From: an uncultured Planctomycetales bacterium
GTDB lineage: Bacteria > Planctomycetota > Planctomycetia > Isosphaerales > Isosphaeraceae
Direction: 5' to 3'
NCBI GenBank assembly: GCA_903926465.1
Contig: CAIYJE010000169.1
Span: forward strand, 1-64,000
Length of the DNA stretch: 64,000 bases
The notes under the pieces were generated by a model that was not told the DNA's origin, did no database searches, and was given only the letters and a program-made list of their open reading frames with translations. Positions within the stretch are counted from its first letter, which is position 1. Each line of letters opens with the position of its first letter. This document shows, one piece after another, positions 1 to 64,000 of the stretch. The translations under genes were made by a program, and so were the position numbers.

Positions 1-128
1 ACCTGGTAGCGACTTCGAAACAGGTCATAAAGTGAGCGAAGCACCTGGGGTTCGTCATCGATCACCATCAGGATCGGACGAACACGTTCTGTGCCGGGTT
101 GGCCTGGAACCGAGGTTGAGCCAGTCAA
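1..128 (-). CDS. Response regulator receiver protein, 5' end only (partial)
   Basis: This is the first 42 or so codons of a gene that runs off the left edge. The reverse strand reads a typical receiver-domain beginning: a hydrophobic first strand (PILMVID) followed by the acidic pair DDEPQVLRSLYDLF, which is the Mg2+ pocket and first helix of CheY-like receivers. The most economical start is a TTG whose last two bases overlap the TGA stop of the upstream receiver/HATPase gene (TTGA overlap), suggesting translational coupling. The phosphoacceptor Asp and the output domain lie outside the window, so the output (DNA binding, HD-GYP, GGDEF or other) cannot be stated. The context of a sensor-like ATPase and a secreted thioredoxin-fold protein indicates a signalling operon. 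Confidence 0.75.
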   Translation of the reverse strand, partial: MTGSTSVPGQPGTERVRPILMVIDDEPQVLRSLYDLFRSRYQ

Positions 129-1051
129 GGTGACGGTAGCCTTGCACAAGGGTGTGAGAATGTGTCTGCCCTGACATGATCCCGGGAAAACTGCATCACC
201 AAAGTGACCAGGTTTCCGCGATGTTCAAGCCTCAATTCATCCACAAGCCCACGGGCAATCAAAAGGCCAAATCCGCCATCGCGGAGCCCGAGCCGCTCTC
301 TGATACTCAGGTGGCGCAACGGGTCGTCTGGCGAGGCCGCGTGCGGGAGATTCAACGGATCATACCCGGGGCCATCATCTTGAACCACCACTTCAACACG
401 GTCTTCATGGGCCCGAAACCACACCCGAACCGTGCGATCACCGAGCCCGGCATGGCCCCACTCAATTGCGTTCTGGCCAATTTCCAGAAACGCATGGCAG
501 AGCCTGACAATTTGTTGATGACTCAGTGAGGTGCCAGAACTTAAACCCTCCAGGTAATCACTGACATGCAGCAGATTCCTGGCCTGGCTAGCAAGCTCGA
601 GCTCAACCTCGGCCCGAACTTGCTCATGCGTAAGCCGGGTCTGCCAGTCCAGGGCCGCTTGGATGGCAGGCACCACGTTTTCAGGAGCAACAGGCAGATC
701 AAGGGTGGCATTGGCGCACACCCGGAACCCCTGCTGCCAGCTTGCTGAACTGGCTGCAGAGGTCAGCAATACCACAGGCAGAGCCACGGTTTTGGGGTCG
801 GCCCGCAGTTGCCGACAGACTTCAAAACCGTCCCGATCTGGGAAGCGTTGATCCAGCACAATCACGGCCGGCCGGAACTGGTGGATTTGCTCACTGCTAG
901 CCATGCCAGGAGAAACGGTGGACGCACTCCAGCCCTGCTTGCGGACTTCCGCTTCAATCAACCGCAGCGTCCAGGGATCATGAACGTGGAGTAGAACGTC
1001 CAACAGCATTTCCTCATATGGCATGGCGATGCGGTGAAGAACGTTGCGCAT
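125..1051 (-). CDS. Receiver domain fused to HATPase_c (anti-sigma-factor-like kinase) regulator
   Basis: The protein has about 308 residues. The N-terminal 120 or so residues form a receiver fold: the phosphoacceptor is Asp67 in AVIVLDQRF, but the N-terminal acidic pair is reduced to one Asp (HVHDPWTL) and the conserved Lys of the KP motif is Leu (LDLPV), so phosphorylation chemistry may be altered. From about residue 155 there is a GHKL ATPase domain like those of RsbW/SpoIIAB anti-sigma factors: N box EIGQNAIEWG, G1 box DDGPGYD and G2 box GGFGLLIARGLVDEL. There is no His dimerisation box, so it is not a classical histidine kinase. The ATG at 1051 was chosen; a TTG four codons upstream and an ATG at 1024 are alternatives, and none has a strong ribosome site. 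It lies 24 bp after the thioredoxin gene and overlaps the next response regulator. A role in partner switching or stress signalling is inference. Confidence 0.8.
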   Translation of the reverse strand: MRNVLHRIAMPYEEMLLDVLLHVHDPWTLRLIEAEVRKQGWSASTVSPGMASSEQIHQFRPAVIVLDQRFPDRDGFEVCRQLRADPKTVALPVVLLTSAASSASWQQGFRVCANATLDLPVAPENVVPAIQAALDWQTRLTHEQVRAEVELELASQARNLLHVSDYLEGLSSGTSLSHQQIVRLCHAFLEIGQNAIEWGHAGLGDRTVRVWFRAHEDRVEVVVQDDGPGYDPLNLPHAASPDDPLRHLSIRERLGLRDGGFGLLIARGLVDELRLEHRGNLVTLVMQFSRDHVRADTFSHPCARLPSP

Positions 1052-1075
1052 GACGAGAACCAAAGCCCGACCGCC

Positions 1076-2452
1076 TCAATGCCCCTGACCCGGCTTGGAT
1101 GGAGCAGGCTCAACCAGCGACTTACCGACGAGCAAGGTTTCAATCTGCTCGAACAGGGTCTCTCCCACGCCTTCCTGATATCCGACATGAACGGCCTGCA
1201 CCACTCCCTTCTGATCCAGGATCACAATCGTCGGTAAGCCGGTCACTGCAAACGCGTCTCCAGTTACCTGATCAGGATCGAGGGCTACCTGACCGACCGG
1301 CCCCTCACCCAGCTTGACCTTGAGTTCCGCCAGCGTCGACTCCACCAGCCCACGAACCGGTGAGCCGTCATCGGGGGCTCGATCCTGGCTCACCGCAATC
1401 ACCTGAACCTGACCTGCATGCTGTTTAGACAACCGCTCGGTCAGCGCCTGGATTTCTGGAAGTTCGAGCTTGCAAGGGCCACACCAGGTCGCCCAGAAGC
1501 CCAGTACGATCACCTTGCCCACCAGGTCTTGCCTGGCCACCGGTTTGGTGGCCTTACCCACCAGCAGATCGAACCGGAAATCTGGGGCAGGCTTCCCCAC
1601 CAAGGGTGACGCCTCTGCGTTTTTCAAGGGAGCCGCCGCCTGAGCACTGGCTACCGCCGTGTACCCAGCAGGCGGGGCCGTGGAAAAGACCGTGATCTCT
1701 GGAGCCACGGTGGAAATCGGTCCACTTCGCCACCGCATTGACCACTCAGCAACCGGAACGCCCGGCGGCGCTTTTTCCCCTAACCGGCCCGAATCCACAA
1801 GCAGGTCAACCGCTCGCACCAGGTGGGAAGCCGGATCAATACCAAGCTTCAAGCCAGGTCGATCACCTCGTTCCAGCGTCAGGGCCGTCAAAGGCTGGTC
1901 CACTCCCTCAAATCGAACCTCAGACTCCACTCGGCCCGCGGTCACCCCTTCCAGCAACCGATCCGCAGCTTTCTCATTCAACAGAAATCGAAGCACCAGC
2001 CCGGCCGGATGCTCAGCAGCCCCACCCGTAAGCACGGCCCCCAGCGCACCGCCTCCCAGCAGGCCCAAACTTAACTGGGCTGGTGCAGGCTCGGTCCGGT
2101 ATTTCTTCAAGGCGGCCCGATCGGTTCGGAGTTGTTTTCCGTCACAAACCACCGTGACCCCATCTACAGAAAGCGCCAGCCGGTTGGGCCGCTCGAACCG
2201 AATCGGCACATCCGATTCCACAGGCTGCGCTTCGCCCCGCACCAGTACCCGCGTGCTGAGGTGACCGGCATCGGCATAGGCGGAAAGTTCGCCGTAGGCC
2301 TTGGCAGTCCCGTCGAGCAGCTCACGCACGTCTGACGCAAGCTTGGAATCACGATCCTGGCCCCAGGCCGACCCGCACAACCAAAGCCCGAGCAGGCTCA
2401 AGGCTTGGAATGAGCGGCTCCTGCGTGGGATGAGGCACTTGGTTTGGTCCAC
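1076..2452 (-). CDS. Secreted TlpA-type thioredoxin-fold protein with large N-terminal domain
   Basis: The protein has 458 residues and starts at a GTG preceded by AGGAG nine bases upstream. Residues 1-31 look like a signal peptide (basic SFQAL, then a hydrophobic run ending in AWG-Q). Residues about 40-270 form a beta-rich region resembling the DUF2092/LolA-like outer membrane lipoprotein carrier fold found before thioredoxin domains in planctomycetes. From residue 285 there is a TlpA/ResA thioredoxin fold with the active site WCGPC at 323-327 and the cis-Pro loop GLPT at 405-408. It should act outside the cytoplasm as a thiol-disulfide oxidoreductase; the substrate is unknown. It is the first gene of the minus-strand signalling operon that continues into the receiver/HATPase gene. 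The assignment of the N-terminal domain is weaker than that of the thioredoxin domain. Confidence 0.85.
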   Translation of the reverse strand: MDQTKCLIPRRSRSFQALSLLGLWLCGSAWGQDRDSKLASDVRELLDGTAKAYGELSAYADAGHLSTRVLVRGEAQPVESDVPIRFERPNRLALSVDGVTVVCDGKQLRTDRAALKKYRTEPAPAQLSLGLLGGGALGAVLTGGAAEHPAGLVLRFLLNEKAADRLLEGVTAGRVESEVRFEGVDQPLTALTLERGDRPGLKLGIDPASHLVRAVDLLVDSGRLGEKAPPGVPVAEWSMRWRSGPISTVAPEITVFSTAPPAGYTAVASAQAAAPLKNAEASPLVGKPAPDFRFDLLVGKATKPVARQDLVGKVIVLGFWATWCGPCKLELPEIQALTERLSKQHAGQVQVIAVSQDRAPDDGSPVRGLVESTLAELKVKLGEGPVGQVALDPDQVTGDAFAVTGLPTIVILDQKGVVQAVHVGYQEGVGETLFEQIETLLVGKSLVEPAPSKPGQGH

Positions 2453-2548
2453 GTTGGCACTCCTGAAAAAACTCAGAGCAGGGGCAGAGCCGGCGGCTCC
2501 TACACATCCTAACCCGGTCTCACACCCTGAACGAGAAGTTATGGCCCA

Positions 2549-3820
2549 TCACAAGTCCAATCCAGGCTTCAAAGGTCGGGAAACCGTACCTTCGGCTGGA
2601 AGGGTTGGGGCCGGGCCCGGCAAATGGTGCCCCATGCGATCCCGCTTGGCCGCCATGTAACTCCGACGATCAACCTCGTCTGGAGCAATAATAGGAACCT
2701 GCTCCACCACTTGCAGGTCATAACCGTCGTACACAAACGCGTCCGTTTTCTTGGGATTGTTGGTCAGCAGGCGGATTTTCGTGAGCCCAAGATCCTTCAG
2801 AATCTGCAACCCGATCCCATAATCTCTCAGGTCCGCGCGAAACCCCAAGGCCAGGTTCGCATCCACGGTATCAAGCCCTTGATCCTGCAGGTGGTACGCT
2901 CGAATCTTGTCCAGCAGGCCAATTCCACGCCCCTCCTGGGGCAGGTAGATCAACGCCCCCACCCCTTCTTCACCAATTCGTGCCAGCGCCAAGTGCAACT
3001 GGTCGCCGCAATCACAACGGAGTGATTCAAGCAGATCTCCCGTGAAACACGATGAGTGAATTCGGACCAACGGGGCAGGGTTGGTGGTCAGATCACCAAT
3101 CACAAACGCAACCGGCTGATTCCCCGGTTCATGGTCCACGGTATACCCATAAATCTGGCCACGCCCGTAGCGAGAAGGAAGACTGGCCTCGGCCGCCCGA
3201 TGAACCAGTTGCTCGCGGCGCCTTCGGTAGCGAATCAAAGCCTCGATCGACAAGATCGGCAGATCAAACTGAGTGGCTATTTCCAGAAGCCGCTCGCGGC
3301 TGGCTCGACCAGTCCCCTCAAGAATTTCGCACAGCACCCCGGCCGGCTTCAGGCCCGCCAGGCGGCAAAGATCGACCGTAGCCTCGGTGTGCCCCGCGCG
3401 TCGGAGCACGCCCCCCTCCTTGGCCACCAGCGGAAGCACATGGCCAGGCTTCACAAAATCCGCAGGACGAGAAGCCGGGTTCACCATCGCACGCACGGTC
3501 ACCGCCCGCTCCTCGGCCGTAATTCCCGTGCGACAACTGGTGTGATCCACCGTGACCGTGAAAGGGGTCTGATGCGGTGAGGTGTTCTGGTCCACCATCA
3601 TTGGCAATTCCAGACGCTGAGCCAGATCCGGCATAATCGCAACGCAGACGAAGCCTCGCCCCTGGGTGATCATGAACTCCACCATCTCGGGCGTGAGGAA
3701 CTCGGCAGCAGCCACGAAGTCCCCCTCGTTCTCGCGGTCCTCGTCATCCACCACAATCACAGCTCGGCCCGCCGCCAGTGCCTCAATGGCATCCTCAACC
3801 TTAGAAAACGTACCCCCCAT
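2549..3820 (-). CDS. ribBA: Bifunctional 3,4-dihydroxy-2-butanone-4-phosphate synthase / GTP cyclohydrolase II
   Basis: The protein has about 423 residues and catalyses the two committed steps of riboflavin synthesis. The N-terminal RibB half carries the acidic metal/substrate loop DDEDRENEGD, the segment DHTSCRTGITAEERA, and HTEATVDLCRLAG. The C-terminal RibA half has the zinc site in SSCFTGDLLESLRCDCGDQ, the catalytic stretch LPQEGRGIGLLDKIRAY and the TNNPKK motif. An open frame extends 69 codons upstream of the chosen ATG, but homology begins at FSKVEDAIEAL and the ATG at 3820 has GAGG at a good distance; an ATG at 3835 is possible. It is transcribed divergently from hemB across a 238-bp interval. 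Both active sites look intact. It ends about 30 residues beyond the family core. Confidence 0.95.
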   Translation of the reverse strand: MGGTFSKVEDAIEALAAGRAVIVVDDEDRENEGDFVAAAEFLTPEMVEFMITQGRGFVCVAIMPDLAQRLELPMMVDQNTSPHQTPFTVTVDHTSCRTGITAEERAVTVRAMVNPASRPADFVKPGHVLPLVAKEGGVLRRAGHTEATVDLCRLAGLKPAGVLCEILEGTGRASRERLLEIATQFDLPILSIEALIRYRRRREQLVHRAAEASLPSRYGRGQIYGYTVDHEPGNQPVAFVIGDLTTNPAPLVRIHSSCFTGDLLESLRCDCGDQLHLALARIGEEGVGALIYLPQEGRGIGLLDKIRAYHLQDQGLDTVDANLALGFRADLRDYGIGLQILKDLGLTKIRLLTNNPKKTDAFVYDGYDLQVVEQVPIIAPDEVDRRSYMAAKRDRMGHHLPGPAPTLPAEGTVSRPLKPGLDL

Positions 3821-4058
3821 GATCGACCGCCTCATCTTGGGGCATCTGCTGGTCAGTCCGGGACCCCCCGGCTTCCAGTACGCCCACACTTCAATTGTAT
3901 GCAGCCGCGCAGACTCGGTCATAGACCAGCCAGATTCACCCACCTGATCTCCTGCTCGACTCCACACCGGGTAACCCAGTAATCTAAAGGCTTGCCTGCC
4001 AACCAGGAACCTGCTCCCGGCTCTCACTACCCATCCTCAAGACCCAGGCTTCTCCGCC
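3821..4058. promoter_or_regulatory. Divergent intergenic region ribBA / hemB
   Basis: This 238-bp interval separates the divergent ribBA and hemB genes and must hold both promoters. I looked for an FMN-riboswitch-like leader before ribBA and did not recognise its conserved core. No clear -35/-10 pair stands out on either strand. Confidence 0.4.
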
Positions 4059-5072
4059 ATGGACGTCTTTCCCGCCACCAGCGCACGCTTTCCCCAGATT
4101 CGACCACGCCGGCTGCGCCAGCACCCCCGGCTCCGGGACCTGATGCGGGAAAACCGGCTCACCACCCATGACCTGATCGCCCCGCTGTTCGTTTACCACG
4201 GCACGAACCTGAAACGGGAAATCAGCTCGATGCCCGGCCAGTTTCAGTGGTCGGTCGATCGTCTGGCGGAACCCATCTCCGAGCTGGCAGAGGCCGGCGT
4301 TCCGGCCGTGCTCCTGTTTGGGATCCCCGCCGAAAAAGACCCGCTCGGCCATGGAGCCATCCATCCCCAGGGCATCGTTCAGCAGGCGATCCGCCAGATC
4401 CGGCAGACCGCCCCGGACATGCTGATTATCACCGACCTTTGTTTCTGCGAGTACACCGACCATGGACACTGTGGCCCTCTGACCACCATCAGCGGTCGTA
4501 CCGACGTGGACAATGACGCCACCCTGGAACTGCTTGGCCAGCAAGCCGTCAGCCACGCCCAGGCCGGGGCCGATGTCATTGCCCCCTCAGGAATGATGGA
4601 CGGCATGGTGGGCGCCATCCGAACGGCCCTGGATGCCGCCGGCTTCACCTCGATCCCAATCATGGCCTACTCAGCTAAATTCGCGAGCGCCTTTTATGGC
4701 CCATTTCGCGATGCCGCCGAAAGCACACCGGCCTTCGGCGACCGGCGGTCGTACCAGATGGACCCGGCCAACGGCGATGAAGCGATCCGTGAAACCGCGC
4801 TCGATCTGGCCGAAGGGGCCGACATTGTGATGGTCAAGCCGGCACTGGCCTACCTGGACATTGCCCGCCGAATCAAAGAGACCTTCGGTGTGCCACTGGC
4901 CGCATACAACGTCTCTGGTGAATACGCCATGGTCAAGGCGGCCGCCGAACGGGGCTGGATTGATGAAAAACGTACAGTCCTGGAAATGCTCACCGGCTTC
5001 AAGCGGGCGGGAATCGATATGATCCTGACCTACCACGCGCTCGATGTGGCCCGCTGGCTGAACCAACCCTGA
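4059..5072 (+). CDS. hemB: Delta-aminolevulinic acid dehydratase (porphobilinogen synthase)
   Basis: The protein has 337 residues, full length for the family. It condenses two 5-aminolevulinate molecules into porphobilinogen in the cytoplasm. The two Schiff-base lysines are visible: Lys207 in YSAKFASAFYGPF and Lys260 in MVKPALAYLD. The three-cysteine zinc site is present as DLCFCEYTDHGHCG (Cys128, 130, 138), so this is a zinc-type enzyme rather than the Asp-rich Mg type. The C-terminal GEYAMVKAA and LTYHA segments are typical. The gene is followed after 47 bp by hemL, which makes the substrate precursor, so the two form a tetrapyrrole operon. Confidence 0.96.
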   Translation: MDVFPATSARFPQIRPRRLRQHPRLRDLMRENRLTTHDLIAPLFVYHGTNLKREISSMPGQFQWSVDRLAEPISELAEAGVPAVLLFGIPAEKDPLGHGAIHPQGIVQQAIRQIRQTAPDMLIITDLCFCEYTDHGHCGPLTTISGRTDVDNDATLELLGQQAVSHAQAGADVIAPSGMMDGMVGAIRTALDAAGFTSIPIMAYSAKFASAFYGPFRDAAESTPAFGDRRSYQMDPANGDEAIRETALDLAEGADIVMVKPALAYLDIARRIKETFGVPLAAYNVSGEYAMVKAAAERGWIDEKRTVLEMLTGFKRAGIDMILTYHALDVARWLNQP

Positions 5073-5119
5073 CTGCTCTCAAACGCAAGTTGCCATTCTC
5101 TGTTTTTCGAGGTTCTCTC

Positions 5120-6445
5120 ATGTCCACACCCACTCCCGCACTCTCCCGGCCCGATTACCAGCTTCCTCGCAGTCATGCGGCGTTTGTCCGCGCCAGCCGG
5201 GTGATTCCAGGCGGGGTGAACAGCCCAGCACGAGCCTTTGGCGCAGTCGGCGGCGAGCCGCCTTTCATGGCAAGAGCGGCAGGGGCCTACCTCTGGGATA
5301 TCGATGGGCACCAGTATGTCGACCTGATCGGCTCTTGGGGGCCGATGATCCTGGGACATGGCCACCCACGCGTGAAGCAGGCGGTGGCAGAGTCCCTGGA
5401 AACCGGCACAAGCTTTGGCGCACCAACCGAGCGTGAGAGTGAAATCGCCGAAACCGTGGTACAAGCCGTGCCCTCAATTGAGATGGTTCGCTTTGTCTCA
5501 TCAGGCACCGAAGCCGCCATGTCGGCGGTCCGGCTGGCGAGAGGAGTGACCGGCCGCGAAAAGATCATCAAGATGCGCGGCCATTACCACGGCCACGTAG
5601 ACGCTTTGCTGGTTCAGGCAGGCTCGGCGGCCACCACCCTGGGCACCCCCAACAGTCCGGGCGTAACCCGGGGCGCAGCGGCCGACACCCTGCTGGTGCC
5701 GTTCAACGACGCCGGTGCGGTTGCCGAAATTCTCAGGGCCTACCCAGATCAGATTGCCGCGGTCCTGCTCGAACCAGTGGCCGGCAACATGGGCCTGGTT
5801 CCGCCCCGGCCCGGATACCTGGAGCAACTGCGAGATCTGACCAGCAAGGCCGGGGTGCTGCTGTTTTTTGATGAGGTCATGACCGGCTTCCGGGTTGCCT
5901 ACGGCGGTGCCCAGGAACGTTTTGGGATCACCCCCGATCTCACGGCGCTGGGAAAGATTGTCGGTGGCGGCCTGCCGGCAGCAGCCTACGGGGCGGCGTC
6001 CAAGCTCATGGAATTTGTGTCACCAGCCGGGCCGATCTACCAGGCTGGAACCCTGTCTGGAAATCCGCTCGCCATGGCGGCGGGACATACCACTCTGAAA
6101 ATTCTCAGGGACGAGTCCCCTTACGAAAAACTCGAAAACCTGACGGCACGCCTGGAAGCCGGCCTGAACCGGGCGGCCCGCGATGCCGGAGTTCCCCACG
6201 TCGTCCAGCGAGTGGGGAGCATGATCACCCTGTTTTTCCACGATGGGCCAATCTGGGATTACGAAGACGCTTGCCGGTCCGATACCAAGCTCTTCGGCCG
6301 CTTCTTCTGGGAAATGCTGGCCAGAGGCGTTTACCTTCCTTGCAGCCAGTTTGAGGCTGCGTTCGTCTCGGCCGCACACACAGAGGCAGACATTGACCAC
6401 GTCTGCACCGCGGCGGCAGAGTCCTTAAAGGCCGTCCGGAGTTAA
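5120..6445 (+). CDS. hemL: Glutamate-1-semialdehyde 2,1-aminomutase
   Basis: The protein has about 441 residues and is a PLP-dependent fold-type I aminomutase that converts glutamate-1-semialdehyde to 5-aminolevulinate, the substrate of HemB encoded just upstream. Visible hallmarks are RVIPGGVNSPARAF near the N terminus, the SSGTEAAMSA cofactor phosphate loop, FDEVMTGFRVA, and the PLP lysine (about Lys279) in LGKIVGGGLPAAAYG. The ATG at 5120 was chosen over one at 5090 because it has GAGG seven bases upstream and the family starts shortly before the SxxLF-like helix. No anomaly was seen. Confidence 0.96.
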   Translation: MSTPTPALSRPDYQLPRSHAAFVRASRVIPGGVNSPARAFGAVGGEPPFMARAAGAYLWDIDGHQYVDLIGSWGPMILGHGHPRVKQAVAESLETGTSFGAPTERESEIAETVVQAVPSIEMVRFVSSGTEAAMSAVRLARGVTGREKIIKMRGHYHGHVDALLVQAGSAATTLGTPNSPGVTRGAAADTLLVPFNDAGAVAEILRAYPDQIAAVLLEPVAGNMGLVPPRPGYLEQLRDLTSKAGVLLFFDEVMTGFRVAYGGAQERFGITPDLTALGKIVGGGLPAAAYGAASKLMEFVSPAGPIYQAGTLSGNPLAMAAGHTTLKILRDESPYEKLENLTARLEAGLNRAARDAGVPHVVQRVGSMITLFFHDGPIWDYEDACRSDTKLFGRFFWEMLARGVYLPCSQFEAAFVSAAHTEADIDHVCTAAAESLKAVRS

Positions 6446-6458
6446 ATCCAGGCCCAAA

Positions 6459-6492
6459 ACCTGGCCAAGCTTGAACGTTTGGCCAGGTGTTT
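6459..6492 (+). terminator. Hairpin after hemL
   Basis: A perfect 10-bp inverted repeat (ACCTGGCCAA at 6459-6468 and TTGGCCAGGT at 6479-6488) with a 10-base loop lies 14 bp after the hemL stop. It is followed by only a short T-rich stretch (GTTTG), so it is a plausible but not strong intrinsic terminator for hemB-hemL. Confidence 0.5.
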
Positions 6493-6591
6493 GAGACTCA
6501 CCACGATCAATTTCGCTCATGGAGTTTGAGCAGCAGGTCGATACCACGCTTGGTTTCTTGAAGATCACCCCCCGATCAAGGATGGGTCGGC

Positions 6592-8211
6592 GTGGAAAAT
6601 ATGAGTTTGCGTAAGCGTGCCACAGGATGGCTAGGTTGCCTGCTCCTGGTCGTTTTTCCTGCCCTGAGCCTGGCTCAAGACCTCGGGCAGGATCGACCCG
6701 GCGTTTTGCTGGAAATGCCCAACCTCGGCCCCATTCCCGGGGGTTCAGAATCAACCTTTGGGTCAACTCCAGGCGCTCTGGACGGTGGCCTGGTGGCTCC
6801 GGATACCTCCGGAATGATCGGGGGTCGCCCCAGGGGGGGTGGACGCATCCCCAAGCGTGCCGCCAAGGGGAAACAGCCCACGGCATTGCTCGCGGGCCGG
6901 CGGATGGGGATGGACCTGCCCGCGCCGCTTTCGGCGGCCGAAATCTCGCAACCCAGGCAGGAGTTGCTTCAGTCGGTCCTCCCCAGCGAGGTCGACGATG
7001 AAGGACCTCCCGATGGCATGTCACTGGACGACGCCATCCAGCGCCTCATGCACCATAATCTCGACCTGCTCGCGATTAAGCTCGAATTGACCCAGGCCGA
7101 TGCCGACATCATCACCGCCGGCCTGCGGGCCAACCCCTTACTTTACGGTGACAGCCAGTTTTTGACGTATCAGCCATTCACCGATGCGAGGCCTGGCGGA
7201 CCTACCCAATATGATGTGAACGTCACCTGGCCGCTGGATATTTCTCACAAGCGCAGGTCACGGGTGGAAGTGGCTCAGCTTGCCAGACACACGCTCACCG
7301 CCCAGTTCCAAGACGTGGCTCGTCGCCAGATTGCAAATGTCTACAAGGCATTTGTCGACCTTCAGGCCGCCCGGCAACTCGCCCTGAGCGCAGAGATTTC
7401 GGTCCGTGCGCAAGAAGCATCGCTCAAGATCCTCATGGAACGACCTCCTGAGGAAGATGACGACATTGACCAGTTCACTTTGCAGCTTGAAAACTCAAGA
7501 CTGGCGATGGAAGAGGCCAAAGAGAACTATCAAGACGCCCGCGAGGTGATGGGCCTACTGCTATCCATAGACAGCGACGAGGCGGCTCAACTTGAGCCGC
7601 GGGGCTCACTCCGTGACCACGCTCCTAGCCCGCCTCCCATCGAACATCTTGTGCAAATGGCACTCGAACACCGCCCAGACCTGGCTGCGGCACGCCGCGG
7701 GGTGGGCCGGGCCGGGGCCGAGATCACTCTGGCTCGCGCCAACCGCTTCGAGGATGTGTTTCTCTTCTATGATCCGTACTCGTATCAGGATTTGAGCTGG
7801 CAAAACAAACTCTCGGCCCGCTCCTGGGGAATTGGCCTGACGGTGGCATTGCCCCTCTTCAACCGAAACCAGGGCAATATCGCTCGCGCCCATGCCAACT
7901 TCAGCCAGACCCAGCTCGAATTAACCTCCCTGGAGCGGCGTGTGGTCTCTGAAACTCGGCTGGCCTACCGAGAATACAGCAATTCCAGGTCGGCCGTGGA
8001 TCGGATCGACTCCCGGATTCTGCCCATTGCCCGACGCACTCGCAAAAAAGTTGAAGCCGACTTCAAGGAAGAGAAGATCTCTCTGGACGATTACCTGTCT
8101 CACCTCGAAGATGAAAGTGACACAGCGCGTCAGTACCGAGACGCCCAGATCCGACACCGCCGCAGCATGCTCGACCTGAACACCGCCGTTGGCTGTCGAA
8201 TTTTACCCTGA
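6592..8211 (+). CDS. TolC-family outer membrane efflux protein
   Basis: The protein has about 539 residues. After an N-terminal signal sequence (hydrophobic GWLGCLLLVVFPALSLAQ) there is a low-complexity Pro/Gly-rich linker of about 90 residues, then two copies of the long-helix OEP domain: SLDDAIQRLMHHNLDLLAIKLEL at the start of the first, and EHRPDLAAARRGVGRAGAEITLARAN with ALPLFNRNQGNIARA in the second. These are hallmarks of TolC/CusC-type trimeric outer membrane channels used in tripartite efflux. No membrane-fusion protein or RND pump gene lies beside it, so the partner must be elsewhere. The frame opens at a GTG at 6592; an ATG at 6601 is also possible. Confidence 0.85.
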   Translation: MENMSLRKRATGWLGCLLLVVFPALSLAQDLGQDRPGVLLEMPNLGPIPGGSESTFGSTPGALDGGLVAPDTSGMIGGRPRGGGRIPKRAAKGKQPTALLAGRRMGMDLPAPLSAAEISQPRQELLQSVLPSEVDDEGPPDGMSLDDAIQRLMHHNLDLLAIKLELTQADADIITAGLRANPLLYGDSQFLTYQPFTDARPGGPTQYDVNVTWPLDISHKRRSRVEVAQLARHTLTAQFQDVARRQIANVYKAFVDLQAARQLALSAEISVRAQEASLKILMERPPEEDDDIDQFTLQLENSRLAMEEAKENYQDAREVMGLLLSIDSDEAAQLEPRGSLRDHAPSPPPIEHLVQMALEHRPDLAAARRGVGRAGAEITLARANRFEDVFLFYDPYSYQDLSWQNKLSARSWGIGLTVALPLFNRNQGNIARAHANFSQTQLELTSLERRVVSETRLAYREYSNSRSAVDRIDSRILPIARRTRKKVEADFKEEKISLDDYLSHLEDESDTARQYRDAQIRHRRSMLDLNTAVGCRILP

Positions 8212-8249
8212 TAACACTGGCTCTCATCTCAAGTAGTTCGCCCATCCCT

Positions 8250-9365
8250 ATGATTTCTATCATCCTGTGCGGATTGCTCAGTCTGATATCAACGCCCGTT
8301 CAGAGTCAGAGCGGTGACCAGTCCCCGGCCGTCGCCCAGGCCGTGGATCAGGTTCTCAGGCCCCTCGTCGATTCCGGCAAAGTCGTGGGAATGAGCGTGG
8401 GGATTCTCAGCGGAGAACGCTCATACGTTTTCGGACTGGGCTCAACGCAACGGGGCGAGGCTGGAACCGTTCCCACCGGCAAGACGATCTTTGAGATCGG
8501 CTCGGTCTCCAAGGTGTTCACCGCTTCACTCCTCTCCGAACTTGTGGAACGGGGCGAAGTCAGCCTCGACGATCCGCTTACCAAATTCGTTCCCGATGGT
8601 ATCCGCGTGCCGTCTAGAAACGACAAGCCTATCACCTTGCGCCATCTGGCCACCCACTCTTCAGGCTTGCCCAGGCTCCCCTCCAATCTCAAGCCCAATC
8701 TGCTCGATCCATACCAGGGATACACCCCCGACGATCTCTTTGGATTCCTCTCTGACCATACCCTCAGGCGTGACCCAGGCGAAGCATACGAGTACAGCAA
8801 CTATGGCGTGGGGCTGCTGGGGCACATCCTGGCAATTCAGGCAAACAAAACAAACTACGAAAACCTGGTCACCCAGGAGATCTGCAAACACCTGAAAATG
8901 GACGATACGTGCTTGCAGGTAAACGCGGAACAGAGTTCGCGGTTTGCGCAAGGGTATTCCAGCCTGAATCTACCGGCCGGCCGCTGGGAAATACTGACCT
9001 TGGGCGGGGCCGGTGGGATCCGATCTACGGTCGATGACATGCTCAGGTTTGCGAGTTTCTGTCTTCATCCTGATGATTCGCCTCTGGGCCGCTCGATTCA
9101 GCACGGCTGGAAACCTCAGTTCCCGATGGGATTAGAACCGGGAAGTCCGAGCGTGGGGCTGGCCTGGGTTGTGAATACCGACGGGACGGTCTGGCACAAC
9201 GGTCAGACTGGAGGCTATCATTCCTTCCTTGCTTTCCAACCAGAGTCGAATACTGCCTTGGTCTTGCTCTCGAACAGTTCGAGCAGCGATGTGGACCAAG
9301 CCGGTTTTCAACTTCTGAAGCTCCTCTCCAGGAATGCTCTCCCCAGCAGTTCCGAGTCCCGTTGA
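8250..9365 (+). CDS. Secreted serine hydrolase of the class C beta-lactamase / penicillin-binding type
   Basis: The protein has 371 residues with a short N-terminal signal sequence (IISILCGLL-like hydrophobic run ending near SQS). The catalytic SxxK is Ser85-Lys88 in EIGSVSKVFTA, the YxN motif is Tyr182-Asn184 (YEYSNYG), and the third motif is HNGQTGG (about 316-322) in place of KTG. This set fits the large beta-lactamase-related family (Pfam Beta-lactamase), which includes D-aminopeptidases, esterases and carboxypeptidases; the HxG variant is common in non-lactamase members. Substrate and role cannot be assigned. It lies 38 bp after the TolC-type gene on the same strand. Confidence 0.85.
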   Translation: MISIILCGLLSLISTPVQSQSGDQSPAVAQAVDQVLRPLVDSGKVVGMSVGILSGERSYVFGLGSTQRGEAGTVPTGKTIFEIGSVSKVFTASLLSELVERGEVSLDDPLTKFVPDGIRVPSRNDKPITLRHLATHSSGLPRLPSNLKPNLLDPYQGYTPDDLFGFLSDHTLRRDPGEAYEYSNYGVGLLGHILAIQANKTNYENLVTQEICKHLKMDDTCLQVNAEQSSRFAQGYSSLNLPAGRWEILTLGGAGGIRSTVDDMLRFASFCLHPDDSPLGRSIQHGWKPQFPMGLEPGSPSVGLAWVVNTDGTVWHNGQTGGYHSFLAFQPESNTALVLLSNSSSSDVDQAGFQLLKLLSRNALPSSSESR

Positions 9366-9561
9366 CACGTTCGGCTGATCAAGTTACCTTCCCGCCACGT
9401 CGAGACTGCCGCCAGCAGTCGCCGATCCAAGTTCTTCGCCTATGAGTTGCAGCCCAAAGGTCGCGATCGCTTCCATAAGCGACGGTCCATGCTCGGTTTC
9501 GGGCGACTCCACGGACGGAGTTGCACACCACCCTGGGCATGATGACGGGCGAGGGTATGTC

Positions 9562-10761
9562 ATGGACGATTTCCCCGCCTGTCCGACGTCTCCGGAACAC
9601 CGGCCGCCCACGCTCTCGGTCGTGATCCCGGTTCGCAATGGCGGGCTCGACTTCGAGCGCTGCCTTCGGGGTCTTCGGGCCTCGCATTGGACAGACTACG
9701 AACTGATTGTCATCGATGACGGATCTTCCGATGACACCGCCGACCGAGCGCGGAAGCACGGCGCACGCGTGATCCGTCACGAGAAACCCCTCGGCCCCGC
9801 CGCCTCGCGAAATGATGGGGCTGAAGCCGCCTTCTCCGACCTCATCTTCTTCATCGATGGGGATGTGGTGGTTCATCCGGATACCCTCACCAAGGTGGTT
9901 GAACGATTCCAGGAGAACCCCGGTCTGGCGGCACTCTTTGGGTCTTATGATGCCGAACCGTCCGCAAGCGGTCTGGTCAGCCAGTTCCGGAACCTGCTGC
10001 ATCACTACGTGCATCAGCAGGGGGAGTTCGACAACGATTCCAGGCCAGCGCACACATTCTGGACCGGTTGTGGCGCGATCCGCCGCCACCTGTTCTTTGA
10101 GGTTGGCGGATTTGATCCCCGCCTCTATCGTCGGCCGGCCATCGAAGATATTGAGATGGGCTACAGGCTCACCCGCGCCGGTCATCCAATTGCGCTGGTT
10201 CGTTCGATCCAGGCCACACACCTCAAACGTTGGACTCTGGGGTTGATGGTGAAGACCGACGTGTTTCACCGCGGTGTTCCCTGGATGTTGCTGCTGATGC
10301 GGAGCCATCGCAAGGAGAACGACCTCAACGTGAGTTTGGCCCAACGGCTCTGCGTGATTGCCACCGGTCTGGCGTGGATTGCGCTCTTCCTCTCCCCCTG
10401 GACACCGCGGATCTCTGCGCTGGGGTTGGTTGGAATTATGGGGTTGGTTGCCTGCCTGAACCTGCGGTTTTATCAATTCTTGACAAACCGCCGCGGCTTC
10501 TGGTTTGCAACCGGGTGTCTGCCGCTCCACCTGATTTATTTCAGTTGCTGTGGAGTTTCCGTGGCGATCGCCATGGGACTCAGAATGCTCCTGACCCAGC
10601 AACCAGACCAGGCCGTTGCCAACCGTAAGTGGCGACCGGTCGATTTTCCGAGTTTTCCCAGACCTCAGATGCTCCAGCAGAGAGAGAGTCGCGATGGAAA
10701 TCCCGCTGAGAGGGCAAGAACAGGTTCACTGTCCAGCAAAGCCGCTCAGGATCGGGATTGA
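9562..10761 (+). CDS. Family 2 glycosyltransferase with C-terminal membrane segments
   Basis: The protein has about 399 residues. The GT-A fold starts with LSVVIPVRNGG, has the nucleotide-binding IDDGSSDDT (about residues 51-59), the DxD-like IDGD near 98-101 and a catalytic-type AIEDIEMGYRL. Near the C terminus there are two hydrophobic spans (GLAWIALFLSPW and LGLVGIMGLVACLNL) and a third (LIYFSCCGVSVAIAMGL), so the enzyme is likely membrane-bound. The frame is open 40 codons further upstream, but the ATG at 9562 has GAGG in place and precedes the homology. Its 3' end overlaps the next glycosyltransferase by 68 bp. It probably acts in surface polysaccharide or glycolipid assembly; donor and acceptor are unknown. 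Confidence 0.85.
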   Translation: MDDFPACPTSPEHRPPTLSVVIPVRNGGLDFERCLRGLRASHWTDYELIVIDDGSSDDTADRARKHGARVIRHEKPLGPAASRNDGAEAAFSDLIFFIDGDVVVHPDTLTKVVERFQENPGLAALFGSYDAEPSASGLVSQFRNLLHHYVHQQGEFDNDSRPAHTFWTGCGAIRRHLFFEVGGFDPRLYRRPAIEDIEMGYRLTRAGHPIALVRSIQATHLKRWTLGLMVKTDVFHRGVPWMLLLMRSHRKENDLNVSLAQRLCVIATGLAWIALFLSPWTPRISALGLVGIMGLVACLNLRFYQFLTNRRGFWFATGCLPLHLIYFSCCGVSVAIAMGLRMLLTQQPDQAVANRKWRPVDFPSFPRPQMLQQRESRDGNPAERARTGSLSSKAAQDRD

Positions 10762-12004
10762 CGGCGGTTCGCTTTCCAACCGACGCGGGTTTGGCCGGTT
10801 CGCACGCGAACTTCTCAAAGCCCTAGCGCGCGAACCCCATCCTCACCAGTTCGTGGTCATCTTGGACCAACCCTCACTGGATTCGGGTGCCGTGACGATT
10901 CCGGACGGAATCGAGGTCGTTGCAGCCAAGGTGCGCGTTGCGCCCAGTCTGGCGGCCTCCTCGGATGGCCGGCGAAGCATCCGAGATTTGATGGCCATGC
11001 GCAAGGCCGCGCAGTCTGCCAGCCTGGATCTCTTGTACTTTCCGGCCACGTATAGCTATTTCCCGGTCCGAAAGATTCCGCAGGTTGTCACCGTATTTGA
11101 CACCATGCCGCTGGACTACCCCCAGCAGATTTTTCCCAACCTGCGGGGACGGCTTGCCTGGACACTCAAGGAGTTCTTGGCCGTTGGTCGGTCGAGCCAT
11201 GTTGTCACGGTCTCCGAAGCCTCTCGACGATCGATCCAAAGCTGGTTCCGGACTTCAAATGACCGGATCTCGGTGGTTCCTTGCGCACCCACCGAGGTCT
11301 TTTATCACCGACCAGACAACCCAGCCTCACGCGATATCCTGGCGCGTTATGGAATTTCACCCGAATCACGGTTTTTCCTGTATGTGGGAGGGCTCAGCCC
11401 CCACAAGAACCTGATCCGCCTCATCGAAGCATTCTCACAATTGGATGACCAGCAAGTCTTGCTGGTTCTGGTAGGGGACCTGGGAGACGTTTTCCACACG
11501 CATGTCCCGGAACTTCGGGCAGCCGTGACAGCCCATGGGGTTGAAGGCCGGGTTCTCTTTCCTGGTTTTGTGCCCGACGCCGATCTGGCGCACCTCTACA
11601 GCCGGACCACCGCACTCGTCCAACCCTCGCTCATTGAGGGATTCGGCTTGCCGCCAGCTGAAGCCATGGCCTGTGGCTCGCCTGTCCTGGCCAGTACCGC
11701 CGGCTCGCTTCCCGAAGTTGTGGGAGATGCCGGCTGCCTATTCGATCCCCTGAGTGTGGAAGCCATGACCAGGGAGATGGACAGGATGCTGAACCAACCG
11801 GAATTTCGTAAACAGATGGCCAATCGCGTCAGTTCCCAGGCCCAGAAATTCACCTGGTCGGCGGCAGCTCAAGGAGTCTTGCGCACGTTTGAGCACGTGG
11901 CCGCCAAGTCTAGCCCCACTCGTCATGTCACGCCACGGCCACACCTGTCACGCAGCGATAGCCGCGCCCACCAACTCCCCGCCAAGCAAGAGCCAAGCCG
12001 CTAA
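10694..12004 (+). CDS. Family 4 glycosyltransferase (GT-B)
   Basis: The protein has about 436 residues. The N-terminal half has a GT4-type start (RIGIDGGSL, GFGRFARELLKAL), and the C-terminal half has the GT-B donor site: FFLYVGGLSPHKNL, then SLIEGFGLPPAEAMACGSPV with the conserved EX7E glutamates at about 315 and 323. The ATG at 10694 follows an AGAGAGAG ribosome-site-like run and lies inside the preceding GT2 gene, so the two transferases are translationally linked and probably act on the same glycan. The 40-residue C-terminal tail is rich in His, Arg and Ser and looks disordered. Confidence 0.88.
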   Translation: MEIPLRGQEQVHCPAKPLRIGIDGGSLSNRRGFGRFARELLKALAREPHPHQFVVILDQPSLDSGAVTIPDGIEVVAAKVRVAPSLAASSDGRRSIRDLMAMRKAAQSASLDLLYFPATYSYFPVRKIPQVVTVFDTMPLDYPQQIFPNLRGRLAWTLKEFLAVGRSSHVVTVSEASRRSIQSWFRTSNDRISVVPCAPTEVFYHRPDNPASRDILARYGISPESRFFLYVGGLSPHKNLIRLIEAFSQLDDQQVLLVLVGDLGDVFHTHVPELRAAVTAHGVEGRVLFPGFVPDADLAHLYSRTTALVQPSLIEGFGLPPAEAMACGSPVLASTAGSLPEVVGDAGCLFDPLSVEAMTREMDRMLNQPEFRKQMANRVSSQAQKFTWSAAAQGVLRTFEHVAAKSSPTRHVTPRPHLSRSDSRAHQLPAKQEPSR

Positions 12005-12020
12005 GATCTGACCTATCTCG

Positions 12021-12110
12021 GCTCACGATTGGGTTGCACCCACAAACAACCCCAAGAGACAGCCGAGGACGGCTGCCCCACACCGGCAATTCAATTGTGA
12101 ACCGCTATCA
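12021..12110 (+). repeat. Short copy of the CTGTCCTACA-palindrome element (family A, copy 3)
   Basis: This 90-bp stretch has the same outer ends as the 208-bp units near 21.8 and 24.3 kb: the left end resembles CTCACGATTGGGTTGCAC, the right end is GTGAACCGCTAT, and the middle carries AGAGACAGCCGAGGACGGCT. It lacks about 118 bp of the interior, so it looks like an internally deleted relative. It lies in the 209-bp gap between the GT4 gene and the convergent MutS-like gene. Confidence 0.65.
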
Positions 12111-12213
12111 CATGCCGGCCTCTCAATACTCACGCCAGGGATGTATCAAAACACGCGATCAAACGCACAGATGCCAATCGTGCAATCCAACCAAGGGCCA
12201 CCCGCCAACCGGT

Positions 12214-14016
12214 TTAAACCTCTAGCCCTACAGATCGCATCAGCTCCAGTGCATTGGAGTGCCGCACCACCCCTGGACGCATCACGTATTCAAACGTCAT
12301 CTGGCCGTTCACAAAATGATCGGCAAAGTGCACGTTTTCTGTCTTTCCAGGGAACCGGTTGCTGATTTCCGCCAGGGCCAGGTCGTGCGTGGTCACCAGG
12401 CCAATCGCTCCTCGATCCATCAGACCCAGCAATACAGCCTCGGCTCCAATCCGCCGGTCATGAGAATTCGTACCGGCAAGAATCTCATCCAGCAAGAACA
12501 ATGACGGTGGATCGGTCCTGGCCAGTTCCAGCAATTGCCGTAACCGCAGAATTTCCGCATAGAACCGCGACCGACCAGCCTGAAGCGAATCTTGCACGCG
12601 CAAGGTTGCCCCAAGCGAGAGGTGCGTCAGGGTCAACTTCCTGGCCCTGACCGTGCCGCCAGCCATGGCCAGCACCACCGACGATCCCACGGCCCTCAGG
12701 AACGTACTCTTGCCAGACATGTTCGAACCGCTCACGATCAACGCCCGCGAGCCCGTATCCGAGCCCAGCCGAATATCATTGCGGATCACATGCGCCAGGG
12801 GCAGCAACGGATGCCCCAAGCCCTGCGCCTCGTACTGCGGAGATGCGCCTGGGACCAGCGTGGGGAACGTGTCTTCGGGATTCTCATAGGCATAGCAGGC
12901 CAACGACGCCAGCGCTTCAAACTCTCCAAGCGCGGTCAGCCAGCCGGCAATGGCTTGCCCCGAACGGCCTCGCCAGGCTTCCACGGCAAACGCCACCTGC
13001 GTACCCCACATCAAGAACGGAGACAGCGGCGCAACAATCATATTCCGACGCGCATCAAGCGTGCTCAGCAAGCCCCTCAGCTTCTGAATCTGCCGAGAGG
13101 CTGCCCCATGCTCACCCATCAGACCCGCCTGCAACTGCACAAGCCGGGGCGATTCAAACCGCGCGGTTTCCAAACAACCCAGCATCCCGGAAAGCAGGTC
13201 CAGTTGTTCAACCCGTTGATCGAGCCCCCCGAGTACCCGCTGAATTCGTTTGAAATACCAGCCTGCCAGCACCCCTTCCAGCACGGCTAGCCCCAGAAAC
13301 AGCCAGGGAGGTTGACCCAAGAAAAGCCAGGCAAACAAGGCGGGTACCGTGACAAGGGCCAAGAGCAAAGCCGCCACCCGGGCTGCCGTGCTCTCTAAAA
13401 TTCTTGGGACCGAGCCCCAGCCTGCCAGCCCCTCAAACGCCGGCGCGGTTCCAACATCGCTGCCAAGCATGGCAAACGCCTCGCGAAGATCCAGCCGGGG
13501 CGCCAGCTCCCGAACCGCCGTCTGCCGGCTGGCAACGTCGTCCAAAGTGGCCGGTTTCAGCAGCCAGCTCGCCAACGTATCTTCACCGGGGTGGGTACGC
13601 ACAATCGCCAGCCGCTCAAACAGCGACCCTTCGCCAAAAAGATCCAGGTCCTCTGCGTAAGGATGCTCTGGATTGCGAAACCGAGTTCCAGCGTTCCCCT
13701 TGCCAGCCCATCGGTCTGCCAGCCGCTCTAGACCAGCCTCATAAAACGTCACCACACGCTCGGCACGCTTGGATGCCCGCGACGCCTGGTCATAAACCAT
13801 GACCAGAATGATAAAGAAGCCAGCCGCCGGCAAAAGCCACCAGGCCGAGATCTGCTGCGCCCCCAGCGCAAACCACGCCACCGCCGCCAAAATCACAAAC
13901 GCCACCAGCCGCGCAGTCGCAAGACGCTCGGATTGGCTCTCCATCTGCTTCAAGACTCGCCGGCCATCCTCAAGACGACGGCGATATTCAGCACCCGGGC
14001 TCTCAGCATTTGCCAT
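12214..14016 (-). CDS. Membrane-anchored MutS-like ATPase
   Basis: The protein has about 600 residues. The C-terminal third is a MutS domain V ABC-type ATPase: Walker A GSNMSGKST (about 430-438), Walker B LFLLDEILAGTN, the D-loop SHDRRIG and the switch histidine LVTTHD. Instead of mismatch-recognition domains, the N-terminal part has two hydrophobic helices at about 35-52 and 58-75 and a second pair at about 212-250, so the protein is probably an inner-membrane ATPase. The region between them resembles the MutS lever/clamp. Related proteins are annotated as MutS family DNA mismatch repair proteins, but a role in repair is not shown. The ATG at 14016 has AGG upstream; an in-frame extension of 19 codons exists. 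Confidence 0.8.
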   Translation of the reverse strand: MANAESPGAEYRRRLEDGRRVLKQMESQSERLATARLVAFVILAAVAWFALGAQQISAWWLLPAAGFFIILVMVYDQASRASKRAERVVTFYEAGLERLADRWAGKGNAGTRFRNPEHPYAEDLDLFGEGSLFERLAIVRTHPGEDTLASWLLKPATLDDVASRQTAVRELAPRLDLREAFAMLGSDVGTAPAFEGLAGWGSVPRILESTAARVAALLLALVTVPALFAWLFLGQPPWLFLGLAVLEGVLAGWYFKRIQRVLGGLDQRVEQLDLLSGMLGCLETARFESPRLVQLQAGLMGEHGAASRQIQKLRGLLSTLDARRNMIVAPLSPFLMWGTQVAFAVEAWRGRSGQAIAGWLTALGEFEALASLACYAYENPEDTFPTLVPGASPQYEAQGLGHPLLPLAHVIRNDIRLGSDTGSRALIVSGSNMSGKSTFLRAVGSSVVLAMAGGTVRARKLTLTHLSLGATLRVQDSLQAGRSRFYAEILRLRQLLELARTDPPSLFLLDEILAGTNSHDRRIGAEAVLLGLMDRGAIGLVTTHDLALAEISNRFPGKTENVHFADHFVNGQMTFEYVMRPGVVRHSNALELMRSVGLEV

Positions 14017-14374
14017 GATACACGCCTGATCGGTGACGACCGTGATCAAATTCTCACGAACACCCCTGGTCACAGGTTGCCTGGCCAGGAATTCAGTACG
14101 GTATCATTTCAGGGGGCCTTTCGTGTACCCCATGCGGATCTTACCGGCCCGAGTTCCACCCACAATCGCCCCTGAATTCCCTGAACAACGCCATCACCAC
14201 CAGGCCCGGACGACGCCCAAAACCGCCACGCAACGGCCCGGCCCAACCGAATTCACGGGCAGGAAACTCCAGAAATTCGCCGCGAACCGTCTTGCCTTGT
14301 GAGAGAATGGCACATCCCGTCTGCTTTCTGCATATTCACCCAAGCCCTTGATTTTCCCAACCGCTGCTCCCGCC
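14017..14374. other. Gap between the divergent MutS-like and small conserved genes
   Basis: About 358 bp without a gene I can support. Several overlapping short open frames here are proline-rich shadows. It must contain the promoters of both divergent neighbours, but no clear consensus is visible. Confidence 0.4.
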
Positions 14375-14710
14375 ATGACTTTTCATGAACACCCGATCCG
14401 AGAACCAAACCAGATTCGCCAAGATTGCGCCAACAAGCTCCGCCTGATTCAGGTTGGAAGCCACCTCCGGGCCATTCTCGGCTGCATTCTGGGTGAAAGC
14501 TGGACCGTCCCCAAATTGGTCCAGTTAAGAATTACCCCGCGCGGGAACTTATTGGGGCGTTGCAAAGGGGATACGGGATTCAAGATGTTTCTGGGCTCCG
14601 CGGACGATCTGATCAAGATTATCCAGGGGGTGGCCCAGGTGGCGGAACTCGACGGCGACGAGGTGGGCTACCTGGTGAGCAAGGTGGCCGAAATCAAGCG
14701 CAGGGGGTAA
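14375..14710 (+). CDS. Small conserved hypothetical protein
   Basis: The protein has about 111 residues and no recognised domain. It is predicted soluble, with a mixed alpha/beta pattern: LRLIQVGSHLRAILGCILGESWTVPKLVQLRITP, then a Gly-rich turn and a helical C terminus (DDLIKIIQGVAQVAELDGDEVGYLVSKVAEIKRRG). The composition and codon use match neighbouring genes, which supports real coding. The ATG at 14375 was chosen; an upstream in-frame start is less convincing. It stands alone between a divergent MutS-like gene and a prolyl oligopeptidase gene. Confidence 0.6.
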   Translation: MTFHEHPIREPNQIRQDCANKLRLIQVGSHLRAILGCILGESWTVPKLVQLRITPRGNLLGRCKGDTGFKMFLGSADDLIKIIQGVAQVAELDGDEVGYLVSKVAEIKRRG

Positions 14711-14945
14711 CCCAGCCACCAGCGTTCGAAGGCTCAACGAACTTCGCCTGACGCCCCCTTGGCGATCCCGCAACACACGCTCACCCCCAGGCATCCGGCT
14801 AGTATACTTGCGACGGATGCGATCAGCCCGGGCTTGAATTTTCAGGTAGGCTGCGGGATGCTCAGTTCATGTGTCGGTTATGGAAGACGGGCCTGGCAAG
14901 ATCTGGCGGCCGATTGGCGAAGTCTAACAACCATTGAGGTTTCCA

Positions 14946-17099
14946 TTGGCAAATCAAACACCAACACAAACGGCATGGATTACCCTGGGAGCAACAGTTG
15001 TCATGAGCGTGGCCACCGCATTTGGTCTTGAAAACCCCAGGTCTTACCCCAAGGCACCCACCTCCAACACCACCGACGAGTACCACGGCACCCAAGTGGC
15101 CGACCTGTACCGTCCCCTTGAGGAACTGGATTCCGAGCCCACCCGCGCCTGGGTTGAGGCCGAAAACGCCATCACCGAGAGCTACTTCCAGGACATTCCC
15201 CAGCGCACCGCGCTCAAGGACCGGCTGACCGCCCTCTGGGATTACGAGAAATATTCCGCCCCCTCCAAAGAAGGCGGCCGCTACTTTTACTCATACAACT
15301 CCGGGCTCCAGAACCAGAGTGTGCTGTACAGCGCCCTGAATCTTGAACAGGCCGGCAGGCCGCTGCTTGACCCGAACCTGCTCTCCAAAGATGGGACCGT
15401 GGCCCTGTCTGGCCTGAGCGTGAGCAAGGATGGCCGAAAACTGGCCTACTCACTGGCCGAGGCGGGATCTGACTGGACAACCTGGCGAGTTCGCGACGTT
15501 GAATCCGGCACCGATCAGGCGGACGAGATTCGCTGGAGCAAGTTCTCAGACGCCGACTGGACCCCCGACGGGAGCGGATTCTTTTACGGCCGGTTCCCCG
15601 AACCACAACCCGGAAGCGACCTCAAAGCCGCCAACTTCTTCCAGAAGGTCTACTTCCACAACCTGGGAACTCCGCAGGCTGAAGACACGCTGATCTGGAA
15701 AGATGACGCCCACAAAGAGTGGCGTGCCAACCCCACCGTCACTGACGACGGCACCTACCTTCTGCTCACCCTGGGACAGGGAACCAACCACAAGTACCGG
15801 GTGCTCTGGCGCCCGTTTGACAAGCACGAGCAGGAGCCGGTCCACCTGGTTGGCGACTTCGACCATGATTTCTCGTTCATCGACAACGATGGGCCCTGGT
15901 TCTACTTCAAGACCGATCAAGACGCCTCTCGCGGCAAGCTGATTGCCATCCATATCCACCATCCCGAACCCTCGGCCTGGAAGGTGATCATCCCCGAAAC
16001 TCCGGAAACCCTTGTCTCTGTGAGCCGGGTCGGCAATCAGCTATTCGCCAACTACCTCAAAGACGCCCACTCACTGATCCGCGTCTTTGATCTAGAAGGT
16101 AAGCATCTGCGGGAGCTGGAATTGCCCGGCTTAGGAACGGCTGGCGGGCTCCGTGGAGATCGCGAGAGCACCGAAACTTTTTACAGCTTTGCCTCCTACG
16201 CCCGACCGAGCACCATCTATCGGTATGACCTGGCTACCGCAAAGAGCACCCTCTGGAAAGCGCCCACGCTGGGCTTTAACCCCGACGCTTATGAAACCGA
16301 GCAGGTGTTTTACAATAGCAAGGATGGCACCCGGATCCCGCTCTTCCTGACCTACAAGAAGGGCCTGAAGCCGAGTGCCAGTACACCTTGCCTGCTGTAC
16401 GGATACGGTGGCTTCAACATCTCTCTGACCCCGGCCTTTAGCCCAACCAACCTGGTTTGGATGGAGCAGGGGGGAGTTTATGCCGTGGCCAACCTGCGCG
16501 GGGGTGGCGAATACGGTGAGAGCTGGCACCAGGCCGGCACCAAGCTCAACAAACAGAACGTGTTTGATGACTTCATTGCAGCCGCGGAATGGCTAATTGC
16601 CAACGGCTGGACCTCAACTCCCAAGCTGGCCATTGAAGGGCGATCCAACGGCGGCCTGCTTGTGGGTGCTTGCATGACCCAGCGCCCCGATCTGTTTGGC
16701 GCCACCCTGCCCGGCGTGGGGGTGCTAGACATGCTGCGGTTCCACACCTTCACCATTGGCTGGGCCTGGATTGATGATTACGGCTCTTCGGCCAACGCCG
16801 ATCAGTTCCCGGCCCTGCTCAAATACTCTCCCCTGCACAACGTGAAGCCCGGCACCTGTTACCCGCCCACCCTGGTAACCACCGCTGACCACGACGACCG
16901 GGTTTACCCGGCGCACAGCTTCAAATTTGCCGCAGCACTTCAGGCGGCCCAGGCCTGCCCGAACCCGGTCCTGATCCGGATCGAAACCCGGGCCGGCCAC
17001 GGCGCCGGAAAACCGACCGCAAAAATCATCGAAGAAGCGGCCGATAAACTGGCCTTCCTGCTGCACGAACTCAAAGTTCCGCAGCAGGACAACAAATAA
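14946..17099 (+). CDS. Prolyl oligopeptidase family serine peptidase (S9A)
   Basis: The protein has about 717 residues, the usual length for S9A prolyl oligopeptidases. The N-terminal YPKAPTSN...DEYHGTQVADLYRPLEELDS segment is the family signature, followed by a seven-bladed propeller and an alpha/beta hydrolase. The catalytic triad is Ser567 in EGRSNGG, the Asp of HDDRV (about 650) and His685 in RAGHGAG. A TTG at 14946 with GAGG seven bases upstream gives a start with a signal-like segment (WITLGATVVMSVATAFG), so the enzyme is probably exported; a TTG at 14934 is the alternative. It cleaves after proline in short peptides. No operon partner was seen. Confidence 0.92.
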   Translation: MANQTPTQTAWITLGATVVMSVATAFGLENPRSYPKAPTSNTTDEYHGTQVADLYRPLEELDSEPTRAWVEAENAITESYFQDIPQRTALKDRLTALWDYEKYSAPSKEGGRYFYSYNSGLQNQSVLYSALNLEQAGRPLLDPNLLSKDGTVALSGLSVSKDGRKLAYSLAEAGSDWTTWRVRDVESGTDQADEIRWSKFSDADWTPDGSGFFYGRFPEPQPGSDLKAANFFQKVYFHNLGTPQAEDTLIWKDDAHKEWRANPTVTDDGTYLLLTLGQGTNHKYRVLWRPFDKHEQEPVHLVGDFDHDFSFIDNDGPWFYFKTDQDASRGKLIAIHIHHPEPSAWKVIIPETPETLVSVSRVGNQLFANYLKDAHSLIRVFDLEGKHLRELELPGLGTAGGLRGDRESTETFYSFASYARPSTIYRYDLATAKSTLWKAPTLGFNPDAYETEQVFYNSKDGTRIPLFLTYKKGLKPSASTPCLLYGYGGFNISLTPAFSPTNLVWMEQGGVYAVANLRGGGEYGESWHQAGTKLNKQNVFDDFIAAAEWLIANGWTSTPKLAIEGRSNGGLLVGACMTQRPDLFGATLPGVGVLDMLRFHTFTIGWAWIDDYGSSANADQFPALLKYSPLHNVKPGTCYPPTLVTTADHDDRVYPAHSFKFAAALQAAQACPNPVLIRIETRAGHGAGKPTAKIIEEAADKLAFLLHELKVPQQDNK

Positions 17100-17468
17100 C
17101 GAAACCATTCCGTCGAATTCCGTCAAAAGGCTTCAAAACGGTGGCCCCAAAGACCGAACCGGGGATGCTCGCGGGTCAGGGTCTGAACAGAGCCCTGATC
17201 GCGCGAGTTTTGAAGTTGCGTTTCTTGAGGTTTTGGTGGGCAAGACGCCTGAAATCTGAGCCCGGCACGTGAGCAAGGACTTCTGCTCCGAATACGAGCC
17301 CCAAGCGTCAGCCAGTGGATCTCTTGCGGCTTCTCTTTGTTATCACCGAGAAACGACCAGCAAGCCATGAACCGAACCGGGTGCCAGAGACCCGGCTGGC
17401 GGGCTCCTGACTCATCATTCCCAGAAATCGGCGAGTGAGCAATTCGCTGGTCGATTCGGAGCGAAACC
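17100..17468. other. Intergenic gap
   Basis: 369 bp with no convincing gene. A 124-codon reverse frame exists but has no recognisable protein character. The only functional signal I see is GGAG before the next gene's ATG. Confidence 0.4.
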
Positions 17469-18623
17469 ATGACCGGCAACACTGCGGCTGTCGCCATGTT
17501 GATCGCTTTGTTCGGTTGGAGCTCTGCACGTGCAGACGAGCCGAACGATGTTTACGCTCGTGTTGCGGACCGGCGATTTCCCTCGGTATTCCAGGCGTGG
17601 AACGCCGCTGACAATCTGAAAGATGAGGACAGGCTAACCACGCTGGCCCGCCATGATCTTGTCTATCACGCCCCCGACTTCTTTGGCTTGCGGTGGGTGG
17701 GCAAGTTCAACGGCCTTGCCACGGAGTTTACTGACGCGAGCCGGAAGGCCGGGCTGCAAATGCGGGCCGATTTGCTCAAGAAGAATCCGCAGATGGTCTT
17801 GCTCGCGGAGTTGCGTTACCGGGACGCACATCTATCTTACCTGCCTCCCAACCACGAGTGGTGGATGCGGAAAGCGGGCAAGGTTGTCGTTGGCTGGGAA
17901 GAGGGGGGATACTTATTACTCGACTTCTCCCAGGCAGCGTATCGCCAGCAGGTCGCCAGGCAGGCCAAGGCCATGGTTGAGTCAGGCGTGTTCGACGGCA
18001 TCATGCTCGACTGGTGGGACGATGATCAGGATCGGGTGGCACTGCTCAAGGAAATTCGCAGGGAGATTGGCGACAAACCACTGATCCTGGCGAATGCCAA
18101 CGATCGCCAAACGCCCAGAACGGCAAGTTTACTGAACGGCTACTTCATGGAGTGCTACCAGTCAAAAGCGGCGAAGGACTGGCGGCAGATTGCCGACACC
18201 CTTGAATGGGCCGAGGAGAACCTACGAAAGCCGCGCGTGAATTGCCTGGAGACCTGGTATCAGAACTCGCGGCAAGACCTGAACCTGATGCGTGCCACCA
18301 CCACCTTGTCACTGACACTGTCTGACGGGTACTGCTTATTCTCAGATCCCAACCCGCTGCCGTCCCCAGATCATCTCCATGACTGGTATCCATTCTGGGA
18401 GAAGAGCCTGGGGAGGCCGATGGCAAAAGGACGCTGGCAAAACGACGGCAGCGTAAGGCGGGAGTTCGACAACGGCCTTGCTGTTTATAACCCGATGGGG
18501 AACCAGACGGTTACGGTAACGTTCAATACGCCCCGCACCTCAGCAGCAACCCGAACAACGGCCAAGAGCTTCCGTGTGGAGCCAGGAGACGGTGACCTTC
18601 TCCTGATCGAGACCGCGAAGTGA
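17469..18623 (+). CDS. Secreted putative glycoside hydrolase (GHL15-like TIM barrel)
   Basis: The protein has 384 residues with an N-terminal signal peptide (hydrophobic AAVAMLIALFGWSSARA, cleavage near ARA-D). The body reads like the uncharacterised hypothetical glycosyl hydrolase families (GHL-type) with a TIM barrel: HDLVYHAPDFFGL, VVLLAELRYRD-like strands, and GIMLDWWDDDQDRVALLKEIRR, where the acidic DWWDDD lies at a strand end as expected for a catalytic carboxylate. A later segment, GYFMECYQSKAAKDW, may hold a second acid. Family assignment is from pattern recognition and could be wrong; the substrate is unknown. The ATG has GGAG eight bases upstream. Confidence 0.6.
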   Translation: MTGNTAAVAMLIALFGWSSARADEPNDVYARVADRRFPSVFQAWNAADNLKDEDRLTTLARHDLVYHAPDFFGLRWVGKFNGLATEFTDASRKAGLQMRADLLKKNPQMVLLAELRYRDAHLSYLPPNHEWWMRKAGKVVVGWEEGGYLLLDFSQAAYRQQVARQAKAMVESGVFDGIMLDWWDDDQDRVALLKEIRREIGDKPLILANANDRQTPRTASLLNGYFMECYQSKAAKDWRQIADTLEWAEENLRKPRVNCLETWYQNSRQDLNLMRATTTLSLTLSDGYCLFSDPNPLPSPDHLHDWYPFWEKSLGRPMAKGRWQNDGSVRREFDNGLAVYNPMGNQTVTVTFNTPRTSAATRTTAKSFRVEPGDGDLLLIETAK

Positions 18624-19019
18624 GAACCCTTCCTCAACCAGCGGTTCGATGCACAGCGCACAGCCAGCCTAACCAGACGCCACGGGGAACGTGAACAGGC
18701 GACAGCGGTTCACGTGAAAATACCTGCGGAGTGACCTCCGGGCCCCAGAACCCAAGTTCCCAAGATTGCTCCCACGCCTGAACATTTGACCAAAACTTCC
18801 GTCGATCTGTTTTTGCCCTGATTCCCTACGGCCACACGCAAAACTGCAAAACTAGACCACGGGAAAATGGACTCGTCACCGGCCCCATTCTTTTGCTATA
18901 CTTCCTGACTTGAATCCCGACGGTAGCGCTCAACGGGATTACCGACCGCTGCCGCTCGACCGGCCCCAAGTCATTTTCGAGCGCACTTTTACTGAATCGT
19001 ACAACCCGCGAGGTGGATT
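18624..19019. promoter_or_regulatory. Leader region upstream of the zinc-ribbon mini-gene
   Basis: 396 bp without a long gene. A TATACT hexamer at 18897-18902 is a possible -10 box for the downstream 41-residue gene, but no good -35 box is found 16-18 bp upstream, so the promoter is tentative. GACAGCGGTTCACG near 18697 resembles the end box of repeat family A. Confidence 0.3.
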
Positions 19020-19145
19020 GTGTCTCTTCGACCCCGAAAAAAGAATGCCGCCGCCAAGAATCGTTTCCCCCGTTGCAAGAAGTGCGGCGGCCAGGTCCGG
19101 CGTCACATTGCTCGCTGCAAGAAGTGCAGCGAAAAGAACTTCTGA
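19020..19145 (+). CDS. 41-residue basic zinc-ribbon protein
   Basis: The product is too short to be picked up by usual length cut-offs. A GTG start follows a strong ribosome site (GAGGTGGATT) and the frame ends at TGA 19143-19145. The product is highly basic (many Lys and Arg) with two CxxC knuckles, CKKC GG...R CKKC, separated by ten residues, the same C-x2-C-x10-C-x2-C spacing I know from archaeal/eukaryotic ribosomal protein L40e. This suggests a zinc-ribbon RNA- or ribosome-binding protein, but homology is not shown. A very strong hairpin terminator 33 bp after the stop supports a discrete, well-expressed monocistronic unit. Confidence 0.75.
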   Translation: MSLRPRKKNAAAKNRFPRCKKCGGQVRRHIARCKKCSEKNF

Positions 19146-19177
19146 CCAGCAGTCGTTCAGCTAGCTTCAGAAATAGA

Positions 19178-19232
19178 CCGGCCGGCTCTGTGACGCTCGA
19201 ATTCGAGCCACAGGCCGGCCGGACTTTTTTTT
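19178..19232 (+). terminator. Strong intrinsic terminator of the zinc-ribbon gene
   Basis: A long GC-rich hairpin: left arm CCGGCCGGCTCTGTG (19178-19192), right arm CACAGGCCGGCCGG (ending about 19222), with a nested palindrome GCTCGAATTCGAGC in the loop, followed by an 8-T run. One base bulges in the outer stem. It ends transcription of the 41-residue gene and separates it from the convergent ferredoxin gene. Confidence 0.9.
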
Positions 19233-19244
19233 GGATACTGCTTT

Positions 19245-19257
19245 GGGGGGGGGGGGG
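19245..19257. repeat. Poly-G tract (13 G)
   Basis: A run of 13 guanines lies between the terminator and the 3' end of the ferredoxin gene, outside any coding frame. Such tracts slip during replication and are also error-prone in sequencing, so the exact length is uncertain. Confidence 0.8.
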
Positions 19258-19281
19258 CAAGGGGGAGGATCACAATCCCGC

Positions 19282-19605
19282 TCAGTCGGCCGGCCTGGAA
19301 CCTGCGGGCATGCCGGTAGAGGTTGTGGTCTGGAGCACCCGGATGGTCAGGTCACTTTCGACCCGGACCTGGCAGGATAGCCGAATCCCTGGCTCTAGCT
19401 CAGCCTCACGGGCCAGCCGCTCACGCTCAATCTCGGGCATTGGGCCGGCATCACCCGCCACAATCAAAACCCGGCACGTGGTGCAGCGAGAATTTCCGCC
19501 GCAGCGGTGCAGGATGGGGATTCCCGCATCCTCAATCGCCAGTGTGAGCTTGGTACCGGCCGCAACGTCAAGCGTTGGGCCCCCTTCAATAATCAGTTGT
19601 GGCAT
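19282..19605 (-). CDS. [2Fe-2S] ferredoxin
   Basis: The protein has 107 residues. The cluster cysteines are in HRCGGNSRCTTCRVLI, the plant/vertebrate-type C-x5-C-x2-C pattern, with the fourth cysteine in RLSCQVRV. The fold is the beta-grasp Fer2 domain. The N terminus PQLIIEGGPTLDVAAGTKL matches this family, and the start has AGGAGC upstream. It is a soluble one-electron carrier; the redox partner is not encoded nearby. The C-terminal 15 residues are Thr/Ser/Pro-rich and probably disordered. Confidence 0.9.
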   Translation of the reverse strand: MPQLIIEGGPTLDVAAGTKLTLAIEDAGIPILHRCGGNSRCTTCRVLIVAGDAGPMPEIERERLAREAELEPGIRLSCQVRVESDLTIRVLQTTTSTGMPAGSRPAD

Positions 19606-20017
19606 TCAGAACGCTCCTGAATTTGCAGTTTGAGAGATCACCAGGTTTTCGGGGCCATTCCGGCCCCCGCATGCCCTGAGACTATAGCCGTTTTGCCGAA
19701 AGTTTCCCATAAACCGCAGGTCCGACCGCCCGGCAACGATTCGCTCTCGTCGCCTGGAGCATCTGGCCCGTCATTCAAGTGCCATTCACAAAAGTGCGCC
19801 CACGCCGGCGTCCAGCATTGCGTGAGGGAGGCCAGTCCAAAATGGGCACTAGCTGCGAGCCTGCCAGGTGTCTGCCCCTCATTTTGAACAATAGCCCTGA
19901 CTTTCAGGCGTTTTTTTGCTTTGGCCAAGATATGGCCCCACCCGAAACACCTGTAGAAATAGAAGCAGGAAGCCTGAGTTTCTGGGCTGCGCATCTCCCT
20001 AAACAAAATAGGGGTCG
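19606..20017. other. Intergenic gap before the insertion sequence
   Basis: About 412 bp that hold the ferredoxin promoter and no gene I can support. Open frames on both strands lack protein character. Confidence 0.4.
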
Positions 20018-20087
20018 TCCGCAGAATCTGTGAAGCGGTTTCAGTAAAAAGAGCGCGACAGTATCCGTTGGCCTCGGGGCCAGCTAC

Positions 20088-20127
20088 TTCTTCGTCCCGC
20101 CCGTTCGATTGAGGGCGGAACGAAGAA
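20088..20127 (+). terminator. Hairpin in the insertion-sequence leader
   Basis: TTCTTCGTCCCGCCC pairs with GGGCGGAACGAAGAA across a 10-base loop (one mismatch). It lies about 140 bp before the transposase start and could block read-through transcription from outside the element or regulate the transposase. There is no T-run after it, so an intrinsic terminator is not certain. Confidence 0.4.
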
Positions 20128-20267
20128 TTCGCAGTCTCGATTGGTCAAGTAAGCAACTGGGCTGATTTGTGTGTCGGTCGCTACTCCACTATGGTTGGGG
20201 GCGCATCCTGAAGCACTCAAAGGCATGATTGAGTTACCACACAAAATCCCACCCGGAGTGCCCCAGA

Positions 20268-21521
20268 ATGCGTATTCAAACCATCTTCAATCGTGTCCTA
20301 CATTTCAAGTCTTTTGTTGTCAGAGAGGCAAAGTTTGAAGAGCACTCGACTGGAAACGGGGCGATCCTTTTGCAAATCGAATCCCGAAAAAACGGTCTGA
20401 TTCACTGTTCGGGTTGTGGCAAGCCAAGGCGGTTTTACGATCACCTCTCCGAAAGAAGGTTTGAGTTCGTTCCGTTATGGGGTATTGCCGTCTTTCTCGC
20501 CTATCGGATGCGGCGTGTAAACTGTGAACGGTGCGGTGTTAAGGTTGAAATGGTGCCTTGGTGCGATGGCAAACACCGGTTGACCGAGACCTATATGTGG
20601 TTCCTGGCAACATGGGCCAAAAGGCTCAGTTGGAGCGAAGTCGCTTCAATCTTCGGTACGTCCTGGGATAGCGTTTGTCGATCGGTCGAGCATGCGGTCG
20701 AGTGGGGCTTGGCACATCGCAATCTTCAGGGAATCAAGGCCATTGGAATCGACGAGATCGCCAGAGCCAAAGGACACGCCTATCTGATTCTCGTCTACGA
20801 GATTGGGCCGTTGAAGCGATTGCTGGCGATCGCTGAGAACCGGACTGAGGCCAGCCTCCGTTCTTGTCTGGATAGCCTGGGTGATTCGGTCTGTTCGGGT
20901 GTCCAATTCGTGTGCAGCGACATGTGGAGACCCTACCTCAATGTGATCAGCCAGAAACTCGAGAATACCGTGCATATCCTTGACCGGTTTCATGTCATGC
21001 AGAAATTCGGAAAGGCCTTGGATGACATTCGCGCCGAGGAAGCCAAGCAATTAAAGCGAGACGGCTACGAGCAGGTTCTCAAGCATTCACGGTGGAGCCT
21101 GCTGAAACGGAAGAACAATCTGACAGAGAAGCAGGAGGTCAAGCTCGCGGAAGTCTTGAAGTACAACCTTCGAACAGTCAGGGCTTACATCCTCCGAGAG
21201 GAGTTTCAACAGTTTTGGGGTTACACATACGCGACTTGGGCGGAGAGGTTTTTGAACAAGTGGACCACGCGAGTCATGCGTTCACGGTTGGAACCGATGA
21301 AGAAGGTGGCCCAGACTCTACGTAATCACCAGCCGTTGATTCTCAACTGGTTCAAGGCTCGTGGAGCGATCTCCTCTGGTGTAGTCGAGGGACTCAACAA
21401 CAAGGTGAAAGTTGTAACGAGAAAATCCTACGGTTTCCGTTCGACAAGAATCACGAAATTGGCTCTATTTCACACTCTTGGGCATCTGCCAGAGCCTCCG
21501 CACCATCACAGATTCTGCTGA
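20268..21521 (+). CDS. ISL3-family transposase
   Basis: The protein has about 417 residues with the family layout: an N-terminal zinc-finger region (HCSGCGKPRRFYDH and NCERCGVKVEMVPW), a helix-turn-helix-like segment (SWSEVASIFGTSWDSVCR) and a DDE catalytic core with GIDEIARAKGHAYLILVY (first Asp), FVCSDMWRPYLNVI (second Asp) and SGVVEGLNNKVKVVTRKSYGFR (Glu). The ATG at 20268 has GGAG upstream and matches the usual N terminus (MRIQTIFNRVLHFKSF). It appears full length and intact, so the element could still be active. Confidence 0.92.
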   Translation: MRIQTIFNRVLHFKSFVVREAKFEEHSTGNGAILLQIESRKNGLIHCSGCGKPRRFYDHLSERRFEFVPLWGIAVFLAYRMRRVNCERCGVKVEMVPWCDGKHRLTETYMWFLATWAKRLSWSEVASIFGTSWDSVCRSVEHAVEWGLAHRNLQGIKAIGIDEIARAKGHAYLILVYEIGPLKRLLAIAENRTEASLRSCLDSLGDSVCSGVQFVCSDMWRPYLNVISQKLENTVHILDRFHVMQKFGKALDDIRAEEAKQLKRDGYEQVLKHSRWSLLKRKNNLTEKQEVKLAEVLKYNLRTVRAYILREEFQQFWGYTYATWAERFLNKWTTRVMRSRLEPMKKVAQTLRNHQPLILNWFKARGAISSGVVEGLNNKVKVVTRKSYGFRSTRITKLALFHTLGHLPEPPHHHRFC

Positions 21522-21607
21522 GGAGGCCAAAAAAAAATAGAAATGGCCCCATTGGCCCGACTATTGGCCAGGCTAGGTTCTTGGCCCCAGCGCTTTTCTC
21601 CAATACA

Positions 21608-21680
21608 GAGCCGCAAGCGCAAGCGACCGACCCTCGCAAACGCAACCCTTCGGGGCCGTGAACACCAGGTTCTTGCCCTT
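21608..21680 (+). repeat. 73-bp direct repeat, family B copy 1
   Basis: Starts GAGCCGCAAGCGCAAGCGAC and ends ACACCAGGTTCTTGCCCTT. It is nearly identical to the stretch at 21712-21784, with only a handful of substitutions. The spacer between the copies is 31 bp. Confidence 0.85.
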
Positions 21681-21711
21681 TGAAAATGCCTGCTCTTCTC
21701 CGGTTCATACC

Positions 21712-21784
21712 GAGCCGCGAGCGCAAGCGACCGACCCTCGCAAACTCGACCCCTCGGGACCGTGAACACCAGGTTCTTGCCCTT
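21712..21784 (+). repeat. 73-bp direct repeat, family B copy 2
   Basis: The second copy of the repeat at 21608-21680, in the same orientation and with the same ends. A diverged inverted relative is at 22747-22806. Confidence 0.85.
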
Positions 21785-21812
21785 CTTTTCGTCTGGGTTC
21801 TGCCTATAGAGG

Positions 21813-22020
21813 TTCACGATTGGCTTGCACACGAAAGGATTTGCTGAGTGTCACGCCTCAGTGTCTTGATCTTCGTTCGATGTAGGACAGCCGCCCTCGG
21901 CTGTCATCTTCGTAACGGCCCAGGAATCCAGAGACAGCCGAGGACGGCTGTCCTACATTCGGAAAAGGAACACCAGGAAAGGCGTTCACTCTGTGTGCAA
22001 CGCAAATGTTAACCGCTATA
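21813..22020 (+). repeat. 208-bp inverted-repeat element, family A copy 1
   Basis: Runs from TTCACGATTGGCTTGCAC to TTAACCGCTATA. Its reverse complement matches 24269-24476 over the full 208 bp with only a few mismatches. Inside it, 21881-21957 is a long imperfect palindrome: TGTAGGACAGCCGCCCTCGG and a matching GACAGCCGAGGACGGCTGTC arm. The strong secondary structure and fixed ends suggest a REP/MITE-like unit. Confidence 0.9.
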
Positions 22021-22141
22021 AACGACCGAGTAATCAAACAATTATCAAACGAAACGGCAAGATGTGATGTGAGTTCAGAACCTCCTATACTGCATCTGGT
22101 GCTGGTCGGATTGACCCGAGTCTTACGGGAGGGCAAATCGC

Positions 22142-22651
22142 GTGAAAGACGCGGCGGCTGCCTACTTCTTGACCTTTTCAACCTACGAAACCTGGTTATA
22201 CGGGCGAGAAGACGAGTCGGTTGATCGGCATCACAATCAACTTCAAAGACCCAGATTCCCCATCAATACCGCACGAGAACAAGCCGTGCTGACCCGCATG
22301 CGGCAACCCGCATACGTTCTGGATGAGCCATGCCGACGCTGTGTTCTCCAGGTTATCTGTGATCATGCCCACGTCCGGGGTTGGTGTCTCTGGGCTGCCC
22401 ACGTGAGGTGAACCCATGTCCATGTTGCGATCTCTGCGCCGAAGGTCAATCCTGAAAAAGTCATGGTGAAACTCAAGGCATGGTCAAGCCGAAGACTGCG
22501 TGAGACGCTTAACGAACCTGCGAACCGCGTGCGGTGGACACAACACGGAAGTACGCGTTACCCGTAGAACGAGGAAGATCGACTTACCGCAATCACTTAT
22601 GTCATCGAACGCCAGGGTGAACCGATGTCCGTGTTTCCAGCACTATCCTGA
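22142..22651 (+). pseudogene. REP-associated tyrosine transposase (RAYT, IS200/Y1-like), broken by two stop codons
   Basis: Reading one frame from the GTG at 22142 (GGAGGG upstream) gives a recognisable RAYT-like protein of about 170 codons: YFLTFSTYETWLYGREDESV, then a middle region with MRQPAYVLDE, a helix ending in GWCLWAAHVR, the HUH-type metal motif THVHVAIS, and YVIERQGEPMSV, which holds the candidate nucleophile tyrosine. The frame is interrupted by TGA at about 22397 just before the HVH motif and by TAG at about 22565, where relatives have Trp or another residue. It is therefore a pseudogene unless the stops are sequencing errors. It lies 122 bp from a family A palindrome, the type of DNA such enzymes act on. 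Confidence 0.8.
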
Positions 22652-22746
22652 GAAACTGATACTTGAGAAAAGGGTAACTCGGTAGGTAGATAAGCCGTGA
22701 TTGGTTCACTTGTACTTCCGTATCCTAGCTCGTTTACTAACAGTTT

Positions 22747-22806
22747 GGTGTTCACGGCCCCCGTCACTCAAACAGAGACGGTCGGTCGCTCGCGCTCCCG
22801 GCTCGG
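22747..22806 (-). repeat. Diverged inverted copy of family B
   Basis: Reading the plus strand, GGTGTTCACGGCCC...GTCGGTCGCT..GCTCGG matches the reverse complement of the 73-bp repeats over both ends, with a divergent centre. It lies in the 264-bp gap between the RAYT pseudogene and the PEP-CTERM gene. Confidence 0.6.
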
Positions 22807-22915
22807 TTTGATACGAGCGTTCTGACTACGAAACCAAAAAAGTCAGCCGGGCGCCCCCCACGGCAACGGAAGCACCCGACGGCCTGTTATTCATCTCACG
22901 ATTTTAGTAGCGCGC

Positions 22916-23614
22916 TCAGGCAGCCTTGCGGCGCAGCCGGCGGAACGACAGCACATCGCCGCCCAGGGCCAACAGGCCGCCCATCGCCAGTGTGCCCGGC
23001 TCAGGAACAGCCGCAGCGGTGATGGTCAAGGTCGCAGGACCGCTGAAGCCCGTGACATAAAAACCCCGTGCGGTCGTGGTGTTGGTAATGAAGCCGTTGC
23101 CGGCGGAATTCCGGTCCAAACTTCCTGTGATCGTCAGCGGGGTCGAAAGGTCCCAGTTCGAGTTGCCACTGGAAATATTGTTCACTAACCCATACCCGCT
23201 GGCGTAATCACCTGTCCCAAACTGGAAGTATCCCGAACCATCGCCGTAATCGCCTGAATAGAGTTTGAAGCTGGAGTCAAGCGTAGCCGAGCCGGCTCCA
23301 GCGATCGTGATCGCACTCGCGGCGCTCAGAATAAATAAACTTTCGCCATAACCACCGGTTGCGGTGGTGACATCGGCCGCCGGATCACCCGTGGCCGTGA
23401 TTGTGAAGGTGGCACCGCTGAAAGAATTGCCATTGAGTGAACCGGAGATCGTCCCACCGGTCAGGGTGTAGGTCAGGATATCCGCCTGAAAAGGGGCGGC
23501 GGCCGCCAACCCAAAGACCAACGCCAGTACCGAAACCAGGCCCAGCCGGGCCACACCGCCGTCTAGGGCCAGCACGCCGCCCATCACCAGCGCCCCCAAG
23601 TTCAGGCACGGCAA
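22916..23614 (-). CDS. PEP-CTERM sorting-domain protein with an anomalous N terminus
   Basis: The open frame is about 232 residues. The C terminus is a PEP-CTERM signal: VPEPGTLAMGGLLALGG followed by the basic tail FRRLRRKAA, expected to be processed by an exosortase. The middle is Gly/Ser/Thr-rich and beta-like (TLTGGTISGSLNGNSF...), typical of such surface proteins. The signal peptide is probably LGLVSVLALVFGLAAAAPFQA. The first 20 or so residues before it (GALVMGGVLALDGG) resemble a second PEP-CTERM transmembrane segment, so the true start is uncertain and the 5' end appears to be a fusion with the remnant of another gene. No exosortase gene lies in the window. Confidence 0.7.
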   Translation of the reverse strand: MPCLNLGALVMGGVLALDGGVARLGLVSVLALVFGLAAAAPFQADILTYTLTGGTISGSLNGNSFSGATFTITATGDPAADVTTATGGYGESLFILSAASAITIAGAGSATLDSSFKLYSGDYGDGSGYFQFGTGDYASGYGLVNNISSGNSNWDLSTPLTITGSLDRNSAGNGFITNTTTARGFYVTGFSGPATLTITAAAVPEPGTLAMGGLLALGGDVLSFRRLRRKAA

Positions 23615-23748
23615 CGGCAGGGAAGGTGGAGGCCACGCTGACGAAGTCGATCAACAGTTCTGCCCCGATGGTGTCCTATGGGGCACTGCTACTGGCGCAA
23701 GCTCCTGCAACATTGTTCGCGCCTGCAAGGTCCGGGAAACCAATACGC

Positions 23749-24135
23749 CCCCGGGCACGCTTTATTGCATAAAACTACAAGAAGCAATTGACCGTCCATG
23801 AGATCAGTCAAACGGTTGGCCTACACCCAGGTTATGCGATGACTCAGTTTCGAAAAGCGTTTGGAATGAGCCTGGTGACCTGCATCAACGCTCATCGAAT
23901 TACCCACTCCAAACGGATGCTCTCAACCACAACCGAGCAGGTACTGACGATTGCCTATGAGTCTGGCTTTGGCTCCCTGAGCCGCTTCAACGATGCCTTC
24001 CGTCGAACCGTTGGCTGTACTCCTCGACAATTTCGCACGTTTCACCAAACCACTCGATCTCCCGTTACATTGCAGAACCTGCCCATCGAAGAAATCCGCA
24101 CCAAACCGTCTGGTCCGTTAATCGGAACCGGATGA
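23749..24135 (+). pseudogene. AraC-family regulator fragment with in-frame stop
   Basis: From about 23788 the frame encodes a complete AraC-type double helix-turn-helix: LTVHEISQTVGLHPGYAMTQFRKAFGM, RITHSKRMLSTT, then VLTIAYESGFGSLSRFNDAFRRTVGCTPRQFR. Immediately upstream the same frame reads ARFIA-stop-NYKKQ, where relatives continue ARFIAENYKxPLTV, so a TAA at 23770-23772 replaces a Glu codon. The N-terminal sensor domain is not recognisable further upstream. The gene is thus 5'-truncated and broken, although the DNA-binding half could still be made from an internal TTG. Confidence 0.75.
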
Positions 24136-24268
24136 TCTTGTAGCGGTTCACAGACACGTTCTACTCAAACGATCAAGGCGTGTCTAAAGCTGGGCCAGAA
24201 GCCGTGTACAGGTACTTCAAACGAACTTGCATTGCCCCCCGATCGCAGTTCACGAATAGACTCCACCC

Positions 24269-24476
24269 TATAGCGGTTAACATTTGCGTTGCACACAGAG
24301 TGAACGCCTTTCCTGGTGTTCCTTTTCCGAATGTAGGACAGCCGCCCTCGGCTGTCTCTGGATTCCTGGGCCGTTACGAAGATGACTGCCGAGGGCGGCT
24401 GTCCTACATCGAACGAAGATCAAGACACTGAGGCGTGACACTCAGCAAATCCTTCTGTGTGCAAGCCAATCGTGAA
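24269..24476 (-). repeat. 208-bp inverted-repeat element, family A copy 2
   Basis: The reverse complement of 21813-22020, the same length and almost identical. Its internal palindrome is 24332-24408. Together the two copies bracket 2,248 bp. Confidence 0.9.
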
Positions 24477-24649
24477 ACGCGATAAGAGACCGCCGAGAAG
24501 GCGGCAGTCCTACTCGTACAAACCCAAAGTAAATCGTCATAAGACGCTGGGTAAGGATTCAGCCAAATCCAGAAGTATCAAGATCCGATATTTTCCGTCC
24601 CGTAAGGAGAGTTCTGTCAGCCAAGGCTAGAAGCCCTAGGTTTGTGGCA

Positions 24650-24800
24650 CAGCGGTTTTTAAGGCTTGGAGCCCAATAAGGGCGACCCCATGACAAGCCC
24701 AATGAACCGCCCTTACAGGGCGTCAGGCAAGGAGGCCCCCCCTTAACCCAGCCCGTTGGGCTGGGCTGTCATGAATCGGGCCTTCAGCCCTCAAAACCAG
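24650..24800. repeat. Cluster of short GC hairpins
   Basis: Contains CGCCCT-TAC-AGGGCG at about 24708-24722 and CCCAGCCC-GTT-GGGCTGGG at 24747-24765, with further GGGCCTTCAGCCC-like pairs. This style of clustered short palindrome is common in planctomycete intergenic DNA; a function is not evident. Confidence 0.5.
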
Positions 24801-24969
24801 ACCTATTCCTTGATTCACTGAATTCGGCTGAATGTTTAAGCAGGACGTTGTTCACAAGAGGTTTGATTGTCGCAAATAGGGAGAACGATTAACCTTCTCA
24901 AACTAGCCTGTGTTGTCGGTTCGAAAGTGACGGGCGAATGCCTGAACTGGAAGGTGAGAGGGAACCTGG

Positions 24970-25932
24970 ATGATTGCCATTACGGGAGCCGCGGGTTTTA
25001 TCGGCTCGAATCTTGTGCACCGGCTATCGGCGGCCGGGCATCAGGTGTGCCTTGTCGATCATCCATTCACAGCGGCCAAGGCCAGGAACTGGGTGGGGTT
25101 ACCCAGTTTCCACTATCTGACCGATGCGCTTTTTCTCGATGCATTAAAGGCGGGCTCGCTACCAATCGAGGTCATCTTCCACCTGGGCGCGTGCAGCAGC
25201 ACAACGGAAACGGACTGGGAGTACCTGCTCAGGAATAACATCGGGTACACGCAATCGCTCTGGAACTGGTGTGCTGAGGCGAAGAAGCCTTTCTACTACG
25301 CCTCCAGCGCAGCCACTTACGGCGACGGAGCGAAGGGGTTCGATGATCGGACTTCGCCATCGGAACTTCAACCGCTGAACCTCTACGGCAAGAGCAAGAA
25401 CGATTTCGACCTCTGGGCCCTGGGGCAGGTCTCTGAAGGAAAGGCGATGCCGCCGAGCTGGGCCGGCCTGAAGTTTTTCAACGTGTATGGACCGAGAGAG
25501 ATTCACAAGGGGCGGATGTCGAGTGTCGTCTGGCATGCCCGCCGCCAGATCCTTCAGACCGGCGAAGTTCAGCTGTTCAGGTCGGACGATCCCAGATTTA
25601 CCGACGGTGGCCAAAGACGCGACTTTGTCTTTGTGGGGGACTGCCTTGATCACCTGATCTGGCTCTGGCAGAACCCTGGCGTGTGCGGCATCTTCAACAG
25701 CGGAACCGGTGAGGCCCGGACGTTCGATGACCTGGCGAAGGCAGTTTTCGACGCCATGGGCCGCGAGCGCAGAATCCGTTACGTGGAGATGCCCAGCGAA
25801 CTCCGCGGCCGGTACCAGAGCTTCACACAGGCCGATATGACGAAGTTAAGGTCGGCTGGGTTTCCGAAACCGGCAACGACCCTGGAGGCCGGCGTGAAGG
25901 CCGCCCTGGATGGGGTCGGGGACGAGGACTGA
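24970..25932 (+). CDS. hldD: ADP-L-glycero-D-manno-heptose-6-epimerase
   Basis: The protein has 320 residues and is an extended short-chain dehydrogenase. It has the NAD(P)-binding glycine motif ITGAAGFIGSNL at the N terminus, FHLGACSSTTETDW, the catalytic YGKSK (Tyr-x3-Lys) and KFFNVYGPREIHKGRMSSV, which is diagnostic of HldD/RfaD. It epimerises ADP-D-glycero-manno-heptose to the L form used in LPS inner core. The ribosome site GAGAGGGA supports the ATG. Other heptose genes (hldE, gmhA, gmhB) are not in the window. It implies a heptose-containing LPS in this organism. Confidence 0.92.
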   Translation: MIAITGAAGFIGSNLVHRLSAAGHQVCLVDHPFTAAKARNWVGLPSFHYLTDALFLDALKAGSLPIEVIFHLGACSSTTETDWEYLLRNNIGYTQSLWNWCAEAKKPFYYASSAATYGDGAKGFDDRTSPSELQPLNLYGKSKNDFDLWALGQVSEGKAMPPSWAGLKFFNVYGPREIHKGRMSSVVWHARRQILQTGEVQLFRSDDPRFTDGGQRRDFVFVGDCLDHLIWLWQNPGVCGIFNSGTGEARTFDDLAKAVFDAMGRERRIRYVEMPSELRGRYQSFTQADMTKLRSAGFPKPATTLEAGVKAALDGVGDED

Positions 25933-26195
25933 GCTTTTTGATACCGGGTTGCAATCGGGCTGCAAGTCTTGGATACAAGGCATCGCATCCTGGGACGAAC
26001 GAGGAAGAGGGACAGACGCTGCAGCTTTCTGACCCCTGGCTCCCACAGATCGTGCATTGCTTGTCCTTCAGTTCCGCCATGGGCGAGGCCGGCTTTGTGC
26101 CGCCGGTCTCGCTCGTTTCGCTTCGAACGGCGCCGGGGTAACATGACAACCCTCGCACTATCGCAACGAATAACACCGATCTGCACGAGGTCTCC
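25933..26195. other. Gap between hldD and the hydrolase remnant
   Basis: 263 bp; no gene or clear promoter recognised. Confidence 0.35.
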
Positions 26196-27258
26196 ATGCC
26201 GGTTCTCCTTTGGCTCCCTTTCTTGCTGATCACCCAGGCCGAAGCGCTGCCAGCGTATAGGCCGGCCGCCGAGACGAAAGCCGCCTTTCAGAAGCAGCTC
26301 GACCGGCCCAAAATTCCGCTCGACGCACGGGTCGACAAAACGTCTGGGCCAAACGCCGGGTTGGTGACCGAACTGCTTTCCTTTGCGAGCGAAAATAGAG
26401 CCGACGGCACGATTGAACGCGTTCCAGCGCTCATTGTTCGCCCCGCCGACAACACCAAGCCGCGCCCCGCCGTCGTCGTCTTACATGGCACGGGCGGCAA
26501 CAAATTCGACATGACATCGACGCTAGAGGATCTCGCCCAGCTCGGGTTTGTCGCGATCTCGATCGACGGCCGCTACCACGGCGAACGCAATTCAGGCAAC
26601 GGCACCGACGACTACAATCAAGCCATCACCCGCGCCTGGCGCACCAAACCCGGCGAGCCTGGCGAACACCCGTTTTACTTCGACACCTGCTGGGACATCT
26701 GGCGGACGCTTGATTTTTTTGCAGACGCGAGCGGATGTGGATTCTAATCGCATCGTCATGATTGGATTTCGCAAAGGTGTCATTGGAACCTGGATGGCCG
26801 CGTCGGTCGACGACCGCGTGAAGGTCGCGGTTCCCGCAATCGCGGTGCAGAGTTTCGCGTGGGGTCTCAAAAACGACGCCTGGCAGGGGCGTGCCAAGAC
26901 AATCTCCGCCGCTCACGCCGACGCCGCGAGTGACCTGGGCGAATCCGAAGTGAACGCCAAAGTTTGTCGCAAGCTTTGGGACAAAATCATTCCGGGTGTC
27001 ACCGGCGATTTCGACTGCCCCAGCCTGCTGCGGCTCTTCGCGGGCCGGCCGTTGTTGATCTTGAATGGCTCGGAAGATCTGAATTGCCCGATTGGCGGGG
27101 CGAAAGTCGCTTTTGCCTCAGCCAAATCCGCCTTCGATGCCGCCGGCGCGACTGACAAGCTCAAAGTCAACGTGGCGCAGGGTGTCGGGCATGCCGTTAC
27201 CCCCGCGCAACGCCAAGACGCCTACGACTGGTTCGTCCTCTGGCTCAAGCCAAGGTAG
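26196..27258 (+). pseudogene. Dienelactone-hydrolase-like alpha/beta hydrolase, frameshifted and lacking its catalytic serine
   Basis: Two overlapping frames together encode one exported alpha/beta hydrolase of about 350 residues. The first (26196-26747) has a signal peptide, PAVVVLHGTGGNK and ISIDGRYHGERN; the second, continuing to 27258, has the rest of the core. They join at a run of seven T at 26714-26720: removing one T restores the reading WRTLDFLQTRADVDSNRIVMIGF. In the nucleophile elbow, where relatives have G-x-S-K-G, this sequence reads GFRKG, so the catalytic Ser is replaced by Arg. The later acid (NGSEDLN) and His (GVGHAVT) motifs remain. A frameshift plus loss of the nucleophile point to a true pseudogene rather than a sequencing error only. 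Confidence 0.8.
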
Positions 27259-27287
27259 TCCTCGATCACGGAAGAGCGAATGACGCC

Positions 27288-27626
27288 TCAAAGCATCGTT
27301 GGGCTGGGATCTTCGAAATCTGAGTTCAGCATGAACTCCCTGAAATGACCTGGTTCCTGAGCAAGCTCAGACGGTGCAAAGGTCAAAAGCATCAGGATAT
27401 CGCCCTGGGTTTCCGGCGGAAGCTTCTCAAGTTCCTGCTCGACCATGGTGTCGCGTTGATCCCGCTTCATCTCCTCAAATCGACGATCGATCACTCTCAG
27501 GCGAATCGAGGCCATGTTGTACCGATAGGCATCAACTTGCTGAAAATGAGGCCTCAGGCGATCCTCAACCATGCGGGTTTCAGCCGTCCGTTTCGCTTCC
27601 CAGCGTGGGATTGTGATCATGCTCAT
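27288..27626 (-). CDS. Small protein of unknown function coupled to a HEPN gene
   Basis: The protein has about 112 residues. Its ATG (27624-27626) overlaps the stop of the HEPN gene in an ATGA arrangement, so the two are translated together. It is charged and mostly helical (RRFEEMKRDQRDTMVEQELEKL, then PPETQGDILMLLTFAPSELA and a C-terminal FREFMLNSDFE). I recognise no domain, and it lacks the GS...DxD motif of the nucleotidyltransferases that commonly accompany HEPN proteins. It could be an antitoxin or regulator of the HEPN protein; this is inference from the gene order only. Confidence 0.7.
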   Translation of the reverse strand: MSMITIPRWEAKRTAETRMVEDRLRPHFQQVDAYRYNMASIRLRVIDRRFEEMKRDQRDTMVEQELEKLPPETQGDILMLLTFAPSELAQEPGHFREFMLNSDFEDPSPTML

Positions 27627-28033
27627 GGGGTTTGTTGCTCCGCCCAATCAAAGATTGCCCTGGCCGTGTTGAGAAAGGCCCGTGTCTCACCCGTATCTCT
27701 ACGTCCGATCCCGTACCGCAAATCTGTGGTCCAGTCAAACCTACGCATCCGCTTGACCAACTCCAGTGGTAGGTCCAGGCCACGCCCTTTCAGCAACCCC
27801 CGCAAGTGTTCAGTATCGTGATTGATTGCCCCTCGGGTCAGTTGTCTGATCATGCCTTCCCTCTCGGCAGAGGGAGTGAGACTCAGGATCAGTGCCTTGA
27901 GCGAGCACTCGACCGCGTAACCTCCGATGTAATGTGCCTCCAAGGTGAGACGCAGCTTATCCATGATCTCTTCAGCCCCCGTGAGCCGCTGAAGTGCCAC
28001 CTTGAGAAAGTATCGAGCTGTTAAAGATTCCAC
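27623..28033 (-). CDS. HEPN-domain protein
   Basis: The protein has about 136 residues from a GTG with GGAGGAAG upstream (the frame is open further but without a start signal). The pattern of an early helix (SLTARYFLKVALQRLTGAEEI), then AHYIGGYAVECSLKALI and HLRGLL, is the HEPN (higher eukaryotes and prokaryotes nucleotide-binding) four-helix bundle. A possible R-x4-H (RGAINH) is present, but its position before the HL-rLL helix may not match the RNase motif of toxic HEPN proteins, so nuclease activity is uncertain. It is the first gene of a two-gene unit with the 112-residue protein. Confidence 0.75.
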   Translation of the reverse strand: MESLTARYFLKVALQRLTGAEEIMDKLRLTLEAHYIGGYAVECSLKALILSLTPSAEREGMIRQLTRGAINHDTEHLRGLLKGRGLDLPLELVKRMRRFDWTTDLRYGIGRRDTGETRAFLNTARAIFDWAEQQTP

Positions 28034-28292
28034 GACCTTCCTCCACCTTACCGGCCGTCTATGACTTGATACACCGATAATCCTCAGAGTAGGTTCGCAA
28101 CTCAACAAGATTCCGCCTGGCGGCTTGTATATCTGGGGCAACCCTCGGCTGACTCGCAATCCGAGGCCCCCATCCGCGTTGCAAACTACTCGAAATGGCG
28201 TCAGACTAGGCCCTAGACGTGGCGGAAGTCATCCCAATCAAAGACGACCCGGGCAGGCCAGGCCAGGAACCAGACGACAGGGGTGTTGATTC

Positions 28293-29483
28293 ATGTTCGA
28301 TCTATCGGCCATTCAGAACGCACTCACCCGGTTCAACCTTGATGGGTGGCTGCTGTATGACTTCCGAGGCAGCAACCAGCTTGCCAGGCGTGTGCTGGAC
28401 CTCGATTCCACACGCCCAGGATCTCGGCGGTTCTTTTACGCCATCCCACGGGTTGGCGAGCCCACCCGCATCGTTCACAAAATTGAGCCGACCGCACTGG
28501 ATAACCTGCCAGGCCACAAACGGGAGTATTCCCGGTGGCAACAGCTTGAAGAGGCGTTGAAAACCAGCCTGCACGGGCAGAGCCGGGTGGCCATGGAATA
28601 TGCGCCAGGGCTTTCCAATCCCTACGTTAGCCGGGTGGATGCCGGCACCGTTGAGGCAATCCGAGCGCTGGGGGTGGAGGTGGTCTCATCCGGTGACCTG
28701 ATCCAGCTCTTTGAGTCGGCCTGGGATCAAGAGCAGGCCCAGATGCATTTCGAGGCCGACCGGATCACTCAGGCCGCCTATGACGTGGCCTGGGGCCTGA
28801 TTGCCAGCCGGGTTCGGGCCGGCCAGCCCGTTACAGAGCGACAGGTTCAGGCTGCCATTCTGGACCACTTCCAGAAACACAACCTGACCACCTACAGCCC
28901 GCCCAGCGTGTGCGTGGGGCCGCACAGTGGAGACCCCCACTTTGAAAACCGGCCCGATAATGACACCCCCATCCGTGAAGGGGATTACGTTTTGATCGAC
29001 CTCTGGGGCAAGTTGGACAAACCTCGGTCGGTTTACAGCGACCTGACCCGCTGCGGCTTTGTGGGGACCGAAGTCCCCGAAAAGTTTGAGAAGGTTTTTG
29101 CCGTGGTCGCCCACGCCCGCGATGCCGCCATTGCCGTGGTACGCCAGGCGTTTGCCGATGGCCGCCCCTTGCAAGGCTATGAAGTGGACGACGCCGCACG
29201 CGAAGTGATTCAAGCGGCCGGCTACGGAGACCGGTTTGTCCACCGCACCGGTCACAATATTGGCCAAGAGGTGCACGGCAACGGCGCCCACATGGATAAC
29301 CTGGAAACCCACGAAGAGCGGCTGGTCTTGCCCGGAACCTGCTTCTCCATCGAACCCGGCATCTATTTGCCCGAGTTCGGCGCCCGGAGCGAGGTGGATG
29401 TGTTCGTTGACCTCGAAGGAAAAGTGCATGTCACGGGCGGCCCCGTTCAAAAACGGCTGGTCCCCATTCTGGCAGCCTACTAG
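28293..29483 (+). CDS. M24-family metallopeptidase (Xaa-Pro aminopeptidase-like)
   Basis: The protein has 396 residues, with a creatinase-type N-terminal domain and a pita-bread catalytic domain. The five metal ligands are recognisable: Asp in VLIDLWGK, Asp in YSDLTRCGF, His in HRTGHNIGQEVHG, Glu in SIEPGIYLPEFG and Glu in ARSEVDVFV. The HSGDPHFEN segment contains the proton-shuttle His region. It probably cleaves an N-terminal residue preceding proline in peptides, in the cytoplasm; no signal peptide is seen. It is a monocistronic plus-strand gene. Confidence 0.88.
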   Translation: MFDLSAIQNALTRFNLDGWLLYDFRGSNQLARRVLDLDSTRPGSRRFFYAIPRVGEPTRIVHKIEPTALDNLPGHKREYSRWQQLEEALKTSLHGQSRVAMEYAPGLSNPYVSRVDAGTVEAIRALGVEVVSSGDLIQLFESAWDQEQAQMHFEADRITQAAYDVAWGLIASRVRAGQPVTERQVQAAILDHFQKHNLTTYSPPSVCVGPHSGDPHFENRPDNDTPIREGDYVLIDLWGKLDKPRSVYSDLTRCGFVGTEVPEKFEKVFAVVAHARDAAIAVVRQAFADGRPLQGYEVDDAAREVIQAAGYGDRFVHRTGHNIGQEVHGNGAHMDNLETHEERLVLPGTCFSIEPGIYLPEFGARSEVDVFVDLEGKVHVTGGPVQKRLVPILAAY

Positions 29484-29668
29484 AGCAGTTCACGGTTGAC
29501 GTTCCAGACCACCTGGCCATGCGGTTGAGCCGGTATTCAAGCCCGAAGCCTCAAGACAAGAACTCCACCCGCTGGCGCCTCGGGCTTGGATCGGATACCG
29601 GATCGTAACGCAACCGTGAACCTCGATCAGTCCAATCCATCGGCATGTTTTCAGGAGATCGTTCCCCC

Positions 29669-31051
29669 ATGTCAGACCGTACGGCCGATCTCCCAGAACA
29701 AACTCATTCGTCCCACCGCTGGCTGGACGCCGTGGGGCTCAGCCGCCCAGAGCTGCGTGCCTGGGCCATGTATGACTGGGCCAACTCGGCCATGGTCACC
29801 ACCATCATCGCCGCCGTGTTCCCCATCTACTTTGGCAAGGTGGCCTGCCAGGGCTATTCAGGCTCAAGCACGGCCCTGTTTGCTGGCGTGACCACTTTGG
29901 GCATGGTTATCAGCGCCATTCTGTCTCCCATTCTGGGCGCTCTGGCCGATACCCGGCCCGTCAAGAAACAGATGCTGGCCGCGTTCATGGCCGTTGGCCT
30001 GGTGAGCGTGGCCGGCATGGTCTTCATTGGCCCAGGAGACTATGTGCTGGCCTCGGTGCTCTTCATGCTGGCCAATATCGGTGCCAATGGAAGCTTTGTG
30101 TTTTATGACTCGCTGCTTCCGCATATCGCCAAGCCAGACGAAATCGACCGGGTTTCCACGGCCGGTTACGCCCTGGGATACCTCGGTGGCGGTATCCTGC
30201 TCACGCTCAACCTGGCCTGGATCCAGAAGCCGGAATGGTTCGGATTACCGGGCGGTTCCTCCACCCTACCATCCCGGCTGGCGTTCCTTTCGGTTGCCGT
30301 TTGGTGGGGGATCTTCTCCATCCCCATGTTCCTCAAGGTGTCGGAACCACCGGTTTCGCTCTCCTCCAATCGCGCAAAGGGCGGGCTGGCCTCCCAGGTC
30401 AGCTCTCAGGTTGCCAGCACTTTCCGTGAACTCTCGCGGTTCCGGGCCGGCCTGATCATGCTGATCGCCTTCCTGATCTATAACGACGGCATTGGCACGG
30501 TCATTCGCATGGCCACCAAGTACGGTGAAGAGATTGGCATTGGCGAGGGAACCATGATCGGCTCGCTGGTCCTCACCCAGTTCGTGGGTATCCCGTTCGC
30601 GTTCCTGTTTGGAATCCTCTCACGCAAGATTGCCGCCAGGCTCCTGATCTTGGGCTGCCTGGTGGCCTACCTGGGAATTAGTACCCTGGGCTACTTCATG
30701 ACCAGCAACCTGCACTTCGTGCTGCTGGCGTTTCTGGTGGCCATGGTGCAGGGGGGCAGCCAGGCGCTCAGCCGCTCTCTATTCGCCAGCCTGATCCCAC
30801 GCCAGCGCTCTGGTGAATTCTTCGGCTTCTTTGCGGTGGTCGAAAAATTCGCAGGCATCTTCGGGCCCATGCTGTTCGGCCTGAGCATTGCCGCCACCGG
30901 ATCAACTCGCGTTTCAATTCTGACGGTCATCCCGTTTTTCATCATCGGTGGCCTGTTACTGATGCTGGTCGATGTGCCGGGCGGCCGGGCGATTGCCCGC
31001 GCTGAAGAAAAAGAACTGGAACGGCAGGCGGCCGAGCCTGCCAGCGGCTGA
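29669..31051 (+). CDS. UMF1-family MFS transporter
   Basis: The protein has about 460 residues with around 11-12 hydrophobic segments. The N-terminal motif AWAMYDWANSAMVTTIIAAVFPIYF is the signature of the UMF1 / Atg22-like branch of the major facilitator superfamily. Later spans include LLMLVDVPGG near the C terminus and the conserved RSLFASLIPRQRSGEFFGFF loop. It is an integral inner membrane transporter of unknown substrate. The ATG at 29669 was chosen over one at 29645 because GGAG lies upstream and the homology starts after it. Confidence 0.88.
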   Translation: MSDRTADLPEQTHSSHRWLDAVGLSRPELRAWAMYDWANSAMVTTIIAAVFPIYFGKVACQGYSGSSTALFAGVTTLGMVISAILSPILGALADTRPVKKQMLAAFMAVGLVSVAGMVFIGPGDYVLASVLFMLANIGANGSFVFYDSLLPHIAKPDEIDRVSTAGYALGYLGGGILLTLNLAWIQKPEWFGLPGGSSTLPSRLAFLSVAVWWGIFSIPMFLKVSEPPVSLSSNRAKGGLASQVSSQVASTFRELSRFRAGLIMLIAFLIYNDGIGTVIRMATKYGEEIGIGEGTMIGSLVLTQFVGIPFAFLFGILSRKIAARLLILGCLVAYLGISTLGYFMTSNLHFVLLAFLVAMVQGGSQALSRSLFASLIPRQRSGEFFGFFAVVEKFAGIFGPMLFGLSIAATGSTRVSILTVIPFFIIGGLLLMLVDVPGGRAIARAEEKELERQAAEPASG

Positions 31052-31156
31052 GCGAAGTTTTTCTCCCCAAAAGACCAGCTGTTGGCTCGACCTTGAGCGC
31101 CCGGCTGGGTTCAATGCGAGATACCACAGATCACCTTCCACCAGGAGTCCTCTCCC

Positions 31157-31969
31157 ATGCCGCCTCTTCCCCTGGGCCTTGTGCGTACCGGAGTTGCGTT
31201 GCTGCTGCTGGCCGTTTCGGTTCCTTGCTCGGCCCAACTGAAAAATCCCCAGGGAGTGCCGGTTCTGCTGCTCTCTGGCGGGCAGCGTGAACATCATGGT
31301 TACCGAGACCAGGCCAACGCCCTGGCCAAGGCCCTGGAACAAACTGGTCAGTTCCGGGTCACCATTGCTGAAGACGCGGCGATCCTGGAAACCGAGGCCC
31401 TGAACAAATACAAGGGGCTGATCGTGCTGACCGATCGTCGTGACCCGGAGTTCAAGTTCACGCTCGCACAGCAGCAGGCGATGCTGCACTTCGTGCATGA
31501 CCAGGGCGGCGGCTTCGTCACCATCCACGGTGGCGACAATGCCGCGCCAGACTGGACGCTTGACCTGCGGGTCATGTACGGCGGAGTCTTCTCGCACGAT
31601 ACCAGCCGCCGAGGACCCGACAGCAAAACCCGCAAGGGAGACTATCGAGTTCACATCAAGACCCCAGAGAATCCCGTTTGCCAGGGGATTTCGGACTTCG
31701 ACCTCAAAGACGAACTGTACTACAAGCTGCAGGAAGAACCGGGTAACACCATCCTGGCATCCATCACCCTGGACAACGAGGAATGGCCCGTGGCCTGGGT
31801 TCGGACCCATGGCAAGGGCCGTGTGTTCCACACCGTGTTCGGACACCGAGACTTCGGGCCCGATAAACATGACCCGCTTCAGACCCCGGAGCTCTTGAAG
31901 CTTGTCACCCGGGGCCTTGCCTGGGCCACATCGGGACCAGCTACAGCCGAACCGGCCGCCAAGCCTTGA
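31157..31969 (+). CDS. Secreted ThuA-like domain protein
   Basis: The protein has 270 residues with a signal peptide (GVALLLLAVSVPCSA-Q). The body is the class I glutamine-amidotransferase-like ThuA fold: VPVLLLSGGQREHHGYRD, YKGLIVLTDRRD, GGGFVTIHGGDNA, YRVHIKTPENPVCQGISDF and RVFHTVFGHRDF. Proteins of this type in planctomycetes often act on sugars or are linked to sugar utilisation, but the catalytic activity is not established. A strong ribosome site (AGGAG) precedes the ATG. The gene is followed by a perfect palindrome. Confidence 0.85.
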   Translation: MPPLPLGLVRTGVALLLLAVSVPCSAQLKNPQGVPVLLLSGGQREHHGYRDQANALAKALEQTGQFRVTIAEDAAILETEALNKYKGLIVLTDRRDPEFKFTLAQQQAMLHFVHDQGGGFVTIHGGDNAAPDWTLDLRVMYGGVFSHDTSRRGPDSKTRKGDYRVHIKTPENPVCQGISDFDLKDELYYKLQEEPGNTILASITLDNEEWPVAWVRTHGKGRVFHTVFGHRDFGPDKHDPLQTPELLKLVTRGLAWATSGPATAEPAAKP

Positions 31970-32076
31970 TCCGTGGACAAAAGAAGGTCGCGCTTGTGCC
32001 ACGGCGTTATGAGCTGTGCGCTTCGCGGCCTCGTTTTATCGAATTCCGGAGACACCTTCGGCACTAATTGTCTTGA

Positions 32077-32121
32077 GCCCTTCCAGGGCGATTCAAGAGA
32101 ATTGAATCGCCCTGGAAGGGC
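32077..32121. terminator. 45-bp perfect palindrome between convergent genes
   Basis: GCCCTTCCAGGGCGATTCAA (32077-32096), loop GAGAA, then the exact reverse complement (32102-32121). It lies between the ThuA gene and the convergent pcs gene. There is no T-run, so it is either a bidirectional factor-assisted terminator or a palindromic repeat. A smaller CCGCCCGATGGGGCGG hairpin follows at about 32150. The rest of the 317-bp gap (31970-32286) holds nothing else. Confidence 0.7.
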
Positions 32122-32286
32122 CAAGATTGTTTCGCGGGCGTTGTTCAACCCGCCCGATGGGGCGGGGCGATCTTGAATCGGGGCTTCCACGCTCCGAGCA
32201 ACGTGATCATCAGGCGTCAACGGAACCACCTGGAAACCACGGTCCATCGTGCAGTGGCCCAGCAACAAGAACCACGGCAGCAGAGC

Positions 32287-33198
32287 TCAGGCTGCGTTCG
32301 AGGTATGTCCGAACCCACGTCGGCCAAGCCTTAACGTGATCCAGAACGAGACCCCCAAGTAGAAGATGGGGTAGAACAGCGTGCCGTAGGTAATCAGTTG
32401 AAGCGTGCTGGGCTGTGTCAGTTTCAGGCTGCGTTCGGCATCAAGCTGGGTAAAGCCCAGAAGCACCGGCACCAACGAGACCATCCAGACCACCCCAAGG
32501 ATGCTTGAGAGGCGATTCAAAGATCCAGGCTGCGAAGGATAAAGGTAGCGTGTCGGCACGAATGTCAGAACGCTCAACACAATCAAAATCGCCAGGTTGA
32601 TCCAGAGCGGCATTCCAAGAATGTAGATATAAAAGGCCACCACATTCCAGAGTGACGGAAAGCCCAGAAAGTAGCCGTCGCCCGTCTTGATGTCGGTCTG
32701 ACAGAACCCGTAGGCGCTCGCAAGCAACGGGAACATCAGCCAGGCTTCCTGCCCAGGGGGCAGGGTGCCTGCACGCCACAGCAACAACAACGGCAGAAAC
32801 GTGTACGTCAGAAAGTCGGTGATGTCATCCAGCCGCCGGCCATCAAAGCCCGGTAGCACCTGCTTGACACCCACTTTTCTGGCCAGAGTCCCATCCGTGG
32901 CATCAATCAGGGTAGCCACAATCATCCAGACGAAAGCCGCCTGAAAGCCGCGGGCATCGCCCTGGAAAATGGCCACCGCAATGGCCGATGCGCAGCACAG
33001 CCCAAGGGCCGTGTAAAAATGGACCGACCAGGCCGCCAGTTTTCGGAGCGGCGTGGCGCGGGGCACAAATCTTGGGCTAGAAGTTGCGCTGGAGCTACGA
33101 GGAAAATCCCGCCGAGAGGTCCGGGATTTGGTCCCGAACCGTCGGCGAGTTTCAATAACCCAGCGTGCGACTCCACGCGCAGACCTGGATGTCGTCAT
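32287..33198 (-). CDS. pcs: Phosphatidylcholine synthase (CDP-alcohol phosphatidyltransferase)
   Basis: The protein has 303 residues with several membrane spans. The CDP-alcohol motif is visible as DATDGTLARKVGVKQVLPGFDGRRLDDITD, whose spacing and the following FLTYTFLPLLLL match Pcs, the bacterial enzyme that joins CDP-diacylglycerol and choline. SVHFYTALGLCC near the start is the usual Pcs opening. A basic N-terminal extension of about 50 residues precedes it, longer than usual; no better internal start is found. The neighbour is a phosphoethanolamine-type methyltransferase, which fits a choline-lipid role. Confidence 0.85.
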   Translation of the reverse strand: MTTSRSARGVARWVIETRRRFGTKSRTSRRDFPRSSSATSSPRFVPRATPLRKLAAWSVHFYTALGLCCASAIAVAIFQGDARGFQAAFVWMIVATLIDATDGTLARKVGVKQVLPGFDGRRLDDITDFLTYTFLPLLLLWRAGTLPPGQEAWLMFPLLASAYGFCQTDIKTGDGYFLGFPSLWNVVAFYIYILGMPLWINLAILIVLSVLTFVPTRYLYPSQPGSLNRLSSILGVVWMVSLVPVLLGFTQLDAERSLKLTQPSTLQLITYGTLFYPIFYLGVSFWITLRLGRRGFGHTSNAA

Positions 33199-33254
33199 GG
33201 CAGCCTGGTCTTTCCAGAGTTATGGCCCGAGGAGATCGGGCCGACCCCTTGGGT

Positions 33255-34070
33255 TCACTTGGGCTTATGAGCCACGTAAATACCCCACTTCATTGCACCA
33301 GCTTCGCAGAAGCCGTCCTTCATGGACCAGCGTTCGACAAGGTAATCCAGATCCGACTCCGAGAAGAGCGTCAGGAAGTGGCTACGGTTCAACTTCAGTC
33401 GTTCCGACTCTCTGCGCAGGATGTCGACGAAGCGGGAGGTTGCGTCTTCCACGTCAACGCTAACGTAACCAGCCCCTTCCAGGAACTTGCCGTACTCACG
33501 CGGACTGACCACGTGGTACCCGGTCGCCTTGATATAGGCATCGAACGCCGGATTGTTATAGCTGCCAGTCTCACCGCGGGCGTAGTCGGTAATGACCAGC
33601 GCACCGCCGGGAGCGGTCAGGTCGAACAACCGCTTGAACAGATGTGGCTTGTCTGGCAAGTGCATGAGCGCATCCCGGCTCCAGATCAGGTCAAATTTGT
33701 GAGCAAATGGCTCGGTGAGCACGTCACCGAGTTTGAACTCGCAACTGCCGGGCCCCTTGAATTCGACAGCTCGTTCGTGGGCGATGTTGAGCATCTCGGG
33801 GGCCAGGTCAACCCCCAGCACATGAGCGCCGTAGGTACGGGCCAGGTGGAACGCAGCCCCACCAATTCCACTGCCAACATCCAGAACGCGCATCCCCTGA
33901 CGGGCCGCCGATCCCAGCTTCTTGCACAGGTACTCGGTGGTCTCAGGACCACCCGTGCTCACGTAACCTGCGCCAAAAACCTGCTCGTAACGCAGGATGC
34001 TGGTGCGAGAATACTGACCGCCATTGTCGTAGGCGGTCGACTCGCCCGTGTTCGCAGACGTCTTGCTCAT
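33255..34070 (-). CDS. Phosphoethanolamine N-methyltransferase-like SAM methyltransferase
   Basis: The protein has 271 residues and a class I SAM-dependent fold: VLDVGSGIGGAAF (SAM-binding loop), HVLGVDLAPEM and FDLIWSRDALMHL. The opening QYSRTSILRYEQVFGAGYVSTGG and the segments GGALVITDY and CEAGAMKWGIYVAHK strongly resemble my memory of the Plasmodium/plant phosphoethanolamine methyltransferase (PMT) family, including the SRDAxxHL segment near the active site. It would methylate phosphoethanolamine stepwise to phosphocholine. It lies 56 bp upstream of pcs on the same strand, with GGGAGGA as ribosome site. Generic methyltransferase is the conservative call. Confidence 0.75.
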   Translation of the reverse strand: MSKTSANTGESTAYDNGGQYSRTSILRYEQVFGAGYVSTGGPETTEYLCKKLGSAARQGMRVLDVGSGIGGAAFHLARTYGAHVLGVDLAPEMLNIAHERAVEFKGPGSCEFKLGDVLTEPFAHKFDLIWSRDALMHLPDKPHLFKRLFDLTAPGGALVITDYARGETGSYNNPAFDAYIKATGYHVVSPREYGKFLEGAGYVSVDVEDATSRFVDILRRESERLKLNRSHFLTLFSESDLDYLVERWSMKDGFCEAGAMKWGIYVAHKPK

Positions 34071-34518
34071 CGTCGGTCGAATCCTCCCGAACCCACCCGA
34101 AAATCTCGCACGATCGAAACCAGATCGACCATCAAAGAGAGATCGGACACGTTATCCCACAAAAGATTGGTGCGTTGCGCTGCAACCAGCCCGAATCGAA
34201 TCCCGCATGCGAACGTGCAGCGCTTGGCATACGAAGCCGTATTATATGGTTCACTTTGGGTTTCCGTCAAAGCCGGTCTGAGCCCAGATCGTCGGTTCTC
34301 TCAAAAACCGGGTCACCACAACTGTCCCACACCCTACCTCCAGAAGCCGGTGATCGAACGGGGCATTCCGCACTCCTGGCCTTGGCAACCTTGTTTGTGC
34401 CAGGAATTGGACCAGAATCGACCACCAAGCTTGCAACCGGTTTCGAGCCGGGAGCAAGTCGGTTAGGCTTGAGAAATCCGGCAACTTACACACATTCCGC
34501 TCTTCGGGCACTTGCCAA
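34071..34518. other. Divergent intergenic region between methyltransferase and sulfatase
   Basis: 448 bp with no gene I can support. It should contain the promoters for both divergent units; no clear consensus is seen. Confidence 0.4.
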
Positions 34519-36339
34519 ATGATCATGACCACCCCCTTGCTTGCCTTGCTCGGCCTGGCCCTTGCCACCCCAGCGGCCGACCAACCTGCTACCGAGGCCC
34601 GGCCCAATATCGTCTTGATTGTTGCCGACGACCTTGGCTGGGCCGACCTCACCTGCTATGGCAGCAAGTTCCACCGCACACCCAACCTCGATCGCCTGGC
34701 GGAACGAGGCCGCCGGTTCACTCAGGCCTATGCGGGAGCTCCGGTCTGTTCGCCCACCCGCGCCGCCCTTCTCACCGGCAAGCACCCAGCACGCCTGCAC
34801 CTTACCGATTGGCTCCCCGGCCGACCCACGCAACCCGGCCAAAAGCTTCAGGTTCCACCGTTCCTGCAACACCTGCCGCTGGAAGAAACCACACTCGCCG
34901 AAGCTCTCAAATCTCGTGGTTACACCACTGCGCAGGTAGGCAAGTGGCACCTGGGCGGCCCTGGCTTCGGCCCTCGTGAGCAAGGTTTTGATGTCAACAT
35001 CGCCAGCGATCAAACGGGAACGCCACTCAGTTACTTCGCCCCGTTCTCTCGCGGAACCGACGTGATGCCCGGCCTGGAAACCGCCCCCAGCGGCGAATAC
35101 CTCACGGACCGGCTGACGGCTGAAGCCGAAAAGATCATTGAGGCAAACCAGGCCCGGCCCTTCTTCCTCTACATGCCCCATTACGCTGTGCACATGCCGC
35201 TGGAGGCCAAGAAGGAACTCATCGACCATTACCCAGCCTGGGACGGCACCTACCACGGCCGGCAAGAAAACCCGGTTTATGCCGCCATGCTGGAAAGCCT
35301 GGATGAAAGCGTGGGGCGCATTATGGCCAAGCTGGAAGCCACCGGCCTCACAGACAAAACGATCATCGTTTTCACCAGCGATAACGGTGGCCTTGCAACC
35401 TTTGAAGGCGGAAACACCCCGGCCACCAGCAACGCACCGCTCCGCGAGGGGAAAGGCTGGCTCTACGAGGGCGGCCTTCGGGTTCCCCTGATCATCAGCC
35501 GCCCCGGCGTGGTTGAGCCAGGCGTTGAGAACAACCTGGTCTGGAGCGGCGACATCTTCAGCACTCTGACGGAATGGGCCGGCGTTGCCCCTTCGGCAGC
35601 CACTCTCGATGGCACAAGCCTGGCCGGTCAACTTTCCAAACCCGTGGCAACCAGCCACGAGCCCAGGCCGCTGTTCTGGCACTACCCGCATTACGCCAAC
35701 CAGGGGTCACGACCCGGCGGAGCGATCCGCGAGGGAGACTGGAAGTTTGTGGAAGATTACCAGACCGGCAAGCGAGAACTGTTTAACGTTGGCTCCGACG
35801 TGGGTGAGAACCAGAACCACATTGAAGATCAGCCCGACATTGCCCAGCAACTGGCTCAAAAACTGGACGATTGGCGAAAAGCCGTGGGTGCCCAGATGCC
35901 TACCCTCAACCCCGACTATTCGCCCAACGCCCAGCTGGCCGATGGCCTGGTGGTGCTGCCGGCCAGAACCGTCGAAGTTCGGGGGGTGATGCTGCGGTAC
36001 GAGCCACTTCCCCACAAGCAAACCCTGGGCTACTGGGTTAATGCCAACGACTGGGCCGGCTGGGAATTCGACCTGAAAACCCCGGGAACGTACGAGGTGG
36101 AAGCGCTGGTTGGCTGCGGAGATGGCAACGGCGGCAGCCTGGTGGAGTTCACCGTAGACGGCCACCCGTTCCGCCTGACCGTTCCGGTAACCGGCGGCTT
36201 TCAGAAATTTGTTCCGCAAAACCTGGGTACGGTCACGTTTGACAAACCGGGCCGGAAGACCGTGGAGATCCACGTGATCAAGAAATCCAACTTCGCCGTC
36301 ATGGACGTGCGCCAGATGCGGTTGATCCCTCAGAAATGA
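34519..36339 (+). CDS. Secreted sulfatase
   Basis: The protein has 606 residues with an N-terminal signal (PLLALLGLALATPAA). The type I sulfatase signature CSPTRAALLTG carries Cys77, to be converted to formylglycine; the metal Asp pair is in IVADDLGWADL, and further sites are GKWHLGG and FTSDNGG. The last 120 or so residues (LGYWVNANDWAGWEFDLKTPGTYEVEAL...) form a separate beta-sandwich, probably carbohydrate-binding. It acts on sulfated polysaccharide outside the cytoplasm or in the periplasm. A maturation enzyme (formylglycine-generating) is not in the window. This is a typical planctomycete gene. Confidence 0.92.
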   Translation: MIMTTPLLALLGLALATPAADQPATEARPNIVLIVADDLGWADLTCYGSKFHRTPNLDRLAERGRRFTQAYAGAPVCSPTRAALLTGKHPARLHLTDWLPGRPTQPGQKLQVPPFLQHLPLEETTLAEALKSRGYTTAQVGKWHLGGPGFGPREQGFDVNIASDQTGTPLSYFAPFSRGTDVMPGLETAPSGEYLTDRLTAEAEKIIEANQARPFFLYMPHYAVHMPLEAKKELIDHYPAWDGTYHGRQENPVYAAMLESLDESVGRIMAKLEATGLTDKTIIVFTSDNGGLATFEGGNTPATSNAPLREGKGWLYEGGLRVPLIISRPGVVEPGVENNLVWSGDIFSTLTEWAGVAPSAATLDGTSLAGQLSKPVATSHEPRPLFWHYPHYANQGSRPGGAIREGDWKFVEDYQTGKRELFNVGSDVGENQNHIEDQPDIAQQLAQKLDDWRKAVGAQMPTLNPDYSPNAQLADGLVVLPARTVEVRGVMLRYEPLPHKQTLGYWVNANDWAGWEFDLKTPGTYEVEALVGCGDGNGGSLVEFTVDGHPFRLTVPVTGGFQKFVPQNLGTVTFDKPGRKTVEIHVIKKSNFAVMDVRQMRLIPQK

Positions 36340-36624
36340 TGAGGATTGGCCGCCTGGTACTGGTTTCAAAACCGGGACGGGCTGCTTCTGCGGCCAGGAG
36401 CCTGTCCTGGGTTTTGGGATCTGCTTTCCAGCGTTTCAGAATCGTTCGGGCCCAGCTCAGGCATGGGCGGCGTGGGCCGGAATTGTACGTGGGTCGGGCA
36501 GATCCGATAGAATGACAATGAAGACTCAACGGGCCAGGCTTAGCACGCACCAACGATGCGTGTGGTGGTGGCCTGTGCACCATCTCCACTCCAGATCGTT
36601 CGCGAATCTCGACCGAGACTCTCA

Positions 36625-38406
36625 ATGGCATTGTTGACCCTGCGGGATGTGACGTTGGCCTTCGGCGGCCCCAAACTTCTTGACTGCGTTACCCTGCCGA
36701 TTGAACGGGGCGACCGACTCTGCCTGATGGGCCGGAATGGCGAAGGCAAGAGCACGCTGCTGAAGCTGGTCGATGGCAGCCTCAAGCCCGACGAGGGGGA
36801 AATCCTGCGCCAGCAGGGGCTACGCATTGCCCGGCTCCCCCAAGAGGTTCCCCTGGGGGTCAGCGGCACCGTGGCCGAGCAGGTGGCCGAAGGGCTGGCC
36901 GAGCATGGGATTCATGCCGACAGTCATGATTACCGCGTGCATGCGGTGCTTTCTCGAATTGGCCTCGATCCTGACGTGGCGTTTGAGGAACTCTCATCCG
37001 GCATGAAGCGCCGGGCTCTGCTGGCCAGGGCGCTGGTGACAGATCCCGATATCTTGATTCTGGATGAGCCTACGAACCACCTGGATATTGATTCGATCCG
37101 CTGGCTTGAAGAGTTCCTGAACCGCTATGCCGGCACGCTGGTGTTTGTCACCCACGATCGTATGTTCCTGGATCGCCTGGCCACCCGCATTGTCGAGCTG
37201 GACCGGGGCAAGCTGTATGACTGGAACTGTGACTACCAGACCTTTTTGAAGCGCCGTGAAGAACAGGCGGCTGCCGAGGCCCGCGAAAATGCCCTGTTCG
37301 ACAAAAAACTCGCCCAGGAAGAGGTCTGGATTCGCAAAGGGATTCAGGCCCGCCGCACCCGGAACGAAGGGCGAGTGCGGGCGCTGAAGGCGTTGCGAGA
37401 AGCGCGGCAGAAGCGCCGGGAGAAGCAGGGAACGGCCCGGATTGTGGTTCAGGAAGGGGATCGATCGGGGGCAATGGTGATTGAAGCCAAGGGGGTGGGC
37501 TTCAACTACGGTGGTAAGCCGGTGATTCGCGACCTGACCACCACAATTATGCGGGGCGATAAGATTGGTATCGTGGGCCCCAACGGGGCCGGCAAGACCA
37601 CCCTCTTGAAGCTCTTGCTAGACCGGCTCGCTCCCTCCGAGGGAACCTTGCGCACCGGCACAAACCTGGAAGTTGCCTACTTCGACCAGCTCAAGGGGAT
37701 GCTGGACGAGGAAAGGACGGTGCTGGAAAACGTGTCTGATGGTTATGAAACCATTCCGATCAACGGCCAACCCCGCCACGTGCTGGGCTACCTCCAAGAT
37801 TTCCTGTTCGCCCCAGAACGTTCTCGATCGCCGGTAAAACTGCTCTCAGGCGGCGAACGGAGCCGGCTCTTGCTGGCCAAGTTGTTCACCAAAACCTGCA
37901 ACGTCCTGGTTCTTGACGAGCCCACCAACGACCTGGACGTTGAAACGCTGGAGCTGCTGGAATCTTTGCTGGTGGATTTTGGCGGCACTGCGCTTCTGGT
38001 AAGCCACGATCGCGCGTTCCTGAACAACGTGGTGACCAGCACCCTGGCAATCGACTCCGAGGGAACGGTCAAAGAATATGACGGCGGCTACGATGACTTC
38101 TTGCGGCAGCGCCCTGGCAAGCCAACTGCGGAACCTGCCCCCAAGAAGTCAGACCCCACGACCGCTGCCGCCGCGCAGACCCAGGAAAAAGCGCGCAAGC
38201 TAAACAATAAGGAACGGCGCGAACTCGATTCACTGCCCGGCAAGATTGACGAGCTTGAGACAGCCGTGCAGACCATGCACACGGCCATGGCCGACCCGTC
38301 TTACTACAAACGCAACGGTGCGGAGCTGGCGTCGGATACCGCCCGCATGAAAGCCATGGAAGAGGAACTGGCCGCAGCCTACGCCCGCTGGGAAGAGCTA
38401 GCCTGA
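36625..38406 (+). CDS. ABC-F family ATPase (Uup-like)
   Basis: The protein has about 593 residues with two ABC ATPase domains and no membrane span. Walker A motifs are GRNGEGKST (about 34-42) and GPNGAGKTT (about 336-344); the signatures are LSSGMKRRALLARAL and LSGGERSRLLLAKL, with Walker B pairs LILDEPTNHLD and LVLDEPTNDLD. The interdomain linker is rich in Arg/Glu, and the C terminus is a coiled coil typical of Uup. The protein probably acts on ribosomes or DNA as an ABC-F factor, not as a transporter. The start is at MALLTLRD, where homology begins; the frame is open further upstream with no good ribosome site. Confidence 0.92.
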   Translation: MALLTLRDVTLAFGGPKLLDCVTLPIERGDRLCLMGRNGEGKSTLLKLVDGSLKPDEGEILRQQGLRIARLPQEVPLGVSGTVAEQVAEGLAEHGIHADSHDYRVHAVLSRIGLDPDVAFEELSSGMKRRALLARALVTDPDILILDEPTNHLDIDSIRWLEEFLNRYAGTLVFVTHDRMFLDRLATRIVELDRGKLYDWNCDYQTFLKRREEQAAAEARENALFDKKLAQEEVWIRKGIQARRTRNEGRVRALKALREARQKRREKQGTARIVVQEGDRSGAMVIEAKGVGFNYGGKPVIRDLTTTIMRGDKIGIVGPNGAGKTTLLKLLLDRLAPSEGTLRTGTNLEVAYFDQLKGMLDEERTVLENVSDGYETIPINGQPRHVLGYLQDFLFAPERSRSPVKLLSGGERSRLLLAKLFTKTCNVLVLDEPTNDLDVETLELLESLLVDFGGTALLVSHDRAFLNNVVTSTLAIDSEGTVKEYDGGYDDFLRQRPGKPTAEPAPKKSDPTTAAAAQTQEKARKLNNKERRELDSLPGKIDELETAVQTMHTAMADPSYYKRNGAELASDTARMKAMEEELAAAYARWEELA

Positions 38407-38419
38407 GATTGGCGGCAGC

Positions 38420-39796
38420 TTACAACGTTTTGAGGTATTCGATCAGGGCCCGGCGCTCGGCGTCGGACAGTGAATCACCAAAGGTATGCCCCTGGCTCCC
38501 CAGACCGAAGCGGGACGTATCGACAATTTGCTTCTTTTCACGCGGGCTGAGCGTGCGATCCACGGTTTCCACGGCTTCGAACTGCCAGCCCACGTTCACC
38601 GGGTCATACTGCGTGAATTCGGTCGATGAGGGCCGTGTGAATTTCTTGGGGCGTGCCTTGGAGTTGAGCACGAGTTCGAGCGTGGGTACCGAGCCATTGT
38701 GCAGGTAAGGCGCGGTAGCCCAAACACCGTCGAGCGGCGGGGCCTGGTACCCCTGGCAGGTCTCGTCCACTTTATCGAGTTCGCCAAACCAGGATGCGTT
38801 GTAATGGGCCACGAATTTGTCACTGAGCCCCTTGGCCCGCGCAGGATCGGTTTTGATAACGTCAAGCGGCACGATTTTGTTGGGGTAGGTGGATGCTGAG
38901 CCGTAGGTTCCGTGACAACGGGAACAATTCTCTGTAAACACGGCCTCACCGGTGCGAGCCAACGCCTTATTGATGGGGAACGGGTAAGGAGGCGGGCTCA
39001 GGCTCCGAAGGTAGGCATCAATATCCACAAAGGTCGGCTCGAGCGCCTCAAACTGGGCCCGCGTGAGGTCGCCCAGCAGGAACTGCATGTTGGAACGGAC
39101 CGCGTGGGCAGGGGTTCGGCCGTCGTAATACTTGGACTGTTTCTTCTTGAGCAGCCACCAGGCCGGGGTATCCAGCTCGGGAATATTGGCCCCCGTCAGC
39201 AACGGAAACGTGCGGAACGAGAGATCAGGGTTGCGCAAGGTGAGCAGGGCGACGTCAATCATGCCTGCATTGTTTGTGCCCCGGGTGCTATTGAGCGTGA
39301 ACAGGGCGACCGGGGGCCGCTCTCCATTGGCCACAGCCAGATCTTTCAACAAAGGATCGAGGTCAAGCCGGGTGTTCCCCAGCCCCACATAGCTCTGACC
39401 GCCAATCGAGCCGCCGTGGCAGACCAGACAGTCGATATGCAGGCCGGTGGGGGCATCTTTTTTTCCAGGTGCCAGCCGTAGCCCCATCGGTAGTCCGTTG
39501 TTGGGGTATGGAGCAGGGTGCAAGCCATAGCGATCCTGGAAGGCAGCCAGGTAAGCGTTGGGATTTGTTGCGGGGTCCGGCGTCTCTGGACCAAGCCGTT
39601 CACGCACCAGCTCGAAGGCTTCCCGCTTCCAGGCCGCCGGCAAGAAGCTCTGGGTGGTCAGGGCAATCCGCCCACGTTCCGGATCCCCCTGGTCCAAAAC
39701 CTGGAACGAGGCGGTGAAGCCAGGGCCCGCCAGCACCAGCATACTTGCCAACGCCAGCCCCAGAATGCCTGAAATGGCCCGCCAACGCTTATCCAC
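38420..39796 (-). CDS. Exported di-haem cytochrome c
   Basis: The protein has about 458 residues from a GTG with GGAG eight bases upstream. The N terminus (WRAISGILGLALASMLVLAGPGFTA) is a signal peptide. Two haem c sites are present: CLVCH at about 123-127 and CSRCH at about 291-295. The C-terminal part (GYQAPPLDGVWATAPYLHNGSVPTL) is the methionine/histidine-type distal region common in planctomycete cytochromes of the cytochrome c / DUF1587-like type. It is a periplasmic electron carrier or peroxidase-like protein; the partner is unknown. The open frame extends 38 codons upstream with no start signal. Confidence 0.85.
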   Translation of the reverse strand: MDKRWRAISGILGLALASMLVLAGPGFTASFQVLDQGDPERGRIALTTQSFLPAAWKREAFELVRERLGPETPDPATNPNAYLAAFQDRYGLHPAPYPNNGLPMGLRLAPGKKDAPTGLHIDCLVCHGGSIGGQSYVGLGNTRLDLDPLLKDLAVANGERPPVALFTLNSTRGTNNAGMIDVALLTLRNPDLSFRTFPLLTGANIPELDTPAWWLLKKKQSKYYDGRTPAHAVRSNMQFLLGDLTRAQFEALEPTFVDIDAYLRSLSPPPYPFPINKALARTGEAVFTENCSRCHGTYGSASTYPNKIVPLDVIKTDPARAKGLSDKFVAHYNASWFGELDKVDETCQGYQAPPLDGVWATAPYLHNGSVPTLELVLNSKARPKKFTRPSSTEFTQYDPVNVGWQFEAVETVDRTLSPREKKQIVDTSRFGLGSQGHTFGDSLSDAERRALIEYLKTL

Positions 39797-40103
39797 GAAT
39801 CGTGCTCCACGAATCCATTTGATGGAATGCTTCAGTTTATCGTAGGCCGCCAATGGGCGTGCGGAAACCCAGGGACCCGGCCAAACCCCCGAACTGGGTC
39901 CAGAAACCACCCAATTTCAGGTTCCCCAACACCCACTTTTCAAAAAATGGACCGGTTTTCCGGGGAAAACCGTCGACAGCAGCAACCCGGCTATTCTAAA
40001 TTTGAAATAACCTGGCTGGAAACGGCCAGGTGAGAGGGTGAAGGAATGCCGCTCGGGACATGGGAGTTTTGTCCCGGAGAGTCTGCCCAGCAGGAGGAGC
40101 ACG

Positions 40104-40547
40104 ATGGGACCCGCCGAGATTGTGGCCAGTCTCAAGGAACTCTGCGTCGATGAAGGTCCGCGACTGACAACCCAGCAGATCGTCGAATGGATCGAGCAGA
40201 ATCATGGCTTTGAGCCGGACAGCGAGTTGGTGGCTTACGCCAAGAAGATGAAGGCTCGCCAGTACGCCCGCCAGCTCATGTTTGACGACGAAGAGACGGG
40301 ACTCCGCGTCAAACGCCTCTGGAGCGTGCAAGACCGTGACACTGGCGAACGCCACTACCATGACATTGCCAGCCTGTCAGACGACCGCCGTCAGAAGCTG
40401 ATCCAGCAATACGTTCGCTTCAGCGATCAGTTGAAATCTCTACGCCGGGCCATGGCCGATTACTACGCGGGCCAGTGCTTCTTTGATTTCTATATCGAAG
40501 ACGACCTGGAAGCCGAGCACGAACCGGCGATTCCGAGCCGTGCCTGA
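40104..40547 (+). CDS. Conserved hypothetical protein
   Basis: The protein has about 147 residues and no domain I recognise. The start is fixed by an excellent ribosome site (AGGAGGAGCACG) just before the ATG. It is charged and mostly helical, with an early segment (TTQQIVEWIEQNHGF) and a Tyr/Asp-rich end (DYYAGQCFFDFYIEDDLE). It lies on the plus strand, convergent with the giant gene on the other side of a long hairpin. Confidence 0.7.
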   Translation: MGPAEIVASLKELCVDEGPRLTTQQIVEWIEQNHGFEPDSELVAYAKKMKARQYARQLMFDDEETGLRVKRLWSVQDRDTGERHYHDIASLSDDRRQKLIQQYVRFSDQLKSLRRAMADYYAGQCFFDFYIEDDLEAEHEPAIPSRA

Positions 40548-40582
40548 TCTCGCGGCACTAGAAGGGAATCGCCTGGCTACTA

Positions 40583-40646
40583 CAAACGAAAATCCTCGGT
40601 GTGGGGACGGCAGTTGACCGTCTCCATACCGAGGAGGTTCGTTTTG
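40583..40646. terminator. Long imperfect hairpin between convergent genes
   Basis: CAAACGAAAATCCTCGGTGT... (40583-40610) pairs, with few mismatches, with CCGTCTCCATACCGAGGAGG... (40618-40646) across a 7-base loop. It lies between the small plus-strand gene and the end of the giant minus-strand gene and could terminate both. No T-run follows. Confidence 0.55.
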
Positions 40647-40759
40647 GTCCCGGTTCACGCCCGCAATGTGCAGGAAGCTCAGAGCCAGCAGCAAGCCGAA
40701 GTTCAGTCTGAGCCTGGAACTTGGGATCCGCGGGATGAAGCGGTTTGTGAGGGAACCGC

Positions 40760-43700
40760 TCATGGCAGCTTCTTGCCCACACGGGCGGTGATCAGGTTAT
40801 AGTCGGTCATATCCACGATGCCATTCCCATCTATATCCAGGAAGGTGAGTGCCTGGGTGGGAATGATCCCCACCAGGTAGTAGTTCTTGACGATGGCGGA
40901 GTCCAAACTGTTAATTGCCAGGTCGTCATTCACGTCGCCCGGCAGCACGTCGAGCCGCCGCGCGTATGTTGTAACCTGGCCGTTGCCAATGGTCACGGTT
41001 ACCCGGTCTGCATTGATGATTCCATTGGCCGCGGTTGCGGACGTGGTGCTGTTATTGACAAAAGTGATGGTCCAGGTGGTCCCAGAGCCGGACACGCTGG
41101 TCACACTGTAGGAGGTTCCCACCACGGCGCTGATAAGCTTGATGTCACCGGCTGCCAGGCTAGGCACGGCCCGACTGAGGGTGACCGTGATCCGGTTGAT
41201 GTTCAGCCAGGGGATATCATTATTGCGGCCGGTGGGCAGCAACCGCAGCCCATCGGCGTTGGCTACCAGTGTGGCCATGCCCTTGGTGCCCCACTGCACG
41301 CCCACGCTGCTGATGGTGGCCGTGGCAACGGTCAGGCTGGCCGTGTTAGTGGTCGCAGAGCCAGCCGCGTTCGAGAACACCGCGCGGTAGATCTGACTGT
41401 TGTTGGCCAGGGCGGTGGTCATGCTAAGGGTACTGGTGGTGATTCCGTTAGTGATTGAACTGGAGACGGAGCCGGTGGCCGTGCTCCAGGTGGTGCCGTA
41501 GTCGCTGCTCACCTGCCAGGTTGTGGAGGTGGGCGTGCCACTGACCGCTGCGCCGAAGCTGGCAACGGTACCAGGTAACACATTCTGAGCGGCTGGCTGT
41601 GTAACCACGGCTGGAGCCGGTACCCCGGCCGAGATATTGGCGGTGGTGCTGACCATGGTGTTGACCGTGTAGTTGGCGGCGTCGGTACCACTGATGCTGA
41701 TGCCGGTCACACTGATGGCTACATTGCTGGCCACGCTGGCACTGGCGAAGCTGGCCGAGGCGTAATTATCGGTGAACACATCGCCATTCACCCGGTTATC
41801 GCTCAGCACCACGGCGGCGGTGGTCGTACCGTCGGCCACCTTGTTCACGCCGGTGGCGGTTACGGTGAGGGCCGCCTTGGTGATATTGGCGGTGGCGCTC
41901 GCCGTGGCGCTCATCGTATAGTTGGTGGCATTAGCGCCGGTGAGAGCCAAGCCGGTGACGGTTATGGCCTTGCCGTTGGCGGCCGTCTTATCGGCAAAGC
42001 TGGCGGTGCCGCCAGTGAGGCTCACAGTATCACCGCTAGCCACGCCCGGCAATGTATAGCTAGCAATGGTGGCGTTGGTGGTACCGTCATACACCTTATT
42101 GCTTACCGTTATGGTGGGCGTGATGGCAAGCTGTGTGATGTTGGCCGGGTTACTGACCGTGGTATTAAAGGTGTAGTTGCCGGCATCTTTTCCTGAAACT
42201 GAAATCCCGGAAACGTTGATCGTTTTGTAGCCGGCGTTCTTATCGGTGAAGTTTGCCGTGGTGTAACTATCGGTTAGAACATCGCCCACCAACCGGTTAT
42301 CGGTCAGGGTGAGTGCGGCCACGCTGGTGGTACCGTTATAGACCTTGTTGATGCCGACGAAGGTGACAGTCAGAGCCCTGGCCGTGATATCACCGGTACC
42401 ACTGGCCTTGGTGGGCAATGCGTAGTTGCTGGCCAGCGTACCGGCGGTGGCGGTAAAGTCGATGGCGGCCAGGCTGGCGGAGACCGTCAAGCCCGTTCCC
42501 ACGTTCTTAGTGGCGTAGGTGCCAGTCGTCTTGGTTACACTGAGGCCCTGAGAGCCAACAAACCCCGTCAGGCTGTAGTTGGCGGCCGTCAGCGTGACGT
42601 TGGTGGTGCCGTCATACACCTTGTTAATGGTGCCCACGATGGCCGCCGTGAGTGTTTTGGGGGTGATCGTCAGCGTACCACTGATGAACGTGTTGAAATC
42701 ATAGTTGGTGGCGGCCAAGCTACCGATCGCCGGAGCCAAGTTGTAACTGCCTGCGTTCACTCCCGTGAGAGCGGTTCCCGAAAGAATGGCGGTTCCGGTG
42801 GTCGCGTTGCTGGCCGTCTCGCTATTGACAAAGCCGGTCAAGGTGGCGGCCAAGCCAGCAAACCCTGTGGCATCATAGGTCTTAGTTTGAACAACAGCAC
42901 TAACCGTCAGATGCGCTTTAGTAATGGTCAGAGAACCAGGCACATAGGTGATGGAGTAATTGGGAGAAGTCTGGCCACTGGCCGTGATGGCTCCGGCATA
43001 CATACCCACGCTGGTGGTGGCAGACTTCGAATCAACCTTCCTCAGAGTGCCACCCAGCACGCTAACGGTTTCGTTATTGACGAACCCGCTGTAAGTCAGA
43101 TCCAGGGCCGGGTCGGAGGAACCATAGACCCGGGTCACGTTGTTGGCCGTGATGGTGAGTGGAGCGGGGGTGACGGTGAGGCTACCGGCGACATAATTGA
43201 TGTCGTAGTTGCTGGAGGTCTGGCCACTGGCCGTGATAGCTCCTGCATAAGTTCCCGCGCTGGTGTTGGCCGACCCGGAATCGACCTGGCTCAAGGTACC
43301 ACCCAGCACGCTGGCCAATTCGTTATTGACAAACCCGGTGTAGGTCACGCTCAGGGCAGGGTCGGCCGCGCCATAGACTCGGGCAACATCGTTGGCCGTG
43401 ATGGTAAGCGAAGCGGGAGTGACGGTGAGGTTGCCAGGCACAAAGGTGATGACGTAATTACTGGCAGTCAGGCCAGTGGCTGTGATGGCACCAACATAGC
43501 CACCCTTGCCGGTGGTGGTAGCCGACCGGGAATCGACCGTGCTTAAAGTGCCATTCAATACACTGGCGGTTTCGTTATTCACGAACCCGTTGTAGGTCAC
43601 GTCCAGGGCGGGTTCGGCCGCACCATAAACGCGGCTGACATTGCTTGCTGTGATTGTGAGTGAAGCCCGCGAGACGACCTGGGTCAAGCGGCTCGAAGTG

Positions 43701-46700
43701 CTGCCCACAAACAGACTGCTGCCAGAGTAGATTGCGGTGATATCATGGTTGCCGGCAGTCAGGGAGCTTGGTGCGTTGATATCGGCTGATCCGTTTACCA
43801 ACGCAACAGGGCTTCCATAACTGACATCATCGATCTGGAACTGAACCGTGCCATTGGCGGTAACGCCGTTGCTTGCATCGGAACCCACGCCGGCGTGGAA
43901 GGCAACCTGCTGCCCATAAACCGAAGAAACAAGCGAACTGCTCACGGAAGTAATGGTGGAAGCCGTATTCACGACCAGGGTCGATCGCACGGCTGTAGCA
44001 CTCAAGAAATTGGTGTCGCCGGGCTGTATGGCCTCAACAATGACCGTTCCAGAGTTACTTATGACCAGAGTATTGTTCTCAATGCTGGCCGGCCCGGAGA
44101 TCACTTGGTAAGCAACGTCCAGACCCGAAGATGAGGTGCCAGCCAAGGCGATGGGCTGAACGCCGAAGTTCACCGAGCCCAGGCTGTCAAAATGGATCGT
44201 CTGGCTGGCCTGGTCAATTACCACGTCGATGGACTGACTGCTATTCTCAAAGCTGGCACTATTGCTGTTGTAAGCTGCACCAATCACGTAATGCCCGGCA
44301 CCCGGAGAAATTGTGAACGAGCTAGAGGCATTGCCACTGCTATTCACCGAAACAGGATTACCTATGGGGTTTCCATCGATGGAGAACTGAACCTGACCCG
44401 TTGGAATTGCACTCGAGTTTACCGAACCCTGGTTCAGCACCGAAGCACTGAACCAGATCGGCTGCCCATAAACCATGGTCCCATTCACGTGGACCTGGGT
44501 TGAGGTAGTGCCCTGACCACGAACGAGTTGTTGAAGAGTTTGGCTGGTACCCTGAATACTGTCATTCGCCGATGTATAAACTGCGGTAAAGTCGTGCACA
44601 CCAGCCGTCATGGGCGAACTGGTCCATTGGGCAGATCCGGAATTGTTGACCAGAATTGAACCCTGATCCACACCGTCGACCAGGAACTTGATGGTGCCAA
44701 TGGTCAGTGGCGAGCCATCGGCCATGGTCACGGCAGCGCTGAATGTTACAGCGTCTGTGGTGGTGGGAGAGGTAGGCAAAACGGAGATAACCATGCCGGG
44801 CACGAGCAGGTTGATCGTGGCCATGGTGCTGGCACTGGAATTGACCGTATAGTTTGCGGCGGAAGCGCCCGTGATAGTGAGTCCCGTGACATTAACCATC
44901 TTGTTCACACCCGAATTCGCATCTGCAAACCCAGCGGAGGCATAGCTGAGAGTGAGTAGGTCACCGATGGCTCTGTTATCGGCAAGGATCACCGTGACCG
45001 AAGTCGTGCCATCGTAGACCTTATCACTGGCGTTGGGACTCACGGTCAGGGGCCGCTGGCTGATGCTGGCTGAAGAACTGGCGGTGGCATTCACCGTGTA
45101 ATTTCCTGCATCGGTGCCTCTCAGGCTGATCCCGCTCACGCTCACCGGCTTGATGGAGCCCACGTTCCTATCGGCAAAGCTCGCATTGGATGCAACTGTG
45201 GTGAGCACATCGCCGTTGACCCGATCATCTGAGAATGTCACGTCGGCCCTGGAGGTGCCATCGTAGACCTTATCACTGGCGTTGGCATTCACGGTCAGGG
45301 CCCGCTTGGAAATGCTCGCGTTGGTGCTAATGCTTTTGCTTGTGGAGTAGTTCGCAGAATCTGCTCCACAAAGCGTGATGCCGACCACCGTCACCAACGT
45401 GTTCGAACCAGCGTTCTTATCGGCGAAGCTCGCCGTATCGCTGATCGAGAGTTGATCGCCAGAGATCCGATCATCGGCCAGGTTCACGGTCACGGATGTA
45501 CCGCCATCATAACTCTTGTCAGTTGCCGTGGCGGTGATCGTGAGATTGCGACGGGTAACATTTGCAACCGAACTGGTGGTCGTGTTGGCCGTGTAGTTCG
45601 CGGCATCTGCTCCACTCACAGTGATACCACTGACGTTCACGACTTTATAGAGATTGGCATTTTTATCTTCAAAGCTGGCGATGGTGTTACTGAGAGTCAG
45701 GCTATCGCCGCTGACCCGGTTATCAGTCAGCGTTACCGTGGCGGCCGTGCTTCCATCATAAACCTTGTCGCTGGCCTGGGCAGAGACGAGGATTGCTTTC
45801 GGAGTGATACTGGCACTGGTGCTGGCCGAGGAATTGGGGCTGTAGTTTCCGGAGTCGGGTCCAGAAATTGTGATTCCGGACACATTCACCGGCTTGCCCA
45901 GGCCTGCGTTCTTGTCTGCAAAACGTGCGGTGCTGGAAGCCGCGGCCAGAACATCGCCGGCAAGCCGGTTATCGGTCAGGGTTACCATGGCGGCCGTGGT
46001 TCCATCATAAACCTTGTTACTGGCCGTGGCAAAAACCGCGAGTGCTCGCCTGGCGATACTGGCGGTGGCGGTGGTGGTATTGCTCACCGAATAGTTGAGG
46101 GCGTCGGCTCCGGAGAGTTGGATGTCATTCAAAGCGATCGGCTTATTTGCTCCGGCATTCTTGTCTACGAAGCTAACACCACAGAAAACGTTGATCCTAT
46201 CTCCGGCAATCCGGTTATCGGTCAGGGTTACCGTGGCGGCGGTGGTTCCATCATAAACTTTGTCGCTCACCACCGGTGTCATCGCCAGCGGTCGCTGGCT
46301 GATATTCGCCGTGGTGCTGGGCGTATGAGCGACTGAGTAATTCACTGCGTCGGCACCACTGACGCTAAGGCCATTCACAGTGACAGTCTTCGCCTGGCCG
46401 GCGTTCTTATCTTCGAAACTTGCCGACGTTTCACTGATCGAGAGGCTATCGCCCTCCACGCGATTGTCAGCCAGGGTGACCGTAGCAACGGTGGTACCAT
46501 CGTACACCTTGTCCACGGCGGTAGGCGTTACCGTGAGTGAACGGGGTGTGATGTTACCCAGGGTTATTGCCGTGGCACTGACCAAATAATTATTGGCATC
46601 GGTGCCATTGAGAGCGATTCCAGTGATGGTGACCGTCTTGCCTGTGCCCGCGTTCTTGGTTGCAAAGCTCGCTGCCGTATAACTGGGGTAGAGGCTATCA

Positions 46701-49700
46701 CCAATGAACCGATTATCGGTGGTAGACAACGCGACCACGCGGGTGGTTCCATCGTAGGTTTGATCTTGCGCCGTGAATGTGATGGTGAGCAAGCAAGGCG
46801 AGATTGCACCCACGCCTGTGGCCAGGGTTGGCAAGGTATAGTTGCTTGCCAGTGTACCGTTGGCAGCCTGGAAGTTAGATTCATCCAGAGTGGCGGTCAC
46901 CGTGGAGCTGGTCGAAGCATTCTTGCTTTCATAAAGCCCACTGACCTGGATGATGTCAAAGCTATCCACGCCCACCAGCCCTTCAAGACTGACTTTGGCA
47001 ATGGATAGCGTGGCTTGGTTCGTACCGTCATAAACCTTGGTTGGCGTTCCGAGTATGGAAGCGGTCAGGGCCTTCGGAGTAATGGTCAGTGAGCCACCGA
47101 CGTAGGTGATGTCATAGTTGGTGGAGGTCAGGCCACTGGCCGAGATTGCTGCCGCATAGCTGCCCACACCAGTGCTGGCTGGCTTGGAGACGGTGAAGCT
47201 AAGCGTGCCGCCCAGTGCGCTGGAAGCCTCGCCATTGACAAGTCCAGAGTATGTGACACTGATCGGCGAATCGCTGGCCCCATAGACCCGCGTGGCGTTA
47301 CTGACCGTGATGGTGAGCGGGGCCGGCGTCACCAGTTGCGTGACACTGACCGAGGAACTGCCTGCAAAGTTTGCGCTCGGGATGTAGGTGGCGGTGACCG
47401 AATGGCTGCCCGCAGTCAGGTTGCTGGGAGCCACCATGGTGGCAATACCATGATCAAGGACGAGTGGATTATCATGATTCACGCCGTCGATCTGGAACTG
47501 GACCGTTCCGGAGAGGTTAAACGTGTCGTCGAGTGAACTGGCGACATGGGTCGTAAATGTGGCTGGTTGGCCATAAACCGTGGAAGCTGCAGAACTGGTG
47601 ACAGTGGTGGTGGTTGGAGCCGCAGTCACTTCCAGCGTGGTCACAACGTCTGAGGCCGGCTTGTAATTCTGATTGCCCGGCTGACTGGCCTGTAGAACCA
47701 CGGCTCCTGCGCCATTGATGGTGAGCAGTTTACCGTCACTGATGGTAGCAGCACCAGAAACAACGATGTACTCCACTGGTAGGCTGGAACTGGCCGTACC
47801 ATTGAGAGTGATCGGGACATGTCCGAAGCCCACGGTGGCAGGCGTGCTGAACTGCATAGCCTGGTCGGCACGCTCAATCTGAATGCTGATAATCTGACTA
47901 CTATTGAGGTACGTCAGGGTATCACTCGTGTAGTTCGCAAGTACCGAGTGAGTACCAGCACTCAGGCTATTCAGAATCTGACTCACGGCAGAAGCTGCGC
48001 TGGTAATCGTAACCGGGGCTCCGACCTGGGTGCCATCAACAGAGAACTGCACCGTGCCAGTGGGCTTGGAACCGGCAATGGCTGTGTAGGCTTGTACCAT
48101 GGCGGCGAACGAGACTCCCTGGCCGTAGATCGCAGTACCCTGCGCGAGCACTTCGGTGGTGGTGGTTCCCATCCCACAAATGGTTTGCTGTAACGTGCTG
48201 GAACTGTCCAGGATGCTGGCGTTTCCAGAGAGGTAGATGGCGCCGATCTGGTGCGAGCCAGCAGAGAGCGTATTGAGGGTGATGGTTGCAACCCCAGAGG
48301 CATTGAGCGAGCTTGGGCTGCCGACATCCACACCATCAACCTGGAATTGCAAGGTGCCGGTAGTGAGTGAAGTTCCCAGGGTTGTGCTGACCAGGGCCAA
48401 CAGGGTGATACTGTCACCAATCGTCGGGCTTGCATTGGAAGTGGTCAGGTTGACCACGGACTGGGTTTGAGTGACCGTCAGGGTCCCGCTGACATAGGAG
48501 ATGCTGTAATTGGGATCAATGGCACCGCTGACGGAGATCGCTGAACTTCCTGGAAGGCTGGCGTTAACGCTGAAGATTGGCTGCTGGGTCAGGTAGTCGA
48601 CCGTGTCACCATTCACGAACCCGGTGTAGGTAGCCGTGAAGGCGGGCAGGGGCATTCCGTAAACGGCCGTCGCATCATTGGCCGTGATTGTCAACGGTGC
48701 TTGCTGAATGGTCAGCGTGCCAGGCACGTAACGGATGGAATAGTTCGGGTCCATGGCCCCAGAAGGAGTCAGGTTGTACCCACCTGCATTTTTACTGGCG
48801 GAATTTCGGACCACGGTCGGTGCCTGGTCAAGGCTAGATGCAGAATCACTGTTCACAAGCCCTGAATAGCTTACGGTGAAGGTCGGTAGTGCATTCCCAT
48901 ACGTGATGCTGGCACTGTTGGCAGTAATGGTAAGGAACGCCGGCGTGATGGTGAGTGTGCCTGGTACATAGATCATGTTGTAATTGGGATCGGTCACGCC
49001 CGAGGCCGAAATATTATAGAGTCCGGCATTGCTGGTGGCTGCCACGGTACCGAGAGTGGGGCCAGTCGTCAGAGTGACGGCAGTCTCGCCATTCACAAAG
49101 CCGGAAATGCTGTAGGTGAGGCCAGGCAGGGTGCTTCCATAGGTCATGGTTTGCGGATCAACGGTCACCGTAAGTGGTGCCTGAGCAATGGTCAGCGTGG
49201 CGGGCATATAGATGAAGCTATAATTGCTGGCCGCTCCAGAACTGGACGTGATATCGTAGGTGCCTGCCCCGCTTCCTGTGGGTGCTATTCTCGGGGTTGG
49301 CAGTGTTGTCAGATCTGCCGCCGACTCACCATTCACAAAGCCGCTGATGGTCTGAGTTGGTGTGGAGATCGCCTGGCCGTATACGATCGACTGGTTATCC
49401 ACCGTCACCGTGAGAGTCGCCTTGCTCACAGTGAATGTTTGGGTTGCGAGCACGGCATCATAATAGTCATCCCCTGCCTGGTCTGCTTCCACCACCACGG
49501 TTCCAGCCCCGGTGATGTTGAGGATGTTGCCGTTACTGATGATGGCGGGTCCAGAACTTACCTGGTAAGTAACAATCCCCAGATTCGTTGTGGTGGCCTG
49601 AAGAATGATGTTCGATGCACCATAGGTTATGTTATTGATACTGTTGAAGCTGATCGCTTGGCTGGCCTTGGTCACGGTAAGGTTAATCGCGGCAGACTCA

Positions 49701-52700
49701 CTCAGGTCGAGCTTCTTCCCAGGAACATCAAAATTATCAAACACCGCTTTGATCGTGTGGGAACCAGCGACCAGTGCTGTGGTGCTATAAGAGGCATTAC
49801 CGCTGGCATCAAGTGGAACCTTGGCAAGCAAGGTTATTCCGTCATAGAAACTCACCGTGCCTGGGGCCGACGTGTTATGGCCGTCGTTCAGTACGCAATG
49901 CGCGGTAAGAGTGACCGGGTTGAAAGCCACAGTCGATAGAGTCGAAGCCTGAAGAATTGTTGTTGTGGTAAACGATGCAAAGTCGATGGTACCGATTGCA
50001 ACTTTATTAGCCATGATGGCATTGGTTGGAATCAGATTGAGCAGGAACTGTTTCTGTTGAGCAACCGTGTTACCCACAGCGATGGGAACCGTGATCGTTT
50101 GTTTTTCCGTGTGGCCTGGTGCCCAGGTAAGAGTTCCCTGAATCGACGTATAATCTCCATTGGGAGTAGAAACGGCCGTAGAGTCGGTTGTGGAATAATT
50201 CAGTGTGATAGGCTGCAGCGTTGATGGTGTACCAATCACCCAAACGTCGAATGTGAGGGTATTGATGGCATCTGATACCGGTGAATCAACACCGTTCACG
50301 ATAATCACTGGCGGAACAAGATTGCCGATCGTGGTGGCCGTTGCCTGCGTGACCAGGGCTGTTGTAGTTTCGGCATTCACGAGGTTAGTGATACTGGAAC
50401 TATCGGAGTCGGTCCAGGCACTAGCGGCAGCCGTCAGTTGACTGGCGAGGGTCCCCATGGCGAGTGTCTGATATTGTGCCACGCCTTGAAGGTAGGTCAC
50501 TGCGTCGTCGGATGTTGGCTGCGGGAGAGTCGCGATACCATCCATGAGTCGGGCGATGACTGTCGCAGCGGAGAAACTCAACGAGTTATCAAGGGTCAGA
50601 CCGGCACTTGTGGCCACAGATCGAATCAATACGTTTACGAAGTCCGGATCGCCAAGATTGATAGCATTCCCGTTGGCACTGGTGATTGCGCTGGAAAGGC
50701 GCTGGAACGCGTACGTCATCAGAGTCGTGGTGTCTGGTGCTCCAGCACGACCGCTTATCAGTGCGGCCGTATCAAGTGCCAGTATGTAAGTATTCACTTC
50801 AGCGGCGTAGGCGTGGGCGGCCGTTGCGTTGGCGGAATAATAGGCATCGTTCATGGTCGATGCGGTGAGCAGATTATAAGTCGTTGGAATTCCCAGTCCG
50901 GCATCTATCGTGGCAATGGCCGTGGCCTCAGAGACTCCCTGCGTTTGCAACTGGAGCGTGACAAGCGTGGTCAAGGAGCTGACCATCTGAGAATCATAAG
51001 GCGCTGTGAAGCGTGTAGGATTCAGTATGTTCGTCGCCGTAACTGTTCCACCGTAGCCGACCAGTTGCCCGGTTGGATTCGTGGGCAGATTCAGTGTAAA
51101 AGCACCTGCGGCATCCGTGGTCGCACTCGGGTTACCCGACACATAAACACCGCTCATCTCGGGATCATAGAAAACGTTAGCACCGTCAATATGGAAATTG
51201 AAGACCTTTCTCCATCCTCTTCTAATCGAATTGGCAGCACTATTCGCGGCATTCCTGGCAGCGTCGAGTGCAGCCTGAGCGGCCGCGGCAGCTTCGGCAG
51301 CCGCTTGTGCTGCGGCTTCAAGTGCGGCCTCTGCCGCCGCTTCAGCTTCGGCCTCAAGTCGTGCGGCCTCTGCAATTGCAGCTTGCGCCGTATTATATGC
51401 CGTATCAAGAGTGTCTAGTGTAATATTATAAACACCAGTAACATCATTGGCGGCGGCGGAATACGCATCAGATAACGCTGCGGCCGTCTGGAGGTACGCT
51501 TTATTGACATCTTGGGCAAACTGTTGAAGAGTACCACTGATGCCATCTCCCATGGTGATATTGAAAGCACCTCCAAACCCGACGGAGATTCCCACTTCCT
51601 CGCCGGCAATGTCACTCCAGAACTGAACGTAACTGGTATTATCGCTTAGATGATTCGTATCAACGTGAATCATTGCACTCAAAGTGCCCAGGGTTGTGTT
51701 TCCACCCATGAATGTTCTAACCCAATCCGGTGCACCACTCAGACCAATACTGGCCGTACCGCTAAAAGTATAGGCTGAGTTGGCATAACTGGCCTCGAAC
51801 GACACTGACCCAAACGTTGTGCCGTAGGCGCCGAAAGTATTAGAAACTGTGAAATCAAAGCTCCTCACAGTTCCGTTCGACATGAGAAGTCCAGCCTTAC
51901 CGTTACCCCCTAACGTGATCGTCAGGGTGGAAATGGAAAGACTCATACTGCCTGAGCCAGTGATCGCGAACGTTTGTCCTGAGCGGTTATAGTCAATTAG
52001 CATGTTGCCGTGAGCAATATTCACGCCCGCATAACCGAAGTCGGAATTGACAACAAAACTAAAGGATTGCACCACCCCGTGGGTGATGACAATCCCAGAT
52101 CCGCCGGTTGACCCATTGGCGGAAACGCTCACATTTGCGAACCCCAGGTTCATCGAGGCGGAGCCCAAGATTGTGTAGGTATCTGTACTATGTAAATACT
52201 GGAATTCGAGCGAAGATTGTGCCAGTGTGTAACCCGCAAACGTGAAACTCGAACTGATGGTCAAATCCAGGCTGGTCAGGGTCCCGTTGGTAATCACCAA
52301 TCCTGGCGAATAGGTACCGTTACCATTCGCGTGTCCGAAGGTCACGTTGAACTGGCTCACCTCCAGAATATTCACGTAGGCGTTACCCGCCAGTGAATAT
52401 GTGCCACCGTTGGCATTTGAGTAAGTGAACTCCAGGTTGCAAAGCCCGAAACTCACCGCACCCACCGAGAACCCGGCATTCACCGTCATATCCATGCTGG
52501 TCAAGGTTCCGTTAGTCACAACCAGGCCGGGAGTCCGGGTGCCATCGGCATTGTTATGGCCAAACGTCACGCTGAGTCCATTGATGCCCAGGAATGTGAC
52601 ATAGGTATTACCAGACATCGTAAACACATAATTTTCGGGGTGATACGTTTTGGTCGAATCATAAGCATGAGTATAGATGCCATCGTAATTATAGGGCTGT

Positions 52701-55700
52701 CCGGTTGTGAGCTGACTGGTGTTCTGATACGTGAACTCCAGGTCCTGAACCCCAAATTGAACCCCCTTGACCCCGAACCCGGCATTCACCGTGACATCAA
52801 TACTTTCCAGGTTGCCGTTATTGATGGTCAGGCCGGGAGACACAACACCGCCGCGGCTATGGCCGAAGGTGACGCTGAGCTGACCCATGCCCTCGATGTT
52901 AACAAACGCCGAGCCCGACATCATGAACTGATAATTATTGATGTTATAGGTCTTGCTGGTGTCATAGGCGTTGGTATACACACCTGTACCGGCATAAGGC
53001 GGGCTCGAGATCTGGCTCAGGTTCTGGTACGTGAACTCCAGATCACAAACCCCAAAGATTACGCCCTGGATCGCAAACTGGGCATTCACCGTAACATCAA
53101 TACTTTCCAGATTGCCGTTATTGATGGTTAACCCGGGAGTTACCACGCCATTGCGGTTGTGACCCATGATCACGCTAAGCTGACCCATGCCCGTGATGTT
53201 CACAAACGCCGAGCCCGACATCATGAACTGGTAGTTATTGATATCATAAGTTCTGATGGTGTCATAGGTATTGGTATAGACACCGGTACCGGCATAGGGC
53301 GGGCTAGAGATCTGGCTCAGGTTCTGGTACGTGAACTCCAGATCCTGCACCCCAAACTGAACTTTACTCACGGTAAAGTCGGCCGTGATGGTCACGTCCA
53401 GGCTTTCTAGGTTTCCGCTATTGATGGTCAGGCCGGGGGTCACCACGCCATTAGGGTTATGACCGAACGATACGCTGATATCTCCGATGCCGCCAATGGT
53501 TACGAACGCCGAGCCCGACATCATGAACTGATAGTTGTTGGCGTTGTAGGTCTTGGAGGTGTCATAAGCATTGGTATAGACACCGCTGCCAGCGTAAGGA
53601 TACCCGGTGGTGAGCTGGCTGAGATTCTGGTAGGTGAACTCCAGGTCCTGCACTCCAAATTGAACTTTACTCACAGTAAAGGCAGCCGTCACGGTCACGT
53701 CCAGGCTTTCCAGGTTGCCGTTGTTAATCGTCAGGCCGGGGGTCACCACGCCATTGCGGTTATGGCCGAACGACACGCTGATATCGCCCATGCCACCGAT
53801 GGTCACGAATGCCGAGCCCGACATCATGAACTGGTAATTGTTGGCGTTGTAGGTCTTGGAGGTGTCATAGGCATGGGTATACACGCCGCTACCAGTGTAG
53901 GGATACCCGGTCGTAAGCTGGCTGAGGTTCTGGTAGGTGAACTCCAGATCTTGCACTCCGAACTTGACTTTACTCACGGCAAAGTCAGCGGTCAGGCTTA
54001 CATCCAGGCTTTCCAGGTTGCCGCTATTAATGGTCAGGCCGGGGGTCACCACACCGTTGCGGTTATGCCCGAAGTTCACGCTGAGTGCGGCATCGATTCC
54101 ATGCACGGTCACATAGGCCGAGCCCGACATCGAGAACTGGTAGTTAGAAGCGCTATAACTGGCAGTCGAGTATGCTCCGGTGTACACACCCGAGCCGCTA
54201 TAACCACCCGCAGGTACCTGGCTAAGGTTCTGGTACGTGAACTCCAGATCCTGCACTCCAAAGGCCACCATGCTCACGTTGAAGCCGGCATTAACGGTCA
54301 GATCCAGGCTCTGCAGGTTCCCGCTGGTGATGATGAGTCCTGGGGTGGTGGTGGTGACACCATTGACGGTTGTGGAATGACCAAAGGCCGCGCTGAGGCC
54401 GGCAATTCCTCCCACGGTTATGGCCGCCGAGCCGGTCATCGTAAACGTCTGATTGGACTGGGCATAGGTGAATTCTAGCCCACACAGGTTGAAGTCGACC
54501 GAACCAACCCCAACATGCGAGTTCACGGTCATGTCCAGGTTCACCAGGCTGCCGTTCTGGACGACCAGACCCGGATCATAAGTACTGGTGGCTGCATTCA
54601 AGTGGCCGAACATCACGTTGAAGGTACCCATGCCCCCCACGCTGGCGCTGCTATAGCCGGCCAGCGTGAACTGGCTGTTTGCGGCCAGATACGTGAACCG
54701 TAGGCCGGTTGTGGTCAATCTGACACTGCTCACGCTAATATCGGTATTCAGCGTCATATCCAGTGATGTCAGGCTGCCATTGGTGACCACCAGGCCGCTG
54801 GTAGCCAGGTTGCTCCCGTTGGCTAATGAGCCAAACAACACACTGACCGTTCCCATTCCGGTAGCCGTGAAGCTGCTGGCCCCCGTCATTTTAAAGACTT
54901 GGTTCCCGTTCGAAGTGTCATACTGGAACCGCAGGTGATTGGCATTGAACGACAGCGAGCCCACCGAGATCGAGGAATTCACCGTCATATCCAGTGAGGT
55001 CAGGCTGCCGTTGGTGACAATCAGTCCGGCGGTGGTGGTGGTCGTTCCGTTGGCGGTGTCGGAACCGCCAAAGGTCACGTTCACGTTGCTGGAGCCGAGC
55101 GCAAAACTGCTGGCCCCTGTCATGATGAACGTGCCACCCGCCGATGCATAAACCATCCGCAGGCCGTTGGTGGCAAACGTCAGGCCGCCGGTGGTGATGT
55201 TGCTATTCAGGGTCATGTCCAGCGAAGTGACCTGTCCATAGCTCATTACCAACCCGGTGGTTCCCGGGTTGGAACCGCTGGCTGCCGTGCCCAGAGTCAC
55301 GCTCAGGCTGCCGATATCAGACTGACTGAGTGATGCCAGGCCGGTGACCGTGAGTTTCTCGGGGTTCACTCCAGCGGCTGCCGCATAGGTCACCGCCACA
55401 CTGGGAGCATTGAACGTGGTACCTGAGATTGACCAGTTGGTCGCTGTACCGGTGGCGTTCAGGCTGGTCAGGTTACCTCCCGTCAGCACCAGGCCGGGGC
55501 TATCGGCGTTCCCCAGAGTCAGGGCCAGGGTCTTACCAGCGCCGAAAACGTCACTCGCGGATCCGGAAATCTTCAGGGTATCGCCAGCCGAGTCGTACTG
55601 TGTCGTTCCCGTGGCGTTGAAGGTACCGCCTGCAATATTCCAGTTGGTGGCGCTGGCGCTGGCGTTCAGGCTGCTCAGGGTATTGTTGGTTAGCACCAGG

Positions 55701-58700
55701 CCGGGGCTGGCGGAATTGCCCAGAGTCAGGGCCAGGGTCTTGTTACCACTGAAGGTCTCGGTGGCATTGCCATAAAGGCTGAATTTCTCTGGGCTGGAAC
55801 TGTACGTGGCGTTGCCACTGGCATTCAGGTATCCACCGGCGACTGCCCAGTTGGTGGCCAGGGCGGTGGCATTGAGGCTGGTCAGGTTACCGCCACTCAG
55901 CACCAGGCCGGGGCTATCGGCGTTCCCCAGAGTCAGGGCCAGGGTCTTGTAACCGCTGAACACTTCAGAGGCTGTGCCAGAAACCTTGAGCACGTCTCCG
56001 GAGGCGGTGTACTGGGTTGTGCCGGCGGCATTAAACGTTCCGCCCGCCACGGTCCAGTAACTGGCCATTGCCGTGGCATTGAGGCTGGTCAGGTTACCAC
56101 CGCTGAGCACCAGGCCGGGGCTGGCGGCGGACCCCAGGGTCAGCGCCAGGGTTCTGCCGCTGCTAAAGATGTCGCTGGCCGAGCCGGAGATTCTCAGAGT
56201 ATCGTCGCTGGCGGTGTAGGTGGTGTTCACGGTGGGGGCATTGAAAGTGCCACCGCCCACCGTCCAGTTGGTGACGCTGGCGGTGGCGTTCAGGCTGGTG
56301 AGCTGGTTATTGGTGAGTACCAGGCCAGGATTGGAGCTGGAGCCCAGTGTAAGGCTCAGGGTTTTGGCTGTGGTACCGGTACCGAACACTTCGCTGGCCG
56401 TGCCGTAAACCGCCAGTACATCATTGGTGCCCGATGTGTACCTGGTATTGATTGTCGTGGAATTGAAAATACCGCCGGCAATCGTCCAGTTGGTGGCGGT
56501 GGCGGTGGCATTCAGGCTGCTCAGGCTGCCCCCGCTCAGAGTCAGGCCGGGGCTAGCGGCGGACCCCAGGGTCAGGCCCAGGGTCTTACCGCCGCTGAAC
56601 ACCTCGGTTGCTGAGCCAGAAACGCTCAGCACATCGCCTGAAGACGAGTACGTGGCTGTAATCGTCGGGGCGTCGAAGGCACCGCCGCCCACGGTCCAGC
56701 CGGTGGCGCTGGCGGTGGCGTTCAGGCTGCTCAGGGTGTTATTGGTGAGCACCAGTCCGGGGCTGGCGTTGGAACCCAGGGTGAGGGACAGGGTTTTGGC
56801 GGTGGTACCGGTACCAAACACTTCGCTGGCCGCGCCGTAAACTGCCAGCACATCATTGGTGCCCGATGTGTACCTGGTGCTCACGGTAGTGGCGTTGAAG
56901 ATACCGCCGGCGATGGTCCAGTTCGTGGCACTGGCGGTGGCATTTAAACTGGTGAGGTTACCACCGGTCAGCACCAGGCCGGGGCTGGCAGAGGTGCCCA
57001 GGGTCAGGGCCAGGGTTTTACCCACGCTGAAGACTTCCGAGGCCGATCCAGAGACCTGAAGCTCATCTCCAGCCGCGTTGTATCTGGTGTTGATGGCGGT
57101 GGCGTTGAAGGTACCACCGGCAATGGTCCAGTTGGTGGCGGTGGCGGTGGCGTTTAAACTGGTGAGGTTGCCACCGCTGAGTACCAGCCCAGGGGTGGCG
57201 CTGGAACCCAGGGTCAGGCCCAGGGTTTTGCCCCCGCTAAACACGTCGCTGGCCGATCCAGACATGCTCAGGACGTCGCCGGTGGCGGTGTACTGGGTGC
57301 TGCCCGATGCGTTGAACGTGCCACCGACGATGTTCCAGTTAGTGGCGGTAGCGGAAGCGTTTAAACTGGTGAGGTTGCCACCGCTGAGTACCAGCCCAGG
57401 GGTGGCGCTGGAACCCAGGGTCAGGGCCAGGGTCTTGCCACCGTTGAACACGTCGGTTGCCGAACCGTACACGCTCAGGATGTCGCCGGTTGAGGAATAG
57501 GTTGTGTTGACGGTGGGGGCGTCAAATGCACCACCGCCCACCGTCCAGCCGGTGGCACTGGCGGTGGCGTTCAAGCTGGAGAGGTTGCCACCAGAAAGCA
57601 CCAGACCGGGGCTGGCGGAACTGCCCAGGGTCAGGCCCAGGGTCTTGCCGCCAGTGAATACGGCCCTGGCCGAGCCGGAAACGCTCAAGACGTCGCCCGA
57701 CGAAGTATAAGTCGTGGTCACGGTAGGCGCGTTAAAGGTGCCACCTCCGACCGTCCAGCCGGTGACGCTGGCCCTGGCGTTTAAACTGGTCAGGTTGCCA
57801 CCGCTGAGTACCAGGCCAGGGTTTACGGCGTTTCCTAGCGTGAGGGCCAGGGTTTTGCCGCCGTTGAACACGTCGGTGGCAGATCCATACACGCTCAAGA
57901 TGTCGCCGGCAGAGGAGTACTGGGTGGTCACGGTGGTGGCGTTGAAGGTGCCGCCGCCCACTGCCCAGTTGCTGGCCGTGGCGGTGGCGTTCAGGCTGGT
58001 GAGATTGCCGCCACTCAGGATCAGGCCGGGGTTGGTGTCTGTACCCAGGGTCAGGCCCAGGATTTTGGCTGTGGTACCGGTGCCAAAAACGTCGGTCGCC
58101 GAGCCAGAAACGCTCAGCACGTCTCCGCTAGCGGTGTAAGTGGTGGTGATCGTGGGGGCATTGAAGGTGCCACCGCCCACCGTCCAGTTGGTAGCGCTGG
58201 CGGTGGCATTTAAACTGGTAAGGTTGCCTCCGGTCAGCACCAGGCCGGGGTTGGCGGAACTGCCCAGAGTCAGGGCCAGCGTTCGACCGCCGTTGAAGAC
58301 GTCGGTGGCTGAGCCGTAGACCTTCAGGGTGTCGCCGGTGGAGGTGTACTGGGTGTTGCCCGCGGTGTTGAACGTACCACCGCCAATGGTCCAGTCACTG
58401 GCGCTGGCGGTAGCGTTCAAGCTGGTGAGGTTGCCACCCGAAAGTACCAGTCCCGGGCTGTCTGCGGCACCCAGGGTAAGAGCCAGGGTTTTGCCGCCGC
58501 TGAAAACGGCAGTCGCTGAGCCAGACATGCTCAGGATATCGCCGATGGAGGTGTACTGGGTGTTGCCTGCGGCGTTGAATGTACCGCCGCCCAGCGTCCA
58601 GTTAGTGGCGGTGGCGGTGGCGTTTAAACTGGTGAGGTTGCCGCCCGAAAGGATCAACCCTGGGCTGGTGATGGTACCCAGGGTCAGAGCCAGGGTTTTG

Positions 58701-61700
58701 CCGCCGCTGAAGATGTCGGTGGCCGAGCCAGACATGCTCAGCACGTCGCCGGTGGCGGTGTACTGGGTATTGCCCGCGGCGTTGAAGGTGCCGCCGCCCA
58801 CTGTCCAGCCGCTGGCGGTGGCGGTGGCGTTTAAACTGGTGAGGTTGCCACCGCTGAGCACCAGACCTGGGTTTGAGTCACTGCCCAGGGTCAGGCCCAG
58901 GGTTTTGCCTCCATTGAACAGATCGGTGGCCGAGCCAGACATGCTCAGCACGTCGCCGGTGGCGGTGTACTGGGTGTTGCCCGTGGCATTGAATGTACCG
59001 CCGCCCACCGTCCAGCCGGTGGCGGTGGCCGTGGCGTTGAGGCTGGTGAGGTTGCCGCCGCTCAGGATCAGGCCGGGGTTCGCGGCAGATCCCAGGGTCA
59101 GACCCAGCGTTTTGGCCGTAGTACCGGTACCAAAAACGTCGCTGGCCGTGCCATAGACCTTCAGGATGTCGCCATCGGAGGTGTATTTGGTGTTACCTGT
59201 AGCGTTGAAGGCACCGCCGCCCACCGTCCAGCTGGTGGCGGTGGCGGTGGCGTTCAAACTGGTCAGGTTGCCGCCGCTCAGCACCAGGCCGGGGTTCGCA
59301 GCAGATCCCAGGGTCAGGCTCAGGGTTTTGGCGGGAATACCGGCGCCAAAGACGTCGGTGGCCGTGCCAGATACACTCAGAATGTCATAGGTTGAGTTAT
59401 AGGTTGTGGTGACCGCGGGGGCATTGAAGATGCCGCCGCCCACGGCCCAGCCAGTCGCGCTGGCGGTGGCGTTCAGGCTGGTGAGGTTGCCACCACTCAA
59501 GATCAATCCAGGGTTACTAGCATCGCCCAGGGTCAGGGCCAGGGTTCGGTTGCCGCTGAAAACGTCGGTCGCCGAGCCAGACATCTTGAGCACGTCGCCT
59601 TCAGATGTGTATGTAGTGTTCACATCATGTGTATTGAAGGTGCCGCCGCCCACGGCCCAGTTGGTGGCACTGGCGATGGCATTCAAACTGGTGAGCTTGC
59701 CACCGCTCAGGATCAACCCGGGGTTACTGGAATCGCCCAGGGTCAGGCTCAGGATTCGGTTGCCACTGAAAACGTCGGTCGCCGAGCCATAGACCTTCAG
59801 GATGTCATCCGAGGTGTACTGGGTATTGCCCGAAGCGTTGAAGTTGCCGCCACCCACACTCCAACCGGTGGCGCTTGCCGTGGCGTTGAGGCTGGTGAGG
59901 TTGCCACCGCTCAGGATCAACCCGGGGTTACTGGAATCGCCCAGGGTCAGGGCCAGGGTTCGGTTGCCGCTGAAGACGTTGGTCGCGTTACCAGAAATCG
60001 AAAGCAAATCGCCGGTGGAGGTGTACTGGGTGGTCCCCAACGCGTTGAAAGTGCCGCCCGCCACCGACCAGTTGGAGATGGTGGCGGTGGCGTTCAAGCT
60101 GGTCAGGTTGCCACCGGTCAGCACCAGTCCAGGGTTAGCTGCGGAACCCAGTGCTAGTGCCAGAGTTTTGGCACCACTGAAAACTTCGGTGGCCGATCCA
60201 TAAACCTTGAGTTCGTCGCCATCAGAGGTGTATTTAGTGTAAAAGGCAGGCGCATTGAAGGTGCCGCCGGCAATGGTCCAGCTGGAGGCGCTGGCGGTGG
60301 CGTCTAAACTGGTCAGGTTGCCGCCACTGAGTACCAAGCCCGGGTAATCGACGTTTCCAAGGGTCAGGCCCAGAGTCTTGCCGCCGCTGAAGACTTCGGT
60401 GGCACTGCCGTAAACACGGATCTGTTCGGGCGACGAGGTATATTCGGTGTTAATCGTTGGAGCATTGAAGGTACCGCCTGCAATATTCCAGTTGGTGGCG
60501 CTGGCCGTGGCATTTAAACTAGTGAGTGATCCGTTGGTGAGTACCAGGCCGGGGCTGGCGGAACTGCCCAGCGTCAGACCCAGGGTTTTGGCCGTGGTGT
60601 TGGTACCAAATACCGCGCTGGCCGAGCCATAAACCGCCAGCACATCGTTGGTGCCTGCGGTGTACTTTGTATTGATCGTCCTGGAATTGAAAACGCCACC
60701 GGCGATGGTCCAGTTGGTGGCACTGGCCATGGCGTTCAGGCTGGAAAGCGTGTTGCTCGTCAAGATGAGTCCCGGGCTCAATGAAGTACCCAGGGTCAGG
60801 CTCAGGGTTTTAGCCGTGGAGCCGGTGCCAAACACGTCGCTGGCCGAGCCATACACTTTCAGTGTGTCACTACTGGCCGTGTAGTTGGTGTTGATCGTAG
60901 GCGCATTGAAGGTACCGCCGGCAATAGTCCAGTTGGTAGCGCTGGCCGTGGCATTGAGGCTGGTCAGGCTACCACCGCTGAGCACCAGTCCCGGACTCGC
61001 AGTCGTGCCCAGGGTCAGGGCCAGGGTTTTGGCCCCGCTGAAAACGTCGGTCGCTATTCCAGAAACGTTCAGGATGTCATCCGAGGTGTACTGCGTGTTC
61101 CCCGTGGCATTGAAAACACCACCGCCCACCGTCCAGTCGGTGGCGGTAGCCGTGGCGTTCAGGCTGGTGAGGTTACCGCCGCTCAGCAACAGTCCGGGGC
61201 TGGCGGAACTGCCCAGCGTCAGGCCCAGGGTCTGACCACTGCCGAAGACGTCGGTCGCCGAGCCATAGACGCTCATCACGTCGCCGGTCGGTGTGTACTG
61301 GGTATTGACCGCAGGGGCGTTGAAGGTACCGCCCGCCACTGTCCAGTTTCTGGCACGGGCGGTGGCGTTCAGGCTGCTCAGAGTGTTGTTTGTGAGCACC
61401 AGGCCAGGGCTGGTGCTTGAGCCCAGGGTGAGGGAGAGCGTTTTACCACCACTGAAGACCTCGGTGGCATTACCATACACGCTGACTTGATCATTCGATG
61501 ACGTGTACTGGGTATTGATGGTGTTTGAGTTGAAGGTACCGCCGGCCACCGTCCAGCCGGAGGCGCTGGCCGTGGCATTGAGGCTGGTCAGCGTATTACT
61601 GGTCAGTACCAGTCCGGGACTGGCGGAACTTCCCAGCGTCAGGCCCAGCGTTTTGCCACCACTGAACACCTCGGTGGCACTGCCATACACGCTAAGCTGG

Positions 61701-64000
61701 TCATTCGAAGAGGTGTACTGGGTATTGATGGTTGGCGCATTGAAGGTGCCGCCGGCAATGGTCCAGTTGGTAACGCTGGCGGTGGCATTGAGGCTGCTCA
61801 GCGTATTACTGGTCAGTACCAGTCCGGGGCTGGCGGAACTGCCCAGCGTCAGGCCCAGCGTTTTACCACCACTGAAGACCTCGGTGGCACTGCCGTAAAC
61901 GCTGAGCTGGTCATTCGAGGACGTGTACTGGGTATTGATGGTGATTGAGTTGAAGGTACCGCCGGCCACCGTCCAGCCGGTGGCGCTGGCCGTGGCATTG
62001 AGGCTGCTCAGCGTATTGTTGGTCAGTACCAGTCCGGGGCTGACGGAACTTCCCAGCGTCAGGCCCAGCGTTTTGCCGCCGCTGAAGACCTCGGTGGCAC
62101 TGCCGTAAACCTTGAGCTGTTCGGGGCTCGATGAGTAAGTGGTGTTGATGGTGTTTGAGTTGAAGGTACCGCCGGCAATGGCCCAGCCGGTGGCGCTGGC
62201 CGTGGCGTTCAAACTGGTCAGGCTGCCGCCACTCAGGACCAGGCCGGGGTTGGCGGCGCTACCCAGGGTCAGCGCCAGGGTTCGGCCGCCACCGAAGACA
62301 TCGGTGGCGTTCCCGTAGACCTTCAGCACATCCCCGGTTGAAGTATAGGTGGTCGTGCCCGAGGCATTGAACGTACCGCCGGCAACGGTCCATCCCGTGG
62401 CCGTGGCTGTTGCGTTGAGGCTCGACAAAGAATTCCCGCTGATCACAAGCCCTGCACTGGCGCATGTTCCCAGGTTCAGGGCCAGGGTCTTACCGCCACT
62501 GAAGACGTCGGTCGCCGTACCACTGATTGCAAAGTTATCCACTGTGCTGGGTGCAACGGCCGCACCATAGGCAACTGTCGCCCCGGTTGCACTGAACTGA
62601 CCACCGCCCACCAGCCAGTAATTATTGCTGCCGGTGGCGGTGTTCCCGGTCGCATTCAGGCTGGTCAGGCTACCGTTGCTGATCACCAGTCCTGCGCTGG
62701 CAAGAGTTCCAAGATCAAGATTCAAGACCTTCTGATCGCTGCCAAACGTCAAAGCGGCCGACCCGCTCACGGTAAACTGTTGAGTGGCGGAGTTATAGGT
62801 CAGGACATCGCCCGTCGAGGTCAGGGTGCCACCGGCCAGAGCTGCGTTGAGGTTCACCGTGGCATTGAAGTTGGTAACAACGCCATTGGTGATGACCAAC
62901 CCCTGGGTAACGCCGCCCCCAAGGTACGCGCTGAGTGTGCCCAGGCCCGTGACCACCACCGTACTACTACCCTGGAAACCAAAAGTATTGGTGGCATTGG
63001 TGTAACTGACAACCAGGTCGCTGGTGCTGAACTGGAGCGCACCCAGGTCAAGAGTGCCGCCAGCGACGGTTGCGCTGATGCCGGTCAGGCTCACCCCCTG
63101 CGAATTGATCACCACATCGTTGGAACCAGAAACCGCGACGGTCATGCCAGCCAGGTTCATACTGCCCTGCAGCAAAATACTGGAAGTGGCTTGATCCAGT
63201 TGAACCGAACTCAATGTGAATGTAGACCCAGCCACTGTGACATTTGCCCCATCAACGACTGACAGCCCGGAATCCACCAGTGATGAGATACTGCTGGTGG
63301 TAAGTCCACCCATGGTCAATGGGATCTTGGTACCACTGATGATGCCGTAAACCGTTCCGCTGACGGCCAGCGTCAGTGATCCGGTATCAATCGAGACGGT
63401 TCCATCGAGTTCCAAGAGCGGTACGAATGCTGAACCATCGGCGGGGACGTAGCCAGCCTGAATGGTTCCGGTGGCAACCTGAAGCCCACCGCTGGAAACG
63501 AAATTCGAATCGGCCAGAAATTCGATTCCACCCGAAATCACCTCGTTGGGCGGCGTACCGGTTCCTTCGTAAATAATGTTCAGTGTGCCACTGGTAAAGG
63601 TGGTGAACGCATAATTGGAAGAACAGAGCGTGCCCAGGCTGGGAATGATGGGATAAGAACCAACGTTCACAGCCGTGAGCGCACTACCCGTTTCAACCGC
63701 AGCACCCGTGATATCGCTTGTACTTGCAGTTTCACCGTTTTTCAAGCCACGGTAAGAGACCGTGAAGGGGTCAGAAAACGCTTGACCGTTATAGGTCATC
63801 GTTTGGGAGTTGGCAACCACCGTCAGAGGGGCCTTGGTCACGGTGAGCGAGGTGGGCACGTAGCTGATTGAATAATTGGTCGATGTCAGGCCACTTACCG
63901 AGACCACATTAGCGTAAGTTCCCACGGCCGCCGAGCCTGTTTGCGTGTCAGACTCTCTGACCACGCCACCTAGCACACTGGCGGTTTCGCCATTGACAAA
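40760..64000 (-). CDS. Giant secreted beta-repeat protein with MBG/YDG/Ig modules and dockerin-like C terminus (5' end outside window)
   Basis: One uninterrupted frame covers 7,746 residues here and continues past the right edge, so the start and signal peptide are not seen. Order from the N-terminal side: an MBG module; a beta-rich linker; about 35 repeats of about 68 residues (62.7-55.4 kb); a second repeat type (55.4-52.3 kb) including six near-identical about 100-residue units with LEFTYQNLSQ; an Ala/Glu-rich helical stretch (51.4-51.2 kb); a carboxypeptidase-regulatory-like beta domain; a Calx-beta-like domain (about 50.3 kb); MBG and Ig-like modules; nine YDG modules (47.1-44.8 kb); more Ig-like and MBG modules; four YDG modules; and a dockerin-like pair of calcium loops at the end. 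No catalytic motif is seen. It is most likely a cell-surface or adhesion protein; its function is not established. Confidence 0.88.
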   Translation of the reverse strand, partial: FVNGETASVLGGVVRESDTQTGSAAVGTYANVVSVSGLTSTNYSISYVPTSLTVTKAPLTVVANSQTMTYNGQAFSDPFTVSYRGLKNGETASTSDITGAAVETGSALTAVNVGSYPIIPSLGTLCSSNYAFTTFTSGTLNIIYEGTGTPPNEVISGGIEFLADSNFVSSGGLQVATGTIQAGYVPADGSAFVPLLELDGTVSIDTGSLTLAVSGTVYGIISGTKIPLTMGGLTTSSISSLVDSGLSVVDGANVTVAGSTFTLSSVQLDQATSSILLQGSMNLAGMTVAVSGSNDVVINSQGVSLTGISATVAGGTLDLGALQFSTSDLVVSYTNATNTFGFQGSSTVVVTGLGTLSAYLGGGVTQGLVITNGVVTNFNATVNLNAALAGGTLTSTGDVLTYNSATQQFTVSGSAALTFGSDQKVLNLDLGTLASAGLVISNGSLTSLNATGNTATGSNNYWLVGGGQFSATGATVAYGAAVAPSTVDNFAISGTATDVFSGGKTLALNLGTCASAGLVISGNSLSSLNATATATGWTVAGGTFNASGTTTYTSTGDVLKVYGNATDVFGGGRTLALTLGSAANPGLVLSGGSLTSLNATASATGWAIAGGTFNSNTINTTYSSSPEQLKVYGSATEVFSGGKTLGLTLGSSVSPGLVLTNNTLSSLNATASATGWTVAGGTFNSITINTQYTSSNDQLSVYGSATEVFSGGKTLGLTLGSSASPGLVLTSNTLSSLNATASVTNWTIAGGTFNAPTINTQYTSSNDQLSVYGSATEVFSGGKTLGLTLGSSASPGLVLTSNTLTSLNATASASGWTVAGGTFNSNTINTQYTSSNDQVSVYGNATEVFSGGKTLSLTLGSSTSPGLVLTNNTLSSLNATARARNWTVAGGTFNAPAVNTQYTPTGDVMSVYGSATDVFGSGQTLGLTLGSSASPGLLLSGGNLTSLNATATATDWTVGGGVFNATGNTQYTSDDILNVSGIATDVFSGAKTLALTLGTTASPGLVLSGGSLTSLNATASATNWTIAGGTFNAPTINTNYTASSDTLKVYGSASDVFGTGSTAKTLSLTLGTSLSPGLILTSNTLSSLNAMASATNWTIAGGVFNSRTINTKYTAGTNDVLAVYGSASAVFGTNTTAKTLGLTLGSSASPGLVLTNGSLTSLNATASATNWNIAGGTFNAPTINTEYTSSPEQIRVYGSATEVFSGGKTLGLTLGNVDYPGLVLSGGNLTSLDATASASSWTIAGGTFNAPAFYTKYTSDGDELKVYGSATEVFSGAKTLALALGSAANPGLVLTGGNLTSLNATATISNWSVAGGTFNALGTTQYTSTGDLLSISGNATNVFSGNRTLALTLGDSSNPGLILSGGNLTSLNATASATGWSVGGGNFNASGNTQYTSDDILKVYGSATDVFSGNRILSLTLGDSSNPGLILSGGKLTSLNAIASATNWAVGGGTFNTHDVNTTYTSEGDVLKMSGSATDVFSGNRTLALTLGDASNPGLILSGGNLTSLNATASATGWAVGGGIFNAPAVTTTYNSTYDILSVSGTATDVFGAGIPAKTLSLTLGSAANPGLVLSGGNLTSLNATATATSWTVGGGAFNATGNTKYTSDGDILKVYGTASDVFGTGTTAKTLGLTLGSAANPGLILSGGNLTSLNATATATGWTVGGGTFNATGNTQYTATGDVLSMSGSATDLFNGGKTLGLTLGSDSNPGLVLSGGNLTSLNATATASGWTVGGGTFNAAGNTQYTATGDVLSMSGSATDIFSGGKTLALTLGTITSPGLILSGGNLTSLNATATATNWTLGGGTFNAAGNTQYTSIGDILSMSGSATAVFSGGKTLALTLGAADSPGLVLSGGNLTSLNATASASDWTIGGGTFNTAGNTQYTSTGDTLKVYGSATDVFNGGRTLALTLGSSANPGLVLTGGNLTSLNATASATNWTVGGGTFNAPTITTTYTASGDVLSVSGSATDVFGTGTTAKILGLTLGTDTNPGLILSGGNLTSLNATATASNWAVGGGTFNATTVTTQYSSAGDILSVYGSATDVFNGGKTLALTLGNAVNPGLVLSGGNLTSLNARASVTGWTVGGGTFNAPTVTTTYTSSGDVLSVSGSARAVFTGGKTLGLTLGSSASPGLVLSGGNLSSLNATASATGWTVGGGAFDAPTVNTTYSSTGDILSVYGSATDVFNGGKTLALTLGSSATPGLVLSGGNLTSLNASATATNWNIVGGTFNASGSTQYTATGDVLSMSGSASDVFSGGKTLGLTLGSSATPGLVLSGGNLTSLNATATATNWTIAGGTFNATAINTRYNAAGDELQVSGSASEVFSVGKTLALTLGTSASPGLVLTGGNLTSLNATASATNWTIAGGIFNATTVSTRYTSGTNDVLAVYGAASEVFGTGTTAKTLSLTLGSNASPGLVLTNNTLSSLNATASATGWTVGGGAFDAPTITATYSSSGDVLSVSGSATEVFSGGKTLGLTLGSAASPGLTLSGGSLSSLNATATATNWTIAGGIFNSTTINTRYTSGTNDVLAVYGTASEVFGTGTTAKTLSLTLGSSSNPGLVLTNNQLTSLNATASVTNWTVGGGTFNAPTVNTTYTASDDTLRISGSASDIFSSGRTLALTLGSAASPGLVLSGGNLTSLNATAMASYWTVAGGTFNAAGTTQYTASGDVLKVSGTASEVFSGYKTLALTLGNADSPGLVLSGGNLTSLNATALATNWAVAGGYLNASGNATYSSSPEKFSLYGNATETFSGNKTLALTLGNSASPGLVLTNNTLSSLNASASATNWNIAGGTFNATGTTQYDSAGDTLKISGSASDVFGAGKTLALTLGNADSPGLVLTGGNLTSLNATGTATNWSISGTTFNAPSVAVTYAAAAGVNPEKLTVTGLASLSQSDIGSLSVTLGTAASGSNPGTTGLVMSYGQVTSLDMTLNSNITTGGLTFATNGLRMVYASAGGTFIMTGASSFALGSSNVNVTFGGSDTANGTTTTTAGLIVTNGSLTSLDMTVNSSISVGSLSFNANHLRFQYDTSNGNQVFKMTGASSFTATGMGTVSVLFGSLANGSNLATSGLVVTNGSLTSLDMTLNTDISVSSVRLTTTGLRFTYLAANSQFTLAGYSSASVGGMGTFNVMFGHLNAATSTYDPGLVVQNGSLVNLDMTVNSHVGVGSVDFNLCGLEFTYAQSNQTFTMTGSAAITVGGIAGLSAAFGHSTTVNGVTTTTPGLIITSGNLQSLDLTVNAGFNVSMVAFGVQDLEFTYQNLSQVPAGGYSGSGVYTGAYSTASYSASNYQFSMSGSAYVTVHGIDAALSVNFGHNRNGVVTPGLTINSGNLESLDVSLTADFAVSKVKFGVQDLEFTYQNLSQLTTGYPYTGSGVYTHAYDTSKTYNANNYQFMMSGSAFVTIGGMGDISVSFGHNRNGVVTPGLTINNGNLESLDVTVTAAFTVSKVQFGVQDLEFTYQNLSQLTTGYPYAGSGVYTNAYDTSKTYNANNYQFMMSGSAFVTIGGIGDISVSFGHNPNGVVTPGLTINSGNLESLDVTITADFTVSKVQFGVQDLEFTYQNLSQISSPPYAGTGVYTNTYDTIRTYDINNYQFMMSGSAFVNITGMGQLSVIMGHNRNGVVTPGLTINNGNLESIDVTVNAQFAIQGVIFGVCDLEFTYQNLSQISSPPYAGTGVYTNAYDTSKTYNINNYQFMMSGSAFVNIEGMGQLSVTFGHSRGGVVSPGLTINNGNLESIDVTVNAGFGVKGVQFGVQDLEFTYQNTSQLTTGQPYNYDGIYTHAYDSTKTYHPENYVFTMSGNTYVTFLGINGLSVTFGHNNADGTRTPGLVVTNGTLTSMDMTVNAGFSVGAVSFGLCNLEFTYSNANGGTYSLAGNAYVNILEVSQFNVTFGHANGNGTYSPGLVITNGTLTSLDLTISSSFTFAGYTLAQSSLEFQYLHSTDTYTILGSASMNLGFANVSVSANGSTGGSGIVITHGVVQSFSFVVNSDFGYAGVNIAHGNMLIDYNRSGQTFAITGSGSMSLSISTLTITLGGNGKAGLLMSNGTVRSFDFTVSNTFGAYGTTFGSVSFEASYANSAYTFSGTASIGLSGAPDWVRTFMGGNTTLGTLSAMIHVDTNHLSDNTSYVQFWSDIAGEEVGISVGFGGAFNITMGDGISGTLQQFAQDVNKAYLQTAAALSDAYSAAANDVTGVYNITLDTLDTAYNTAQAAIAEAARLEAEAEAAAEAALEAAAQAAAEAAAAAQAALDAARNAANSAANSIRRGWRKVFNFHIDGANVFYDPEMSGVYVSGNPSATTDAAGAFTLNLPTNPTGQLVGYGGTVTATNILNPTRFTAPYDSQMVSSLTTLVTLQLQTQGVSEATAIATIDAGLGIPTTYNLLTASTMNDAYYSANATAAHAYAAEVNTYILALDTAALISGRAGAPDTTTLMTYAFQRLSSAITSANGNAINLGDPDFVNVLIRSVATSAGLTLDNSLSFSAATVIARLMDGIATLPQPTSDDAVTYLQGVAQYQTLAMGTLASQLTAAASAWTDSDSSSITNLVNAETTTALVTQATATTIGNLVPPVIIVNGVDSPVSDAINTLTFDVWVIGTPSTLQPITLNYSTTDSTAVSTPNGDYTSIQGTLTWAPGHTEKQTITVPIAVGNTVAQQKQFLLNLIPTNAIMANKVAIGTIDFASFTTTTILQASTLSTVAFNPVTLTAHCVLNDGHNTSAPGTVSFYDGITLLAKVPLDASGNASYSTTALVAGSHTIKAVFDNFDVPGKKLDLSESAAINLTVTKASQAISFNSINNITYGASNIILQATTTNLGIVTYQVSSGPAIISNGNILNITGAGTVVVEADQAGDDYYDAVLATQTFTVSKATLTVTVDNQSIVYGQAISTPTQTISGFVNGESAADLTTLPTPRIAPTGSGAGTYDITSSSGAASNYSFIYMPATLTIAQAPLTVTVDPQTMTYGSTLPGLTYSISGFVNGETAVTLTTGPTLGTVAATSNAGLYNISASGVTDPNYNMIYVPGTLTITPAFLTITANSASITYGNALPTFTVSYSGLVNSDSASSLDQAPTVVRNSASKNAGGYNLTPSGAMDPNYSIRYVPGTLTIQQAPLTITANDATAVYGMPLPAFTATYTGFVNGDTVDYLTQQPIFSVNASLPGSSAISVSGAIDPNYSISYVSGTLTVTQTQSVVNLTTSNASPTIGDSITLLALVSTTLGTSLTTGTLQFQVDGVDVGSPSSLNASGVATITLNTLSAGSHQIGAIYLSGNASILDSSSTLQQTICGMGTTTTEVLAQGTAIYGQGVSFAAMVQAYTAIAGSKPTGTVQFSVDGTQVGAPVTITSAASAVSQILNSLSAGTHSVLANYTSDTLTYLNSSQIISIQIERADQAMQFSTPATVGFGHVPITLNGTASSSLPVEYIVVSGAATISDGKLLTINGAGAVVLQASQPGNQNYKPASDVVTTLEVTAAPTTTTVTSSAASTVYGQPATFTTHVASSLDDTFNLSGTVQFQIDGVNHDNPLVLDHGIATMVAPSNLTAGSHSVTATYIPSANFAGSSSVSVTQLVTPAPLTITVSNATRVYGASDSPISVTYSGLVNGEASSALGGTLSFTVSKPASTGVGSYAAAISASGLTSTNYDITYVGGSLTITPKALTASILGTPTKVYDGTNQATLSIAKVSLEGLVGVDSFDIIQVSGLYESKNASTSSTVTATLDESNFQAANGTLASNYTLPTLATGVGAISPCLLTITFTAQDQTYDGTTRVVALSTTDNRFIGDSLYPSYTAASFATKNAGTGKTVTITGIALNGTDANNYLVSATAITLGNITPRSLTVTPTAVDKVYDGTTVATVTLADNRVEGDSLSISETSASFEDKNAGQAKTVTVNGLSVSGADAVNYSVAHTPSTTANISQRPLAMTPVVSDKVYDGTTAATVTLTDNRIAGDRINVFCGVSFVDKNAGANKPIALNDIQLSGADALNYSVSNTTTATASIARRALAVFATASNKVYDGTTAAMVTLTDNRLAGDVLAAASSTARFADKNAGLGKPVNVSGITISGPDSGNYSPNSSASTSASITPKAILVSAQASDKVYDGSTAATVTLTDNRVSGDSLTLSNTIASFEDKNANLYKVVNVSGITVSGADAANYTANTTTSSVANVTRRNLTITATATDKSYDGGTSVTVNLADDRISGDQLSISDTASFADKNAGSNTLVTVVGITLCGADSANYSTSKSISTNASISKRALTVNANASDKVYDGTSRADVTFSDDRVNGDVLTTVASNASFADRNVGSIKPVSVSGISLRGTDAGNYTVNATASSSASISQRPLTVSPNASDKVYDGTTSVTVILADNRAIGDLLTLSYASAGFADANSGVNKMVNVTGLTITGASAANYTVNSSASTMATINLLVPGMVISVLPTSPTTTDAVTFSAAVTMADGSPLTIGTIKFLVDGVDQGSILVNNSGSAQWTSSPMTAGVHDFTAVYTSANDSIQGTSQTLQQLVRGQGTTSTQVHVNGTMVYGQPIWFSASVLNQGSVNSSAIPTGQVQFSIDGNPIGNPVSVNSSGNASSSFTISPGAGHYVIGAAYNSNSASFENSSQSIDVVIDQASQTIHFDSLGSVNFGVQPIALAGTSSSGLDVAYQVISGPASIENNTLVISNSGTVIVEAIQPGDTNFLSATAVRSTLVVNTASTITSVSSSLVSSVYGQQVAFHAGVGSDASNGVTANGTVQFQIDDVSYGSPVALVNGSADINAPSSLTAGNHDITAIYSGSSLFVGSTSSRLTQVVSRASLTITASNVSRVYGAAEPALDVTYNGFVNNETASVLNGTLSTVDSRSATTTGKGGYVGAITATGLTASNYVITFVPGNLTVTPASLTITANDVARVYGAADPALSVTYTGFVNNELASVLGGTLSQVDSGSANTSAGTYAGAITASGQTSSNYDINYVAGSLTVTPAPLTITANNVTRVYGSSDPALDLTYSGFVNNETVSVLGGTLRKVDSKSATTSVGMYAGAITASGQTSPNYSITYVPGSLTITKAHLTVSAVVQTKTYDATGFAGLAATLTGFVNSETASNATTGTAILSGTALTGVNAGSYNLAPAIGSLAATNYDFNTFISGTLTITPKTLTAAIVGTINKVYDGTTNVTLTAANYSLTGFVGSQGLSVTKTTGTYATKNVGTGLTVSASLAAIDFTATAGTLASNYALPTKASGTGDITARALTVTFVGINKVYNGTTSVAALTLTDNRLVGDVLTDSYTTANFTDKNAGYKTINVSGISVSGKDAGNYTFNTTVSNPANITQLAITPTITVSNKVYDGTTNATIASYTLPGVASGDTVSLTGGTASFADKTAANGKAITVTGLALTGANATNYTMSATASATANITKAALTVTATGVNKVADGTTTAAVVLSDNRVNGDVFTDNYASASFASASVASNVAISVTGISISGTDAANYTVNTMVSTTANISAGVPAPAVVTQPAAQNVLPGTVASFGAAVSGTPTSTTWQVSSDYGTTWSTATGSVSSSITNGITTSTLSMTTALANNSQIYRAVFSNAAGSATTNTASLTVATATISSVGVQWGTKGMATLVANADGLRLLPTGRNNDIPWLNINRITVTLSRAVPSLAAGDIKLISAVVGTSYSVTSVSGSGTTWTITFVNNSTTSATAANGIINADRVTVTIGNGQVTTYARRLDVLPGDVNDDLAINSLDSAIVKNYYLVGIIPTQALTFLDIDGNGIVDMTDYNLITARVGKKLP
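40763..40955 (-). other. Dockerin-like C-terminal module of the giant protein
   Basis: The last 60 or so residues hold two calcium-loop repeats, GDVNDDLAINSLDSAIV and LDIDGNGIVDMTDYNLI, with the D-x-N/D-x-D pattern of type I dockerins. In cellulosomes dockerins bind cohesins; no cohesin was seen in the window. In planctomycetes such modules end many large secreted proteins. Confidence 0.8.
41630..42660 (-). repeat. Second YDG block (4 modules)
   Basis: Four modules with the core KVYDGTTN, KVYNGTTS, KVYDGTTN and KVADGTTT, each of about 80 residues followed by an NYT-type strand. They lie near the C terminus. Confidence 0.75.
42670..43700 (-). repeat. MBG module cluster
   Basis: Three to four modules of the pattern LTITAxxVxRVYGxxDPALxxTYxGFVNxE, about 80 residues each, with the coding for GAITASGQTSxNY repeated. 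The DNA copies are close enough to suggest recent duplication. Confidence 0.75.
44820..47060 (-). repeat. First YDG block (9 modules)
   Basis: Nine tandem modules centred on a core such as DKVYDGTTAATVTLTDNR and ending in SGADAxNY-type strands. Divergent members include SYDGGTSV and VYDGTSRA. The plus-strand open frames over this block are shadows. Confidence 0.8.
51210..51410 (-). other. Alanine-rich helical segment in the giant protein
   Basis: About 65 residues built of Ala with Glu, such as AEAARLEAEAEAAAEAAL and AAAAAQAALDAARNAANSA. It is the only clearly helical, possibly coiled-coil part in an otherwise beta-rich protein and ends at RRGWRKVFNFHID. It divides the repeat half from the modular half. 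Confidence 0.7.
52520..54300 (-). repeat. LEFTYQNLSQ tandem array (6 copies, about 300 bp each)
   Basis: Six units of about 100 residues contain VQDLEFTYQNLSQ, then a Tyr/Gly-rich insert with GVYTNAYDTSKTY, NYQFMMSGSAFVTIGG and FGHNRNGVVTPGLTINNGN. DNA identity between several copies is high, suggesting recent expansion. Related shorter units lie on both sides. Confidence 0.85.
55400..62680 (-). repeat. Tandem array of about 35 beta repeats, about 68 residues each
   Basis: I counted 35 copies of the motif SLNATAxAxxW(T/A)(V/I)(A/G)GGTFN, followed by a variable INTxYTSxxD and then SVYGSATEVFSGGKTLxLTLGSSxxPGLVLxxxxL. The unit is about 205 bp and stays in frame throughout. Variation is concentrated in the loop between TFN and DxL and in the xxNTL/GGNL turn. 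Typical of a beta-solenoid, although no structure was computed. Confidence 0.85.

Follow-up and report, generated by a model that had tools for sequence, protein, structure and literature searches.

A giant gene probably cut near its front

The DNA stretch analysed here (the window: 64,000 bases, corresponding to bases 1-64000 of the 68,266-base contig C169 in an assembly of 207 contigs and 6.9 Mb) carries on its minus strand, at 40760-64000, a single reading frame of 7,746 codons with zero stops. Probably, this frame is the 3' four-fifths of an Isosphaeraceae gene for a cell-surface or extracellular-matrix protein of about 11,405 residues, which was interrupted by an ISAs1 element and in which a long repeat array would form a stiff rod equipped with binding modules. 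In all likelihood, the part seen in the window is a 3' fragment that lacks the leader.

The frame was first noticed in a sequence-only reading as a stop-free stretch of 23.2 kb and at least 7,746 residues that is still open at the window edge. This holds, and the frame even grows beyond the edge to position ~68125 of C169, giving 9,122 codons in total on this contig. With the base composition of the contig, the probability of 9,122 open codons by chance is ~e^-318, while the other five frames of the same stretch contain 122 to 646 stops. Third-position GC is 66%, and the encoded residues are dominated by threonine (15%), serine (12.5%), alanine (11%) and glycine (11%), with 0.1% cysteine. About 125 bases beyond the stop codon, an 18-pair stem-loop (40593..40635) is a possible terminator.

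A chance frame or an artefact of repeat assembly is a very improbable explanation. Sister arrays in the same genome do stop at contig edges, so that such arrays evidently trouble assembly; however, apart from the chance estimate, two properties of the array speak against an artefact here. First, the canonical units differ at synonymous sites far more than at non-synonymous ones (pS 0.54, pN 0.22, median dN/dS 0.26), which indicates that the sequence is translated and selected. Second, exact repeats in the gene reach 69 bp at most, and contig ends overlap by ~140 bp; the assembler should therefore meet no ambiguity in the array, and its collapse is unlikely. Near and distant units of the array are almost equally similar (identities mostly 0.65-0.70), so that recent local copying has left no clear trace.

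Probable interruption by an ISAs1 element

The frame on C169 terminates at the end of an insertion sequence, where there is no natural start. The final ~140 bases of the contig lie outside the gene, and the same 138-141 bases recur at 18 contig ends, in every case right at the edge, as expected of a multi-copy insertion sequence that fragments the draft assembly. This end encodes RAALGLLKNETTLKVGIKNKRLTAGWDESYLEKVLLG, followed by a stop; among the matches listed, identity is 54-73% over 32-35 residues, and the annotated ones are mostly ISAs1-family transposases. The right end of the element reads ...TATGGTGCAATCGCCCTG, and a mismatch-tolerant search with it revealed a second class of element ends, ...AATCGCGCAATCGCCCTG, at 16 contig edges. 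Both ends have GCAATCGCCCTG in common as terminal inverted repeats. Eleven exact 10-bp flank pairings between the two end classes represent target duplications, one of which, GTGGAAATAA, pairs C169 (right) with C198 (left). The element therefore combines terminal inverted repeats and a target duplication within the 8-10 bp of the ISAs1 family with a transposase C-terminus related to ISAs1, although ~140 bp per end is all of it that is visible in the assembly. Near-identical copies of this one element explain many contig breaks of the genome, with 18 right-end and 16 left-end edges and 11 pairs that can be rejoined.

C198 contains an open frame of 2,344 codons that continues into the ISAs1 element. 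Counted from the first plausible start, MLMKLLRRLRLHKLF..., this frame has 2,286 codons, which together with the C169 part add up to the ~11,405 codons of the whole gene (~34 kb). If one copy of the duplication is removed, the empty site reads ...DIGAFQSAGFTITAIGGNNQTATPGTAFNTSLTTRV... in frame. Independent support for the C198-C169 join comes from an internal duplicate module of C198 without the element (...DIGAFQSAGFNISATSGGNQNAITRTAYGSSLVTTV...), which aligns through the junction with a score of 401. Based on these sequence comparisons, we infer the join, and the giant gene appears to be split near its front by the insertion. The sequence-only reading had proposed to look to the right for a start codon and signal peptide: a plausible start indeed lies on C198, with a basic leader, whereas C169 itself offers no natural one. 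The leader is followed by the motif LESLEGRRLL (also given as GMESLEGRRLL). The leader does not conform to the textbook picture of a signal peptide. A motif comparable to LESLEGRRLL occurs in paralogs and relatives.

It is conceivable, though unlikely, that the living strain has an intact gene, with the element end reflecting a sub-population event or a mis-join, and that the protein of 11,405 residues is made. Neither half shows further stops or frameshifts and the repeat units are under purifying selection, both of which would fit an intact gene, but a recent insertion accounts equally well for intact halves. Moreover, 11 sites pair by exact 10-bp duplications, with C169-C198 among them, and the empty, uninterrupted junction site is absent from the whole assembly. 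We thus favour the interrupted gene.

The same ISAs1 element has also split a second large dockerin-ended surface gene (L071, C137:1-9283, and L100, C24:1-6000); there, the 10-bp duplication is CCGCCGGCCC, and the reading continues without a stop through the empty site.

Domain organization

The protein encoded by the joined gene is built from modules of an extracellular type, namely Big_3_5, MBG_2, YDG, Calx-beta, NHL, Laminin_G_3 and Beta_helix. The C198 part comprises the leader, Laminin_G_3, eight Big_3_5 and two Beta_helix/choice-of-anchor-Q blocks. On C169 beyond the window, Pfam finds five Big_3_5, a propeller of the NHL/teneurin type and five MBG_2, the tail of which reaches into the window (63554..64000, minus strand as all following domains; boundary approximate). 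Next comes a domain that precedes the array (GGIEFLADSNF...FVPLLELDGTVS, 63074..63532; boundary approximate), then the array itself (51713..63073) and an array-closing domain (MGGNTTLGTLSAMIHV..., 51527..51712). Compared by eye, relatives have similar domains before and after their arrays. An Ala/Glu-rich stretch, presumably helical (51218..51526), leads to a putative linker region with no Pfam match (50300..51217), which may consist of a CNA-B-like plus a helical domain. Behind it lie a Calx-beta domain (50021..50248, Pfam E 2.4e-7), tandem Big_3_5, MBG_2 and YDG modules (41615..49966; E 3e-57, 7e-125 and 8e-169, respectively), an I-set-like Ig module (41327..41614; E 2.7e-4, which is below the Pfam cut-off) and, at the C-terminus, a dockerin type I domain in which two calcium-loop motifs are present (40781..40942). 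Within the window, Pfam counts seven Big_3_5, nine MBG_2 and 14 YDG modules, and an NCBIfam scan of the window part returned zero matches.

In agreement with the earlier suspicion of an unusual surface or secreted protein, this domain content supports the surface or secreted type together with giant size and modular repeats, and the Pfam results bear out that no enzyme domain is present. The end suspected to be dockerin-like is a real Dockerin_1 (E 8e-10; 39.2 bits against a Pfam cut-off of 22.9, and 47.2 bits in a second search). Of the ten dockerins in the host genome, most belong to giant ORFs or form the end of truncated ones. A search of the host genome for cohesin (PF00963) gave no match, whereas the control genome used for validation did; as this search found no cohesin, cellulosome-type docking was rejected.

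Two further C-terminal dockerin ends, L011 (C184:1-560) and L012 (C154:1-557), have ~84% DNA identity to the end of the window gene. They share an exact stretch of 141 bp with each other and probably represent an unresolved assembly branch between paralogs.

Among the neighbours of the giant gene are genes for a sulfatase and for a cytochrome c protein of the RoxA-like type (34519-36336 and 38423-39910 of the window), neither of which shows an obvious connection to it. Together with an ABC ATPase gene that also flanks it, they point to no pathway.

The repeat array

A single profile detects 51 tandem units in an unbroken row, which spans residues 1686 to ~5480 of the C169 part and amounts to about one third of the giant protein. 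The units measure 68-80 residues initially and up to 102 later. The sequence-only reading had spoken of two different repeat arrays; if those of 70 and 100 residues were meant, this has to be corrected, since by their common profile both are one repeat family. A second sort of tandem modules does follow in the modular later half (Big_3_5, MBG_2 and the 14 YDG). The unit has no consistent match in Pfam, NCBIfam or PDB chains, including a profile search of the PDB. Scattered Pfam matches of single units (KH_PARP14_3, Glucodextran_B, DUF5666 and others) vary from unit to unit and were dismissed as composition matches.

For structure prediction with AlphaFold, a shallow alignment of 28 close sequences for six canonical units yielded a pLDDT of 46 and was discarded. 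A more diverse alignment, in which 47 four-unit stretches of the window were combined with one from locus L099 (48 in total), resulted in an almost all-beta model of four units (54311-55225) with a mean pLDDT of 91.6 and a pTM of 0.83. The model has about five strands per unit in a pattern that continues across unit borders, and the strand columns alternate between hydrophobic and polar residues. Foldseek returned no match at E <= 0.001 against the PDB (best E 0.09) and nothing at this threshold against viral models.

In this context, the array might be a hydrophobic beta-groove that binds or moves lipids or other hydrophobic matter, like LptA, apolipoprotein B or the bridge-like lipid-transfer proteins, which we consider quite doubtful. 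Such a role concerns the array only and would be compatible with an interrupted gene. The strand pattern running from unit to unit and the alternation of the columns are in line with it, as is the presence of apoB100 and LptA, next to porins, in the insignificant Foldseek list. Nevertheless, the core of any beta-solenoid or sandwich should alternate in this way, sequence searches matched none of these families, and every PDB match is insignificant, so that the comparison with LptA (E 0.41, probability 0.23) does not place the model in a repeating beta-groove fold. With the same strong reservation, one may picture the predicted structure as a new extracellular beta-repeat fold of the Isosphaeraceae, an amphipathic ribbon whose hydrophobic groove would accommodate lipids or hydrophobic polymers and which would comprise 2-51 units across species. 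For the array in the interrupted gene, we prefer the stiff rod.

Distribution of the repeat

The repeat was detected in nine of 45 genomes of the same family, the host genome included, and of 392 genomes sampled across the phylum, the host genome alone matched at E <= 1e-5. A search of genome contigs with the repeat found one locus, in a Planctomycetota MAG from Lac Pavin; the middle domain gave none in the same kind of search, and neither did the repeat in viral contigs. Array proteins of other Isosphaeraceae (for example G010, G022, G032 and G033) share the unit profile and a leader of the LExLExRxLL type, and their arrays are flanked on both sides by similar domains. They differ in their C-terminal modules and in having 2 to 27 detected units in comparison to the 51 described here. 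In one of them (L102, G033:C13), a 27-unit array consists of two unit types that alternate nearly identically, in contrast to the diverged units of the window gene.

The host genome itself has at least five further array genes, on C46 (L010), C180 (L086), C85 (L088), C154 (L012) and C78 (L087), several of which leave the contig edge inside the array.

Relation to known giant proteins and proposed function

Giant genes (Reva and Tummler 2008, as cited in PMC5352709) are a recognised trait of the Planctomycetota, and Dockerin_1 occurs at a higher proportion in the huge proteins of this phylum (PMC11573180). The gene described here belongs to this known kind: it exceeds the 5 kb and 5,000 residues used for planctomycete giant proteins already with the 9,122 codons on one contig, and with C198 it reaches ~11,405. 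It also has the extracellular-type repeats, the Dockerin_1 and several counterparts in the same genome. The initial description of such genes as rare therefore needs to be qualified, since they are a known trait of the phylum, often with Dockerin_1 (PMC11573180, PMC5352709), and the host genome has several more. At ~34 kb, the gene is large but no record, as the largest planctomycete giant genes reported measure ~36 kb (PMC5352709). What sets it apart is that one third consists of a 51-unit repeat without a relative in Pfam, NCBIfam or the PDB and that it is interrupted by ISAs1. As far as these databases show, both the repeat family and the severing of such a gene by ISAs1 are new.

Comparable features are known from other systems. 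The giant ORFs of the Omnitrophota (PMC10066038), a different phylum, also encode extracellular proteins of giant size in which adhesion-type domains occur together with laminin_G_3 and dockerins of a non-cellulosomal kind, but these reach up to 39,678 residues and in many cases have transmembrane helices, of which none are evident by eye here. Cellulosome or "planctosome" cohesin-dockerin systems (PMC6461901) resemble our case in that a type I dockerin ends a probably secreted protein; in contrast to them, the giant protein has no enzyme domain, and no cohesin was found in the host genome.

Taken together, we suggest that intact versions of the protein would be exported through the basic leader and that the array would act as a long stiff amphipathic beta rod that keeps the binding modules at a distance from the cell surface. 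Within aggregates or a biofilm, the modules of the Ig, laminin-G and propeller types may then attach to polysaccharide or protein, and the dockerin could serve as a calcium-stabilised end or as an attachment module with a partner other than a Pfam-type cohesin. It is from the domain content that we infer a role in adhesion or coating, and Pfam matches to repeat modules are no proof of adhesion; for predation, which had also been considered, we found no support. In the host strain, the 9,122-codon part without its leader would not be exported and is probably not made.

These observations advise caution, as the largest ORF of a draft genome may be a fragment cut by a transposon, and they illustrate that target-site duplications can be used to rejoin contigs. 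The giant proteins of planctomycetes have been counted in many genome papers and are hardly understood. A single repeat family whose fold is predicted with confidence, which has no known relative and which varies naturally from 2 to 51 units within the Isosphaeraceae, offers a tractable handle on the role of these giants.
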